From the NCBI GenBank assembly GCA_026419775.2, contig JAOPGA020001083.1, positions 1 to 58,974 on the forward strand: a DNA stretch of 58,974 bases, read 5' to 3'. Below, piece after piece: positions 1 through 58,974 of the stretch. Origin of the DNA: Acrasis kona. Lineage: Eukaryota; Heterolobosea; Eutetramitea; Acrasida; Acrasidae. The position numbers were made by a program, and so were the translations under genes. Below the pieces are notes generated by a model. The model saw nothing but the letters and a program-made list of their open reading frames with translations, was not told where the DNA came from and did no database searches. Position 1 is the stretch's first letter, and the number at the start of each line of letters is the position of its first letter.

Positions 1-385
1 CGACTGAGCCATTGGGGATGTATAATTTAAGTTTCCGTACGCTGTATTACGTATGTTTAACATGTACTAAGAAAACTTGATGCTGATACCTACACTGAAA
101 ATATTTCTAAACCACCAAGAAAGTGATTGCTCAGATTCACAAATTTGCCTTGTAAGATACAAATGAAATGAAGTTCTCATAACGTTATACCGGTTATACC
201 GTCGTTCCTATTTCTAAAAATTTTTATATCAATATCCGATTCTGATCGTAAATAAAATAGTGATCAAGTAGCTACATACTGATTTAAAATGTATAGGATC
301 TGTTTTATAGAAGTGTTGGTGTCTATCCAGGGATCAAACGAAGCCAACCTAGTTACAAAATTGTTTTTTCTTCTGACTTACCAAA
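1..385. other. Upstream region of the RABL6-like gene, no gene seen
   Basis: This AT-rich stretch precedes the first exon of the RABL6-like gene. I find no open frame with coding character, no tRNA and no repeat in it. It presumably holds the promoter and 5' untranslated region of the downstream gene. Confidence 0.4.
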
Positions 386-2718
386 ATGGGGACAGAACAG
401 AGCAAACTCACTGAGGTAGAGATAAAAAACCGTGAAATACAGCGTGTGGACACAGAAATGCGTCGAAAGATGCAGAAAAATACTGGGTCTCGCTTTAACA
501 GTGAGTTGAATTTGTGGTTTTGATTTTTACATTTTAAAGTGAAAGTTGTTTTAAGAGGTGACAGAAACGTTGGAAAATCATGTCTGATGAGAAGACTTCA
601 AGGCCAAGGGTTTAATGAAGCGTACATTCCCAGTGAATCCATCACCACAGCACACATACACTGGAATTACAAAGGTAAAATGAAACGAAAATATTGATGC
701 TAAAAATTTAGCCTCTGATGACGTTGTTGTTGTTGAGGTTTGGGACGTAGTGGACAAAGGAAAGGAGAGGAAGAGAAGTTCATCAAACGGGCTGAAATTT
801 TCGTGAGTACAATTTTTACTTCATGCAATGAATAACGTAATGTAGATATTCCCCAACAGAATTAAATCAGGATGACCTTTCAGATGAAGAGCAAAGCGAA
901 GACATTGATCAAAAACTAACATCTAATCTAGCTAGGGCTAGAGTGACCTCATCCTCCAATAACGTAAGTATATACATTTCATAAGTCTTAAAAACATAGT
1001 GGCGCTAATCCAAGCACTCCTGCTGAACAAAAAATGGGAGGGCATACACTTAGTGCACTTGATGCTTCCATCGTTGATGTGTACAAGCACACTAACGCCG
1101 TAGTTTTCGTGTTCGATTTAACCAAACCGTGGACATTAGATTACATTAAAAGGGAAATACCAAAGGTACCAAAAGGAATCAACATTGTTGTCCTTGTAAG
1201 TTCATGAGTCTATTTTTAGCCAATTAACATTATAGGCCAACTGCAGAGATCTCAGCGATAAAAGACAAGTACAACAACGTGACATTGAATCACTTTTGAA
1301 GGGAACAGGAATACAGTGCATTGAGACATCAGCTAAAAATTGTTATGGCCTCAAACAGTTATATACATACTTTAACCTACCCTACTTGGAACTCAAAGTA
1401 AGCATTCTTCACAACCACGTATTAACCATTCCAGCTTGACAACCTAAAAAGACAAATCCAAACAATTGAAGAAGAAAGAGATGCTTGCAAAGAGGAAGTT
1501 CAACTCACGATAGAAAGTAGTGATTATGACACATACATTAAATACATGAAGGACACCAGAAGCAGACCCATCAACACTGTTCCATTCAGCGAAGAACGAA
1601 CGGCCACCATCAGAAGAACATCAACAATCAACGCACAAACTCCACAACAACCACCAACACCCACCACACCTTCTAATCAATCACAACAACAACAACAACA
1701 ATCAACACCAACCACCGCATCACCACAAACCAAACCAACCGCCTCCATCACCAAACAAACATCTCCAAAACAACCAACCGTCAACAAGAACAAAGATGAT
1801 GACTTTTATGATCAAGTCGATGATTCATTCTACTCTACTAATGCACCAAAACATCAATCGACCACATCTCCCAACAACGACCAAGATGAGGACACTTATG
1901 CATCAACCGCAATAACCACTCAACAAGAGTCAAGCGACGACGAAGAAGATTTAATCAAGAGAAGAGAAAGACCAATGACCGATAGTGATGTCAACGAAGA
2001 AGACATGTACGTTACAAACGTCAGGCAACCAATCATCAAACCACAATCAAAATTAGCACCGCTCAAACAACCCAAGGATGACTTTTACAACGACGAACGC
2101 GAACGAAACGAAACGCCACCAGCAGCCACGACGCCTTCCTCTCCTCAACAAAAAACAAAATCACCAACCACATTATCATCTCCCGTCGACGATTCGCCTT
2201 CACGCAAGCCAGTCAGTCCGGTGATATTACCTCCCAACCGGTCTTTATTATCCGGCGACAATCCGATCACGCCCGCAAAAGTCATTTCGCCAGGAATTGT
2301 CGAGGATGTAATTGACGATGGATTTTTCGATGACGATCAAGAAGATGCACAACAAGATGAATTACAAATTCATGACCAAGATGATGACGATCAAGATCAA
2401 TTAATTCACAATGGGTCACAATTGCATCACAAGGATGAATTGTCGGAGGAGGAAGAGGAGGAGTATGTTGCGCCCGTGAAACCGACCACACCCGCTCGTA
2501 CCATAAAGAAGATTGAAATATTACCAGAGTTGTTGGAAGCTGCAAACTCATCACAACCAGTCGACAAGAAGAAGAAGAAGAAAACAGCCGAAGGAGATAA
2601 AAAGAAGAAGAAGAAGGACGAAAATACTGGTGCCGCCGGTGTTGAAAAGAAGAAGAAGAAGAAAAAGAAGACCGACGGTAGCAAGGATGAAGGAGGAGAA
2701 CAATACGAAACGATATAA
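386..2718 (+). CDS. RABL6: RABL6-like small GTPase with long disordered tail (7 exons)
   Basis: Exons by eye: 386-500, 540-674, 712-802, 846-963, 1000-1195, 1236-1397, 1435-2718. All six introns are GT-AG and 37-43 nt. The spliced protein starts MGTEQSK, a plausible N-myristoylation signal (Gly2, Ser6). The GTPase domain follows: P-loop GDRNVGKS, then HIHWNYK, EVWDVVDKGK and TKPWTLDYIKREIPKVP, all close to human RABL6/Parf, an atypical Rab-like GTPase with an extended C-terminus. The last exon encodes about 400 low-complexity residues: Q, T and P-rich segments, acidic patches, and a lysine-rich tail at about 2565-2675 that resembles a nuclear or nucleolar targeting tract. The function of RABL6 in protists is not established. 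The family call rests on the ordered set of RABL6-specific motifs, so I am fairly sure of it. Confidence 0.85.
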
Positions 2719-2748
2719 AATGTTTACAAAAATTAAATTCTTTTATTA

Positions 2749-4538
2749 TTAATGAAACAATGTGCTGAGCGTTATGAAAACAATCAACAACACCGACCAT
2801 AGTGCACTATTATTATTATTATTCGAGTAAGCAGAGTTATTAATGTTAGTATAATTCTGACACCTTGCACCGCTCCATCCTAAATAACAACTACATACAC
2901 CACCTCTCTGACAAAATCCTCTAAAACAACTATTAGGGTCACAAACAAAATTTTGACAATTAGCACCGTCCCACCCCACGTAACAAACGCACGCACCATT
3001 CACGCACGTTCCATGACCAGTACAATTACATGCAGCAGTTGCATTGGTAGCAGTAACAGCATAATTATTAGCCTTCACCACATCAATAATACCCCATCCA
3101 ATTTGATTGTTAGGAGAAGCAGCATTAGATGCAGTGCTCATCAACGCCTCTCTCACTTGTGCGACGGTCCACGTGGGATGAGATTGCAACAACATGGCAA
3201 CGGCACCCGCCACCAACGGCGTCGACAACGAAGTGCCGCTCACGGGAGCGTATCCATTCGTTCCCCTCGGATTAGCACATTGCGTATCCACGCCCCATGC
3301 CGACACTTCGGGTTTAATCCTACGGTCATACGTAGGTCCTACGCTACTGAACGAAGCAATGGTTCCAGTGGAATCCACCGCACCAACGGTGATGACATTA
3401 AATGCATCAGCGGGTACCGAAATACCCTTCGCTCCTGCATTTCCAGCGCTCACCACGCACACTATTCCACGATCAGTCGCCCAATTGATGGCTCTCGTGG
3501 TGATGGCGCTCTTGCCGTCGAGTTCCTCTGGTCTCCACCAACCAGTGTAACCGAGCGACGCGCTTAGTACTTGAGCTCCGTTGCGTTCGGCCCATTCCAC
3601 TCCATTCATGAAATTATCTTCTTCGACGATGGTCTCCGATGATACCGTCTCTGTTGTTGCCAGGAGGTAATTAGCAGCATATGCTGGTCCATAAAACTAT
3701 CGTGCGCATGATGAGATGAATTATTTTTTTTAAAAAAACTTACTCCGTTGGTTGGATCGGATCCACCTACTGTCGAGAAGACGTAGGTTCCGTGAAAACG
3801 TTGATTTTCGGGATCGGATGGGGTGTTATCTACACTAGAAATGTTGTAGAGGAAATTAAAAGTTTTTAGGATTCTCGTGTTTTTGAAGGCAATGTGATCT
3901 AGTCGGTAACCTGCATCTAGCAATGCGATGGTGACGTTTCTTCCGTTGAGATTGAATTGATGGGCTTGGATGGCATTGATTTGTTGTAGTTGTGGTTGGG
4001 AGATGCCATAATTTAATCCTGATTGACGAACGTTTCTTTGATGGGTGATGGGTGATGATTGTTTCATGTTGTCTTTTTTGTAGGATGTTACAATGTCTAT
4101 TCTCTTGATGAATGGAAGCTTTGTTAATGTTGCGAGTTGTGCTTCGCTGCTGACGCGAAGTGAAATTGCGTTGAGCATTCTGCTGACGCTTCTGATGCTG
4201 TTGTAATTGATGTCGAGTGCCTCCAATGTCTTTTGGAGATAGGGTTGATGAACTGGTAGATCTGTTTCGTCGATAACATTCGCTGTGCCCAAGTGTCTTT
4301 GTCTTCTCTCGATCGCAAGCGCAGATAGTTCGGATAATGCTGAGGCGTAATCGTGCGATTCCTTTGGTCCTTTGTCATTGAAAATGATCCAAATGTGATG
4401 TGAGGTTTCGGCATTTGTTCTTCGAGATTTTTCGTAAAATTGTTCGTATACTCTTGGCGAGAGTTTAGATTCTTGACCATGCACTATTATAAATATTGCA
4501 ACTATGGCCAATGCGATGTGATTGAGGGTTGTCCTCAT
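2749..4538 (-). CDS. Secreted subtilisin-like serine protease (S8) with C-terminal EGF-like repeats
   Basis: Two exons, 4538-3744 and 3696-2749, with a 47 nt GT-AG intron at a phase-0 junction, give about 580 residues. The N-terminus has a signal peptide (HIALAIVAIFIIVHG). A propeptide-like region follows, then the S8 catalytic core: Asp in IALLDAGYRLDH, His in FHGTYVFSTVGG (just before the intron) and Ser in SGTSLSTPLVAGAVAML. After the protease domain there are two cysteine-rich EGF-like modules (GHGTCVNGACVC and RGGVCSCYLGWSG). A final hydrophobic stretch (SVLLIVFITLSTLF) could be a GPI-anchor signal or membrane tail. A surface or secreted proteolytic role is inferred. The gene converges on RABL6 with only about 30 nt between the two stop codons, so the 3' UTRs probably overlap. 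Confidence 0.85.
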
Positions 4539-5169
4539 GTTTTTTTTGCTTTGTGGATCAGGATTGAAGATGGTATTAATAACTGGCGGTAGTTTAAAAA
4601 AGTACTTTTAAGGTAGGTGGATTTGTCAGCGTGGACTTGGTTAGGTAACGTAGTTTATTAATAATAAATGATTGAAGTTAGTTCATGGGAGACGTCTAAT
4701 TTCATACCCTAGGAAGCAAGTGAACTAGAAGGGCGGCTAAGCTTTAAACGAAGCAGTTTATTCACCGCAACCGACTCAGCTTCCAAAATACGAAGACATT
4801 CAAGCTAAAGTACCATCTTTTATATGCCCCCAACATCGAAAATGTTTTTGGAATACGAAGCATTTTTTGGGTGGGATCGGCTGCTCTGGTTAGTGAGTGG
4901 TGACATAAAACATTGCGCAAGTGTATAGACACAAAAAGGAAGGCTGATTTTGTTAAAGATCACAGCAGTTAAAAAAGTGTTGATAAAAATATTGTTGTAG
5001 CTGAGCTTCCAGTGCACGCCTAATGACAGCGGGAAGCGTCGTGACTTGCGATTATTTCTTTTCGGTTACTAGATCAAGAAATACATAAACTAGAGTACTA
5101 CAAACCCACAACACGTTCACATTTTCATTGTCTTGGTTGGTGGCATTATTCTTCAGAACGTTAGCTATC
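4539..5169. other. Intergenic region between protease gene and tRNA-Ile
   Basis: About 630 nt with no convincing gene. It should contain the promoter of the minus-strand protease gene at its left edge. A short open frame at 4820-5017 on the minus strand has no coding character beyond chance hydrophobicity, and I did not call it. Confidence 0.35.
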
Positions 5170-5175
5170 AAAAAA

Positions 5176-5258
5176 TGGTTGAGATGGGGATCGAACCCAG
5201 GACCGCCGGCTTATTAGACCGGTGCTCTCTGTCATGCAACCGACTGAGCTACTCAACC
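5176..5258 (-). tRNA. tRNA-Ile(AAT) with a 10-nt D-loop insertion
   Basis: Minus-strand cloverleaf, 83 nt. Acceptor GGTTGAG pairs with CTCAACC, with discriminator A. The D stem is GCTC/GAGC and the anticodon stem CCGGT/GCCGG (one G-T). The anticodon loop is CTAATAA, giving anticodon AAT. The T arm is CTGGG-TTCGATC-CCCAT with a C-T mismatch at its base. A run of six T follows the 3' end, as expected for a Pol III terminator. The D-loop is 18 nt: AGTCGGT is followed by the extra TGCATGACAG (about 5229-5238) before A21. Without it the loop is a normal 8 nt. There is no intron in the anticodon loop. The insertion lies just downstream of the A box, so the internal promoter stays intact. Confidence 0.88.
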
Positions 5259-5461
5259 TTGTAATTATTTTTAGATTATGTAAACAATATTATAAATAAT
5301 ATTATAACTTTGTATAGTTAGGCTTTCAAGTAATCTTGACTGTTATAATACACTGATTGATATTATGTTAAAACGCTCTGCAATATCGTGTCTGTTTTCT
5401 AACAGTAATCGCGTTTGCGTAGAAATCGGGGAGTCTGCGGTCAATCACCCCGCCACTCTCG

Positions 5462-5468
5462 TATAAAA
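5462..5468 (+). promoter_or_regulatory. Possible TATA element of the old yellow enzyme gene
   Basis: TATAAAA lies about 43 nt upstream of the ATG at 5511. This helps choose the inner ATG over an in-frame ATG at 5415, because the latter would place the TATA-like element inside the coding region. There is no transcript evidence. Confidence 0.3.
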
Positions 5469-5510
5469 TCGGAGCTGATTAATTGTCCACCCATCAAACA
5501 TTACGAAACA

Positions 5511-6605
5511 ATGGCAGAAGTAACAGCATTCTCACCAATACAAGTCGGAGACCTCACAGTTGCTAACAGAGTTTGGATGTCTCCAATGACAAGAAGTCGT
5601 GGAAAAATTCCCAATGACACATTTTCCAAGTATTACCAACAACGTTCGCTCCAACAGGACAACTCTGGGGCAGGTCTAATTGTTACCGAAGGAGTATTAA
5701 TTGAGGACATTGGTACAGAGTATGGTTCAGTTCCTGGAATCTACTCAGATGAGCAAATAAATGGGTGGAGGAAAGTTGTGGATGATGTTCACAAAAACAA
5801 CAGCTTGATATTTGCACAACTTTGGCACGTCGGTCGCATTTCACATTCTCTCTTGTCACACAACAACGCTCAACCAGTTGGTCCCTCTGCCATCAAAGCC
5901 CCTGGAGGAAAATTCCGTCAGTTAGGAGGGGCTGAGTACGAAGAACCAAGAGCACTAACAACATCAGAAGTCTCAGACTACGCTAAACTGTTTGGGGAAG
6001 CAGCAAGAAACAGCAAGAAGGCAGGGTTCGATGGTGTTGAAATTCATGGTGCAAACGGTTACTTGATAAATCAATTCATGAACCGTGCTAGCAACAATCG
6101 GGAAGACGAGTATGGCATTCAAAATTTTGAGAACCGTGCCCGTTTCACTCTAGAAGTATTGGAGCAAGTAATTGCCGGTTTTGGTAATGAATCACGTGTT
6201 GGTATTAGATTCAGTCCTATCACAACAGCATTAGGTTTGGTCGTAGAGGATGACGCTGTAGAGTTTTATTCATATCTACTCAAGCAGATTGCAGAAAGAT
6301 TCCCAAATCTCGCCTACGTAACAATCCTAGGAGATTTTACAGGCCAAAACGACATTGATGTAAAAACATTCAGAGAAGCTTACAAGGGCAAGACTTTGAC
6401 AGGAAGTGTAAATTTCGATTTTGAAAAAACTGAGGAGTACCTAAAGAAAGGTTACCTTGATGCAGTACACGTGGGAAGACCTTTTATTTCCAATCCAGAC
6501 TTGGTTAAGAGATGGAACAACAAGTACAAGTTGAGCGACGTAAACTGGTCCACTGTTTACTCATCTGGTGAACAAGGATACACAGATTATGAACGCCATG
6601 AATAA
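5511..6605 (+). CDS. Old yellow enzyme family NADH:flavin oxidoreductase
   Basis: Intronless, 364 residues from the ATG at 5511 (context AAACAATGGC). The frame is open upstream to 5415, but those residues look like untranslated leader. The sequence runs as an FMN-binding TIM barrel: MSPMTRSRG near the N-terminus, QLWHVGR, then the signature EIHGANGYLINQFMN, with the His and Asn that bind substrate carbonyls, and NNREDEYG. Late phosphate-binding elements VHVGRPFISNPDLV follow. Old yellow enzymes reduce activated C=C bonds of enones, oxophytodienoate-type oxylipins or electrophilic xenobiotics with NAD(P)H. The natural substrate cannot be told from sequence. Length is typical of the family. Confidence 0.92.
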   Translation: MAEVTAFSPIQVGDLTVANRVWMSPMTRSRGKIPNDTFSKYYQQRSLQQDNSGAGLIVTEGVLIEDIGTEYGSVPGIYSDEQINGWRKVVDDVHKNNSLIFAQLWHVGRISHSLLSHNNAQPVGPSAIKAPGGKFRQLGGAEYEEPRALTTSEVSDYAKLFGEAARNSKKAGFDGVEIHGANGYLINQFMNRASNNREDEYGIQNFENRARFTLEVLEQVIAGFGNESRVGIRFSPITTALGLVVEDDAVEFYSYLLKQIAERFPNLAYVTILGDFTGQNDIDVKTFREAYKGKTLTGSVNFDFEKTEEYLKKGYLDAVHVGRPFISNPDLVKRWNNKYKLSDVNWSTVYSSGEQGYTDYERHE

Positions 6606-6852
6606 ATATTTTTTGTAAATTAGAGGTTTATTCTTTTGCGTGTATGTTCTCATCACGCTTGAATGTGTAGGGGACAAGGTATGGTATAACATCCAACATG
6701 TTCTTGATTTCTCCCATTGTTTCTTGTCTAAAAGAACGATGACATGCACAAGAATATTGTAAAAGAATGAACAATGAAATGTCAATGAATTCCTCGTAAG
6801 AACCAGCTGCACACTCACAACTAAATTATGAAGATTTTCTCACAGGCCTTCA

Positions 6853-7986
6853 ATGAGCTCTAGCGAGCTTAAGGCTCGTTTAGAAGAATACAAGCAAAAA
6901 AAAAAGATTTTGAAGGAGCAGCAAAAGCCAGTCCAAAATAAAATACAACCACCACAGAAACGACCGCTATCGTCTAATGATGAAAAATCTGATTTAAATT
7001 CATCCACTCTTTCGACAAAACGCCAGAAACTAGATACATCATTTCAAAAAACGCCAAGTACCCCAAGAAGACTTACTACAAGTTATAAAAAAATCCTCGC
7101 CACTCCAGTACAAACTCCAAGGGGTGCCAGATCACAGCTCAACACAAGCATCAGCATTGATTCGGCTTTGGATAGGTCATTTACCTTAAATGATAGAAAG
7201 AAACCAAACGCTTCCTTCAAAAAAGTATCAAATCCCCCCACCATAAATTCGCAGTTCATAAAACCGAAAACACCACAACAACAGGAGTCCTCACGTACAT
7301 CACCAACTGGGAGAAAAACAAAAACACCCATAATGAAGAAGAGAGACGAACTGCAAATGTTAGGGATCATTTTACTTCAATTAACAAACATCAATTTGAA
7401 GGTTGAAAAATGCTTTGCTCAGCAACAACAACAAGCCATGCAAGAAATCTACAACGCTTGGAGCGTGCTTCAGGAACAATGTACAAAAGCCGAAGAAGCA
7501 GAGTCAGAACTTGAAAAAGAAACGATAAACTTTAATTTGAACCAATTATTCGCAAATCGTATCTCACCTTTGATAGATAACATGATGACACAATATAAAA
7601 CATTTCAGAATACATATACAACATTTGCGCATCATTTATCAAACACTGCACATCGTATTTCGATAGGACCTGACATTAGCATTAATGAGAATAATTTAGG
7701 AACCGTTCTATTAGACTGTGAAAATGTTCTTCAAAATATAAGCAGCAAGATGTTTAGTCACTTGGATGCGATCAACAATGTAAAAAAGTCCTTTGAGTTC
7801 ATGTATGGAACAATTTGTGAATGTACTAAAAAAACACATGAAATTGCTACGGTTAGGTTGAAGGAGATGAGCATGTTGGAGTGTATGAGTAAAAGTATTT
7901 CAGTAGGAGCAATACAATCCCATCGTGCATCAGAAGATAGTCGTTTTTCATGTGCTTCGCTTAGAGAGTCTCTTGACTTGTTGTGA
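6853..7986 (+). CDS. Basic coiled-coil protein, probable HAUS8/QWRF-type augmin subunit
   Basis: Intronless, 377 residues. The first 165 residues are basic, Ser/Thr/Pro-rich and disordered (repeated TPRR, TPRG and KTP-type sites), as expected for a microtubule-binding region with Cdk-type phosphosites. The C-terminal 200 residues are helical. Features such as EIYNAWSVLQEQC, a second helix with NFNLNQLF, then GPDISINENNLGTVLLDC and LKEMSMLECMSKS, match the spacing I recall from plant QWRF proteins (YNVWS...) and HAUS8. HAUS8/AUG8 anchors the augmin complex to microtubules for branching nucleation in the spindle. The QWRF tetrapeptide itself is not visible, so this is a pattern-level assignment. 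The alternative is an unrelated microtubule-associated coiled-coil protein. Confidence 0.5.
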   Translation: MSSSELKARLEEYKQKKKILKEQQKPVQNKIQPPQKRPLSSNDEKSDLNSSTLSTKRQKLDTSFQKTPSTPRRLTTSYKKILATPVQTPRGARSQLNTSISIDSALDRSFTLNDRKKPNASFKKVSNPPTINSQFIKPKTPQQQESSRTSPTGRKTKTPIMKKRDELQMLGIILLQLTNINLKVEKCFAQQQQQAMQEIYNAWSVLQEQCTKAEEAESELEKETINFNLNQLFANRISPLIDNMMTQYKTFQNTYTTFAHHLSNTAHRISIGPDISINENNLGTVLLDCENVLQNISSKMFSHLDAINNVKKSFEFMYGTICECTKKTHEIATVRLKEMSMLECMSKSISVGAIQSHRASEDSRFSCASLRESLDLL

Positions 7987-8067
7987 TGTTTGTACAGTTT
8001 AAGAATAAAATCGACTTGTGAAATCTTATGTTTGAACTTCCTTGTCAACCAACACAAAACAATTGAA

Positions 8068-9342
8068 ATGTTGAGAGCCTTTTCAAGGGCCTCTGTGCAG
8101 GCCAGAAACAGAGTACTCACTAGCAGTGTGCGCAGCCCTATTTTTATTCAAAGTGCAAATAAAGTATTCAGATCAACTCTCACGACTACTCCGATTGAAG
8201 TGATAGAACAAGAGTTCAAATCAAGTGAGGAATCAAAAACAAACAGCAAAGAGAGATGTCGCGCAGAAAAACAAGTAAGAGTCTGGCTCGTAACTATGGC
8301 TGGCATGGTTATTACAATTGTTGTGGTGGGTGGTCTCACCAGACTCACAGAAAGTGGTCTATCGATGGTGCATTGGAATCTACTAGGAACGCTACCGCCC
8401 CTTAATGAACAAGAATGGGATGTGGAGTTCGAAAAGTACAAGCAATTCCCCGAATACAAAAAAAAGAATGTAGGCATGACAAAGGATGAATTCAAACGAA
8501 TTTACTATTATGAATACATTCACAGACAACTGGGACGCCTTGTCGGCGCAACATACATTCTACCTGCCATCTATTTCGCCGCCAGAGGTTATTTCAGTAA
8601 AAAGGGCCTCAACATCATGCCCGCATGGAGGGCACTTTTAATTGGTGGCATGATTGGATTCCAAGGACTACTGGGATGGTACATGGTAAAATCAGGCCTC
8701 GACGAGAATCATGATTTGATGGTACGCTACAACAATGTACCGCGCGTCAGCCAATACAGATTATCATCACATCTCAGCACGGCATTCCTCATATACGCGG
8801 TCATGTTGTGGTCGGCTCTTGATTTGGATAAGAACAGAAAGTTGACAGATCCACTTACTTTAAAGAATGTACAAATGCTCAAGAGATGGGCGCCGATTGT
8901 GACTGCGATCATGTTCGTAACCGCAGCATCAGGTGCGTTTGTGGCGGGCATGGATGCCGGTTTGGTTTACAATGAGTTCCCGCTCATGGGAGGAAGATTA
9001 ATACCTGCAGACGCGTTGGCCCTCAAACCAACAATCTTAAACTTTTTTGAAAATGCATCCATGGTGCAATTTCAACATCGATTGTTGGCGACGGTTACTA
9101 CAGTGGGTGTGTTTTCGTTGTATGCTTTGGCTAGAAGAGGAGGTAACTTTCATAAGTTACCAAAACAATTGAGAGTTGCATTGAACAGCGTGGTGACGGT
9201 CGTTGCTGCTCAATATATTTTGGGTATTACAACATTGTTGACATATGTTCCTACTTCTATTGCCAGTACTCACCAGATTGGAAGTTTGACTCTATTTTCT
9301 GTATTATTGTGGTTGACTCATTTATTAAAAAGAAGGATTTGA
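8068..9342 (+). CDS. COX15: COX15, mitochondrial heme A synthase
   Basis: Intronless, 424 residues from the ATG at 8068; the frame extends upstream but the region before 8068 is only the 80-nt gap to the preceding gene. The N-terminus (MLRAFSRASVQARNRVLTSS) is a typical mitochondrial presequence. The mature protein has about eight membrane segments and the CtaA/COX15 signatures: GGLTRLTESGLSMVHW, the EYIHRQLGRLVGA loop, RLSSHLSTAF, AGMDAGLVYNEFPLMGG, QFQHRLLATV and ASTHQIGSLTL. The four conserved histidines in these loops bind the heme cofactor and substrate. COX15 oxidises the C8 methyl of heme O to make heme A for cytochrome c oxidase in the inner mitochondrial membrane. The organism therefore has aerobic mitochondria. 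Confidence 0.96.
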   Translation: MLRAFSRASVQARNRVLTSSVRSPIFIQSANKVFRSTLTTTPIEVIEQEFKSSEESKTNSKERCRAEKQVRVWLVTMAGMVITIVVVGGLTRLTESGLSMVHWNLLGTLPPLNEQEWDVEFEKYKQFPEYKKKNVGMTKDEFKRIYYYEYIHRQLGRLVGATYILPAIYFAARGYFSKKGLNIMPAWRALLIGGMIGFQGLLGWYMVKSGLDENHDLMVRYNNVPRVSQYRLSSHLSTAFLIYAVMLWSALDLDKNRKLTDPLTLKNVQMLKRWAPIVTAIMFVTAASGAFVAGMDAGLVYNEFPLMGGRLIPADALALKPTILNFFENASMVQFQHRLLATVTTVGVFSLYALARRGGNFHKLPKQLRVALNSVVTVVAAQYILGITTLLTYVPTSIASTHQIGSLTLFSVLLWLTHLLKRRI

Positions 9343-9440
9343 AGTAATTGTTTTTCTTTCTTATTTTGTGACAAGTGAACCATGATAGACCATGATGCTA
9401 ATCAATAGATATAATCTTACAAATATACCGAAGCAACAAT

Positions 9441-9522
9441 GCCAGCATAGCTTAGTGGTTTGAAATTATAAAGCGTTCGCCTTGTAAGCGAAAGATCATG
9501 AGTTCAATCCTCATTGTTGGCT
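9441..9522 (+). tRNA. tRNA-Thr(TGT) with a 10-nt D-loop insertion
   Basis: Plus-strand cloverleaf, 82 nt. Acceptor GCCAGCA/TGTTGGC (one G-T) has discriminator T. The D stem is GCTT/AAGC, the anticodon stem TTCGC/GCGAA with loop CTTGTAA (anticodon TGT), and the T arm ATGAG-TTCAATC-CTCAT. The D-loop reads AGTGGT, then extra TTGAAATTAT (9460-9469), then A21. Deleting the ten bases leaves an ordinary 7-nt D-loop. The downstream T-run is weak (three T). Confidence 0.88.
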
Positions 9523-11598
9523 TCCATTTCATTGACTACTGTGCACCTCTCTTCATATATTTTGAGCCTCAAATCCATTTTGAAAAGGAACCGATCCATT
9601 AAAGGTGCTGTTTCCATGGCGTTCGTTCCACAGGACAAATTACTACTCAAAGTGTTGGGACACCGCACATTTCCAAAAGTTTCAAGTGCGACCACTCTTT
9701 AGAAATTAGTCAACCACAGTTTACAAAAACTTGCATAAGCGAAGAACAATGAAGTGCGAGACGATGTAAGAACAAGTTTTGTTGCAATGAAGGACTAGAT
9801 CAATAGTAACCTCATACCGAATCCTTGTAGCGTGCTTGGCAAGGCAAGCGCGTGTAATATGGAAGTGTGAAATAATCTATTATCTAAAAACCCCTTATAA
9901 AATATCAAACTCACAGTTGGTAAATCCAGGAAACCAGCCAGCAGGATGAAGAAGAGTCAGGAGGCGGTATAGGAACCTTCGACAACAATTTGCAAACGAA
10001 ATTAATGCTCTGAATGCCAACATCCGTTTCCTTCAAAACCCGCAGATTGAGAGAGTTGCTGACAATCAGATGCAGCATCTCCAACGTACAGATGCAATGA
10101 GCATTCAAGTCCAAATGACAACAACAGGCAGCATACAATTACACAGTTACTTTGACGCGGTCAACATTCACCACTCACACTAAGAAGTGCTCTTTAAACA
10201 AACAGCAGAAAGTATAATTAAAGGATGTACTGTTGGGAAAGCCGATATTATTCATCAAGGGAGCGATCCATTAAATCCTTTCCGCGAATGCAGCAAAAAT
10301 GAAGAGGACTTACATTAGTTGTTAGCTCAAAGCGTTCGCAGCACAACTCGCGCAAAACAATGTTGAGAGTCAGGATCCAACGTTTGAAGATTTGATTTCA
10401 ATGAGATGCAATTAATTGACGAACCTGACCTTCACTTTGGCTTAGATAAAAATTTTTCTTTAATTTGGGTTGTTGATCCTTTATGTAATTCAAAACTCGT
10501 TGAGCATATGACTGTAGGTATGATCCTTGACTAAATGATAATATAACCTCAACTTTCTGTTTTTTGTTTGAATTGTGTTCTTTCACGTCAGCTTTCCTTT
10601 TACTAGTGCTCTATAATTGCTATTCCTTTGTTTGAAATATTTAAAACTACCTAGCACAGTTAATTATGGGTGGTAATTTAATTACATCAAATTGTATTGC
10701 TCCTGTAATATTGGATATAAATTCATAATGTTGTTGTGAACTTTTGAAATGTGCCTTGTCACATTATTTTTTCTCTCGGAAACAAATTTACAACAAATGC
10801 AATGATAGTGTTTTGTTTTTGTATTTTGGCATTATTTATTGCATATTGGTATGGTGTTGAGTAAATTCTTGGCTTGTTCCGCCACTGTCCCTGTCTTTCC
10901 TGTCTTCGTGCTCATATCTTGCTCGTTTACACCTTCCTTTTTAAAAAAAATTTCCAAAGCTACACGTGAGCACGGTCCAGATCCGATTACCTTCTGTAGA
11001 ATGAATTTTTAACAAACCATGGTCGTCACAGTCGGAATTTATTGGCCGATACTCCTGTTCGTCGGTATTCATTTTTAAAGAAAGATGTAAGAAAATGACC
11101 ACCAGAAGAGTCAATTTACCTGACAGAACCTCTACGCATGCTCTACATCAAATCAATACAGGTACTGCATTTTGGTATTAATACCCTAAGGACAAAATTG
11201 TAAAGTTGTTATAAATAATCTTGTCACATCACCACCTTAAATCTACTTTTTAATACCGCAAACCCTTCAAATTAAAATTTGAGGAAAAATATATTGGCAT
11301 GACGATTTTGATGGGGATAATATGTTTAGGATAAAGCTATAATGTGTAGAAAACACTGGTTTTTTATTGTTTTGGCATAGTTGATGTTTGTGGTTGTTGG
11401 CGGCAAATGATTCGGCACCACAAAAGAGGTTAGGTACAGGGTAGGGTAAAAATAAATCTCTATCTTTTAGGGGCAATATCACGTCGTTTCATTTTGCGGG
11501 CAAGCTTGATATGTATCAACCGAACCTAACAGATACCCTTTTCGATAGAAAAAATTCGAAGGAAAGAAAAATTATTCCAAACCATTTGCTCTGACAGC
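9523..11598. other. Two-kilobase intergenic region with decayed coding-like sequence
   Basis: No intact gene is visible. On the plus strand, about 9953-10180 holds a basic stretch (RRRYRNLRQQFANEIN) followed by a helical, Gln/Asn-rich segment, reminiscent of a bZIP basic region plus zipper but without the diagnostic N-x7-R. A second open segment (about 10185-10317) reads KQTAESIIKGCTVGKADI. I could not link these pieces into one frame with GT-AG introns, so I treat them as a possible pseudogene or a gene whose exon structure I cannot resolve. The segment 10400-11598 is AT-rich and shows nothing I can name apart from the presumed promoter of the downstream receptor gene. Confidence 0.3.
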
Positions 11599-14500
11599 AT
11601 GTCAATTGGGATGTTTCTAGCAGTACTCCTGCTATCACAGAGTATTAATACTTACGAAACAATGTTTACATCAGGGCGATCTAGGTCGCCACTTGGAATG
11701 TCCGAATTTACTCTGAGTAGCAAACAGACGTTGAAGTTTATTTCAGATGGATATGAGTTCTCAGTAGCAATAACTGAAGACGGTATGATCAGTACTTCGG
11801 GTGTAAACCGTTACCTCGCCCTGGGTTCTGGGATTGACGACGAGAACTACCAGTCAAATGAGTTCACAATTGTTGGGGTTGTTGACGCAAACGGCAAGAG
11901 AATTTCATTTCTCTATGTTGATGCCGGCAGTTACCACGCTTGTGCTATATCTGAAAACTTTAAATTATATTGCTGGGGCAGTAATTTAGATAGTATGTAC
12001 ATTATTTCTGGCAAGCATTCAAAATAGTAGACCAAATTGTTGATGGACCAAAGCTTTATGCGAAACCAACTCTTGTAAAGATCGAGCAGGTCCAACTCAT
12101 TAGTTGTGGTGCGACATTCACTGTGGCATCAAGTAATAACAAAACATTTTCATGGGGATCTAACGAGTGAGCATCTATAAATTTTTACTACTGACTTTAT
12201 AAAGGCATTACAGACTAGGATTGAACGACACAGACAACAGGAAAGTACCAACCATATTAACTTCTCCTCCATTCAAACAAATCAAAGCGGGACACAATTT
12301 CGCATTAGCCTTGACATTTGACGACACCTTGTATGCCTGGGGAACTATTAACGAAACTGAATACAGAGTACCGAGTTATTATGTCAGAAGGGTGAAGGAC
12401 TTTGATGTAGATTATGACAATTTTGTCTTTTTGACCCACGACTTCAAGATTTTTTATTTTTTTACAAGAAAAATGAAAAATTTCACCGAATTCATTCCTT
12501 CGGATGAATTGGGCAACACAACTCAAATAATGATATCACAAGATGGGTTTTTTATTTTAAATCAAAAAGGAGTGGTTCATCGTATTTATTTGACTGGAAG
12601 TCGTGTGTCGAGAACAGGGAACATCCAAGGTACTTATTCTCAAATGATGGCTGTGACCACAGAAGTAGGAGATAGGGCAATATTATATGCAACTTCCCAA
12701 CAGAACACTATAATGAGATCCAGATACGCAACTCTCCAAAGTGGTGCTCCTTTCATAAAACAAAATATCACATACTACAATATCACTAATTTCACCGATA
12801 TCAAAGATATAAGAATAGCGTCAGAAGAGAGCAGAATATTGGACCCAGAAGTCATTTATATGTTACTGATCGACGGTAGAGTCTTGTTAATTGAAACCAA
12901 TGAGGGTAAAGAACTAGAAGGTAGATTTAAAAAAATTACAACAGCCGGATATGCCATAAATCTGAAAAACTGTATAGTGAGTTTTGGTATCACAAACAAA
13001 GGGTGGGAAAATTGTGAACATGAATATATGGACGTCGGAGCTTCTTACATTTACGATGGTGTAAATTCAAGGTACATAGCAATACTCTCTAATGGATCCC
13101 TTTGCATACAGTCTAATAAAAGTACATCCTGTGACGTCATATCAATCTATGGTATAAATGACGAGTTTGAGAGCATAGATTCTGGCGTTGCCCACTCCGT
13201 ACTCATCACAAAGAGTGGCAGACTTTTTACTACTGGAGATAATTATTACGGTCAGCTTGGAATCGGATCACTGAAAAGCAACTTCAATAGGGTATCTGAA
13301 ATAATGATTGGAACAAAATTTAATTACGTAAGGTGTTACAAAAATGCTACAATCGCCCTAACTGTTGATGGGCGCGTTTATTTTTGGGGCTATTTTACAA
13401 GAAATACCGTACCAATAACCAAACCGATTCCTATAGTCTATCAAGAAGATACTAACAAGCAATTTAAGAGCGTGTCTATTGGAAGAGAACATGCAGTGGC
13501 TATTAGCGTCGATGATGATATCTATGTTTACGGTTATAATTCATTTGGACAGTTTGGAAACGACTTGAAATCCTCTTCAGAGTTGATTTTTTCCAAGGAA
13601 CCGCTGTATTATAACGTCACGGCTGCATTTGCTGTTGGGTATACTACTTATTCTTTTATGCGTTGTAACGAAGGTCGTTATGGTGAGAATTGCAGTTTAT
13701 CTAAATGCGAACCAGACTGTGGTAAAAATGGGACCTGTGTGGGCCTTAATAAATGCGAGTGTTTACCGAACTACAAGAGGGGTAATAATTCGAAACGGTG
13801 TGTGGTTGCGTGCTTTGGTTTGGATGCGGAAGATGTTAATGCTTGTGGAGGTCAACAAAACAAATGCGTTGGCATCAATAATTGTAAATGTTATTATGCC
13901 GCCATCTCAATCCCAGATGCTGCATGCACTCCCGACGCAATCAAAATATATGCTATTATTTTCTCTCTTTTGACTACTGTTGTTTTGATAATATGCTCAA
14001 TAATCATCTCATATTTCTGCTATGGTGCCGCGAAGAGAAGAAAGCAATACAAGCGTCTAGTTAAACACACAGATAGTTTAACAGTGGAACTCCTTGACAA
14101 GGATTTACAAATTCAAGAAATCAGACATGATTGGTTGATCAAATACGAGGAATTAGATATTCAGAATAAAATAGGAAAAGGGTCTTTTGGTACAGTTTTC
14201 AAAGGAGGTTATCACGGTAGTTCGGTGGCAATTAAATTAATTCAAAGCAATCAAAGTTCTGATGAGCAAGCTTTAGAAAGAGAGATCAAAATAATGATGA
14301 AGTTATTTCATCCAAATATTGTGCAATTTCTTGGTGTTTGTCTAGTTGAAAAAGCAAGTTTGATAGTCACTGAGCTAATGGATGGAGGTTCATTAGAGGA
14401 GATCATATTTGGAAGAAGGAAGATATCAATCAAAAAGAAGGTTCTTCTTTTGAGAGATGTCAGCTCTGGAATGAGTTACCTCCACAACAAAGAACCACCT

Positions 14501-14935
14501 TTAATACATAGAGACCTTAAACCTCACAACATTCTTGTTGATAAAGATGTAACTTGTGCGAAAGTGTGCGATTTTGGAATAAGTAAATTTTGCGAGGGGC
14601 CCGATCGCAACACGAAAGGAAGAGTAGGAACGAATGGATTTATTGCCCCAGAGGTACTGGATGGAGAAAATTATAACATGTCATGTGATGTTTATAGCTT
14701 TGGTATTGTAATGTATGAAGTATATTACGAGGTCCATGCATACTCGTTAGATCAGTACAATGAGAAAAATGTTATTAGTGGATCTCTCAGGCCGAAACTT
14801 GACGCTGGAATATTTAAACTTCATCCAGAGTACGCCAAGTTAATGGTGTCATGCTGGGATCCTGATAGCTCAGCAAGACCAAATTTCTCTTTGATTCAAC
14901 AAAGGTTTGGCGAGATTTTGGAGGGGTTGCAGTAG
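11599..14935 (+). CDS. Receptor-like protein kinase: RCC1-type repeats, EGF-like module, membrane segment, TKL-type kinase
   Basis: Three exons, 11599-11992, 12028-12166 and 12205-14935, separated by introns of 35 and 38 nt, give about 1087 residues. A signal peptide (MFLAVLLLSQSINT) is followed by an extracellular RCC1-like beta-propeller with repeated ISTSGVN, LYCWGSN, FSWGSNEHYRLGLND, LFTTGDNYYGQLGIGS and VYFWGYF elements. Cysteine-rich EGF-like modules follow (CGKNGTCVGLNKCEC). One transmembrane helix lies at about 13945-14020. The cytoplasmic kinase has the glycine loop IGKGSFGTVFKGG, VAIK lysine, catalytic HRDLKPHNILVD, CDFGISK and APEVL, so it should be active. It ends 12 residues after the last subdomain. 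This is a cell-surface receptor with an unknown ligand. Similar RCC1-EGF ectodomains occur as expanded families in some amoebae (recollection, not checked). Confidence 0.9.
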
Positions 14936-15229
14936 TTATGTTATTAATAAAATTGTGTTTCGTTTTAAAACAACACTTATTGTAAGCTGCTGTTACAATT
15001 AGAATATCAAATCTCAAAACCACTTCCAAGGAAGGCATGTTTAAAAGCACCAATCCAGACCAATGATGTATTATGGAATGATTATTAAGGAAGTCCTGTG
15101 GAGGATATGTGCATTTTTCAGTCCTCCCCTCCTGTTGTTCCTTATTTTGGCCATTTTTTGTTTTGTGCGGAATTCCGTTATTGTGCTTAAAAAGCAAATG
15201 AGTGTACAACACAAAGAATTATCGAAATA

Positions 15230-16983
15230 ATGATACTATTGATATTAGGAACTATCGTGCTATTATATACGGTTTGTTAGCACAGTTGCAATAGTCTAAA
15301 ACAATTAGCTCAATTATCTATTGAAGGTGTGGAAAGAATACCAAAAGTATAAGCACATACCCGGTCTCTTCAGTATACTACCGGGTCTTCCAATAAAAAT
15401 ACCGATACTTTCACCATATGGTATGACTTCTCATGCTTCTTGAATAACACGTTTAGGATTCATTCATGCTTACGATGAGGGACCAGATTTAATCAGACAA
15501 AATTCAGTTAACGGCATTATGAAATTGCAGGTGAGTTTTCCAGTACACTTTCAAATCATTCTTTAAAGAGGGGTAAAAGGGCCGTCGTTATCGTTTCAGC
15601 CGCAGAACTGATTAAAGAAGTTACCATAAAAAACCACAAAGACTTTCCAAAACCATCGTAAGTTATAAATTTGCACTCAATTCTTGACTCTTTATAGTGA
15701 AGTGTTCAAAATTCTTGACTTGTACGGACCAAACATTGTATCAACGAATGACGACGTTTGGAAAAATCACAGAGCTATTGCAGACCCAGCATTTGCTGAG
15801 AAGCACATGCACTTTTTAGTTTCGGACACTGTCAAATCAACAAAGCTATTGTTCAAAAGATGGAACGACGAAGGTTTATCTAAGAACGGTCGCCTCACAA
15901 CTTCACCTGATAAGGACATGACTGATGTTACTCTTGATGTCATCGGGAAAACCAATTTCGGTTATGATTTGGAGGTATTTAATGAGAACAGATCCTTCGA
16001 CCAAAAGAAGCACAAGATGAGTTTCTTTGATGCACTAACCACAGCATCAACTTTCGGACTAATCGTTGCTGGTAAAACACCAGACTTTATGAAACCATTC
16101 TTCACCTACACAAATACCGGTAAGTAAACAAACATTCAGTCGGTTCTAAAAATCCTCCAGCCGTCGTTGAAACAAGAGCATACATGCAAGAATTGATTGA
16201 ACATCGTGTGGAGAACTATGAACAGGCCAGGCATGATCTCTTTAGTTTATTGGTAGACTCCAACATGAGCCAAGAAAATCAAGATGAGTTCAGACGTAGA
16301 TTAACAGATCAAGAACTAATATCAGACGTTTTCATTTACTTGTTAGCAGGTCATGAAACATCCACAACCACACTACAATGGATCCTATACGAACTATGTA
16401 GAAACCGTGAGTTTACAATCAACTTGTTTGTTTTTAACAATGGACAGAGCACGTTCTTGATAAGGCCATCGAGGAGGTCGATAGAGTCATTGGAGACAGA
16501 GATGTTGTGTTTGAAGATTACGAAAACTTAAGCTATTTGAAGGCCATCATGGACGAAACTTTGAGATTACATTCACCAGTCAGCATGGTTCCAAAAGTAG
16601 CCAGAAGAGATGTCACTCTTGGCGGTTTCTTCGTTCCAAAAGGCACTTACGTCGATGTTGCAATTTCAACTGTTCAGACGACTGCTCAATACTTTGAAGA
16701 CCCAATGAAGTGGAATCCAGAGAGATGGACTGACGGAAAGAAGCCAGTGACTTGCAGTTACATTCCATTCAGTTTTGGATTGAGAAGGTGTATAGGCAAC
16801 ACGTTTTCACAGATTGAAACAGTCACCATTCTTGCCATGATATTGAAAGATTGTAGAATTGAGTTTCCTAAGAACGATGACAAGATGAACGAAATTATTA
16901 GATCGGGAAAGATTGACACATATACTTTGGTCACCAAGAAGCCAAAATACATTAAAGTAGACCTCGTAAAAAGGAACAAATAA
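15230..16983 (+). CDS. Microsomal-type cytochrome P450 (7 exons)
   Basis: Exons: 15230-15271, 15327-15420, 15457-15530, 15569-15657, 15698-16119, 16161-16406, 16448-16983. The lengths sum to 501 codons with phases that all match. The protein begins with a short membrane anchor (MILLILGTIVLLYTV) and a PG-rich hinge. Diagnostic elements are the I-helix AGHETSTTT oxygen-activation motif, ETLR of the K helix, NPERW, and the heme-binding FSFGLRRCIGN with the Cys thiolate ligand. It is a monooxygenase using NADPH-P450 reductase, presumably at the ER. It looks closest to the CYP4/CYP97-like broad class, but I would not assign a family or substrate. It converges on the Pmp3-like gene. Confidence 0.92.
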
Positions 16984-17072
16984 GTTGTGAATGTGTAACA
17001 ATAAATAATGTTTTTTGAATGGCATGTCCTCGATGGAATCTACGTTTATGTTATTTACATTGACAAATCGCC

Positions 17073-17333
17073 CTAACTCTGTATTTTCACAAGTCTTCTT
17101 TTAATTAGAATGTTTGCGTGAATGACTCCGGGCACCTTTTATAAGGTTAGAAGTAAAAAAGTTGATGACCATACCCACCCAAGTAATGTTAGAATGGTAC
17201 TTTTCACAATTTCGTCGTACGTAACGCTTTGATACCAGTAGTATAGAATAAAAACCGCGAAGGGGGGTAAAACTATAGACAGCAGCATAAACATTGGTGG
17301 TACATCCCTTTTCCTCATTTTTTTGCGTATCAA
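17073..17333 (-). CDS. Pmp3/UPF0057-like small hydrophobic membrane protein
   Basis: Two exons, 17333-17175 and 17135-17073, around a 39 nt GT-AG intron give 73 residues. The intron falls directly before VPGVIHA, which restores the Pmp3 signature: an LPPFAVF first helix, then ILTLLGW and VPGVIHAN. Pmp3 proteolipids are two-helix plasma-membrane peptides that affect membrane potential and cation tolerance in yeast and plants. Compared with usual members, the loop between helices is Tyr/Trp-rich (YYWYQSVTYDE) and the N-terminus is basic (MIRKKMRKRD). The unspliced open frame hides the signature, so automated gene finders could miss this gene. Confidence 0.75.
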
Positions 17334-17609
17334 CGTTTCTATTTGGAAGTCGGAAATTTTAAAATAGATTTAAGAATATTTAAAAAATTGTAACAGTCTT
17401 TTATCTCCATTACAGTCTTTTGAACAAGGGCATTGATAACAAGCCCACTCTAAATATTATTTGCTTAGCATATCATTCAAATAAAGCATTATAATACCAT
17501 CAGAGATGCTTTTATTGCCGCCTTCATCAAGCTTCCAAGGAATGACGAAGACGCGCGGAATAACTTGAATACACTTCATATAGATTCATGTAGAATGTCC
17601 ACACCTTCC

Positions 17610-18259
17610 TTATTTTTTGCCACACTTTTGATAGTGTTGTCGCAGGCTCCCCGGATTTGTATTAGGGACATAACTGAGGAATTGATAATCCATTTTTTTT
17701 GTTTTATCCTCATACTGGTCATAGTTGAGGCCAGGTTTATTTTGTAAACTAGACCTGAATGCAGCTTGAATAATTGCTATTGATTCGTCGGTTAGATGCT
17801 TAGGGTTGTTTGGTTCAACCTCATTTATCAAATAATACAGCCCTTTTTTCCTTTGTTCTAAGGGAATCTAAAACAACTCGTGAATAAAAGTATGGATTGA
17901 AAACATACCGACTGGTAGGGCCACCTACCCATCTCCAAGTCATAGAATCGTCTTTTTAAAGTGCCTAATGGGTAAGAAATAGAAATTATTATGTGATGCG
18001 TACTTATGCTTACACCCAAGAATCTTGCTGCTAATCCTTGGGGGCATTTAAAATACTTTTTAATTTTGTCCCTAGATAAATTGATTCTATGTGTATTTTC
18101 AGCTAGTTCAAGTTCTGGGGATGAAGAAGATGCCTTCTCAGAATTTAGTTCAAGACCTATCGTCGTTGTACATTGCTCTAGCCCATGGGACCTTTTTTCA
18201 TCCGACTTGTTCTTTATATTTCTACCCTTCCCAGTGTTCTCTAGACCATCCTCCACCAT
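17610..18259 (-). CDS. RWP-RK domain protein (putative transcription factor)
   Basis: Three exons, 18259-18004, 17964-17909 and 17867-17610, give about 190 residues. Splicing reconstructs an RWP-RK domain: LSRDKIKKYFKCPQGLAARF, then LGVSISTLKRRF, then GRWPYQS. The family consensus is a hydrophobic helix, LGV-x-T-x-LK and RWPYRK; here the terminal RK is replaced by QS, so the eponymous motif is imperfect. The N-terminal 70 residues are charged and Ser-rich, and the C-terminus has an unrecognised helical segment. RWP-RK proteins regulate nitrogen responses and gametogenesis in plants and occur in amoebozoans and other protists. The ATG at 18259 is the best visible start, though an upstream exon cannot be excluded. 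Confidence 0.7.
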
Positions 18260-18350
18260 TGACTTGGATGACTATTCTTCTTTTGTTCAAATCCCAAAAC
18301 CCAAACTTGGAATATAACGGATACTGCTACCATCGATGGTTTTAATAAAA

Positions 18351-18434
18351 TGGACATGTAGGGGATTGAACCCTAGACCTTTTGCATGCGAAGCAAACAC
18401 TCTATAAAAAGAAGTACCACTGAGTTACATGCCC
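18351..18434 (-). tRNA. tRNA-Ala(CGC) with a 12-nt D-loop insertion
   Basis: Minus-strand cloverleaf, 84 nt. Acceptor GGGCATG/CATGTCC contains the G3-U70 wobble pair that defines alanine tRNAs. The D stem is ACTC/GAGT, the anticodon stem TTTGC/GCAAA with loop TTCGCAT (anticodon CGC), and the T arm TAGGG-TTCAATC-CCCTA. Discriminator A is followed by four T. The D-loop reads AGTGGT, then the extra ACTTCTTTTTAT (18404-18415), then A21. Confidence 0.9.
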
Positions 18435-18742
18435 TTATATTGCTATTGTATTATCATTACAAGGTTCAATATTATTAATGAATATTTGAAGATTTATTTT
18501 AAAGAACTAATTTGTTGAACAAACAGGTTCACTCTCTAGAAAAGATGTAGTGCTGTTCAAAGTAAAAAGCAAAGCATGTACTCAAAATAAAATTTATGCT
18601 TGGTCACACCTAGTAGTCAATTGTCTCATAGCAGATGAATTTATTCTTCCAATTAAAATCTTGATCTTGGAGAAGATATGTGAACCTGAGGACAGTAATT
18701 GAGCTCCCTGTCTACGTCGATGACACTCAACTGACTTGTAAA

Positions 18743-19852
18743 ATGAAACTACCATTGATTGTGATCTTTGCGTTTGCGGTCAGTATCAATGGATGGATTG
18801 CAGACAAATTCAAGCATTCCGGAATGACGTACACAAATGATAAATATTGCAATGTGAGTTACAGCTCAGAGAGGTCCTTCGACTCGATAAAGAACATGGC
18901 AGACGTTGGTGTGAATTGGGTCGCCATTGTAGTTACTCAATATCAAAAGAAACACAACACAACAGAGATTTTCCCACTATGGAACGCAATTAAATCTCAG
19001 GACGGCTATTATGATTACGTTACTTCCAAAGACTCTGATCTCGAGGCGATTATCAACAAGGCTCACGAACTCGGAATGAAAGTGATGCTTAAGCCCCACA
19101 TCGACATTATCGACGATCCAAAGTATTGGAGAGGAGACATTGGGGAAGATTTTTCAGAACAAAACTGGTCAGAATGGTTCGACTCTTATGGAAACATGAT
19201 GTTAAACTATGCAAGGCTGTCCGAGAGTAACAAGGTAGAAATGTTATCCATGAGTTGTGAATTAATTACAGCCTCCGAACGAGAACAAGAATGGAGGTCA
19301 TTAATAAATAAAGTTCGCAGCACTTACAACGGATTGATTACAAGTAGTGCAAATTGGGGTTGGCTCAATGCAACAGGTGGTGAGGATACAAAAAAGAAAT
19401 GGTGGGACGCCGTTGACATTATCGGCATTGACGCTTACTATAATGTTTATAGTGACGAGGTGGAGAATTACCACCATGTCATGAAATTATACGAACCAGT
19501 TGTAGAGCGAATTAAATTCTTACATGAGAAATTCAAAAAACCTTGTATTTTTACTGAAATTGGTTTTTGTTCTGGAGATTGCAAAAGAGGGTCTACGTCC
19601 TCTGAAAAGATGCAAAATTTGCAGGCTATTTGGTATCAAGGCGTGATGGAGTCTTTCCTGCCGTATCAAGAATGGTTTTATGGGTTTTACTGGTGGAATT
19701 GGGTGACTGATGCAGCATATGGAGGTCCTGATGATGTATGTTTAACGCCACAATCTAAACCCGCTCAACAAGTGTTGAGGAAATATTATCATTCTGTCAA
19801 ACCACCACCAAAGCGACCTGAATATAAACCAATATGTGTGTGTACAGCTTGA
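18743..19852 (+). CDS. Secreted glycoside hydrolase, GH113-like (endo-beta-mannanase type)
   Basis: Intronless, 369 residues from the ATG at 18743. This start places a signal peptide (MKLPLIVIFAFAVSINGW) at the N-terminus, whereas the in-frame upstream ATG (18680) would bury it. The TIM-barrel landmarks fit GH113: GVNWVAIVVTQYQ, AHELGMKVMLKPHID, a putative acid/base Glu in MSCELI, WWDAVDIIGIDAYY and the nucleophile Glu in FTEIGF, then the Trp-rich FYGFYWWNW. The conserved TEIG pattern and short secreted form suggest degradation of mannan-type polysaccharide, such as food walls or the organism's own cyst wall. Substrate is inferred from family only. Confidence 0.8.
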   Translation: MKLPLIVIFAFAVSINGWIADKFKHSGMTYTNDKYCNVSYSSERSFDSIKNMADVGVNWVAIVVTQYQKKHNTTEIFPLWNAIKSQDGYYDYVTSKDSDLEAIINKAHELGMKVMLKPHIDIIDDPKYWRGDIGEDFSEQNWSEWFDSYGNMMLNYARLSESNKVEMLSMSCELITASEREQEWRSLINKVRSTYNGLITSSANWGWLNATGGEDTKKKWWDAVDIIGIDAYYNVYSDEVENYHHVMKLYEPVVERIKFLHEKFKKPCIFTEIGFCSGDCKRGSTSSEKMQNLQAIWYQGVMESFLPYQEWFYGFYWWNWVTDAAYGGPDDVCLTPQSKPAQQVLRKYYHSVKPPPKRPEYKPICVCTA

Positions 19853-20154
19853 AAATGATTTATAAATAAAAACTATGCCGTTAATGAAGAAGTTTTATAA
19901 ATTTACAGTATTTCAAGTATTTTGTGATTTTATGTGGCTGTACTGGATTGAACAATACTCGCCTCATTTTTCCTGAACCTATCAAAAAAATCAAATTAAT
20001 TGACACCTGCCGCTTCCCTTGCCTGACTCTTGAACCATTTTTTCTTGTTCGCGTTTTGATTGCAATAAACTAACATAATGTGATAGTTAGTTTGCAAAAT
20101 TGGGTATTATTTCTGGATTAAAGTTTAAGATTGTAAGAGTTGATAAATGTTCGA

Positions 20155-23100
20155 ATGTCCAGGAAGAGGAAGACACAAAATGACATTGCTTCTAGTAATA
20201 AGAAAGCGAAGTTGAATGATTCTGTTTGCGATATGCGATCTGATTCCATACAGTTCCAATCAAAATGCAAACTGTTCCAAATGATTTTCAAAAACTCATG
20301 GAAATCACTCTATTCATTCCTAGCAAGTTATAGCATTAAAGTTGAGGACCATGATTTGTTGGAGTTTACACATTCTTGCTTCATTTGCGTCGCCCCTGAT
20401 TCGCCGCCATTATCTACAAATTTCTCGCAAGATCAAACTTGTGCGCAGTCGCATCTCGTAGACCGAGTTATCGGATCAATTATGCTGAGGGGAGATGAAA
20501 AGTACAAGCATGTATTAGCGTTAGGCTACAGCACGGTAGGTATACTGAATGGCATTAATCTAACCTTGTTAGCCTAAATTTGGTAACACTGGTACTTCTA
20601 ATCTTCATGGCATACAAGTGTGTTTCCCAAACACGATAGTGACAACCCTCAAAAATCACAATTGGAGCAAACTTTTATCAAAGATTGGTAAGTTTACATT
20701 CGTTCTACTCCTAACAAATCAACAGGGGATGATCTAATGACCTACATTTTAACATATTGCATTGTTCTTTCAAGACTTCCTAATGATTGTCTATTGCAGT
20801 TAACTGGGTATGAAATATTCTTCTTAACAACAACTTATACCGTCAGTAACATTATAGATGAATATGTAAAAAAGTCGAATCAAGATAAAGAGTTCATCGA
20901 ACTAAAGCCAAGCAAACTAAACAGAATCAACATTAAAAAACCCAAATTAAAAAAACAAGACCCATCAACACCACCCGAAGATCTCAATTGTGAGGAACTT
21001 CAAGAAAGTCAAGTAAACACTCAAGAACAGTTCAAGAAGAAGAAATGTAGAAACAAGAAAAAGAATAAAAAAACCAAAAATGAAAACCATTCAAAACTTT
21101 CATTAACGCAACAAAAACCAAAGTAAGTTAATCTCACATCATCCCAAAACTAATGATAGAAAATCACCATCACAAACGAATCCCACCAACAACTCACTTG
21201 CACTCAATTCCATAATCATTCCCAGGATCGCAATGTTCTTTGCAGCTCCGACTCGCCTAGTGAATGGATTTCCTTACAAGAACATTTTGAATAGAATTCA
21301 ATGCAGTAACAAGGGAGCCGACATACTATTCACAAACATTTTCAAAAAGTAAAATGATTCAAAAATTGATTTAACCTTTTCCAGTGAAAACATCTTCAAC
21401 GACACCAAACAACAATTAATCGAAACACCAGCAAACATCAAGGGTTACTCCATGATTAGGAAATTACTCAAACAATTAAAACAAAATCAAATCAAAATGA
21501 AGGGTGATTTTATTTACTTGTTAAATAGACATTGTCCCATTCAACATTACAATAAACCAGAGCAACAAGAAGAACGATACGATAAAGAAGGAAACGAAAT
21601 GTCACAAGATGATGTATTCATTTCAAATTCGATCGAAAATTATAACGATTGGGAAATGATTGATGACCAAGTGATCAAATCACAAAGTGAAGACATTGAA
21701 GATGACGATCGCTCTACATCATTACGTTCGCCATCCAATCACAAATTTGAATACTTGATCAACCAACACGCCCACCCCAATCGCGTGTCCAATTTCATCA
21801 AATCCATCCTCACCAAAATCATCCCGTTCGAAATTTGGGGATCTCGTCACAATCAAAATCTATTCCTAACCTCCATCGATAAATTCATTCGATTGGGTCG
21901 ATTCGAAAAATTCAATCTGAAAGATGCCGTACAAGGAATGTACGTTACCGATTGCGAATGGACCAACCAACAATCAAAAAACATTTCCTCCGTACATGAT
22001 TTGGCCAATCCCAACACTTACAAGCATGAACAAGGCCTTCAGTTCTTAAAAAGAAGCAAAATGTTACATTTATTTGTTTATTTTTGTTTCAAATCGTTGG
22101 TGATCTCCTTGGTGAGGTGTTATTTTTATTGTACAGAAATGAATCAATCCAGAACGAATTGTCATTATTATCGCACATGTATTTGGCAACAAATCGATAA
22201 ACAATCTTGGTCATCGTTAGTTTGTAATGACGATCATGATGCGTTGTATCAACGAGTCGATCAAATCGCAAACAAATCGAATTTGTTATTACCCATCGGT
22301 AACGTTCGTTTGTTACCAAAAATCAAACAAGTAAGACCGATCGTTAATTTAGGTAAGAAGCAATGGATGGATGGATACTTGAAATCAACGAATAGCATTT
22401 TGAAAAACATCTTGCACGTTTTGAAATTCGAAAACAAAAGGAGCGATCCAGCGCCTCCTTTGTTGGGCAGTAGCGTGTTTAACGCACTTGATATTTATAA
22501 GCGTTACTTGCCGTTCGTAAAGCTATGGAGGTGGCAACAATCGCATAATGCTTTTCAATCCAACGCGTCCAAGGTTTATTTCGTGAGCGTGGACGTCAAA
22601 TCTGCATTCGATAGCGTACCTCATGATAAATTACTGAGCGTCATGTTGAATAAGGTACTCAAGGAGGACGAATATCAAATCATCAAATACAATGCGGTGA
22701 GACCCTTCTTGGGAAGGCCCAGCATTAAATACGAAAGAGCAGTTTGTACTCCTGACGAATTTCCGTTGTTTCCAGAATATGCAAAAAATGTTTTGAGCAA
22801 ACGATACTCGAGGAGTATATTGACGGATAAAGTTTTTTATAAATTTATGGATAGAGAGGAGATTGTAAACATGTTGAGGTGTCATGTACGAAAGAATTAT
22901 GTAGTGCGTGGAAGAGGCGTAAAGAGCGTTTATTATAGACAAAAGAAGGGCATTCCACAGGGAAGCGTTTTATCGCCGTTGATGTGTAGTTACTTTTATG
23001 CTGATTTGGAGTATTCTCACTTGAGCGATTTGCCGGGTACTTGTTCTTTGGTGAATGCTGTCACAAGGTATGGAGGTGGTAACTTGGAAGCGAGCCACTT

Positions 23101-24414
23101 GTCTTCTTTATCGCAAGAACAAATTGTTAATCATGATGATGCTCCTATTTTTACTCCTCCTAATCAAATTCTTCATAATAATCTTGTCTGGAATGGTCCT
23201 GGTTCGCCACTAGTGGTTGTGTCCACGTCTAGTGACTCTAGTGGTAGCGAACAGCACGGTAATAATATTTCTCGTATTGATAGTCCGTGGTGTTACTTCT
23301 CCGCTAGTCAGGTGAGGTCGCCAGGTCAGTTGGTGTCTCCTTCTCCGAAAACCAATCATTGCATTCTTGGCGAAACGCAGCGGTTGTTAACCGACATTGC
23401 GTCGGACGAAAATGTGGAGAAGTTGAATGCATCCGTAATGTCTAGTTCTTCTTCCTCTTCCTCTTCTGGTATCATGTCCCAACCATTACCGATTGGTGTG
23501 TTGTTACGTCTGATTGATGATTTCCTATATGTTACATCAAGTTACGAGTCCGCGAAGACTTTTCTCCAAAGGTATATGGATGGATTTAGTGATTATGGTG
23601 TATCCATCAATCCTCTTAAAACAAAATTAGGGTTTGAATGTAGTGTGAGTGGGAAAGATGGGGTCGTTGATTTCAAAGCCGAAAAGTTTATTAGGTGGTG
23701 CGGTTATCTTTTTGATACCATGTCTCTTGAGGTCATGCTTGACTACTCAAGGCATTGGTCATGTCGTACGTTATTCTGCTTCTTGTATTTTTTTTTACAA
23801 TAAAGATTTGAAAGAAAAACTTTCCAAGGAGGGAGAACGTCCTGGTGTTAACCTTGCTCATAAACTCAAACAGTAAGTTGTTTGTTCTTATTTGAATTCA
23901 ATCCATTAGTACCATTAGTGTGAAATGTACTCCTCTCATCATTGATGCAACCCTTAACAGTTTATTCACATCTTGCCTTAACGTTTACCAAATCTTTGTG
24001 TTCTGTGCAATGAAATTCCATTGCTTCGTAAGAAAATCACTCGAGGTCAATCCACCCAAAGATCCCACAGCACCCATTAATCACTCATCCAAGTTCCTTG
24101 TGGATGTGATATCCGACGTGATTGGATACATGTGGGTCACCATAGAATCGAGAGGAAAATTGATGGAGTCGATGCAGAGCAAGCATGAGCTGACGGAACA
24201 CAAGGTGCAGTATATGGGCTTACATGCCTTTCATACAACTTTAAACAGAAAGCAGAGCTTTTATGCCACAAGAGTGCCAACCCTGCTGTCCCAACTTTCA
24301 TGTACAATCTCTAGCGGCATTTTTAAAGAAATGTTAAGGAGCAACAAAGATGTAATGTCACGTGTTATCAATCCACTCAATTCTCAGGACCTTTTTGATA
24401 AAATTAGGTTTTAA
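20155..24414 (+). CDS. TERT: Telomerase reverse transcriptase catalytic subunit (7 exons)
   Basis: Exons: 20155-20535, 20573-20687, 20726-21122, 21160-21348, 21385-23765, 23806-23872, and 23910 or 23919 to 24414; about 1341-1344 residues. TEN domain: a GT-motif-like CFPNTIVTTLKNHNWSKLL then IGDDLMTYIL and LQLTGYEIF. A lysine-rich linker follows, then the RNA-binding domain with FPYKNILNRI and LLNRHCP (CP/QFP type), and the T motif around FKSLVISLVRCYFYCTE. RT motifs: VRLLPKIKQVRPIVNLG (1-2), A FVSVDVKSAFDSVP, B' KKGIPQGSVLSPLM, C LLRLIDDF, D INPLKTK, E WCGYLFDTMSLEVMLDYS. All three catalytic aspartates are present. Motifs B' and C are separated by about 160 residues of Ser-rich insert, against about 25 usually. 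The thumb (KCTPLIIDATLNS onward) is complete. The start ATG is preceded by an alternative TTG only. Confidence 0.95.
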
Positions 24415-24435
24415 TTAATACATTCTTGATAATAT

Positions 24436-24744
24436 TTACAGCATCCTCTTTATCCCGAGTGATGTATGTGATGTCTGGTCCTTGTCAGATTTTGGTTTCC
24501 GAAACATCTCCAAGGGGTTTTCGTTTGCTCTCTTCGTTATGCCGTTACGTGCATTCTCCAAGTCGTAAATCTCCCGTTTTTGTTCAATGTAGTGAATCTC
24601 ATCCACGACCGTTTGAACATCCAAATTCAAGGATAAAGGCGTTGTGAAATTCTTCTGATCCTCTCTTCTTAGGCCCTCGAGGAGGAGTTGATCCAATGTC
24701 TCCTCTACGTAAAGGACGACTCGCGGCAGTCCTGAGTTTGTCAT
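24436..24744 (-). CDS. Small hypothetical helical protein
   Basis: A 102-residue open frame from ATG 24744; the frame extends upstream to 24888, but those residues look like untranslated sequence. Composition is hydrophilic and helix-forming, with LDQLLLEGLRREDQKNF and VVDEIHYIEQKREIYDLENA suggesting short coiled coils. I recognise no family. Its stop lies only 21 nt from the TERT stop, in convergent orientation, so the transcripts probably overlap at their 3' ends. A real gene is likely from codon character, but this is not proven. Confidence 0.5.
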   Translation of the reverse strand: MTNSGLPRVVLYVEETLDQLLLEGLRREDQKNFTTPLSLNLDVQTVVDEIHYIEQKREIYDLENARNGITKRANENPLEMFRKPKSDKDQTSHTSLGIKRML

Positions 24745-24888
24745 GCTTATTGTGTCAAATTCAAGTTGAGCTGATTTACTAATTGAGAATTTTATGCCTA
24801 GAAAAGACGAAAAATCAAACCATGTTCGGAAAACAGTACAAAAAATGCAAATGCATTTGAAGCTATAATTTGGATGTCTAAGTGCCAC

Positions 24889-25468
24889 GCTTCGATATTA
24901 CAGTAAAATTTATTTCGTTCATTCTATTATCAAATTTTGGATCTTTCAATCAAAATAGAAAATTCCTGCTTTGGATTCAATTTGGTCTTTGTAAGCAAGG
25001 TTAAAAAGACATCAGCTCAAACGACTAACTGAAGCCAGATTACTTCATCAGCACACTCGTTCACAGTTGGTTACCACGGTATAACTATGGCATAGAATTT
25101 TTAATATATGGGCCATTCACTCAACTCTCTAGATATCAACGGTAAAATTTTTTTTGACATCATGCAGTGGTACAGTTCGTTTGTCCTTGATCAATTCGAC
25201 AGATTATATCTATTTGTAAAGAGGTGTATATGTATAAAAATGCTTCTACTGAGTTGTTTGTACGATTTTAATCTTGAAAAATTTCACTCTACACAAACCA
25301 AATAAGAACACCTCCCACATGCAGGATGCAAACACTTTGGTATTAAAACAGGTGCAACCTCGATCATTAAAAAGTTAAATTAGTTGTAGGTGCTTCCTTT
25401 TAACTGAGACTTCCTATCAACAAGAGAAAATGCTCCAAAATTATGTTTATTGTATACAAATGATCGCT
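24889..25468. other. Intergenic region, no gene recognised
   Basis: About 580 nt. A plus-strand open frame at 25108-25305 is short and compositionally random. The right edge is the 3' side of the next minus-strand gene. I see no RNA gene or repeat. Confidence 0.3.
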
Positions 25469-25849
25469 TCATCCTCTGGCAAAGGCACGCACTACATTAG
25501 CTATTATAATAACTGCTGCTCCAACCGCTGAAATTATAAGGACGACGCAGAAAGCTATCAAAGAGTACTTTGCGTATTTTCGTGCCACATCTGAAATGCT
25601 TCTTCTATATAAAAAGAAGTTGATAAGCCATAGCCAGTTTAAAAAGAACCCCAAAACGAGCAAAATAGTGGCATAGTTAGTGTCCTTCTTAATACGCTCT
25701 TCATCTCCGTCTACTTGTACGATAACGCTATGGCCAGTTGTATGAACAAACTGAGGAGAAGTTTGTGGTGAGTTTTCTTGCACAACATATTCCTGTGGTG
25801 GGTATGGTTGAGAAGGTTGTGGGTACTGTGGGTATTGGTTTGCGTCCAT
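25469..25849 (-). CDS. Small Pro/Tyr-rich protein with two membrane helices
   Basis: Taking the ATG at 25849 (MDANQYPQYPQPSQPYPPQE) gives 126 residues. The frame is open to 25921, but the inner start gives the typical cytosolic Pro-Tyr-Gln-rich tail. Two hydrophobic segments follow, TILLVLGFFLNWLWLINFFLY and SLIAFCVVLIISAVGAAVIII, joined by RRSISDVARKYAKY. The layout (PYQ tail, G-x-x-x-N-W-L-W-x-x-N-F, basic loop, second helix) recurs in many uncharacterised protist proteins. No molecular function can be assigned. Confidence 0.65.
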   Translation of the reverse strand: MDANQYPQYPQPSQPYPPQEYVVQENSPQTSPQFVHTTGHSVIVQVDGDEERIKKDTNYATILLVLGFFLNWLWLINFFLYRRSISDVARKYAKYSLIAFCVVLIISAVGAAVIIIANVVRAFARG

Positions 25850-25921
25850 TTTGAAACCGTTGTGAGTGGTCAGAATAGAAGAGTAAAGTTCCAATTTATA
25901 AATTACATGTACTACATTCAT

Positions 25922-26553
25922 ACCATATTTATACTATATCATAATGATGTCCTCCGAATAAGGTAGAAATCAAACAAGATTCGCGTTGGACAACCTTTAC
26001 TTACGCCTTCGTAAAAAAACCATCAGCAACGTGCAAAACTTAAAGGAGTCATGTAAAAATCAATTCCACTTTTTGTTTACTTTGAACTTAATTGTTCGTC
26101 ACTTTAGATGATTTGCCAACCAAGTTAGGAAGAGATAGACACTTTTCCTGACACAAGATTGTTCGACTCAAGACTATTATCTTGAAGGATGAATTTTAGG
26201 ATATATTTTAGAAATTTAAACTCCATTTTCCGCCTAAACATTCGCCAGGAAAGGTTTTATTTGCTAATATATTCGCCATTCTTCACGGCTGGCAAGATGA
26301 GCTGCTCATTGATATTGATTTCAAGCATACAAGTACTTCTCTTAATATGAGTTGACAGGAGCCTCAGCGAAAACTAATGCACAATGGCTACCAAGGGAAC
26401 GAAAAAAAAGAAGCAAACAACAAGGAGGGTACTCATACAGTATTCATAGCGCCAACTCTAACTGAATTATAGTCATCATTCAGTTTTAAAGTACCTCACT
26501 CAACTCATACAAGATTGAATTGTGGAAAAACAAAACGATTATTTTAAAAATAA
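25922..26553. other. Intergenic region before tRNA-Asp
   Basis: AT-rich, no open frame of note on either strand. It probably includes the promoter of the two-helix protein gene at its left edge. Confidence 0.3.
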
Positions 26554-26634
26554 CTCAGCACCGGGGAATATCGAATTATCGAACCCCGGTCACAAGAGTG
26601 ACAGTCTTGTATTCTACCACTATACTAGTGCTGA
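26554..26634 (-). tRNA. tRNA-Asp(GTC) with a 10-nt T-loop insertion
   Basis: Minus-strand cloverleaf, 81 nt. Acceptor TCAGCAC/GTGCTGA has discriminator G. The D arm has a normal-length loop with one stem mismatch. The anticodon stem is CAAGA/TCTTG with loop CTGTCAC (anticodon GTC). The T stem CGGGG/CCCCG is perfect but closes a 17-nt loop, TTCGATAATTCGATATT (26567-26583), in place of the universal 7-nt loop. The loop contains a near-tandem TTCGATA duplication. A T-rich terminator follows within a few bases. The insertion splits the B box consensus, so the promoter may use only part of it. Confidence 0.85.
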
Positions 26635-26859
26635 TTGAAGTAGGTGTACTATTATTTTGTTTACTTTTTTAAAAGATGCTCAGAAAATTGATAAAACAAC
26701 AAATTAGGACATTACTTGCAACTCAGAGAAGGCTTATCAAATATAATATCATTTTCAACTTTTAATTTGTCAGCTCTTTCACCCAAGATATACTGTGAAG
26801 TAATTTGAAAGGACATCATGTTCGAAAAAAATTGTATTTATTGAGGTATATGATACACA

Positions 26860-27760
26860 TTAGAAATAATAATCCTCCATGTCCTGCAATAATGTTCTGT
26901 TCTTAGGGTCCCATCCTGTAACTTCCTTTGTAATCTTTGTAGAAACTTTCATATCAACTTGTTGCAAGTGGCCGAATAAAGCTAGTTTCTCTGATGCTTG
27001 ATCTCTGGGGATGGATTGGGTGGGTATTTCTAGCTTCTTACCGATTAGATCTGCCAACTCTTTTGCGGTCGAGTAGTCACCAACTGCATGTAAAATTGAA
27101 CCAGCTGGAGCCTTTTCCAAAGCCAAAACATACAAAGAAGCAGCATCTATCACACTGACACCTGCAAATTGACAAGATCCATCTTCTACATAGCCTGCCA
27201 CACCAGACTTTCGGGCGATGTTGATAAGTATCGGTATAAATCCAATTTTATCTTCTTTTCCTATGTACACTTGGAGACAAACGTACAACAGAGGTCCTAA
27301 CACCGTTCTTTGCGAATTTCAAGGCGAGTTGTTCAGACTTCGCACGCTTCGCTCCAAATCCTTGTGCTAATCCAACGTGAGTCTCTAACAACTCTACACC
27401 AGATTGAGCAGCAACAAGAATTCCAGTAGTAATGACAAATGGTTTGTTTGTTCCCTCTAATACCTGTCCAATAGCTTTGATCGCCTCGTAATCTTCGTTT
27501 GCAGACTTTTCGTATCGATTTTGAAAGTCTTGATGATTAAATGCAGTGTGAATTACACCGTCTACTCTATCTACTGCACTCTTCAAAGTTTCAACATCCT
27601 CAATATTTCCTCGGTGAACTTCTACACCTTGAATTGCAGAGAGCTTTTCGGCCGAAGAGTCAGAGCGAGCCAAAGCGAGTATTTGGTGACCTCTTGATAA
27701 AAGTTCTTTGACAACGTGAGATCCTACTAATCCTGTTGCTCCAGTAACGAACACGAACAT
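26860..27760 (-). CDS. Atypical short-chain dehydrogenase/NAD(P)-dependent epimerase, interrupted by a +1 frame break
   Basis: The N-terminal part from ATG 27760 shows the Rossmann signature FVTGATGLVGSHVVKELLSRG and the VIHTAFNH segment typical of extended/atypical SDRs. It continues to VVRLSPSVH and then hits a stop at 27248-27250. The rest of the protein (GKEDKIGFIPILINIARKSG, then LALEKAPAGSILHAVGD) is in the +1 frame and open to the stop at 26860. Homologues have a SVHG-x-x-D-x-GF-P continuity here, so one extra base near 27262 (CAT-A-GGA) explains the break. A GT-AG intron that restores frame would have to remove the conserved RLSPSVH, so splicing is unlikely. It is either an assembly insertion, a recent pseudogene or +1 recoding. 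Catalytic Tyr-x3-Lys is not obvious, as in several atypical members. Confidence 0.8.
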
Positions 27761-27833
27761 TATCTTTATATGCGCCTGCTTTTGTCAATTGTTTCAAACA
27801 TTGAGAATTGAACGCCTTTTATAGCGGGTCGGA

Positions 27834-28308
27834 TTACCATTCCGACAGCAATCGGGACGTGATCCGATTTCGCTTACAATCAAAAAGGTCAACTTTAACA
27901 TCGGCTTTTGACGAATTGTGGGAGCCTCTAGAGCTTCTTACTAATGATGCGCTATTGGGTCGCTTGTATGAATTTCCACTCATAGATGTCGAAATTGAAG
28001 ATTTAAAAGAGCGTTGATGAGGAGCAATTAGAATCTGGTCCACACTGTTTACTTTTTTTAATCTATGGACTTTTGAGGTGATGTTGGAGTTATGATTAAT
28101 TGGCTTTTTAGTTGCTTCTCAACAGTTTTAGCTAATGAATCAATTTCTTGATATATCTAGTATACAATGCATCTTTCATATACAGACACTCATTTCAAAT
28201 GTCTCTATACATAGCTTTTAGGTGTTTAATGTGCTCCGAATCTTCGGTGTCAACATTTACATCTAGAAGCTTCCGAGGAAGCCTTTCGGAGTGTGTTTGT
28301 TTCGTCAT
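27834..28308 (-). CDS. Possible small multi-exon hypothetical gene
   Basis: Three stretches on the minus strand have coding character: one from ATG 28308 (MTKQTHSERLPRKLLD), a middle one with EIDSLAKTVEKQLKSQL, and a 3' one (VDQILIAPHQRSFKSSIS, then Ser/Arg-rich to the stop at 27834). A 26-nt GT-AG intron (gtccat to aaacag) joins the last two in frame. The first junction has several possible GT-AG solutions and I cannot choose. No domain is recognised. The gene lies divergently upstream of the sacsin-like gene. Confidence 0.35.
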
Positions 28309-28547
28309 TGTACTTTCTTTTATTTTCTCTAATTCGGTATTGAATTCTGTTTCGTCAAGTTTAATTTTTCATTTCAGTTGATTGCAACATTGTAAATGTT
28401 GTGAAACATGAACAACCCATTTATGTGAATCGACGTCGAAGGAAACCCAGATTTGACAATAAAAGATAAAAAAATCTCAAAGGAAACCAGATTTGACTAT
28501 AAATTTCGAAGGAGAAGCTTACATGCTGTATAATACGTATTTAAAAA

Positions 28548-31500
28548 ATGGAAGAAGACGACTGTGAGAGCTTCGGGCAGTCCATACCACTGACCCAAAT
28601 ACTGAAGAATATCCTTAAGGATTATCCACCTGGCACTCAGATCTTGAGAGAGCTCCTTCAAAATGCAGATGGTATGTCAATTGTAACATGGTTATTTAAC
28701 AACGGAATAGATGCAGGAGCAACAGAATTCAGAGTAACACTCGATGAGAACCCTACCCTTGTTGGCCACCTTGAAGGTCCATCGCTAATCTGCTACAACA
28801 ATTCCAAATTCGAGGAAAAGGACTTCAAGTCAATTAGTAGCTTGGGTAATTCAAGGAAAGAAAGCGAGAAGGACAAAACTGGTCGTTTTGGTATTGGATT
28901 CAACTCAGTCTATCATCTCACAGACTACCCCAACTTTGTCACCGGAAAGTACGCTGTGCTATTCGACCCACACTATGACTTGGTCACGACTCTTGTCAAA
29001 TCATTCGACAGAGGTGGTGATCCAGGTACAAGAACTGATCTATTAAAATCACACGGGAGGGTAACCCCAATTCGAACTTTCTTCTCGTCACTTGACAATC
29101 ATTTCAATTTTCAATTGGATGCAAATCAAGAATTCGAGGGCACCATGTTCCGATTTCCGCTACGAACAAACGAAAGGGCCCTCAAGAGCAAAATATCAAC
29201 ATCGGCATTCACTTCCGAGGACATCAAGGAGATGTTCATATCTTTTGCTAAAGAGGCCGTAACTGACGCAATTTTCCTGAAGAACATCACTACCATCAGC
29301 ATTCATTATCGACCCCTCCAGGGTAACATACAAGATTGGTATCACATGGAAATCGTACAAAACGAGCACGACGCTAAAGAAAAACAAAAGTTGAAACTTT
29401 TGCTAAACCAATTCGAGCAAGTCGTTCAACACGGACCAACAGATGACTACAACGCACTATACCAATTTAAAGTCAATCAAAATTTTCACGCCGTAGATGG
29501 ATTACAAGAACAAAAAGAAATCGCAGAGACTTGGATGTGTAGTGGATACCTTGGTGCCACTAAATCAATGGCCATGGCAAAAGACGCCCTCGACAACAAA
29601 TCCTCTACAAAGAGAATACCTTATGGATGCGTGGCTGCGAGATTAAAGACAACTGCAGAACACAATGACGGTCAGTCATCCAAGTCGCTACTCAAAGACG
29701 CAAGGGCTTATTGTTTCCTGCCAATGCCAGATTCTACAATGCTACCAGTTCACATCAATTCATTCTTTGAACTTTCATCCAATAGAAGAGAACTATGGAA
29801 GGAGTCTTGCGATCTCATTGGCGAGGCCAAACAGAAATCATCCTGGAACGAATCGTTAAAATCAGATGTGTTGGCACCTGCTTATGTTAGACTCCTAAAC
29901 CATTTAAAGCAAATTGGTAATTTGTTAACAAAGAGCGAACTTTTCTCCTTGTTTCCAACCTATGACTGTCAAAGTGATTGGTCTACCATTACATCTCATG
30001 TCTATCAAGAGATTTATGACAGTGATTTGAAATTGTTTGATACTTTTTCAAATGCACTAGTATGTGCATCGGATGTGCTGTCTTTTAGTTGGATGAAAAT
30101 GTTGCTTCTGAAAACGCACGCGCAGTTAATCAAGTGGCTACTATGATGATGAATGTTTGTGAATTGCCTAATCATGTAATAACATCTTTTAAGAGGAGTG
30201 ATAGAAATATTCGAAGGATAGAACCAGAAATGTTTTTAACTGCGTTAAAGAATAAATTTGAAATGTGTCATCAAGATCTAATCGATGACCAACCTATCTT
30301 GCACTTTTGTTATAATGTGTTGAACTCGTCCAACATTGTTGGAGTGCCTCTTCTTCGCGTCCTTCCTCATGATTTGTTTTGTTTTGGTAAAAACACTGTT
30401 TATCTATGCAATCAGGAACAAATCTTGCTGTTGGAGCCTTTCATCTCTCAGCTATCCCCCAGTTTGATTTCGAGAATAACACCAATTTTGAAAGATGTGT
30501 CATCAAACTTCTCAACTTCAAAACTTGTTGTTATGAACCACAACCACTTTTGTATTTGTTTGTTAAAGATATTAAAGAATGACACAAATGAAAAAGAAAA
30601 GACTGCATCTCCGTTTTCTGACAACAAATTAATAAAGAGTACTAAATGATTATATGGCAGATTGTTCCGAGGAAGATGAGAAGTTGTTTAATAAGCTACC
30701 TCTCGTACCAACTGTTGTTGTTGATAGTGCTCGACAACTTAAACACATGATGAGCCCTCTCGAAGCTGCTGTTGTTCGCGATTTACAAAACGTATTTGAA
30801 GATAATCAGTTCATTGAAATACGTATTGCACTTGAGAGGTGTGGTTTAAGAATAGTTGAGCATTCAATGAACGATGTCCTCACCCACATACCTCCTTTGA
30901 AATTATCTGTTATTGTTGAACTAATCTCAAAGTATCTGAAACATAGACCGGATTCATCTTTGTACTTGATGTTTTTACAACTGTTCAGAATGATGTTCGA
31001 TTCTACTGTATCTCAGGGCACAATCCAAACAATTAGTCAATTACCAATATTTAAAACGTTCGGGAAATCAAGCAGAATGTACACTACTCTTGATAAGCAA
31101 CATGAGCTGCCTCCCAAAACAATCAAAAGCAGTATTGCATTAGGAAATTTGCATCTTGACTACAAGGATAAGGAGGCGACAATTTTTGATTGACGTATTC
31201 AAGGTTAAGAGAATGACGGAAGTTAACTACTATACCAAGGTGTTATTTCCTGAAATAAACAATGGTCGCATCGAAGTAGATCAACAGGTGATTAATCTAC
31301 TAGACGCGGCACTTTCGAAAGTGTTCAAATTTAATGATATCAATCCAGAATTCTCGCAGTCTCTTGGAGAAATTAAATTCATCTACGTATCTGGTCTTGA
31401 AAGACACTTGAGTCCCTGTGAGTTGATCGATCCTAGAAAATCAGATGTTGTAAAGCTGCTTGAGGGCACTGACTTTTATCATGATCTTGTTCCAGAAAAT

Positions 31501-34500
31501 TATGAGAAGTTCCTTCCAATGCTTGAAAAGTGCTCAATGGTCCAAACAGTCTCACCTTCAATGCTATCAAAATACATTTACAGCACTGATTACAACTTCT
31601 TAGTAAAGTTGGTCGACTATCTAAAATCTCAGAACGAACATGAACTACAGCAGTATAAACACGTCTTTGATGAGAATGAAAACGTTGAATGGTTGCCTTG
31701 CATGAACCAAACATTAGGCTCCATCAAAGATACCCTTCCAAAATCTAGCTACAATCTTGTTCACACCGTACCAGGGGTACACATTTGTAACATTGATGTT
31801 AGCAAAGCACTACAAAAGATCTTCAATTGGAATCAAAGCGTGCCCATCGATATGGTGTTGCAACACATGGAGAACATGCAGGTTGAATATGCAGATGGAA
31901 GGATCACACAAGAATCATTCATGACCATTCTATATGATCAGATCTATTCGTATTTAGATTCAGTTTCACAAGATGAGCAACAGGCTGAAAGGATCAAAGA
32001 TATTGGTTATCTTGTCATTGAAGGTAGAAGAGTGCCATACAGTGCCGTCGCTGAATCGTACCCAAAATCCTGGAATGCCGATTTTTCGCCTTACATCTAT
32101 AAACTACCAAAGTCACTTCTCAAATACAAGAAACTATTAAATGTGACTGGCGTAAAGCAGCAGTTTGACTGTGATGATTTATTCAAAATACTGGAAGGAA
32201 TTCCTTCTCACCACGATCCCAGCTCCAAGATACAAACTGCAATACAACTCATGAACTTGATCACCAGCGAGAGATTCACGAATGATAAAATCACAAGTGG
32301 ACAAGTAGAACTGCCTACTCAATCAGGTAAATTCCTGCCTGCCAACAGAACATTTTATCAAAAAAGTAATTCATGCAATGAATATGAATCAAAGCGATTG
32401 AATAGTTCCATTTCCTTTGAAATAGCGCAGCATTTTAACGTCCAGTCTCTCGAAGACCATGTAGCAGTAGAAAATCAACTCTGGGTCGAAGACTTTGGTC
32501 AATCTGAGGATTTGTGCGATCGTATCAATAATATTATCAAAGAATACAGCGACAAAGAGTCCCTGTTCAGAGAATTACTACAAAATGCAGATGACGCTGG
32601 TGCAGATCAGTTCTCTATGATATTGGATCTAAATCACTACCCCACTAGTAGCATCATTAAAGGCCACTCTAATGACATACAAGGCCCAAGCATCATTGCA
32701 TATAACAACAAAACGTTCAAAGACTCTGACTGGAAATCCATTCAAAATATTAACGGTAAATTCAAAATTCATGAAAAATCGAAAATTGGAAGGTTTGGTC
32801 TTGGTTTCAACACTGTGTATCGCTACACTGAAGTACCATGCATTCTATCTGGTGATAAACTTGCTTTCTTAGATCCTCAACAAAAGTACATTCCTTGTGG
32901 AAAAATGCCAGGACTTTGCTACAATGTCATCAAGACATCGAGCACGTTTGAGGATACATACAAGCCATTCGCCAGATCTGAAATAAAATACGACACGAGA
33001 AAGAAATTGGATGGTACGCTCATAAGAATACCACTTCGAACAAGAAAACAAGCAGAAACCAGTAGATTGCTAAATGAAGCTGTAACGACGGACATGGCTA
33101 TTAAACTAATCGATCAATTCAAACAGGACGCTCCCAACTTGCTTATCTTTTTGAACAACATCCGCCACATCAAATTATATATTGACGACGAGAATGGTTC
33201 AAGAGAGATTGTAAGTATTTCGAAAACAAGATCAGCAGAACTTGATTATATGAGTGATGATGTTTACCAGGTAGAAAATTACCTGCATGCTCAAACTTCT
33301 AATAAAGTTGCCGGTACCAAACCGATTGCAAGCTCACGCGTTGGCAAGGTAGATATGATTATCAAAGACGGGAAGGAGAACAAGCGCACATGGCTGGTAT
33401 CTGGATATACAGCAGGTACCAATAGTATGCAATTTGCTATAGACCATTGCAAAAATAAAATAACAGAGAAGCATCGCATGATTCCACATGCATCAGTTGC
33501 TATCGAGTTAACCAGTACGACCGCCAACAGGAAACATAACATGTATTGTTTCCTGCCAATTATTCAGACCAAATATGAGTTGCCGTTCCATACAAATGGG
33601 TACTTTGAACTCTATTCTAGCCGTATGGATTTGATTCAGAATCAAAACAGTGGTCATTGTGATATTTCAGAATGGAACAATCTTCTTATATCAGAGTGCG
33701 TAGCTGTTAGCGTTGTTAATCTCATTCAGCATCAATTGGAACATCTTACATCAAAGATTCCATATCTCAAAAGTACAAAAGACATTGATCAGAAGTACTC
33801 CTCCTTGTTAAGCTTGTTCCCACATGTCGCACCTGACAGTAACTTTTATTGCTTAATTAGACCCTTCTACCAACTCATTTCTCAAAAACCATTTTTTTAT
33901 TTAATAAATTCATCGAAATTTGTTTGTTTGAAAGACACTATTGTGTTGAGCAAAGAGAACCAAAGACAGAATATTGACTTGGTCATTAAAAGACTTCCTC
34001 TTGTTATTTTGAACGAAACAATCATTCAGAAATTCAAGGAGAGCAAAGTAGAGTTAAACATGTTTAACAAGAACAATATCGCTGCTTGGTTCAAACTACA
34101 AAAGAATGTTGTTGACATCAGTGCTGAATTTGTTGAACAATTGTGGAAAGTTTTATTACAACCTTCGGATGAACAAATGCCGTCATTTAAGAAACTACCT
34201 GTGGTGAACCGTGCTGGAGGAATATGTTTCTTATCAAGGCGGAATAAACTTTACGATCAGGGAGATAATGTCTATCTATTTACGGTGATTCCTAGTTTAA
34301 AGAGTCAATTTATCATGATACCAACAAATTTAAACAATCTTGAGCCTTTTACCAAAAAATATAGTTATCAAAACTTCATAAATGATATGAATGGAGTTGA
34401 GATACCTCCATACTCGAAGGAACATGATCTTTATTATGATGCTCTTTACAAACTCGTTATTAGAGCAGTAGATGATAAGACATCAATATTACAACAAAAG

Positions 34501-37221
34501 TATCCAATAGTACCTACAAATAACGGAATGAAACGCCTTGATCAAATAAAAAATGTGTACCACTCAGAAGATTCCAGACTCACTAATGTATTGAGCGAGA
34601 TAGGCGTTGATGTTCTAAAAATGGATAACAACCCTCTCTGTTCATTGTACGCCAACATCAAGCGCCTTGTCACAGTTATAAATGACCGAAAGACTTTGTG
34701 TGATGCTCTGTATCTATCGAATTTTGATAAAATGAAGAACGAGAGCTGTGATACAATTGTTAGTTGTTATTACGACTTACGTGCATCAAATGATCGCACT
34801 CTAGACATTCTTAATTTCCCGTTGTTTCCACTCATTAATGGCGAAAGAACTACACTCAAAGAATTGAATGCTGACATTTATTTGAATAACCCTTTAGGGG
34901 ATGCTTTACTAGAATCAACAAAATGTCCTCCCATAAAAATTTTGAAAAATTCTCATCCATATAGTTACATCTACCATGATGTAAAACAACTTAAGAAATT
35001 TGATTATCTTCACTTTGCTGAACATCATGTTTTCAAAAAATGGTTCGAAAAACAAGATGAAGAAACATGTCATAAACACTTGGAAGTTTTGAGGCAACAC
35101 ACTTTAAACTTCGTAATCAAACGAAATAACCAATTATTTGAAAAAATCAAATGCTTAAAGTTTGTTGTTGGTGAAGATAATTCCAAGTATAGTATTTCAG
35201 AATTGTATGACCCCACAATTGCTTTGTTCCAATCATTTGGCAAAAACCTTCAACTTGTCTTTCCATCAACACAATTTGCTGAACCAAAATGGATTAGTTT
35301 ATTGAAGCCTTTAGGAATGATTACAACCATTAATAAGTCATTCGTCGTAAGGTGTTTGATGTTATTGATGCAAGAGAAGGACGAGAAATTAGCGATTGAA
35401 AAATTCAGTGAACTTAAGCCATATATAGAATTATTCTCCGAAGATGTTGATGTGATAAATAATGCGGTAGTTCCGATCGTTAAATTGGATCAAACAAAGT
35501 ACCCTAATTGCATGAAAGTAGATACTTTATTCAAAAATATCAAGAACGTTGTTGACTATAGCTCCGTTGACTTGGTTTTTACGACGAAGCATGTGTTTAA
35601 TCACTCTTACTTGGGCTACATCAAAAAATTACACCCAAATTATAAAATCGAATCTATAGATGTTTACAACCATTTGAAAACAATATGTCAGCTGCCAATA
35701 ACCGAAAACACAAGCAGGGTTGTAAAGAACATTTATAACCATCTACACAAATACACTGTTGACATGCCTAAAGATCTACAAGAGTACCCAGTAGTATTGT
35801 TAAACAACGAGTTTATACGCCCTAATAGAGTGTTCTCAAGCATTGAGAAGGATTATAAACCATTCATATACAAACTACATCCAGAGTATCTAAAATCACT
35901 CAAGTTCTTCCAATGCGTAGGAGTAGAGGATCAACCCAGTAGGGAGATATGTCGAAGTCTTTTGAATGAACTATTTTACATGAATAAAGATCAAACACGA
36001 TGTAATCCGACACAAGTGGATCTATCATTGTATCTAATTCGCACACTAGTTACAAAATACAATGATGATCTTTTTGACAGCTATCTATTGGATCACCGCA
36101 TTGCGTTGCAACAAATCAATCACATAACAGTCAACAATGCACCTTATCTACTAAAGAAAATACATGATGATACGTTCAACTTTTTACATCCAGAGTTGAT
36201 CGACCTTGCATCCAAACTCAACTTGAAGTATTTATCTCAACAAGTCACGTCCGAATACTCATCAGGAGATAAAATTGAACAAGCAACAAAATACGATGTG
36301 CAGTCCATTCAGTCCAAGATTCGTAGTCCAGAATTTAGGAGCAGCGTGCTTCGCCTCTTTATGAACCAAATGAGCCACTGCGAGCAAATACCCATCAACA
36401 AATACAACAACTTGCAAGAGCAGTTAAAAAAGTTAGAAAGTATTGAGGTGTCTGAAGTGGATCAAATACAGTGCATATACAGACATGATGGTAAAGACAT
36501 TTCGAGAAGAGATGTAGAACCTGTATCAAGTTGTGTTTACGAACAATCCATGTTGCTACTTCCCCAAAGATACTCTAATTTGATAGACATTTATTTAATT
36601 ATTGCGAGAGAACTCAACAAGAGCTTCATGTTGCAAGATCAATCGTTGTTGCTCATCCTTTTGAAAACCGATATAGAAAATATGGTGTCTGTGTTAGATG
36701 AATACGGAGTGCCCAATACAGAGGACAATACTCTGTCATTGATCAGAAAATTAGGCCACCAGGTCGACGCTGAGGATGACCATAAATTTGTAGTTCCAGT
36801 CAGTGCAGACAATGTAACCGTAGATGAGTTAGTCGCGTACATCAAGGATAATATCAAATATTATGGCAGAGTTCTCTGCATCAAAAATTATTGTTCGATA
36901 GACACTGGAAGTGGAGCTGTTGAAATGAAATTATCTGACTTACTAAAATACCAAGAAGCTGTTACTAATGTGACATTGAATGCGCCATCTAGATCACCTA
37001 TTGATGCATTAAAAGATTCTCTTAGATGTAGCATCTCGCGCAGCGTCTTTGTAGACCCTGTGGTAGCATGCGATGGTGTCACATATGAAAGAGAATACAT
37101 TTTAAGTTGGTTCAGTCGCCATATGACATCGCCTGTTACGAACTTGAGGCTAGAAAATACCAGGGTTATTCCAAACTTACTTATCAAAACAATTGTATCA
37201 GATTTTTCTTTCGAAAATTAA
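28548..37221 (+). CDS. Giant sacsin-like protein with two sacsin/HATPase repeats and a C-terminal U-box
   Basis: Exon 1 is 28548-28671; a 39-nt intron (28672-28710) that is a multiple of three and stop-free follows; exon 2 is 28711-30059; a 29-nt GT-AG intron (30060-30088) follows; the rest runs to 37221. After splicing, repeat 1 starts SFGQSIPLTQILKNILKDYP with the Bergerat-fold box LRELLQNADDAGATEF and GRFGIGFNSVYHLTD. Repeat 2 (about 32490-33000) has FGQSEDLCDRINNII, ELLQNADDAGAD and GRFGLGFNTVYR. The last 75 residues are a U-box (RCSISRSVFVDPVVACDG, YEREYILSWF, SPVTN). Sacsin is an Hsp90-like co-chaperone; the U-box adds predicted E3 ubiquitin-ligase activity. Two +1 frame breaks remain, near 30640-30650 and 31181-31193; the first could be a 22-nt intron (30639-30660). 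About 2,870 residues in total if all joined. Confidence 0.85.
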
Positions 37222-37349
37222 TAAAGTATTTGTTTTATCTACATAAATATCTATTCTGATTACAAAAAAGAAATGAAAGCATTGACGACCTCGGGTTAAC
37301 TAGGAGAGATCAGATAATTGATGATCAAATACTGTAAAATAACTATTTA

Positions 37350-38681
37350 TCAATTTATTACAAGGAGGGTTGCAAAAGCAAAAGCTATCGTGAATAGTAA
37401 TGTAGTTGTTAAACTCACAGCATGAGACGCTTGTCTAGCATTGTCTTGTCCATTCTCATTTTGACCTGGTTTTGTGGCTGAATCTGTAGGCTTCAACGTA
37501 GCAATTATAGTTGAAGAAGTGGTCGTAGCTGGATCACTTTTGGATGGCGCTGCAGTGGTTGAATGTGCGATTGTACTTTGGATTGCAGATGGAGCATTAG
37601 TGTGAGCGTTAAAGCCACATATATTGGTGGAAAGAGATACTGATTTATATGTGTTAGTCCGTAAACTGTATGTGGCGATTCGGTCAAAGTTGTTGTTAGT
37701 TTCGTAACCAAAATAAACAATGTTATTAGCTATTCCTATCCCTATTGGACCGGTCGAAGACCCTGGTTGACCATTCGGTGAAACCTGGAAGGTAGACATC
37801 ACAGATGTGTGTGGTATCGTATGCTTGAATGCATCCAGATTGGTGTTCGAGTAAACATCAACTTGAAATGATGTGGCAGAAGCTCCACCGCGAGATGACA
37901 TGTAATCATTGTAATATCCAACAATAATGGTATTAGGATTTTTAATGTCATTGTAGATTGTTGGCGTGACAACTGAATCACTCTGTGCGCTTTTAACGAA
38001 AGTAGCTCCAGTAGCATTGATACTGTACAAACCAACTGTTCTAGTATACGCAGAAGCAATTTGATTGATTGGGGCCACAGAGTTACCATTACTTCCAAAT
38101 ACAGTGTATGATACTGATCCTAATTTGAATGTATCTAAGTTGATAGAGTTGTATGTTTGTGTGCAGTAGTTGTTATCGCAGTTTTGAGATAGTGATACAT
38201 ATATAGCTTTGTTCGGTTTAGAGAATATGTATCCATAAACAAATGATGGCAATGTAACAGTACCCTGGATTTGAAGAGATGACGTACTGTATCTTTTAAC
38301 AGCAAATGGTGAACCGTCCTGCTGTTGGTTTTCACGAATGTTCAAATATATGTATGATGATGTTATAGTCACATCAGAAATATATGCGGATCCCATATTA
38401 ATGGCTGTACTTGTAACTCCGCTGAAAACATTAATTCTAAATAAGACATTCCTAAACTCATTCAAGTAGTAGATGTAATCTCCCGGTGGATCTGATACGT
38501 AGAAGCTTGCAGCGGTGGGAACCGTTATTGATGTACTTAGAAAACATGAGGTGTTTAAATTTGTTAAGGAGTACTTCAAAAGAGTAGAATCCTTTAACAC
38601 GAAAACTGTCTCTCCGTCCGATATCACTGATTTTGTTAACACATAGACTGCTAGCGATACAAGTATGATAATGATTTTCAT
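37350..38681 (-). CDS. Secreted or cell-surface protein with probable GPI anchor, beta-propeller-like
   Basis: Intronless, 443 residues. A signal peptide (MKIIIILVSLAVYVLT) leads into a Ser/Thr/Asn-rich body with recurring short beta-type segments (SDPPGDYIYYLNEF, YISDVTITSSYIYLN, KPNKAIYVSLSQN). The spacing suggests a propeller of the kind found in surface proteins with NHL or quinoprotein-like folds, but no canonical repeat motif is complete. A Ser/Thr-rich stalk (TTAAPSKSDPATTTSSTII) and a terminal hydrophobic tail (TTTLLFTIAFAFATLLVIN) suggest GPI attachment. Function unknown. It converges on the sacsin-like gene, 128 nt apart. Confidence 0.65.
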   Translation of the reverse strand: MKIIIILVSLAVYVLTKSVISDGETVFVLKDSTLLKYSLTNLNTSCFLSTSITVPTAASFYVSDPPGDYIYYLNEFRNVLFRINVFSGVTSTAINMGSAYISDVTITSSYIYLNIRENQQQDGSPFAVKRYSTSSLQIQGTVTLPSFVYGYIFSKPNKAIYVSLSQNCDNNYCTQTYNSINLDTFKLGSVSYTVFGSNGNSVAPINQIASAYTRTVGLYSINATGATFVKSAQSDSVVTPTIYNDIKNPNTIIVGYYNDYMSSRGGASATSFQVDVYSNTNLDAFKHTIPHTSVMSTFQVSPNGQPGSSTGPIGIGIANNIVYFGYETNNNFDRIATYSLRTNTYKSVSLSTNICGFNAHTNAPSAIQSTIAHSTTAAPSKSDPATTTSSTIIATLKPTDSATKPGQNENGQDNARQASHAVSLTTTLLFTIAFAFATLLVIN

Positions 38682-38759
38682 TGTTGTTTTAAACCAATAA
38701 TCGACGACCTATGGTCTCTCAAAGCTATTTAAACAAATGTACTTACCAAAAATGGCCAT

Positions 38760-39311
38760 TGACTGACTATTTATAACAGCCAATTAACAAATGTCAGACT
38801 ACAACAATGAGATGGGGCTCTTATTACAAAAAATATTTCGAAAAAACGCGTTTGAAGTCTTGAAGGATGGTCACCATAATAAAAAGACTTAGTTTATTTA
38901 CAATGTTTACATTTTTAAAAATATGTTGCTGAACATGTTGATTGCTTTCTAGTAAGGTCTCATAATATGCATTGTCCACTGATCCATGGAATTGTAATAA
39001 AAAATCAACCTGAGATCAGAATGGAACGCTAAACAGCTTAACAAGCCCAAACAACGTATTACGTGCTTCATATATTCGTACTATATGTGCTCTCACATAC
39101 AAATATATTTCTTTGATAAAAAAAGTTGTAACTTAGAAAACGTATAATGTGCGAGTAAGGAGCAAATGGCAAATAGAGAAGATTAACTGGAGACGTCTTA
39201 AGGTAATATCGACCTGTATTCATAAACTTTGACCAGTAACTAACATTTGTACTTGCTCTTCTTCGGGTTGACCTACGCATTTTTTTAAGTAACATTGAGT
39301 TTCTTTTTCTG
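38760..39311. other. Intergenic region left of an uncertain ORF
   Basis: No supported gene. A minus-strand frame at 39068-39403 contains a basic segment (KKMRRSTRRRASTNVSYWSK) but has no recognisable homologue and overlaps the equally uncertain plus-strand ORF, so I leave it uncalled. Confidence 0.3.
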
Positions 39312-39740
39312 ATGATACCCCATGAATATAAGTCAGTTAACAAAGATGTATGCCAGAGTATATATTGGAATCTTTTAATTTTAGAAATCTCAAGAGTGGC
39401 CACATCCTCACAGTTTGAGTTTGAACTTCAGCAAACAAAAAGATGTGACTGGTACTACAATTTCTCTTTACTTAGGGATATGCGTAAATCTTATTATGAT
39501 GATCTTACTAAAGATAATTCTTACCACAACATTGCACATTTAAATCAACTCACTGACAAACAGAGCAAAGCTATTTCAAAGACCAACGGCCATTATTCTT
39601 CAATAACCAAAAGTAATTTATTAAAGGCGTTGGGTTGGAGATCCAGAGTTAGCTATATCTTTTATCAAGTAGAGAACACATTATCTGAACTTAAATCTCC
39701 GTTCACCACAAATCATCATCAGGAGAAAACGGGGAAATAA
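39312..39740 (+). CDS. Hypothetical ORF, low support
   Basis: A 142-residue frame with plausible polar composition (QQTKRCDWYYNFSLLRDMRK, SKTNGHYSSITKSNLLKALG). It ends 147 nt before the cyclase start and has an AT-rich trailer. The frame stays open for about 70 nt upstream of the ATG, so an additional 5' exon is possible, though I found no splice junction that preserves frame. No domain recognised. Confidence 0.35.
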   Translation: MIPHEYKSVNKDVCQSIYWNLLILEISRVATSSQFEFELQQTKRCDWYYNFSLLRDMRKSYYDDLTKDNSYHNIAHLNQLTDKQSKAISKTNGHYSSITKSNLLKALGWRSRVSYIFYQVENTLSELKSPFTTNHHQEKTGK

Positions 39741-39887
39741 AGATCTTTTTTTTTATTCCAAGTTTTGTTGTCTAACTTTGTGCGGTGGAGAGTAACCAGG
39801 TGGGAAGTTTCGGAACATTTTGATATCAGGTTGACAATAACTACGGTAGACTATCTTGGCACAAGATAATTCACAACGGTCCTTGCT

Positions 39888-42001
39888 ATGACCAAGCATA
39901 ATATCATCCTTCCTGATGCTTTTGGTTCCTTTCGTACCAAGTCACCATCTACTTTAAATCAGGAGCTAGGTGAAAAAGACATGTACATGGATTCGCAAGA
40001 GGAAGTGAATAAAATTGTAGAGCTAACCAGTACACAAAAAATCATTGGATATCTCCTTTCTCTTAGGGTTAAGACACTCTTAGTTCTACTTTTGTTGTTC
40101 GTTCTCATGTTCGTCGCATTCACCATTGTGATGGCTGTTATATTTCCAAGAAGTTTTTCAAGTCTTGAACAAAGTTATACAAGTGCAACAACGACAAGAT
40201 TCAAGAGACTCGCCTATGACGATTTACAAAGTATCTCCAAGGTAAACAGTCAAGAAAGCCATTTAATAGTTGTAGGTTGGTGGAGCTAACGCGATATGGG
40301 ATTTACCTTTTGAAATGTTGTCAAATTTCAGCGAGGCAGCCGCTGTCGATTTTCGAGACCAAAACATGGCTCCTCAATCAGTTTTCGCCATAGGAGTTAA
40401 TTATTTTGGATTTTATCACATAGATGGAACACTGGCGACAGGAACGGCGGTCGACTTGGAAAATAAAACTGAAATACCTTATTCATTGGATATTCTCAAC
40501 TTACCGTCACCTCTCATGATTGGGTATGGCGATACATCTACACGTAACGGAGGTTATATGATGATTGATTCGAACATTTGTGCAGTAATCACACAACAAG
40601 TGGAACCAGTACGTTTAGTCGAAAAAACAAAACGTGACTAACATTATATAGTCTCAACAAGACGGGAGCGTTGCAGGATGGATGCTTATGGCGGTGAGAA
40701 TTACGCCAAGAATTATTCAAACATTTGCCGATAAGGGACAATTCTGCGTGAGCATACATTCAATGAACGAAACTACTGATCCAGTAGTGTCAAAGTATGG
40801 GGCACTTGTTAAAAGTCGTAGTTCGAGCAACATTACTTTAACATCACCTTCATGGACGATTGGAGGTTCATTTGCAATTGCAACCGTAACTGAACCTGGA
40901 AAAGATAGAAAATGTTGGGGATCAGATGGCAACGCTATGGATGGGGACAGAATTGGTTCTTATGGATCTATAGATGACGTCAACCAGCAGCCAATATTCA
41001 TCGTCAGCACGGATCTTCCAAGAGACATTAACAATTTGTCGACGTTTTCGATTTTGATGGCATTTGGTATGGTCGGTATTGTGGTTGTGTTATCCAGCGT
41101 AGGCATTATTATATTTATTGAGAGAGGAGTGTTGAGTCCAGTTCTGCGCTTGATAAAAAATGTTAGGGAAATCACGTATAGAAATGACCCTAGCATGAGA
41201 GTAGAAGTTAAAAGTAAGGACGAATTGGGAGTCATGTCCAATAACATTAATCAAATGTTGGCCAATATCGAAGTCGCCCAAATGAGTCTTCAGAGAGAAC
41301 AGGAAAGAAGCGAAGAATTACTCCATAGCATGCTTCCGTCAGCCATCAGCAGAAAATTGAAAGGTATTCAATCTTCAGATGTGCAAGACTTTTTTATAGC
41401 CGATAGCTTCAGCGAGGCATCTATTGTATTTTCTGATATCGTTAAATTTACCGACTGGTCAAGCACGCTCAAACCGACACAACTTGTATGGTACCTCAAC
41501 GTGATTTTTTCTGCATTTGATGAAGTTTGTGAAAGGAACCAAGTTGAAAAAATAAAAACTATTGGTGATGCCTTCATGTGTGTGAGTGGGGTGCCCGAGT
41601 ACTCTCCTTACCATGCAATTCGTGCGGTCAATCAAGCTCTTGACATGATTGATGCTTTGCTTACAATAAATGAATATTATGATTTGGACCTAAAAATCAG
41701 GTTAGGAGTCAATACGGGACCTGTAGTGGCTGGTATTATTGGTTCTAAAAAATTCTTGTATGATTTGTGGGGTGATGCTGTAAATGTGTCTAGTAGAATG
41801 GAGAGCAATGGAATCCCTAATAAAATTCATATATCCTCCAGTACTTATGAACTGGTGAAACATGTTGAAGAATTTGAAATCTATGACAGAGGAGTCATGG
41901 AGATTAAAGGGAAGGGCAGCATGAGAACATATATTATACAACCTAGAAAGGAAAGAGGCTTTACACCCAAAGGTGGATTTAAATCTTATTGTGAATTGTA
42001 G
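39888..42001 (+). CDS. Membrane receptor-type adenylyl cyclase (sensor domain, HAMP, class III catalytic domain)
   Basis: Three exons, 39888-40241, 40276-40608 and 40652-42001, with introns of 34 and 43 nt, give 678 residues. The first membrane helix (TLLVLLLLFVLMFVAFTIVM) is followed by an extracytoplasmic domain with CHASE4-like features (ANAIWDLPFEML, then GSVAGWMLMAVRITPRII). A second helix lies around 41060-41125, then a HAMP region and a signalling helix (QREQERSEELLHSMLP). The cyclase domain has both metal-binding aspartates (FSDIVKFTDWSS and KTIGDAFM), the adenine-selecting Lys (KIKTIGD) and Asp (LYDLWGDAVN), and the transition-state Asn/Arg in VNVSSRM. It is therefore predicted to make cAMP as a homodimer in response to an external ligand. 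Confidence 0.93.
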
Positions 42002-42910
42002 AGCGTTAGTGGAGTTACTTTTGGCTGAGCTGTACATTGGAAGAGTTGCTAGCGAAAATTTCTGGTACCTGTAGTATGTGTGCAACGTAATTCAAAAGAA
42101 TTCGGTTGGTGCCGAAGAAAGAATAAAAGACATCCCTCAACCCCACTATTTCAGAACATTTTTGCATCCAACGACCTAGTTGCATTTTAATTCGAGAGGT
42201 TTATTACTCTCGTAAAAAGAAGTGGCACACTATCAAATACCATGTGGTGTGTAACATTACTGACGGCCGCATCAATGATGTCCACGGACCGTTTCTTGGA
42301 CATAATCACGACATAACAATATCTTGGTCATGGATGGACTTAAAAGACATACAGATGCATTGAGAAATGATCGCAGCCTACATCCCTTTGCTTTCTATAC
42401 TTGTAGAGATGCAGTCAGCACCAGTAACGAAAGAGATCAACGAATTGTTATTTAAATGTACGCTGAAAGAGTCAATTAAATTTATTTAAGCATATTTAAA
42501 CAAGAATACTCTGTTTATTCCGATTTAAATCAATTAAACAATTTAAATAGTCAACTCGTGTTCCTGCATTTAAATTCTACAAGTCTAATCATTTAAAAAA
42601 ATTGGGTTACCATGGTGTTGATATAAAGGCACTGATGTATCGACGCAAACGTGCCCATCTTCGCTTTCACAGAACTTGCATTTCTTGCACGAGTCCACCA
42701 TTTTAGCGTACAAGACTTACGAATACTCAACTCACAAACATGAAACAACAGATTTAAAGTATTCCAAACAATACAGACTAAAGTATCCCTACGACAATGC
42801 CACGCCACCATTTGTATGATTAATATAATTTAGAGAAGATCGTGTCACAGTAATTCTGTTACAATAGATACTAATTTAGAAATTTCCATTATTATATATT
42901 AGATAGTGGA
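42002..42910. other. Intergenic region containing a DDE transposase remnant
   Basis: Apart from the transposase fragment annotated separately, this 900 nt is AT-rich. The stretch 42455-42600 repeats TTTAAAT-type words several times. No intact gene is visible, and the right end is the promoter of the next gene. Confidence 0.35.
42193..42330 (+). pseudogene. Remnant of a DDE-type transposase (DDE_4, PIF/Harbinger or IS5-like)
   Basis: In one frame from 42193 the DNA reads REVYYSRKKKWHTIKYHVVC, then ITDGRIND, VHGPFLGHNHDI and a stop soon after. This matches the DDE_4 core, where YYS-x-KKK-x-H-x-x-K is followed by a hydrophobic strand, DG-x-I, and G-x-x-HD carrying the second catalytic Asp (42310-42312). 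There is a stop just upstream of 42193 and no other transposase segment in frame, so only the central part of the domain survives. No terminal inverted repeats or target duplication could be found by eye. Confidence 0.55.
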
Positions 42911-44137
42911 ATGCTTCATGTTTCATTGTTGAAGTGCTTAGTAGAGAGTAATATTTCTAATGGATGTTTAGAGCCTTGCGAGATTGAAACAATGAATAAC
43001 TGCATAATCAACACAAACAACATCACTCTAGAAGATATTACAACAATAGAAGACAGGGATTGGATCAATATTTCCAACACCAGGGATGTGCAAGAGCTGT
43101 TAACTATTGCTTTAAATGAGTTTAAAAATACTTCAAGCTCAAATTACAAAGGATTACTAAAGTCGATCTTGATTCAAATGACCAGTGGTAGCGAGGTAAA
43201 AACACGATCCCACTTTACTAAACTTATAACCAGAGTCTAGAGGCCACTACAACCGTTGCAACAAGTGAATTTCCATCGGTTTTGTCGTATCTAATTTTGA
43301 ATCCATATACGACGTCCAGGGTCACACAGCTCATCTCTCTAATCATGATGAATGTTTCATCAATGCCGGTACTTCACAAAACAGTACAGTGATGAAATTA
43401 CTTCACAAATTAATCACATTTAGATAACATCAAACATGATTAATAACATTATCAACTGGATCAATAACAGCTATCAAGGACAAGAACGAAACAAAACAAG
43501 AAACAACTTTATTACATTTTTGTTAAACATTAGTAAGACTGGTAGACTAGTTGCAGAACAAGCAATGAACTCTAATTTTCTAAACAAATTATCTGAAGTA
43601 ATTAGCACAATACTTCTAAACGAGACACAAGCGTCATTAGTAGAGCAATGCTTTGATATTCTTTTGAAAATAGACCAATCATCTTCATCGCAATTAATTC
43701 TGATCAACGTCGAAAATATATTGAACAAGGTATGCAAAGATGTGCGTTTAGTTTTATTAATAATTGTAAAGTTAAAAACAGGGTCATTAGTTCATATTAC
43801 AAAAGCATCCCAGCTAATTGTTGGGTGCTTGAGGGAATGTGAACACGACCAAAAAATTAAAGAACAAACTGTGACAGAGTATGTAAAAATATTAATTGCG
43901 CACATAATATCGAGAAAAGAACAGGATGAAATTTTCAAGAAATTAACATTGTTGTTATCCGAGATTTCCTGCGAGAACGAAACTGCGAAGAAGGCGACCA
44001 CTTCAATGTTGCAAAATACTTTCAATAATGTATTAAAAGTCAATGAGGTTGGTCTTGGAGACGTCGAATTAATGTTTAAATTTGCGACAGCGATTAGAAC
44101 CAATCGTCAAGAATACTTGTATTTGAGAAATCTGTAA
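42911..44137 (+). CDS. Hypothetical all-helical protein (3 exons)
   Basis: Exons 42911-43195, 43234-43368 and 43424-44137 join at phase-0 junctions through introns of 38 and 55 nt, giving 377 residues. The sequence is leucine/isoleucine-rich amphipathic helix throughout (LLTIALNEFKNTSS, FLLNISKTGRLVAEQAMNSN, LVEQCFDILLKIDQSSSS), suggesting ARM/HEAT-type repeats, with no single repeat clear enough to assign. No membrane segment or signal peptide. Function unknown. Confidence 0.6.
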
Positions 44138-44276
44138 AATTGCTTTGCATTAAACACGTTATATTGACCTGTTGTTTCATTCTTATTAAAGACTTCCTCA
44201 CTGTTCCCACGATTTAGGTGCTTGACATTCACTTTTGTGATTGAAGTGCTTTGTAATAACTTCAAACTTTAACACA

Positions 44277-46955
44277 ATGACCACATCGGCGAAGAAGAGC
44301 CAGGCAAGCTCCAAAAGAAGAAAGGCAGTGAAGCTTGGAAAGAAGATAGCACCAGCCAATGCTACAAATACAAGCATTCGCTCAAAAGGCATCGTAGTGA
44401 AACAACAAAATTTAAGAAGCGACGAGAACATGTTGGACGGGGAATATGTCACGACCAGAAATTTGTCTCTTAATGATCTTGTAGGACAATTAAGGCATTA
44501 CAATGTTAGCGTTGCAAAAGGTTAGTCATCATAACCCTTAACCTATTTATTTTTTAGATGCTGTAAGAGGAGTTAAAGAACTTTTGACCTTGCACCCCAT
44601 TATTTTAAGAAGTGGGCTTAACAAAGTTATGAAGGAAATATTACCATGTATGATGGACTACGACCTTGGTGTACGGACAGAACTACAGTCATTATTAGAG
44701 TACATATTTACGGAGACTCCAACAGTACTAAACACGTTCACGTCTTTTCTATAACACACAATCAGAATTTGATGAGCCCCTTCATCGCTCTAACCATGGC
44801 ATTTATCTCCACCGGGTTGACTCATTTTGTTCCAGACATTCGTCGCACCGCCATGGGTTGTTTAGAATCCCTCATCACCAATCTCCCATTTGACTCGGCA
44901 CAATTCTCCAACAAAGTAAGCTTTACGAATGACTCATCATTAAATCAAAAAAGGTTCTTCCCAACTTGATCAACGTCTTCACTCTATCAAGAGCAGGAAA
45001 TGCAAACAAGGGAATAAAATACCGTACAACTCAAGAGCAAATCGTCAGGTTACTAGATCAATATTTGGGTGTCTTGTTCTATTACAACAAACTTCACATT
45101 CCCATACAAGAAGCCCATTGCCACACCCATCAATACAACAAGAGATCAAAAGACGCCGCTGCGTTAGATTTCAAGAGCGAAAGGCCTGTTGACTTTCCCA
45201 CAGTGACCAACTCCCTTCACTCTTCACAAAAATCAGCTTGTAACATGTTACAAAAAATATTACAAAGAAAAAAGGCAACCGCCCTCAGTCAATCCGCTGA
45301 TCTCCTAAACATTGCAAGTTCACAACACGCACCCGTCGGGGAAAGCAAAGAGGCAGGTTTGGATGACGTTTTCGGTTATCGTGGTACAGAGTCCATTTTC
45401 AAGAGTGACATTCGTTGGACTTTGGAAGACGACCAATCACTATCGAAGTTGTTCCAACATTTACTTAAACATTTAGTAGGAGTTTGGGTGGAATACTTGG
45501 GAGATCATGCAGAGAAGAAATACATACAAAGTTCAAAAGAGTTGGAGACCATCAAACACATTCTATGCATCATTTACAAAGTATTATATGCTTACGAACA
45601 AATATCAGAAGGTATGCATTTTTCATGTTTTTCATTCTTACTTTTTTACAGTCGATAATTTGCTCAAGGATCTTTTGAAAGCGCTTCCTTACTTGTCACA
45701 GCAAATACCGCTCGTCATGTCGAGCACACATACGTCCAGTCAACTCAACGCAACAAATGCCTACCTCGTCGGAGTTTTTAGTTTTGTAATCGGACAAGAA
45801 GGAACGGAACCCGCAGTCCGCGCATTATCAGACATGTTATCTAGAGACGACATTGATGTGTCCGCAGTAGAATTTGGAATCCTGATTGGAGCATTCCATC
45901 GTTGTAAAGACAAATTACCGAAAAAAGTATACCCGGTCGTATGGAAGAACATGATGCAGACGGTGTTGTTCGGAAGAGAAAAACAAAATTTATCAATGCA
46001 ATACTTTGCAAGGGATTGTGAATTTGTAATTGACGATGATGTGTTGTCATGGGCACGCGAATTGAGCGCGGTGATGGCCAGGGATCCAATCATGTGTGGA
46101 CACATTCTAGATGTCATGTTGATGTTATCCAAGAAATCAGATTTTAAATCTAGTTTACAATCAACCATCCAACCCAACTTGATCAAACTATTCTATAATG
46201 CATCCGCCAATCAATTCGGTCCTTTCATCAAGTTACAAAAACAAGATCAAATTAAGGCATTACAATTGTTATCTCAGATGGAGTCAATCACTCAAGAAAC
46301 GTCAAAGGCACTAAGCAAGGTTTGTTGCGATAAGAAGGTCGTGAACATGGAGATTATCATCCATACCATTGAACTATTGAGATTTCACTACAGGTCAAGA
46401 AGAAATGTTCAAGACTCAACTGCCAGTCAATTAAGTTTTTTGATTACTGTTTTGTGTTCGCACAGAGAAAAAGTGCTTCCTGATGTTTTGGTTTCTTTAA
46501 GAACTCTTAGATGTAGTCTTGAAATGTTATGGTCCATATTAAAAGTAATGTTCTCTGGAAAGTTAATGGATAAGACCAAAACTGTCTTGTTGCGATTGGT
46601 TTGTGTTACCATGGAATGGAGCACTCACCAAGAGTCAGTCAAGCAGTTGGAACAAGCATTGGTAAATCATTTACGTTATGCCATCACAAATGTTGATGTT
46701 GCTGCGTTGGATGTTGTAGACGATTTGTTAAACGTTGACACTGGTTTGATGAATGGTTTGATAACGAACATGATGTCGGGCGATCAAGATAAGAGTTTTG
46801 TTGTGGATGCTTTGATGCATTTTGTACAATCCAATAAAATCAATGGAGAGTTGGTTGACCAAAACAAGAAGAACATTCTTGGTGCTGTTCAAGCCCTAAG
46901 AAGTAGCAGTATGGAAGAATGGAAGTTACGCACAATTGAACAAAGATTGTTGTAG
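44277..46955 (+). CDS. IPI1: TEX10/IPI1 homologue, pre-60S ribosome maturation factor (5 exons)
   Basis: Exons 44277-44520, 44558-44724, 44766-44915, 44954-45611 and 45652-46955 sum to 841 codons with consistent phases. The N-terminus (KAVKLGKKIAPANATNTSIR, then NLSLNDLVGQLRHYN) matches the TEX10/IPI1 start, with its VKLKVGKKK-x-NATPTNFK, LLSQMHHYN pattern. The next segment (LMSPFIALTMAFISTGLTH) matches the Ipi1 N-terminal HEAT region. The remainder is helical repeat. IPI1/TEX10 is part of the Rix1/PELP1-TEX10-WDR18 complex that processes ITS2 and loads the remodeller Rea1 on pre-60S particles in the nucleus. The gene is complete. Confidence 0.85.
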
Positions 46956-47005
46956 TAAATAAAAATTTTTATTGAATCGGTAATGATTTGGTGATGTTGT
47001 TGGTC

Positions 47006-47767
47006 TTATTTTACTTGTGCGAGTGGTTGTAACGCAGATATTGTAATGTTGACCAGAATTGATAGGAACAACATGACGAAGGAGATCATGATCACCTTGT
47101 TCACTGCAGCACTGTTTTTGGGTGGGACTTTCTGTTTGTCTTTATCTGTCTTGTCTTTTGATAAATCACTAGAGTGTAAGTATAAAACCGCAAGAAGCAA
47201 TAAAAATATTAGAAATTGAAGGCATATTGATGTAGATGCTAATGCTACAATCGCTTTTTGCTCTGGTACGTGAAACGCTTTGACACCGGTGATGACTTGA
47301 GAAATGTTTAATGCCATCAAAGATACGTCACATAGACCTAGGACTGTTGTTTTTATCATGTTGTATTTTTCTGGATTATCGGAGACTTCTTCGAGTGCGC
47401 TTTTCAGTTCTTCGTCATGTTGGGCCTTGATCATCATATCTGATGCGTGCTCGGATTTTTGTTTTGCTTTAAGGGTAAGAATTGCACTCTTGAGTTGATC
47501 GTAGGATAGATTATCAACCTCTTTATCCAAATCATCAATGTCACTGATTACTATATAACGATCATTAGAGTTGTTACTAATGGTATTTCCGGATGCTTTC
47601 ACCTTTTTAATCAACATGTTCTCCAAATTATTGTTATTTTTTATTCTCTTCTGAACCCTGTTTGAAAGCTCGATTTCTGATGGCCTCAAGGTTCGACCAA
47701 GTAATGTATCGTTGCCGGCTTGGACTAGTTCTTCCGAACCATAATTACGAAGAAGAGGAGTGTTCAT
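47006..47767 (-). CDS. Ninjurin-family membrane protein with extended N-terminus
   Basis: Intronless, 253 residues. The first 130 residues are polar and coiled-coil-like. The C-terminal part follows the ninjurin pattern: an amphipathic helix LCDVSLMALNISQVITGVKA (animal ninjurins have a DIALLMANASQLKAV helix), then a membrane helix after VALASTSICLQFLIFLLLL, a polar loop, and MISFVMLFLSILVNITISAL (compare the VVVNIFITA motif). Animal NINJ1 polymerises to rupture the plasma membrane in lytic death, and homologues also act in adhesion. Here only the fold-level pattern is shown. The N-terminal extension is absent from animal members. It converges on IPI1 with about 50 nt between stops. Confidence 0.65.
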   Translation of the reverse strand: MNTPLLRNYGSEELVQAGNDTLLGRTLRPSEIELSNRVQKRIKNNNNLENMLIKKVKASGNTISNNSNDRYIVISDIDDLDKEVDNLSYDQLKSAILTLKAKQKSEHASDMMIKAQHDEELKSALEEVSDNPEKYNMIKTTVLGLCDVSLMALNISQVITGVKAFHVPEQKAIVALASTSICLQFLIFLLLLAVLYLHSSDLSKDKTDKDKQKVPPKNSAAVNKVIMISFVMLFLSILVNITISALQPLAQVK

Positions 47768-47844
47768 GCAGCTAGAAGCAAGGCGAACTTGTTGTTGTAA
47801 GAATCAGCGGTTGTAATCTTGATCAAGAAAATTAAATCTGAAGT

Positions 47845-48697
47845 ATGACGGACATCGTAAGTGATATAAATCAAAAAATTTGCCAACATTTCAAACAGTT
47901 TGATGACTTTGTATTCTGTATATCTGGAACATTATCTGTTGTGAGGCGCCAGATTGTGGATTTAATCGAAGAGAACGGTGGTGAGTTCGCCACAAGCATC
48001 AACAAGAGCGTAACCCACCTTATAACCACAAAAGAGGATTTTGAATCAAGCGAAAAAAACAGAAAAGTGAAAGATGCCATAGAACAGGAAATACCGTGCA
48101 TAGTGGAAGATTTCATCCACGATTCAATTAAAGGTATTCGTTCTTACTTCATGAACTATTAACCAATATCACAGCAAATAGAGCTCTTGGAATCAGAAAG
48201 TACCGCATCAATGATAAAGGTAGCAAAAAGAAGGCAAACTTTTTGGTTAGTACATAGAACCTACTTCAATTTGAATGTTATATAGTTTGATGGTGAACAT
48301 TTTGTACTGTCTGGAAGTTTCAACGAACCCGTTCATGAACTAAAAGACACAATTATGGACCATGGAGGTGTTGTTGAGGATAAGTAACTTTAATTCTTGA
48401 TCTCTCATTCATCTAAATCATTATAGAGTAACAGACAAAACTACGTACCTGGTCACCACGAATGAGGATTGGAGCAATCCGACCGACGATGTTACTGATG
48501 CAAAAGACAAACGCCTACATATAGTGAACGAACGATTCATATCAGACAGTGTCAAAGGTAAGTCTACACAACAAGAGTAAACTAACGCTGTAATTTAAGA
48601 GAACTCAAAGAAGGACTTTCATAACTATAGATTGGTTTTCCATAAGAGAAAAGCTGACGACGATGACGGACCAGACAAAAAAAAGGCAAAAAAATAA
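47845..48697 (+). CDS. Tandem BRCT-domain protein
   Basis: Five exons by eye: from ATG 47845, with GT-AG introns starting at about 48135, 48252, 48389 and 48559, to the stop at 48697. BRCT 1: FDDFVFCISGTLSVVRRQIV, ENGGEFATSINKSVTHLITT, then IPCIVEDFIHDSIK. BRCT 2: FVLSGSFNEPVHELKD, DHGGVVEDKVTDKTTYLVTT, then LHIVNERFISDSVK. The Gly-Gly turn and the Thr/Ser before VTHL are kept in both. A lysine-rich tail resembles a nuclear localisation signal. Tandem BRCTs usually bind phosphopeptides in DNA-damage signalling. There is no catalytic domain, so it is probably an adaptor. About 210 residues. Confidence 0.8.
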
Positions 48698-48856
48698 ACT
48701 AAACTTCTATTCATTTTGATGTACCTGATTTGTATTTTCATGTATATAGAAACAATTGGATAATGATTCCTGATAATACAAACAAAATTTTTCTAGCAGA
48801 ATAGAAGAATTTCTTTTAAGGAACAATGAACAAGATGAAGGAACTTGCCGAAGATT

Positions 48857-48912
48857 ACAGACCAGACACAAAAAGCAAAAAATAATAAAACTAAACTTTT
48901 ATTCATTCAAAT
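48857..48912 (+). repeat. Partial duplicate of the 3' end of the BRCT gene
   Basis: The stretch around 48857-48912 resembles the end of the BRCT gene and its trailer at about 48670-48715. Both contain ACCAGACA, an A-rich lysine run, TAA, then CTAAACTT and TATTCATT. A tiny frame (MNKMKELAEDYRPDTKSKK) ends here like the KKKAKK tail of the gene. It is probably a local duplication carrying the stop codon and polyadenylation region. Confidence 0.5.
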
Positions 48913-48924
48913 ACTGTACAATGT

Positions 48925-49926
48925 TTATTTTGCAGCGTCGGTCAATAAACCTTTTAGCTGTGGATTATCGATTTTCGTAATATAATCAGATACGGCTCTA
49001 AACTCCTTGTTAAAAATTCTTTCTCTGTACATTTGTATATTTCCTGCTTTGATGGTATCCTTCATGATCTTGTAACCCTCCAACATTATTTTCGTGGCCT
49101 CATAAAAGTTATCTAAATCCTTCTCCGATGCGGTGATCTTGGCACGTTTAGGATTGGGCGTGTTCACGGGTGATGTCTTTCTCTTCCTTTCACCAGGCTC
49201 TATTCTACAGGGTAGCAAGCTTTGATTCAAATTTATTTCTGGTCTTGGTACTGGTAGTGGTAATTGTCTAACGGCTGTATTGGTTTGTGGTTGTATGGGA
49301 GCGTGTGGACGTGTTTCTACAGTTGGGTTGTCGTACCTCAAAGTTGTTCTTGGTGTGTTGGGGACAGGTTGTGAGAGGATTGAATTTGTTGTGTTTCTTG
49401 TCTGTGGTGGTTGTGGCTGTCGTTGTGCGTTGGGTCTGTCTTCTGGTTTTGGACGGGTCTGTAATGGGACAGTTTGTGCAGATGGTGTGGCACTTTGTGA
49501 AGTACGCACTGAGTTGGATGATGACGATGATGATGTGTTTAAAAATGACTTCTTGTTCTTTGCTAAGATTTTAGAGACCCAGGGATAAAGTTTGTTCCAC
49601 CTGTCCTCATTTGTATTGTTTTTCTTTAAATCGAGAGGACCTAGATCGGCATATAGCTTCTGGTCGTGTTCGGAAAGTAATTTCTCTAATTGACTGATGA
49701 ACTCTATCCTGTCAGCAACACTGTAAGTTCTTGAGGATGGCCAGATATTATCTTTTAATGCTTTTACGATGTCTACTGCTATGTCATCCTTGTTGCCTTT
49801 TGTTTTGACTTTCAACGAATTTGCAGCGCTGACTAGTTTAGCTTTGGATCCTGAATTGGCTATTAACGAGGATAAAAATACTTTAGGGTCTTGGTAGTTG
49901 GTGCAGAATGACCTGGTCGCGTCCAT
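48925..49926 (-). CDS. Hypothetical protein with disordered Pro/Gln-rich middle
   Basis: Intronless, 333 residues. The N-terminal 130 residues are helical (VFLSSLIANSGSKAKLVSAA, then DIAVDIVKALKDN, and RWNKLYPWVSKILAKNKKSF). The middle 140 residues are low complexity (poly-Ser, then Pro/Gln/Thr/Arg-rich) with a basic cluster (RKRKTSPVNTPNPKRAKI) that looks like a bipartite nuclear signal. The C-terminal 70 residues are helical again. I do not recognise a family. Nuclear location is inferred from the basic cluster only. The 5' end is 174 nt from the next plus-strand gene, so the two are divergent. Confidence 0.65.
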   Translation of the reverse strand: MDATRSFCTNYQDPKVFLSSLIANSGSKAKLVSAANSLKVKTKGNKDDIAVDIVKALKDNIWPSSRTYSVADRIEFISQLEKLLSEHDQKLYADLGPLDLKKNNTNEDRWNKLYPWVSKILAKNKKSFLNTSSSSSSNSVRTSQSATPSAQTVPLQTRPKPEDRPNAQRQPQPPQTRNTTNSILSQPVPNTPRTTLRYDNPTVETRPHAPIQPQTNTAVRQLPLPVPRPEINLNQSLLPCRIEPGERKRKTSPVNTPNPKRAKITASEKDLDNFYEATKIMLEGYKIMKDTIKAGNIQMYRERIFNKEFRAVSDYITKIDNPQLKGLLTDAAK

Positions 49927-50109
49927 TGTTCCGTTGTGTTTGAGAATAATTGAAGGAGGTTGACGAATACTTTGTAAAAAAGCTCAAGTTAAATACCGAA
50001 AAATAGATTTAACATTGGCGGTAAAAAGTTCTTCCTATCAATATCAGATCAGATCAGACATCTGCTCGATCAACCACAAATTGAGATCATTACGACACGA
50101 GTGCCAATC

Positions 50110-50675
50110 ATGAAAGTCCAAGAACTATCAACAATTTTTGTTCTTGTTATGCTAACCACTCTTAGATTATCTGCACCCCCAAAACCAACCTCACCAATCT
50201 CTAATGGAGAACACAAATTAATACTTCCAATGAATGTTTTTAAAGGTCAATTGTATGTGGACAAGATTACTCAAAACTACCGTTTGGATTTAAATTCAAC
50301 ACATCGAATTATCGATTCCATCAACATCGCCAAGTTCAAGTTGAGGAAATTATACACTCAGATTGAAGGAGAGACAATGCATAGAGGCGACTCTTGAATC
50401 TAAAGACTTTTTTAACAGCCCAAAGATTTTTGAATCTACGAAGTTTGTTAATCAAACAGTTGTGGACGGTCATCAAGTTAATTCAAGAAGATTCAAACGT
50501 GGAAGCCGACTATAACATTTATACAAATAAACTAATCCACTTCAAGACAAAGACGAGTGCCTCAGATGTTTCCGTAAAAAAGTTAAGTGCAGACATCCCA
50601 GAGGCGAAGATATTCATCTGCAGAAGTTTTAAATGCGCCCCACTCTTCAAAATACTAAATAAAATGATAGTTTAG
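50110..50675 (+). CDS. Small secreted protein with two apparent +1 frame breaks
   Basis: From ATG 50110 a signal peptide (MKVQELSTIFVLVMLTTLRL) leads into FKGQLYVDKITQNYRLDLNS, a strand-rich pattern loosely like ependymin-related or LVN-type secreted proteins. The frame closes at 50397. The next frame carries coding-like CIEATLESKDFFNSPKIFES (about 50378-50440) and closes near 50515. The third frame carries DYNIYTNKLIHFKTKTSASD to a stop at 50675. Each step is +1. I found no GT-AG introns that would fix both breaks. The ependymin-like label is a weak impression. It may be a pseudogene, an assembly problem or a recoded gene. Confidence 0.4.
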
Positions 50676-50766
50676 CAACATTGTTATTTATGATTTAGTA
50701 ATGCAGTTACCCGAGTAAATGAACAACGTATGGCTTAGTGGTATTTTTAGATTAATTTAACAACAA

Positions 50767-51708
50767 ATGAGTGTGACAGCAAAGATCAATCAGCCCACTT
50801 CATTCATCAAACTGGTGTCTATACTGAAGGACCTAGTGGAAAATGTCAATATGATTTTTACGCATGAACACATTAGAATCAACACAACAGATTGTTCGTA
50901 TAAAACCAACTGGATTATTCTGACCTATATAGCCATACAGATAGTATTATTTGACATGATTATTTATGAAGGAGGAGGAATCACCTACGAAGAGGATAGC
51001 GCACCTGTGAACGAAATGGTTGTCGGGATCAACATAAAGGTACTTGTATAACAAAGTTTTCAATAACTGTGAAGTTGTTTTCTAATTGTCTTAAAAATGT
51101 GAAAAGCCATGACACTATTGCTATAACTGTTAGTGATGACACCTTCTCTGTAGTGAGTCAAACACTCTATTTTTAAACGTAACCAAAAGGTCATCAACAA
51201 AAAAGACCAAATCTCCAGGACCACTCACTACGTTATGAATCAGTTTATGGTAGAGCAAGAAAGATTTGAAATTCCCAACAGAGATTACAATGTAGAAATG
51301 CTGATTCCTTCCAAACTTTTAAACGAAGTCATCTCCGAAATAAGTTCAGTTTCAGAAAGGATCTCCATCACACCACTATCGCACAGAAACACTTTATCTT
51401 TTTCAGGATCGACTCATCTAGTCAAGTCAAAAATAGAACTAGAGGCAAGTGACAAGCTTGACATTGTGTTTAGAAGCGATGAAACATTCACTCAACAGTT
51501 TAGCGCAAAGTTTCTAACCATCATAAGCAAGTGTACTAAAGTCAGCGACTTGGTACTGTTCAAGTTGAGCACAGATGCACCATTGTTCCTATTATTGTGA
51601 GTTTGTTGTTAGTACTTTATAATAATAAAATTGTTTAGTAGATTAGAAGGTATGGGAGAGTTTCATTTTCATGTAGCGCCATATGTTGAAGAACTTGATG
51701 AACAATAA
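50767..51708 (+). CDS. Divergent PCNA-like sliding clamp
   Basis: Introns begin at 51042 (gtactt), at 51152 (gtgagt) and at 51599 (gtgagt). The product reads FIKLVSILKDLVENVNMIFT, HIRINTTDCS, then IKLFSNCLKNVKSHDTIAIT, an interdomain connector VMNQFMVEQERFEIP, LIPSKLLNEVISEISSVSER, and ends FHFHVAPYVEELDEQ. These align along the whole length of PCNA (IDCL, the LGIP-type motif and the C-terminal YYLAPKIE strand). Identity is low, so it is either a diverged PCNA or a paralogue, possibly related to the 9-1-1 clamp. An extra segment at 50898-50932 is bounded by GT and AG (35 nt) and is absent from PCNA, yet removing it leaves the frame one base off. Confidence 0.75.
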
Positions 51709-52023
51709 AATTTGGTTTAATTATTGAATGGACATGTCTTTGAATAGATGTTTGCTCCATCCATTCCCTCCCTCTCCGCCCTTTTTGTTTTTATATCTTT
51801 TTTGAGGGAACAATAGAGTTTGACTACCCTCATTACGCACAACATTTTATTGTACAAGGTAGATACAATCACACCGTAGGTAATGATCTAAATATAATCA
51901 GTATAACTCGTTGTTGAATACTCATCGCGCTGATGGTAGTGATCTAAATAACCGCTTTAATTGGTGTTTTCAATTAAATTATTGTTAAACACTAAGCTAA
52001 TTCTTAACCTGATCAAAAAATTA
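51709..52023. other. Intergenic region between clamp gene and tRNA
   Basis: About 315 nt, AT-rich, no open frame. Its right end (52015-52020) is the T-run that terminates the minus-strand tRNA. Confidence 0.35.
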
Positions 52024-52121
52024 CTTCGATACCGGGAATCGAACCCGGGCCTGAAGAGTAAGAGTCTTCCATCCTTTGTAGATTTGATGAATTCGTTGTA
52101 AAACCACTGGACGATATCGAA
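52024..52121 (-). tRNA. tRNA with Glu-type body but CTT (Lys) anticodon, 27-nt D-loop insertion
   Basis: Minus-strand cloverleaf, 98 nt. Acceptor TTCGATA/TATCGAA has discriminator G. The D stem is GTCC/GGAT, the anticodon stem GAAGA/TCTTC with loop CTCTTAC (anticodon CTT), and the T arm CCGGG-TTCGATT-CCCGG. A six-T terminator follows. The U1-A72 start, TCGTCCAGTGG, AGGCCCGGG and the anticodon-loop 3' end AC are features of eukaryotic tRNA-Glu, whose loop is CTCTCAC; lysine tRNAs end the loop with AA. The D-loop reads AGTGGT, then 27 extra bases (52076-52102), then A21. It may decode Lys codon AAG, be an inactive tRNA-Glu with a C36U change, or need editing. Confidence 0.8.
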
Positions 52122-52463
52122 CTATATTAAAAATTTGTGTATTTAAAACCAAAGATTTGATTTTGAAAGATCTGATACTTTTTGCCATTTGTATAACAAC
52201 AGATTAAATGACAGAATGATAAGCGATGATAAATAATAATTCACGAATCGAATTGAATTTATTCGTGCCGAGCCCTAATATTAAATATCTTTGCGACCTA
52301 CTATTCCAAAGATGCGCACATTTAATTCCAGAAAAGTTGCATTATGTTGGTTATGATGAAGGCGAATGGACATTGTCTCAATGATGTTCACTTGGTACTG
52401 ACAGAGTTTGATATAATTATTAAATGATATTAACAATCAGAGAATAACATTTAAATAAACTTT
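52122..52463. other. Intergenic region between tRNA and TPLATE 3' end
   Basis: About 340 nt with the 3' trailer of the TPLATE gene at its right edge. A short imperfect palindrome around GAATCGAATTGAATTTATTC (52243-52264) is the only structure seen, and it may be chance. Confidence 0.3.
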
Positions 52464-55400
52464 TTATTCAGAAGCTGTACTAGCATTTCTTGTATCGACA
52501 ATACTGTGCCACTTTTGTAAATTCAATACATTTAATTTTGCTTCATTCAAACCAAACATCATACTAATATTAACTTTCGAATCCATGCTACCATCATTCA
52601 TCGCTCTGAACTCATTCAATACGCGCACTCCACTACATCTTTGTGACATGTGTTGCAACCATTGATCGTCTCTGTTCAACACTTGCGCAGTATGAGAATC
52701 AGCACACCTGACTTCCATATCATAATGCACATGATCTCCCTTGATAACACCAAACAGAGTGACTAGCACATAATCATTAAACAATGTACGGGTCACGAAA
52801 GAGTGATGATATTGTGGAGGGTGACTACTTGTACGCACATTAACCCACCTCTGGACATGCTTAGATGGCATATCCAGAGGTGCAGTAGAACAAGACATAA
52901 AATGAATCATTTTATTATTTAAGCTCGTTGCTCCCAGTTCACCTTCGATATTGTTTACATCAACAGTTATGCTCTTATGGAAGCCCACATGAGAGATTTC
53001 CCACAACGCCAAAAACTCCAATTGAGACATTGGCTTAGGACATGTCAACAAGTGTTGGAGAGGAATATACAATGGTCTACACCTTATTTTAACTATTGGA
53101 TGTTGCGGAGTATTATTCTCTCCAAACATGTCACTCACCATATCACCAGTGGCACCTCTGGTGTGAGAAGCATACAATATCACATGGAAAGCACAATGGT
53201 CAAGTTTGGAAACGATGTACTCTCTTTCAAATTCAAATGTGGTGTTTTGGGCAAGTTCACCGATAAGTTGGCTGCTCTGTGGCGTCTTGTCGAACAAATC
53301 GAGACCACCAGTGCATCCAACATCGACGCTTACTTGGTACATGTCCATTGGAGATATATTTTGCACTTTACAATAAAAATAAACAGTAAAGGTATTAGGG
53401 ACCAAAGTGTAGGTGGCAGTGATGGCCACTGGATCACTACCATGAGACACGATCATGCTCGAACTAAAATTATCAAGTTGACTAGACCCCGAAACTATTT
53501 TTAATTTTTGATTTTGAATAAAAGAGTCACAAACAGGATATTGACTGGCTCTGATTTGACTGGCCATTTGAAGTACTTTGACATAAGTATGAGCGACATG
53601 CTCATCTTCGTCTGTGGCATAAGATTTAAATATAGGATGGTCTTCGTGGAACATTGTGCTGACAAGTAATTTATTTTGATTATCGTGGTTGGTTGCATTT
53701 TCAATCGCAAAAGTCAACCTGGACAAGGAAGAAAACAATGTCCTGCGCACCTCGTCATTTTCTTTCCGAGAGGTTAGAGCAGAGTTTAAGAATTCATGAG
53801 CGTCGGACAATTTACGAACACTACGAGAACAAATACACAACAAACAATACAACAAAGTGTCAATTTTGATCTTCTCAGCGGAACCAGATTGTTTCAAGGA
53901 GACGGACAACATGAATTTGACGTGGTCAAACACAACATCACCACTTTCTAATTACAAAATTAAAAGAATTTCACACAATAAATAAATACCTTTCCCTGAC
54001 ACTTGTTTGTGCAAATGAACATAATTAGATAAAATACACATTGAAATAATCTCCGCAAATTCTGTTTGCATGTTTAGGATGGCATCCAGCACTTGATTCA
54101 AAACTTTATTCACTCTCTTTTTTTCTTCCGTGTCATTCATGCCTGGTTGGTGTACCTCAGCGCACATTTTTGTAAGAACTTTTCCAAACTCTCCGACACA
54201 TGCATTTAGTCCATGACAATCGTTCCACACCAAACATGATTTACAATGTTCGCAAAGTTCAATTCCTAACTCCACCCAGGCCCTTCTCAACTCTGAATTG
54301 CTACGTGGAGGTTGCAGCAGCAGGTATTGTTTACATGCGCTGTACAACACGTCGCAACGAAGTTTTTGTTCGAATGTGTTTCTAAAAATGAATTGTATTT
54401 TTGGAACGAATGGTTGACTCACGATGCAGCGTTTAAAAAGTACTGAACCAACTCTTCTTTGAAGAACTTATCCAATTCACTGCTCATTCCAACCACGTCC
54501 ATGACATAAGCTCTCTTTACAATGGTATTCAGACTACACTTGCACACAATGTTGAACACTGTATTGAGTACATAAATACGATCCTCATCCTATTCTTTTG
54601 TTAGTTGGTGCTTAATGAATGCACTTACGTTGTTTGTTAACTTGGTGGCATTTTCCATTAATCTTGCACAACTATTGTACTTTGTCCTTGTTGAGTTAAC
54701 GACAGAGCAAATATCCTTTAGGATGTTTGAATGAGAGATGCTTGTCTCTGTTCTTTCTAATAGCGAAATGTATGCCTATCATCAAGGGTCAACGGTGTTT
54801 TTCTAAAAATATGCTTACTGCAACGGATTCATCAATGTAGCGGTTATGACACGCTGTGAGGTCGTTGGCACTGCTTCCGTCAACATGAAGAAGAAGCATA
54901 CAATGACTTGTCTCAAGTATGGTTGCGCACTCAAGAGACTGTAGCATGGGTGCGATCACATTTGAAAGTTCCATGATATCGTTGCCGAAAACGCTTTCTT
55001 GCTTACTAAAAAAGATTAACGAAGGTACCAATTACAATCCTTACCAAAGATAAAGCTATATACGTAACAGGTCGAAGAGCAGGATATCTTCTCCTCACGT
55101 CCATGCACTTGACGCGCGATATCAAGTATGTAAACTCTTTGAACATGTATTTTATCCATGACAGTGATTCTTTTGATACAGTGATGGGTAGAGTCTCTTG
55201 ATGGTAGTGACAAGCACAATCTCCGCAAATAATCTCCCTTAACTAAATGTGTGAATGATTACATGAAAAAGAAGACGTACTACTTCAAAACCTGCACAGG
55301 CGACTTCTTGATTAGAATCTTTGATACTTTTAAGAATCCAAGGACCGAAGGTGTTCACATCAAAAGAATCGGGTGCTCTGCCTGTATTGTTGTTTAGTAA

Positions 55401-55947
55401 GAATGATTTTCTTATTGATTTTATTAGAACTCTAATCATGTTCAGTGCGCAAACACGCACTCGCTCCGCTTCCTTGCGAAAAACACATTCCTTACGAGAT
55501 AAATAACTTACGGGGAAAATTATCTTACTTCAATCTGTCTGGTATATTTAAAAAAGAATTCTTGTAGCTTTTGCCCTATTCCGCACAAACTAACAAGTGT
55601 TCGAAGAGCGCTTATCGAAAGCTCGTTGTTGTTGATGTTGCTGATATCTTGAGAGATCGCCTTCATAACAAACTCCCTTATGAAATAGTTAATCATCCAT
55701 CTCACCAAAAATATAAATACCAATCATATTTGCTGTTTATAGAACAACCCTTTATCAATTGGTAGCAAAGTTTTTTGACCAATGTATCCGAGCTCTTGAC
55801 CAAAACACTTTGAATCACCGTACTCACATAGTGCTGAACATCCTTACCCGCGCTATATAAACGAAGCAGAATCAAAAGTGAATTTATTTGCTTTGCGGTG
55901 TCAGAAGAAGTTAACTCTGAAGCAATAGTGATGTTCTCTAGCTCCAT
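52464..55947 (-). CDS. TPLATE: TPLATE, subunit of the TSET/TPLATE endocytic adaptor complex (about 9 exons)
   Basis: Start at ATG 55947 (MELENITIASELTSSDTAKQ), stop at 52464. Introns are 34-45 nt, with donors near 55742, 55529, 55284, 55043, 54818, 54629, 54420 and 53991, giving roughly 1,000 residues. The N-terminal helical solenoid starts like plant TPLATE (short N-terminal helix, then KLCYQLIKGC). The ELDKFFKEELVQYFLNAA segment matches its FREELV block. The appendage and anchor regions read IRCRPLYIPLQHLLTCPKP, FLALWEIS, DYVLVTLFGVIKGDHVHYDM and finally LQKWHSIVDTRN, corresponding to TPLATE's RCQPYKIPLTELL, LLPHKISPVEFFRLW and LQEWHMLCKD. TSET is an ancient relative of AP/COPI adaptors at the plasma membrane, lost from animals and fungi. 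The ninth exon (to 52464) is about 490 codons. Confidence 0.85.
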
Positions 55948-56008
55948 CAGTCAGAATTTGATTGTAACAACAAAAACAAGTTGGGTACAAAAATTAATTT
56001 ATAAAAAT

Positions 56009-57151
56009 CTAAACGATACTCTTCTCGGTCAAAACCAGGTGCTCCTTCAGCTCCACGACTTTTGTTTCTCCAGGAAAGACAGTTATGAAATAATTCTCGT
56101 CGTGTCCTGAATGTATTTTTTTCATTTGTTCCAACTTTATTTTTGGCTCCAACAAGGCCTCGGTGGCCAAATCAAATGTTCCCCAGTGCATGGCCACACA
56201 ATGTCTAGCATGAATGTCCATCGCAACAAGATAACTTTCGGCAGGGTCAATGTGCTCACATCTGCTGTAATAGCGGGGTGCGTAAGCTCCTATGGGAATT
56301 AATGCCAAATCAATTCCACCATTAGGCTTGCTCCACCTAGAACCAATCTTTTTAAACAATAAAGGGTCGTAACCAGTATCGCCGGCGTGATAGATTGTTT
56401 TTGGTCGAACGGAAGTATCGTGGGGGATGAATTTAATTCCCCAACCACCCCATAATGTGCTCCTGAGGTCGAAGAATGTTCTATTGGACCAGTGTTGGGC
56501 GGGTAGGAAAGTGAGTTCTAATCTTCCAGTTACCGGTTGCCTATCACTGTTAACATATGTGGTTGTTTCGTTACGCTCAGGGGCGTAAACTGTGTGCCAC
56601 CAGTCCAAATGGTCCAGATTGGTGCTCTTTAGACCGGTGATGTTCTTCATCATCCATTTGTTCAGACGAAGAGGAACGTAGAACTTGACTTTATCACCAA
56701 ATCTCTTCACCAGATCTCTTAAGGTAAATGTGTCGCAGTGGTCAAAATGGTCATGAGATATTACTACTACATCAATAGGGGGCAACTGGTCAACAGTCAT
56801 GGGGGTAGGTCTGAGTCTCTTTGGTCCAATGTTCTTTATGGGGCCGACACGCTCTCCCATGATCGGGTCTGTAAGTATATTATAACCTCCAACTTGAAGA
56901 AGGAATGTAGAATGTCCAATCCATGTATGTACAATTTCATTGGGGTCTGGATTGTAGATTTTGTCCCAATTGGGTACGTGAGATGGAAGTTCTGCGAGAT
57001 TAGGAGCTTTTTTATTCATGAGGAAGTAGGTTAAATCAAAAGCAAGCTCTTTTTTCCAGCTCGGCAGTTTATATGTCTCTCCAATATTCTGAAAGGTTCC
57101 ATCTGCTTTGTGGTGTTTGGGTAGCACAATGTTGTGTTTGTGGTTGTGCAT
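56009..57151 (-). CDS. NAPE-hydrolysing phospholipase D-like metallo-beta-lactamase-fold enzyme
   Basis: Intronless, 380 residues. The N-terminal part has a DLTYFLMNKKAPNLAELPSH region and WIGHSTFLLQVGG, as in NAPE-PLD and its bacterial relatives. The zinc-binding core is SHDHFDHCD (HxHxDH), then ALIPIGAYAP, HAGDTGYDPL (bridging Asp) and MHWGTFDL (late His). NAPE-PLD releases N-acylethanolamines from N-acyl-phosphatidylethanolamine; other members cleave related phosphodiesters. No signal peptide or membrane helix. It lies 61 nt upstream of TPLATE on the same strand. Confidence 0.88.
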   Translation of the reverse strand: MHNHKHNIVLPKHHKADGTFQNIGETYKLPSWKKELAFDLTYFLMNKKAPNLAELPSHVPNWDKIYNPDPNEIVHTWIGHSTFLLQVGGYNILTDPIMGERVGPIKNIGPKRLRPTPMTVDQLPPIDVVVISHDHFDHCDTFTLRDLVKRFGDKVKFYVPLRLNKWMMKNITGLKSTNLDHLDWWHTVYAPERNETTTYVNSDRQPVTGRLELTFLPAQHWSNRTFFDLRSTLWGGWGIKFIPHDTSVRPKTIYHAGDTGYDPLLFKKIGSRWSKPNGGIDLALIPIGAYAPRYYSRCEHIDPAESYLVAMDIHARHCVAMHWGTFDLATEALLEPKIKLEQMKKIHSGHDENYFITVFPGETKVVELKEHLVLTEKSIV

Positions 57152-57422
57152 TGTTTTCTTTGAATATAGACAGGTTCACCTCGCCCCAAAAATATCTTTC
57201 AATAAAAACGCTAAAAATAAATTAACTCCTCGGAGATTAGATATTTAAAGACTGTCTATATTTACTTTCAATAATGAAATAAGCTTGGAGGTTCATGTCT
57301 TTTTAATCGAACTGCGAATCAGCTTTTGTTGGCGTCAGAGAGGCTATTATAGAGAAGCTAGGTGGTGAGCAACCATCAATATACACAGCGTTAAGGTAAA
57401 TAATTATAAACACAATCACATT

Positions 57423-58373
57423 TTAAAAATATTCAAATTTTATCAGAATGTCTTTGTTGTCAGCGTTTCTAATTGTCATTGATTCATAAGAGATTGATCT
57501 CTTGGCGGCCTTGCTGGACAAAATCATGCCGCACAAATGGTTGTTGTTGTACCCAATTGCCTTCATGCCGTCTGCCATGAGGCTCAACCTTAACTCCAAC
57601 TGTATCTTGGCCTTGTTGATACTCCTGTGATTGAGTGTCGACTTTATCTCAAACATTTTGTAATGATGGTTCACGCCATCATCACAATTATACTCTCCAA
57701 TCCCATCACACTCTAATACTGTAAAGATATAATTATCCATATCTTCAGCCGTCACACGTCTATCACCGACTTTTTTCAGAAGGTAGTCGGTGCACCATAG
57801 AGCGATACCAATGTTTGACATCAAGATCTTGAGCGCAAAAGCATCTTCGTCTACTGGTTTGATGGCCGAGTATTTCGAGATAGCTGAGATGATGCTTGGG
57901 ATTTTCTCATTGTCCACAAGGCTAGGTAGCAGATTCGCCACATCCTCATATGATGAGTCGTAGTTGAATACTTCTGAGTGGAACCTAGCCGCGTAGATGA
58001 CCATAAAACCTTTCAGCTCACAAATCAAATCTTGGTGTTTTGTCTAAATTTACAATTAGTAGCTACATGAACAAAATGCTTCACTCACCATACTGAAAAA
58101 TAGATTCCCGGGCGTACTCAAAATTTTGGTCTAGGCCGAGTTTTGGCTTTATAGTTGAAAATACATCAACTATATTTGACAGAGTGCCCTGCCTTAATGT
58201 ATCCGATGAAGGGTGGTTGGCTAGTATCGAATTGACTTCCTCTTTTTGCTTCGCTGATAGGTTTTTCGTCTTCTTTGTCTTAAGCCATAAATCCTTAAAC
58301 AGTTGAATGTCCGCTTTCCATTCAAGCGGTCTTGGAAGTTTAAATTCACCTGTGAACTTGAAGCCTTCTGTCA
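57423..58373 (-). CDS. Hypothetical protein, 5' truncated at an assembly gap
   Basis: Two exons, 58373-58089 and 58030-57423, join in frame across a 58 nt intron. The upstream exon (FKLPRPLEWKADIQLF, then KLGLDQNFEYARESIF) stays open right up to the N at 58374, so the start is missing. The second exon is mostly helical and carries MFEIKSTLNHRSINKAKIQL followed by MADGMKAIGYNN. The E-x-K preceded by acidic residues (ECDGIGEYNCDDG) is the kind of pattern seen in PD-(D/E)xK nuclease-fold proteins, but the evidence is thin. Otherwise unrecognised. Confidence 0.55.
58354..58373. repeat. 20-nt exact direct repeat, left copy, at gap edge
   Basis: GAACTTGAAGCCTTCTGTCA occurs here inside the coding region of the truncated gene and again at 58480-58499. 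The left copy ends directly at the single N (58374), which is followed by about 80 nt of almost pure A/T palindromic sequence. This arrangement marks an assembly join rather than natural sequence. Confidence 0.7.
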
Positions 58374-58463
58374 NTATAATATTATTAATTAATTTTAATT
58401 AATTATATTAATAATTAATTTTAATAATTATTAATTAATTAATTATTATTTTGTGATTAGTTA

Positions 58464-58510
58464 AACTAAAATAATGACAGAACTTGAAGCCTTCTGTCAT
58501 TATTTTAGTT
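58464..58510. repeat. Inverted repeat hairpin around the second repeat copy
   Basis: ACTAAAATAATGACAGA (58465-58481) is the exact reverse complement of TCTGTCATTATTTTAGT (58493-58509), with an 11-nt loop that consists of part of the 20-nt direct repeat. A perfect 17-bp hairpin directly after an N and A/T palindromes suggests fold-back extension during assembly or amplification. Confidence 0.65.
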
Positions 58511-58863
58511 AATTATTTTATTAATTTATTTTGACAATGAGTGAGTGGCAGGTTTGTAAAACAACAGTCGACGCCTCTTCTCCTCTATTCTACACGCGGT
58601 GGTATTGAGCTTGATGGCTGTGAGGGCCTCGTTAGAAGGATCCCATCTTTTCCGACAACTGGAATTCCTCCCGTTGTGTACCCATAGCCTCACGTTGATC
58701 CTATTTCACATTCTCTACACCGTAAACAAATGATCCAAGTATAGCATTAGTGGCCCACAATCCAACAGTCCGAGCTTACATCAATATTTATAATCTACCA
58801 CTAAACTCGTCACCAACTGAGTAATGCAGTACTCACATTCAAAACGTAAGTAAAAACACGTTT
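58511..58863. other. Intergenic or displaced sequence right of the assembly join
   Basis: No supported gene. Base composition is slightly richer in C and G than its surroundings. Given the join at 58374-58510, contiguity of this segment with the left part of the window is not assured. Confidence 0.3.
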
Positions 58864-58974
58864 TCATTTTGCTAATGGTACGTAGAGTGCTTTTTCGACG
58901 AAAGCCGTTTGATTGGTGGTGTAGGTAAATTCGTTAAAAATCTTAACTTGGTGCTCCTTTGAGATTTGGTGCTG
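58864..58974 (-). CDS. 3' fragment of an unidentified gene, cut by the window end
   Basis: From the right edge the minus strand is open for 36 codons and ends at TGA 58864-58866. The residues (EHQVKIFNEFTYTTNQTAFV, then EKALYVPLAK) have normal coding character, but no family is recognised and the piece is too short to describe further. Confidence 0.35.
   Translation of the reverse strand, partial: QHQISKEHQVKIFNEFTYTTNQTAFVEKALYVPLAK

What the first reader, a model, noticed from the sequence alone, without database searches (positions are those of the whole stretch)
5176..52121. Four tRNA genes share an insertion at exactly the same D-loop position
tRNA-Ile (5229-5238), tRNA-Thr (9460-9469), tRNA-Ala (18404-18415) and the Glu-body tRNA (52076-52102) each carry 10, 10, 12 and 27 extra bases after GGT and before A21, that is between positions 20 and 21. 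The inserts share no sequence, but removing them leaves perfect standard tRNAs, while the anticodon loops have no intron. No tRNA in the window lacks an insertion. Established: ectopic tRNA introns exist in archaea, in the red alga Cyanidioschyzon and in nucleomorphs. Inference: this protist splices tRNAs at non-canonical sites genome-wide, implying an endonuclease of altered specificity. Each insert sits just after the A box, so transcription is preserved. Standard tRNA scanners may score these genes as pseudogenes or miss them.
Basis: partly seen in the sequence, partly recalled or inferred. Interest (0 to 1): 0.93.

Follow-up and report, generated by a model that had tools for sequence, protein, structure and literature searches.

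The report
Hidden introns throughout amoeba tRNA genes
In an amoeba that is very probably Acrasis kona, most of the transfer-RNA genes we could read are interrupted by tiny inserts in unusual places, which look like introns that must be cut out before the cell can make protein; such interruptions were known mainly from archaea and a few algae.

Summary
The genome is very probably Acrasis kona (one protein 100% identical). In a partial census, 177 of 258 tRNA genes (19 of 26 isoacceptors) carry inserts of 9-28 nt at six sites in the D-arm, anticodon loop or T-loop; Tyr genes read carry two, one carries three. With one exception (Tyr 37/38), the families follow one rule: intron bases -6 to -3 pair with exon bases -6 to -3, leaving 3-nt bulges, the core of the bulge-helix-bulge motif (mean 3.52 of 4 pairs, shuffled 1.79; 3.57 against 1.77 for the 63 inserts with only one possible placement). 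Differently interrupted Asp and Lys-TTT genes give the same mature tRNA. SEN2, SEN34, SEN54 and RtcB genes are present. I conclude that these are relaxed-BHB tRNA introns, of the Cyanidioschyzon kind, in an unrelated protist. No RNA data were available; excision is inferred.

The parts
5176..5258 (-). tRNA-Ile(AAT) gene, body intact
   Evidence: Rfam tRNA 53 bits; all 15 listed Ile genes have an insert at 20/21
5229..5238 (-). 10-nt intron of tRNA-Ile at 20/21; only one placement possible
5231..5234 (-). intron strand of the 4-bp BHB helix (TGAC), pairs with exon GTCG at 5241-5244
   Evidence: 4 of 4 pairs; base-pair probabilities 0.65-0.79
9441..9522 (+). tRNA-Thr(TGT) gene; no TTTT within 20 nt downstream, unlike the other 10 intron-bearing Thr genes read
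   Evidence: Rfam tRNA 61.5 bits
9460..9469 (+). 10-nt intron of tRNA-Thr at 20/21
   Evidence: an insert-free copy with an identical body exists; 3 of 4 register pairs; helix not formed in the predicted fold
18351..18434 (-). tRNA-Ala(CGC) gene
   Evidence: Rfam tRNA 57.4 bits
18404..18415 (-). 12-nt intron of tRNA-Ala at 20/21
   Evidence: 3 of 3 Ala genes found carry inserts; 3 of 4 register pairs; helix not formed in the predicted fold
   Evidence: mature sequence identical to insert-free and D-intron Asp genes
26568..26577 (-). 10-nt T-loop intron of tRNA-Asp, placed at 59/60 by fit
   Evidence: another Asp gene, at C772, also has one
26570..26573 (-). intron strand (CGAT) of the BHB helix, pairs with T-loop exon TTCG at 26580-26583 (3 of 4)
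   Evidence: base-pair probabilities 0.87-0.99 for three pairs
52025..52121 (-). Glu-body tRNA gene with anticodon CTT instead of CTC
   Evidence: not called as a tRNA by ARAGORN or Rfam
52076..52101 (-). 26-nt intron of the Glu-body tRNA, best placed at 20a/21
   Evidence: 9 of 9 Glu-body genes found carry one of 25-28 nt
52078..52081 (-). intron strand (CTAC) of the BHB helix, pairs with exon GTGG at 52104-52107
   Evidence: 4 of 4 pairs; base-pair probabilities 0.87-0.94

Best explanation
The inserts are spliceosome-independent tRNA introns of the bulge-helix-bulge class. In the precursor, four exon bases ending two bases before the 5' splice site pair with four intron bases ending two bases before the 3' splice site. 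This leaves two 3-nt bulges (two exon bases and one intron base at the 5' site; two intron bases, the first nearly always A, and one exon base at the 3' site) that the SEN2/SEN34 tRNA-splicing endonuclease cuts; RtcB then joins the exons. At 20/21 and 59/60 the helix sits on or next to the D- or T-stem. At 15/16 the intron carries a decoy 3' strand of the D-stem (in Lys and Trp GAGY), which the real strand would replace after splicing. Shown from sequence: the inserts, their sites, the pairing rule, intact and mostly identical mature bodies, T-run terminators, and SEN2/SEN34/SEN54/RtcB genes. Inferred: transcription, cleavage, ligation, and that the endonuclease works here without the mature-domain ruler that fixes 37/38 in yeast.
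For: Pairing rule: 26 isoacceptor-site families, 148 unique inserts; 89 have 4 of 4 and 49 have 3 of 4 pairs; family mean 3.52 against 1.79 (sd 0.107) shuffled (none of 2000) and 2.11 (sd 0.17) with partners swapped between families (none of 5000). Not an effect of my placement: the 63 inserts (18 families) with only one possible placement average 3.57 against 1.77 (sd 0.117) shuffled. The helix is confined to four positions: paired fractions 0.84, 0.98, 0.99, 0.69, flanked by 0.52 and 0.20, which are at the null (23 families, before Ser was added). Intron -2 is A in 142 of 148. Tyr genes have a 37/38 insert of 9-10 nt as well as a D-loop insert (11 of 11 read; one also has a T-loop insert). 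Gly-GCC: T-loop insert in 12 of 12 read. Same mature tRNA from different layouts: Asp (5 D-intron, 2 T-intron, 2 free), Lys-TTT (4 at 15/16, 1 at 20/21), and interrupted against insert-free copies of Thr (8 of 11 interrupted agree), Asn (2 of 3), Arg-TCT (3 of 6), Arg-TCG (2 of 2) and Ser-TGA (2 of 3). Body positions not used for selection are 98.4% identical over 46 pairs of interrupted genes, while inserts (30-88%) and 40-nt upstream flanks (28-49%) differ. TTTT within 20 nt downstream in 72 of 73 intron-bearing and 28 of 28 insert-free genes checked, background 13%. SEN2, SEN34, SEN54, RtcB.
Against: No RNA evidence. The Tyr 37/38 family fits the register poorly (1-2 of 4 pairs in 6 unique inserts); Ile, Asn, Thr and Ala mostly have 3 of 4. 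Folding of the five window precursors shows the helix in Ile, Asp and Glu but not in Thr or Ala (spliced Ala and Asp do not fold to a standard cloverleaf either). If every insert that can slide is put in its worst equivalent placement, the mean falls to 1.93 (null 1.36). The 15/16 and 17/18 classes lack an exon helix outside the motif. Insert-free copies were seen for 10 of the 19 interrupted isoacceptors.
Confidence: 0.93

Rival explanations
1. The interrupted copies are pseudogenes, and insert-free copies elsewhere supply the tRNAs; a review treats scattered D/T-arm insertions in eukaryotic tRNA genes this way (PMC4090602, passage seen).
For: Insert-free copies were seen for 10 of the 19 interrupted isoacceptors. 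A few copies look decayed: Lys-CTT at C742, Thr copies with T-stem changes, and the window Thr without a T-run. 30 of the 130 pattern hits were not listed and could hold insert-free copies.
Against: For 9 isoacceptors no insert-free copy was seen. Unselected body positions are 98.4% identical between interrupted copies next to diverged inserts and flanks. Paired acceptor-stem changes are kept in intron-bearing Arg-TCT and Ser-TGA. Terminators are present in 72 of 73. Pseudogene inserts would not obey one pairing rule at several sites.
Confidence: 0.02
2. The inserts are retained, and A. kona uses tRNAs with enlarged D- and T-loops.
For: Some tRNAs have modest D-loop length variation (recalled); no RNA data exclude retention.
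Against: T-loop inserts break the loop that contacts G18-G19 (textbook knowledge). Insert-bearing and insert-free genes give identical bodies. Inserts at the canonical 37/38 site occur in the same Tyr genes. The intron-exon pairing would have no evident purpose.
Confidence: 0.03
3. The inserts are footprints of a small mobile element or of a double-strand-break repair process that targets tRNA arms, with no splicing.
For: Lengths cluster at 10-14 nt (127 of 148). Identical free 5-mers are shared by Ile, Asn and Lys-TTT inserts more than a column shuffle gives (14 against 6.6, p 0.02).
Against: Footprints would not complement the upstream exon at a fixed register; inserts differ within isoacceptors. 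This could explain how introns arise, but not why the bodies stay intact.
Confidence: 0.02

Closest known systems
[quoted passage not shown] C. merolae permuted-gene junctions include 20/21, 37/38 and 59/60, three of the sites found here (PMC3978253 passages and section 8; PMC9602550 introduction).
   Different: A. kona is a discobid, unrelated to red algae. Here tRNA families are multi-copy, with inserts diverging between copies and insert-free paralogues coexisting in some families. Most introns are 10-14 nt, sites 15/16, 17/18 and 21/22 are also used, and permuted genes were not looked for.
Non-canonical tRNA introns of crenarchaea (Thermoproteales, e.g. Pyrobaculum)
   Same: 4-bp helix with 3-nt bulges, many sites, several introns per gene (PMC8450103 passages; PMC3978253).
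   Different: Eukaryotic host; the PF01974 search found two loci, which match Sen2 and Sen34 best, and Sen54 is present. Relaxed motif, with no room for an intron helix in most introns.
Guillardia theta nucleomorph tRNA introns
   Same: Short (3-24 nt) introns at non-canonical positions in D- and T-arms, with excision shown by RT-PCR (PMC4090602 passage).
   [quoted passage not shown] here 138 of 148 have at least 3 of 4 pairs in one register. This is a free-living cell's own genome, not a relict nucleus.
Canonical eukaryotic 37/38 tRNA introns
   Same: All 16 Tyr genes found have an insert there, as does one Gly-GCC gene.
   Different: The other inserts lie outside the anticodon loop, and the Tyr genes read carry a second one in the D-loop.

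Membership tests
BHB-type (SEN-processed) tRNA intron | 4-bp helix between exon and intron with 3-nt bulges, cut after the second bulge base | tested here: met
   Helix and bulges: 138 of 148 unique inserts have at least 3 of 4 pairs in that register; 56 of the 63 with one possible placement. The Tyr 37/38 family is an exception. The cut itself was not tested
BHB-type (SEN-processed) tRNA intron | Strict hBHBh' motif with helices on both sides | tested here: not met
   Most introns are 10-14 nt and leave no room for an intron helix; 15/16 and 17/18 sites show no outer exon helix by inspection. Relaxed forms only
BHB-type (SEN-processed) tRNA intron | Intron absent from mature RNA | not testable with these tools
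   no RNA data; inferred from identical mature bodies
BHB-type (SEN-processed) tRNA intron | Catalytic endonuclease subunits and a ligase in the genome | tested here: met
   PF01974 at two loci, aligned to solved Sen34 and Sen2 chains; one full-length RtcB match and a second, split one
C. merolae-like disrupted tRNA system | Introns in D-, anticodon and T-arms, several per gene | tested here: met
   Tyr genes with two, one (C549) with three; Gly-GCC at C492 with two
C. merolae-like disrupted tRNA system | Circularly permuted tRNA genes | not tested
   no search run for them; no Phe or Val gene was found, and these could be permuted, differently interrupted or simply missed by my patterns
C. 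merolae-like disrupted tRNA system | No recognisable Sen15 subunit | tested here: inconclusive
   PF09631 best hit 15 bits, E 0.8, below cut-off 22; the search is weak; Sen54 is present
tRNA pseudogenes | Body decays at a neutral rate | tested here: not met
   positions not used for selection 98.4% identical over 46 pairs in 7 classes, flanks 55% with gaps allowed or 36% without gaps
Self-splicing (group I/II) introns | Structured intron of some hundreds of bases | tested here: not met
   9-28 nt; the size criterion is recalled knowledge

The most novel reading that the evidence does not exclude
tRNA introns are being gained, moved or lost now in A. kona. One mature tRNA is encoded by sister genes with an intron in the D-loop, an intron in the T-loop, or none (Asp), or at two different D-arm sites (Lys-TTT), and the same 10-nt intron occurs in Ile, Asn and Lys genes. 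Such families would let intron birth at BHB-compatible sites be watched directly, perhaps by reverse splicing or gene conversion between tRNA genes, and would show a eukaryotic endonuclease that has shed the anticodon-arm ruler.
Probability: 0.35. Interest if true: 0.9.

Novelty: new variant of a known kind. Interest (0 to 1): 0.83.

Why it matters
Passages read here say that non-canonical tRNA introns are supposed to be rare in eukaryotes (PMC4090602) and that eukaryotic tRNA genes are limited to one intron (PMC8450103); the exceptions those and PMC3978253 name are C. merolae, nucleomorphs and little else among algae. A free-living discobid with most readable tRNA genes interrupted would show that this condition arose, or persisted, far outside the algae. 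It supplies about 150 natural variants of one cleavage motif in a laboratory amoeba, and warns that scanners miss such genes (in this window ARAGORN found 0 of 5, Rfam 3 of 5). Gene families with and without introns, at several sites, make the origin of tRNA introns directly testable.

Tried and rejected
ARAGORN on the window found nothing. A relaxed Rfam scan still missed the Glu-body and Asp genes as tRNAs. A pattern search for tRNA-Phe gave 3 hits against 12 and 10 control hits, i.e. none credible. The Tyr pattern gave 41 hits against 31 and 28 control hits, of which I picked 16 by their shared tRNA body. The genome tRNA search scored only 63 of 2352 candidates. Sen15 profile search was inconclusive. 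Soma et al. 2013 (PMC3728597) is not held and is cited only through reviews. Papers on ectopic tRNA introns or on Naegleria, Heterolobosea or Acrasis tRNA introns were sought (open PMC subset only); no listed title or abstract describes this, and I did not open most of the listed papers. In the main text of the A. kona genome paper the only two tRNA mentions concern tRNA synthetases (passages; supplements not seen).

Errors and limits of mine: the Thr pattern failed (redone), and the Lys-TTT and Ser-AGA patterns matched nothing; the Ser-AGA pattern also failed, so Ser-AGA was not compared there. One Gly-GCC insert was typed one base short (corrected). Two Tyr genes were double-counted (corrected). 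Body identities come from near-exact patterns and are biased upwards, so I replaced them. One search was a first version that took three flanking bases as body (mean 94.9%). The pattern cannot match an insert-free Leu-TAG gene (the one known came by chance), so the Leu-TAG ratio is biased. Searches were rejected for malformed search terms; the questions were covered.

Dropped before counts: 2 of 100 listed hits were unclassifiable chance hits; one Lys-CTT copy (C742) lacking part of the D-arm was left out of the pairing test but kept in the census; 30 of the 130 hits were not listed by the tool and were seen only where other calls found them.

Full report
What is in the window. Five tRNA genes were found and all are interrupted. 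Ile-AAT (5176-5258, minus), Thr-TGT (9441-9522, plus) and Ala-CGC (18351-18434, minus) carry 10, 10 and 12 extra bases between T20 and A21; Rfam's tRNA model finds them at 53-61.5 bits while ARAGORN finds none. A Glu-body tRNA (52025-52121, minus) carries 26 bases, best placed between 20a and 21. A fifth gene, Asp-GTC (26554-26634, minus), was overlooked: its body is intact but the T-loop holds 10 extra bases, placed at 59/60 by fit. The relaxed Rfam scan also misses the last two as tRNAs.

Whose genome. The window is contig 541 of a 37.35-Mb assembly in 1021 contigs. A COX15 ORF in the window has its best named relatives in Naegleria and Willaertia (58-60%). The SEN2 ORF of this genome is identical over its full length to a protein of Acrasis kona, a heterolobosean. 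I therefore take it as A. kona; this rests on one protein plus the group-level similarity.

How widespread. A D-stem/T-arm pattern hits 130 places against 3 for the reversed control. Of the 100 listed hits, 98 are tRNAs of ten anticodon classes, and 86 of these carry inserts. With further searches and stretches read, a hand census gives 177 interrupted and 81 uninterrupted genes in 26 isoacceptors, 19 of which have interrupted copies (tally). No uninterrupted copy was seen for Ile, Cys, Lys-CTT, Lys-TTT, Ala-CGC, Glu, Gly-GCC, Tyr or Ser-CGA. No interrupted copy was seen for the two Met tRNAs, His, Gln-CTG, Pro-CGG, Pro-TGG and Gly-CCC; the T-arm was read in only some of these. The census is partial: 30 pattern hits were not listed, the T-arms of eight Gly-GCC genes were not read (those are left out of the counts), Leu-TAG is biased by its pattern, and no Phe or Val gene was found.

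Sites. Inserts lie at 15/16 (Lys-CTT, some Lys-TTT, Trp, Leu-TAG), 17/18 (Arg-TCT), 20/21 or 20a/21 (Ile, Asn, Cys, Thr, Ala, some Lys-TTT, Asp, Gly-TCC, one Gly-GCC, Tyr, Glu, Arg-TCG, Ser-TGA, Ser-CGA), 21/22 (Ser-AGA), 37/38 (Tyr, one Gly-GCC) and 59/60 (Gly-GCC in 12 of 12 read, two Asp, one Tyr). Every Tyr gene read in full (11 of 11) has a D-loop and a 37/38 insert, and the one at C549 also has a T-loop insert; five more Tyr genes show the 37/38 insert.

One rule for nearly all sites. If the last two bases of the 5' exon and the last two bases of the insert are set aside, the preceding four exon bases pair with the preceding four insert bases. Over 26 families and 148 unique inserts the mean is 3.52 of 4 pairs; shuffled inserts give 1.79 (sd 0.107, none of 2000 reach it), and real insert ends swapped between families give 2.11 (sd 0.17, none of 5000). 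Many inserts can slide by a base or more without changing the mature tRNA, and I had chosen some boundaries by fit. The 63 inserts in 18 families that have only one placement average 3.57 against 1.77 (sd 0.117) shuffled; forcing every slidable insert into its worst placement gives 1.93 against 1.36. Position by position the paired fraction is 0.38, 0.52, then 0.84, 0.98, 0.99, 0.69, then 0.20, 0.31, with the outer positions at the null level. Base -2 of the insert is A in 142 of 148. The exon strands differ (GCTC, GCCG, TCAG, GTCG, AGCG, AGTG, GTTG, GTGG, GGTC, TTCG, and at 37/38 CTGT and TTGC) and the insert strands follow (for example GAGY, CGGT, CTGA, YGAA), which is covariation between families. 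This is the central part of the bulge-helix-bulge motif. At 15/16 the insert supplies a decoy of the D-stem's 3' strand. The fit is not uniform: the Tyr 37/38 inserts make only 1-2 of 4 pairs, and most Ile, Asn and Thr inserts 3 of 4. Folding of the window precursors shows the helix in Ile, Asp and Glu, not in Thr and Ala.

Genes under selection. Body positions that played no part in finding the genes are 98.4% identical over 46 pairs of interrupted genes in 7 classes, while inserts are 30-88% identical and the 40 bases upstream 28-49%. A run of four T follows within 20 bases in 72 of 73 interrupted genes checked and 28 of 28 others, against 13% of random stretches; the exception is the Thr gene of this window. 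Removal of the inserts yields the same mature sequence from different layouts: Asp with a D-loop intron (5 genes read), a T-loop intron (2) or none (2 of 3 read, the third differing by one base); Lys-TTT with an intron at 15/16 (4 read) or 20/21 (1 read). Interrupted and insert-free copies also agree for Thr (8 of 11 interrupted), Asn (2 of 3), Arg-TCT (3 of 6), Arg-TCG (2 of 2) and Ser-TGA (2 of 3); the three differing Arg-TCT and the one Ser-TGA gene carry paired acceptor-stem changes. Leu-TAG differs by C16 to T16 (all). These facts argue against pseudogenes and against retention.

Machinery. Two tRNA-endonuclease loci align with solved Sen34 (E 1.4e-13) and Sen2 (E 7.5e-33) chains, with the Tyr, His and Lys that I recall as catalytic matched in the printed alignments (in one Sen2 chain, 7zrz, the His is replaced in the solved protein itself). 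A Sen54 N-terminal domain (35 bits), one full-length RtcB match and a second, split one are present. Sen15 was not recognised, as reported for C. merolae, but that search is weak. Mechanism: SEN2/SEN34 cuts both bulges and RtcB joins the exons; that the enzyme acts without the mature-domain ruler is the hypothesis put forward for C. merolae (PMC3978253 section 8) and is inferred here.

Relation to what is known. C. merolae has introns in over 62% of nuclear tRNA genes, no fewer than 12 genes with several, three with three (PMC9602550 introduction); its permuted-gene junctions use 20/21, 37/38, 50/51 and 59/60 (PMC3978253 passages). Guillardia nucleomorph tRNAs have 3-24-nt introns whose excision was shown (PMC4090602 passage). 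A. kona would work like these. It differs in lineage, in having multi-copy families with diverging inserts and insert-free sisters, in extra D-arm sites, and in the short relaxed motif. The main text of the A. kona genome paper mentions tRNA only in 'tRNA synthetases' (passages). My literature searches (open PMC subset) listed no report of it by title or abstract.

Evolution. The Lys-TTT and Asp families show introns at different sites in genes for the same tRNA. Identical 5-base free parts recur between Ile, Asn and Lys-TTT introns (14 cross-family pairs against 6.6 expected, p 0.02), which suggests conversion or transfer between genes, weakly.

Verdict. A real, genome-wide set of relaxed-BHB tRNA introns, with excision inferred from sequence and not yet shown.

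Noticed in passing
window 52025-52121 (-), anticodon: The Glu-body tRNA has anticodon CTT (Lys codon AAG), while the 8 other Glu-body genes read have CTC: a one-base anticodon change that could mischarge or mark a dying copy.
   Followed up: partly
window 9441-9522 (+): The Thr gene is the only one of 73 intron-bearing genes checked without TTTT within 20 nt downstream.
   Followed up: partly
window 21353-23803 (+): ORF with a telomerase RNA-binding domain (PF12009) and a reverse-transcriptase match (PF00078): the likely telomerase (TERT) gene.
   Followed up: partly
window 28545-37221 (+): Very long sacsin-like reading frames (PF25794 in the first piece), possibly one giant gene with small introns.
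   Followed up: no
G000 contig 35, 17454-18165: Two Tyr genes in opposite orientation about 0.65 kb apart, each with a D-loop and a 37/38 insert.
   Followed up: no
G000 contig 742, 25254 (-); L073, L074, L075: Possible decaying copies: a Lys-CTT gene lacking part of the D-arm, and three Thr genes with single T-arm changes.
   Followed up: no
Leu-TAG genes (L106, L138, L139 against L061): Intron-bearing Leu genes read T at position 16 where the intron-free copy reads C.
   Followed up: no
G000 contigs 277 and 862, Asp genes (L088, L090): Same intron and nearly the same flanks: a recent duplication or uncollapsed alleles, so gene counts may be slightly inflated.
   Followed up: no
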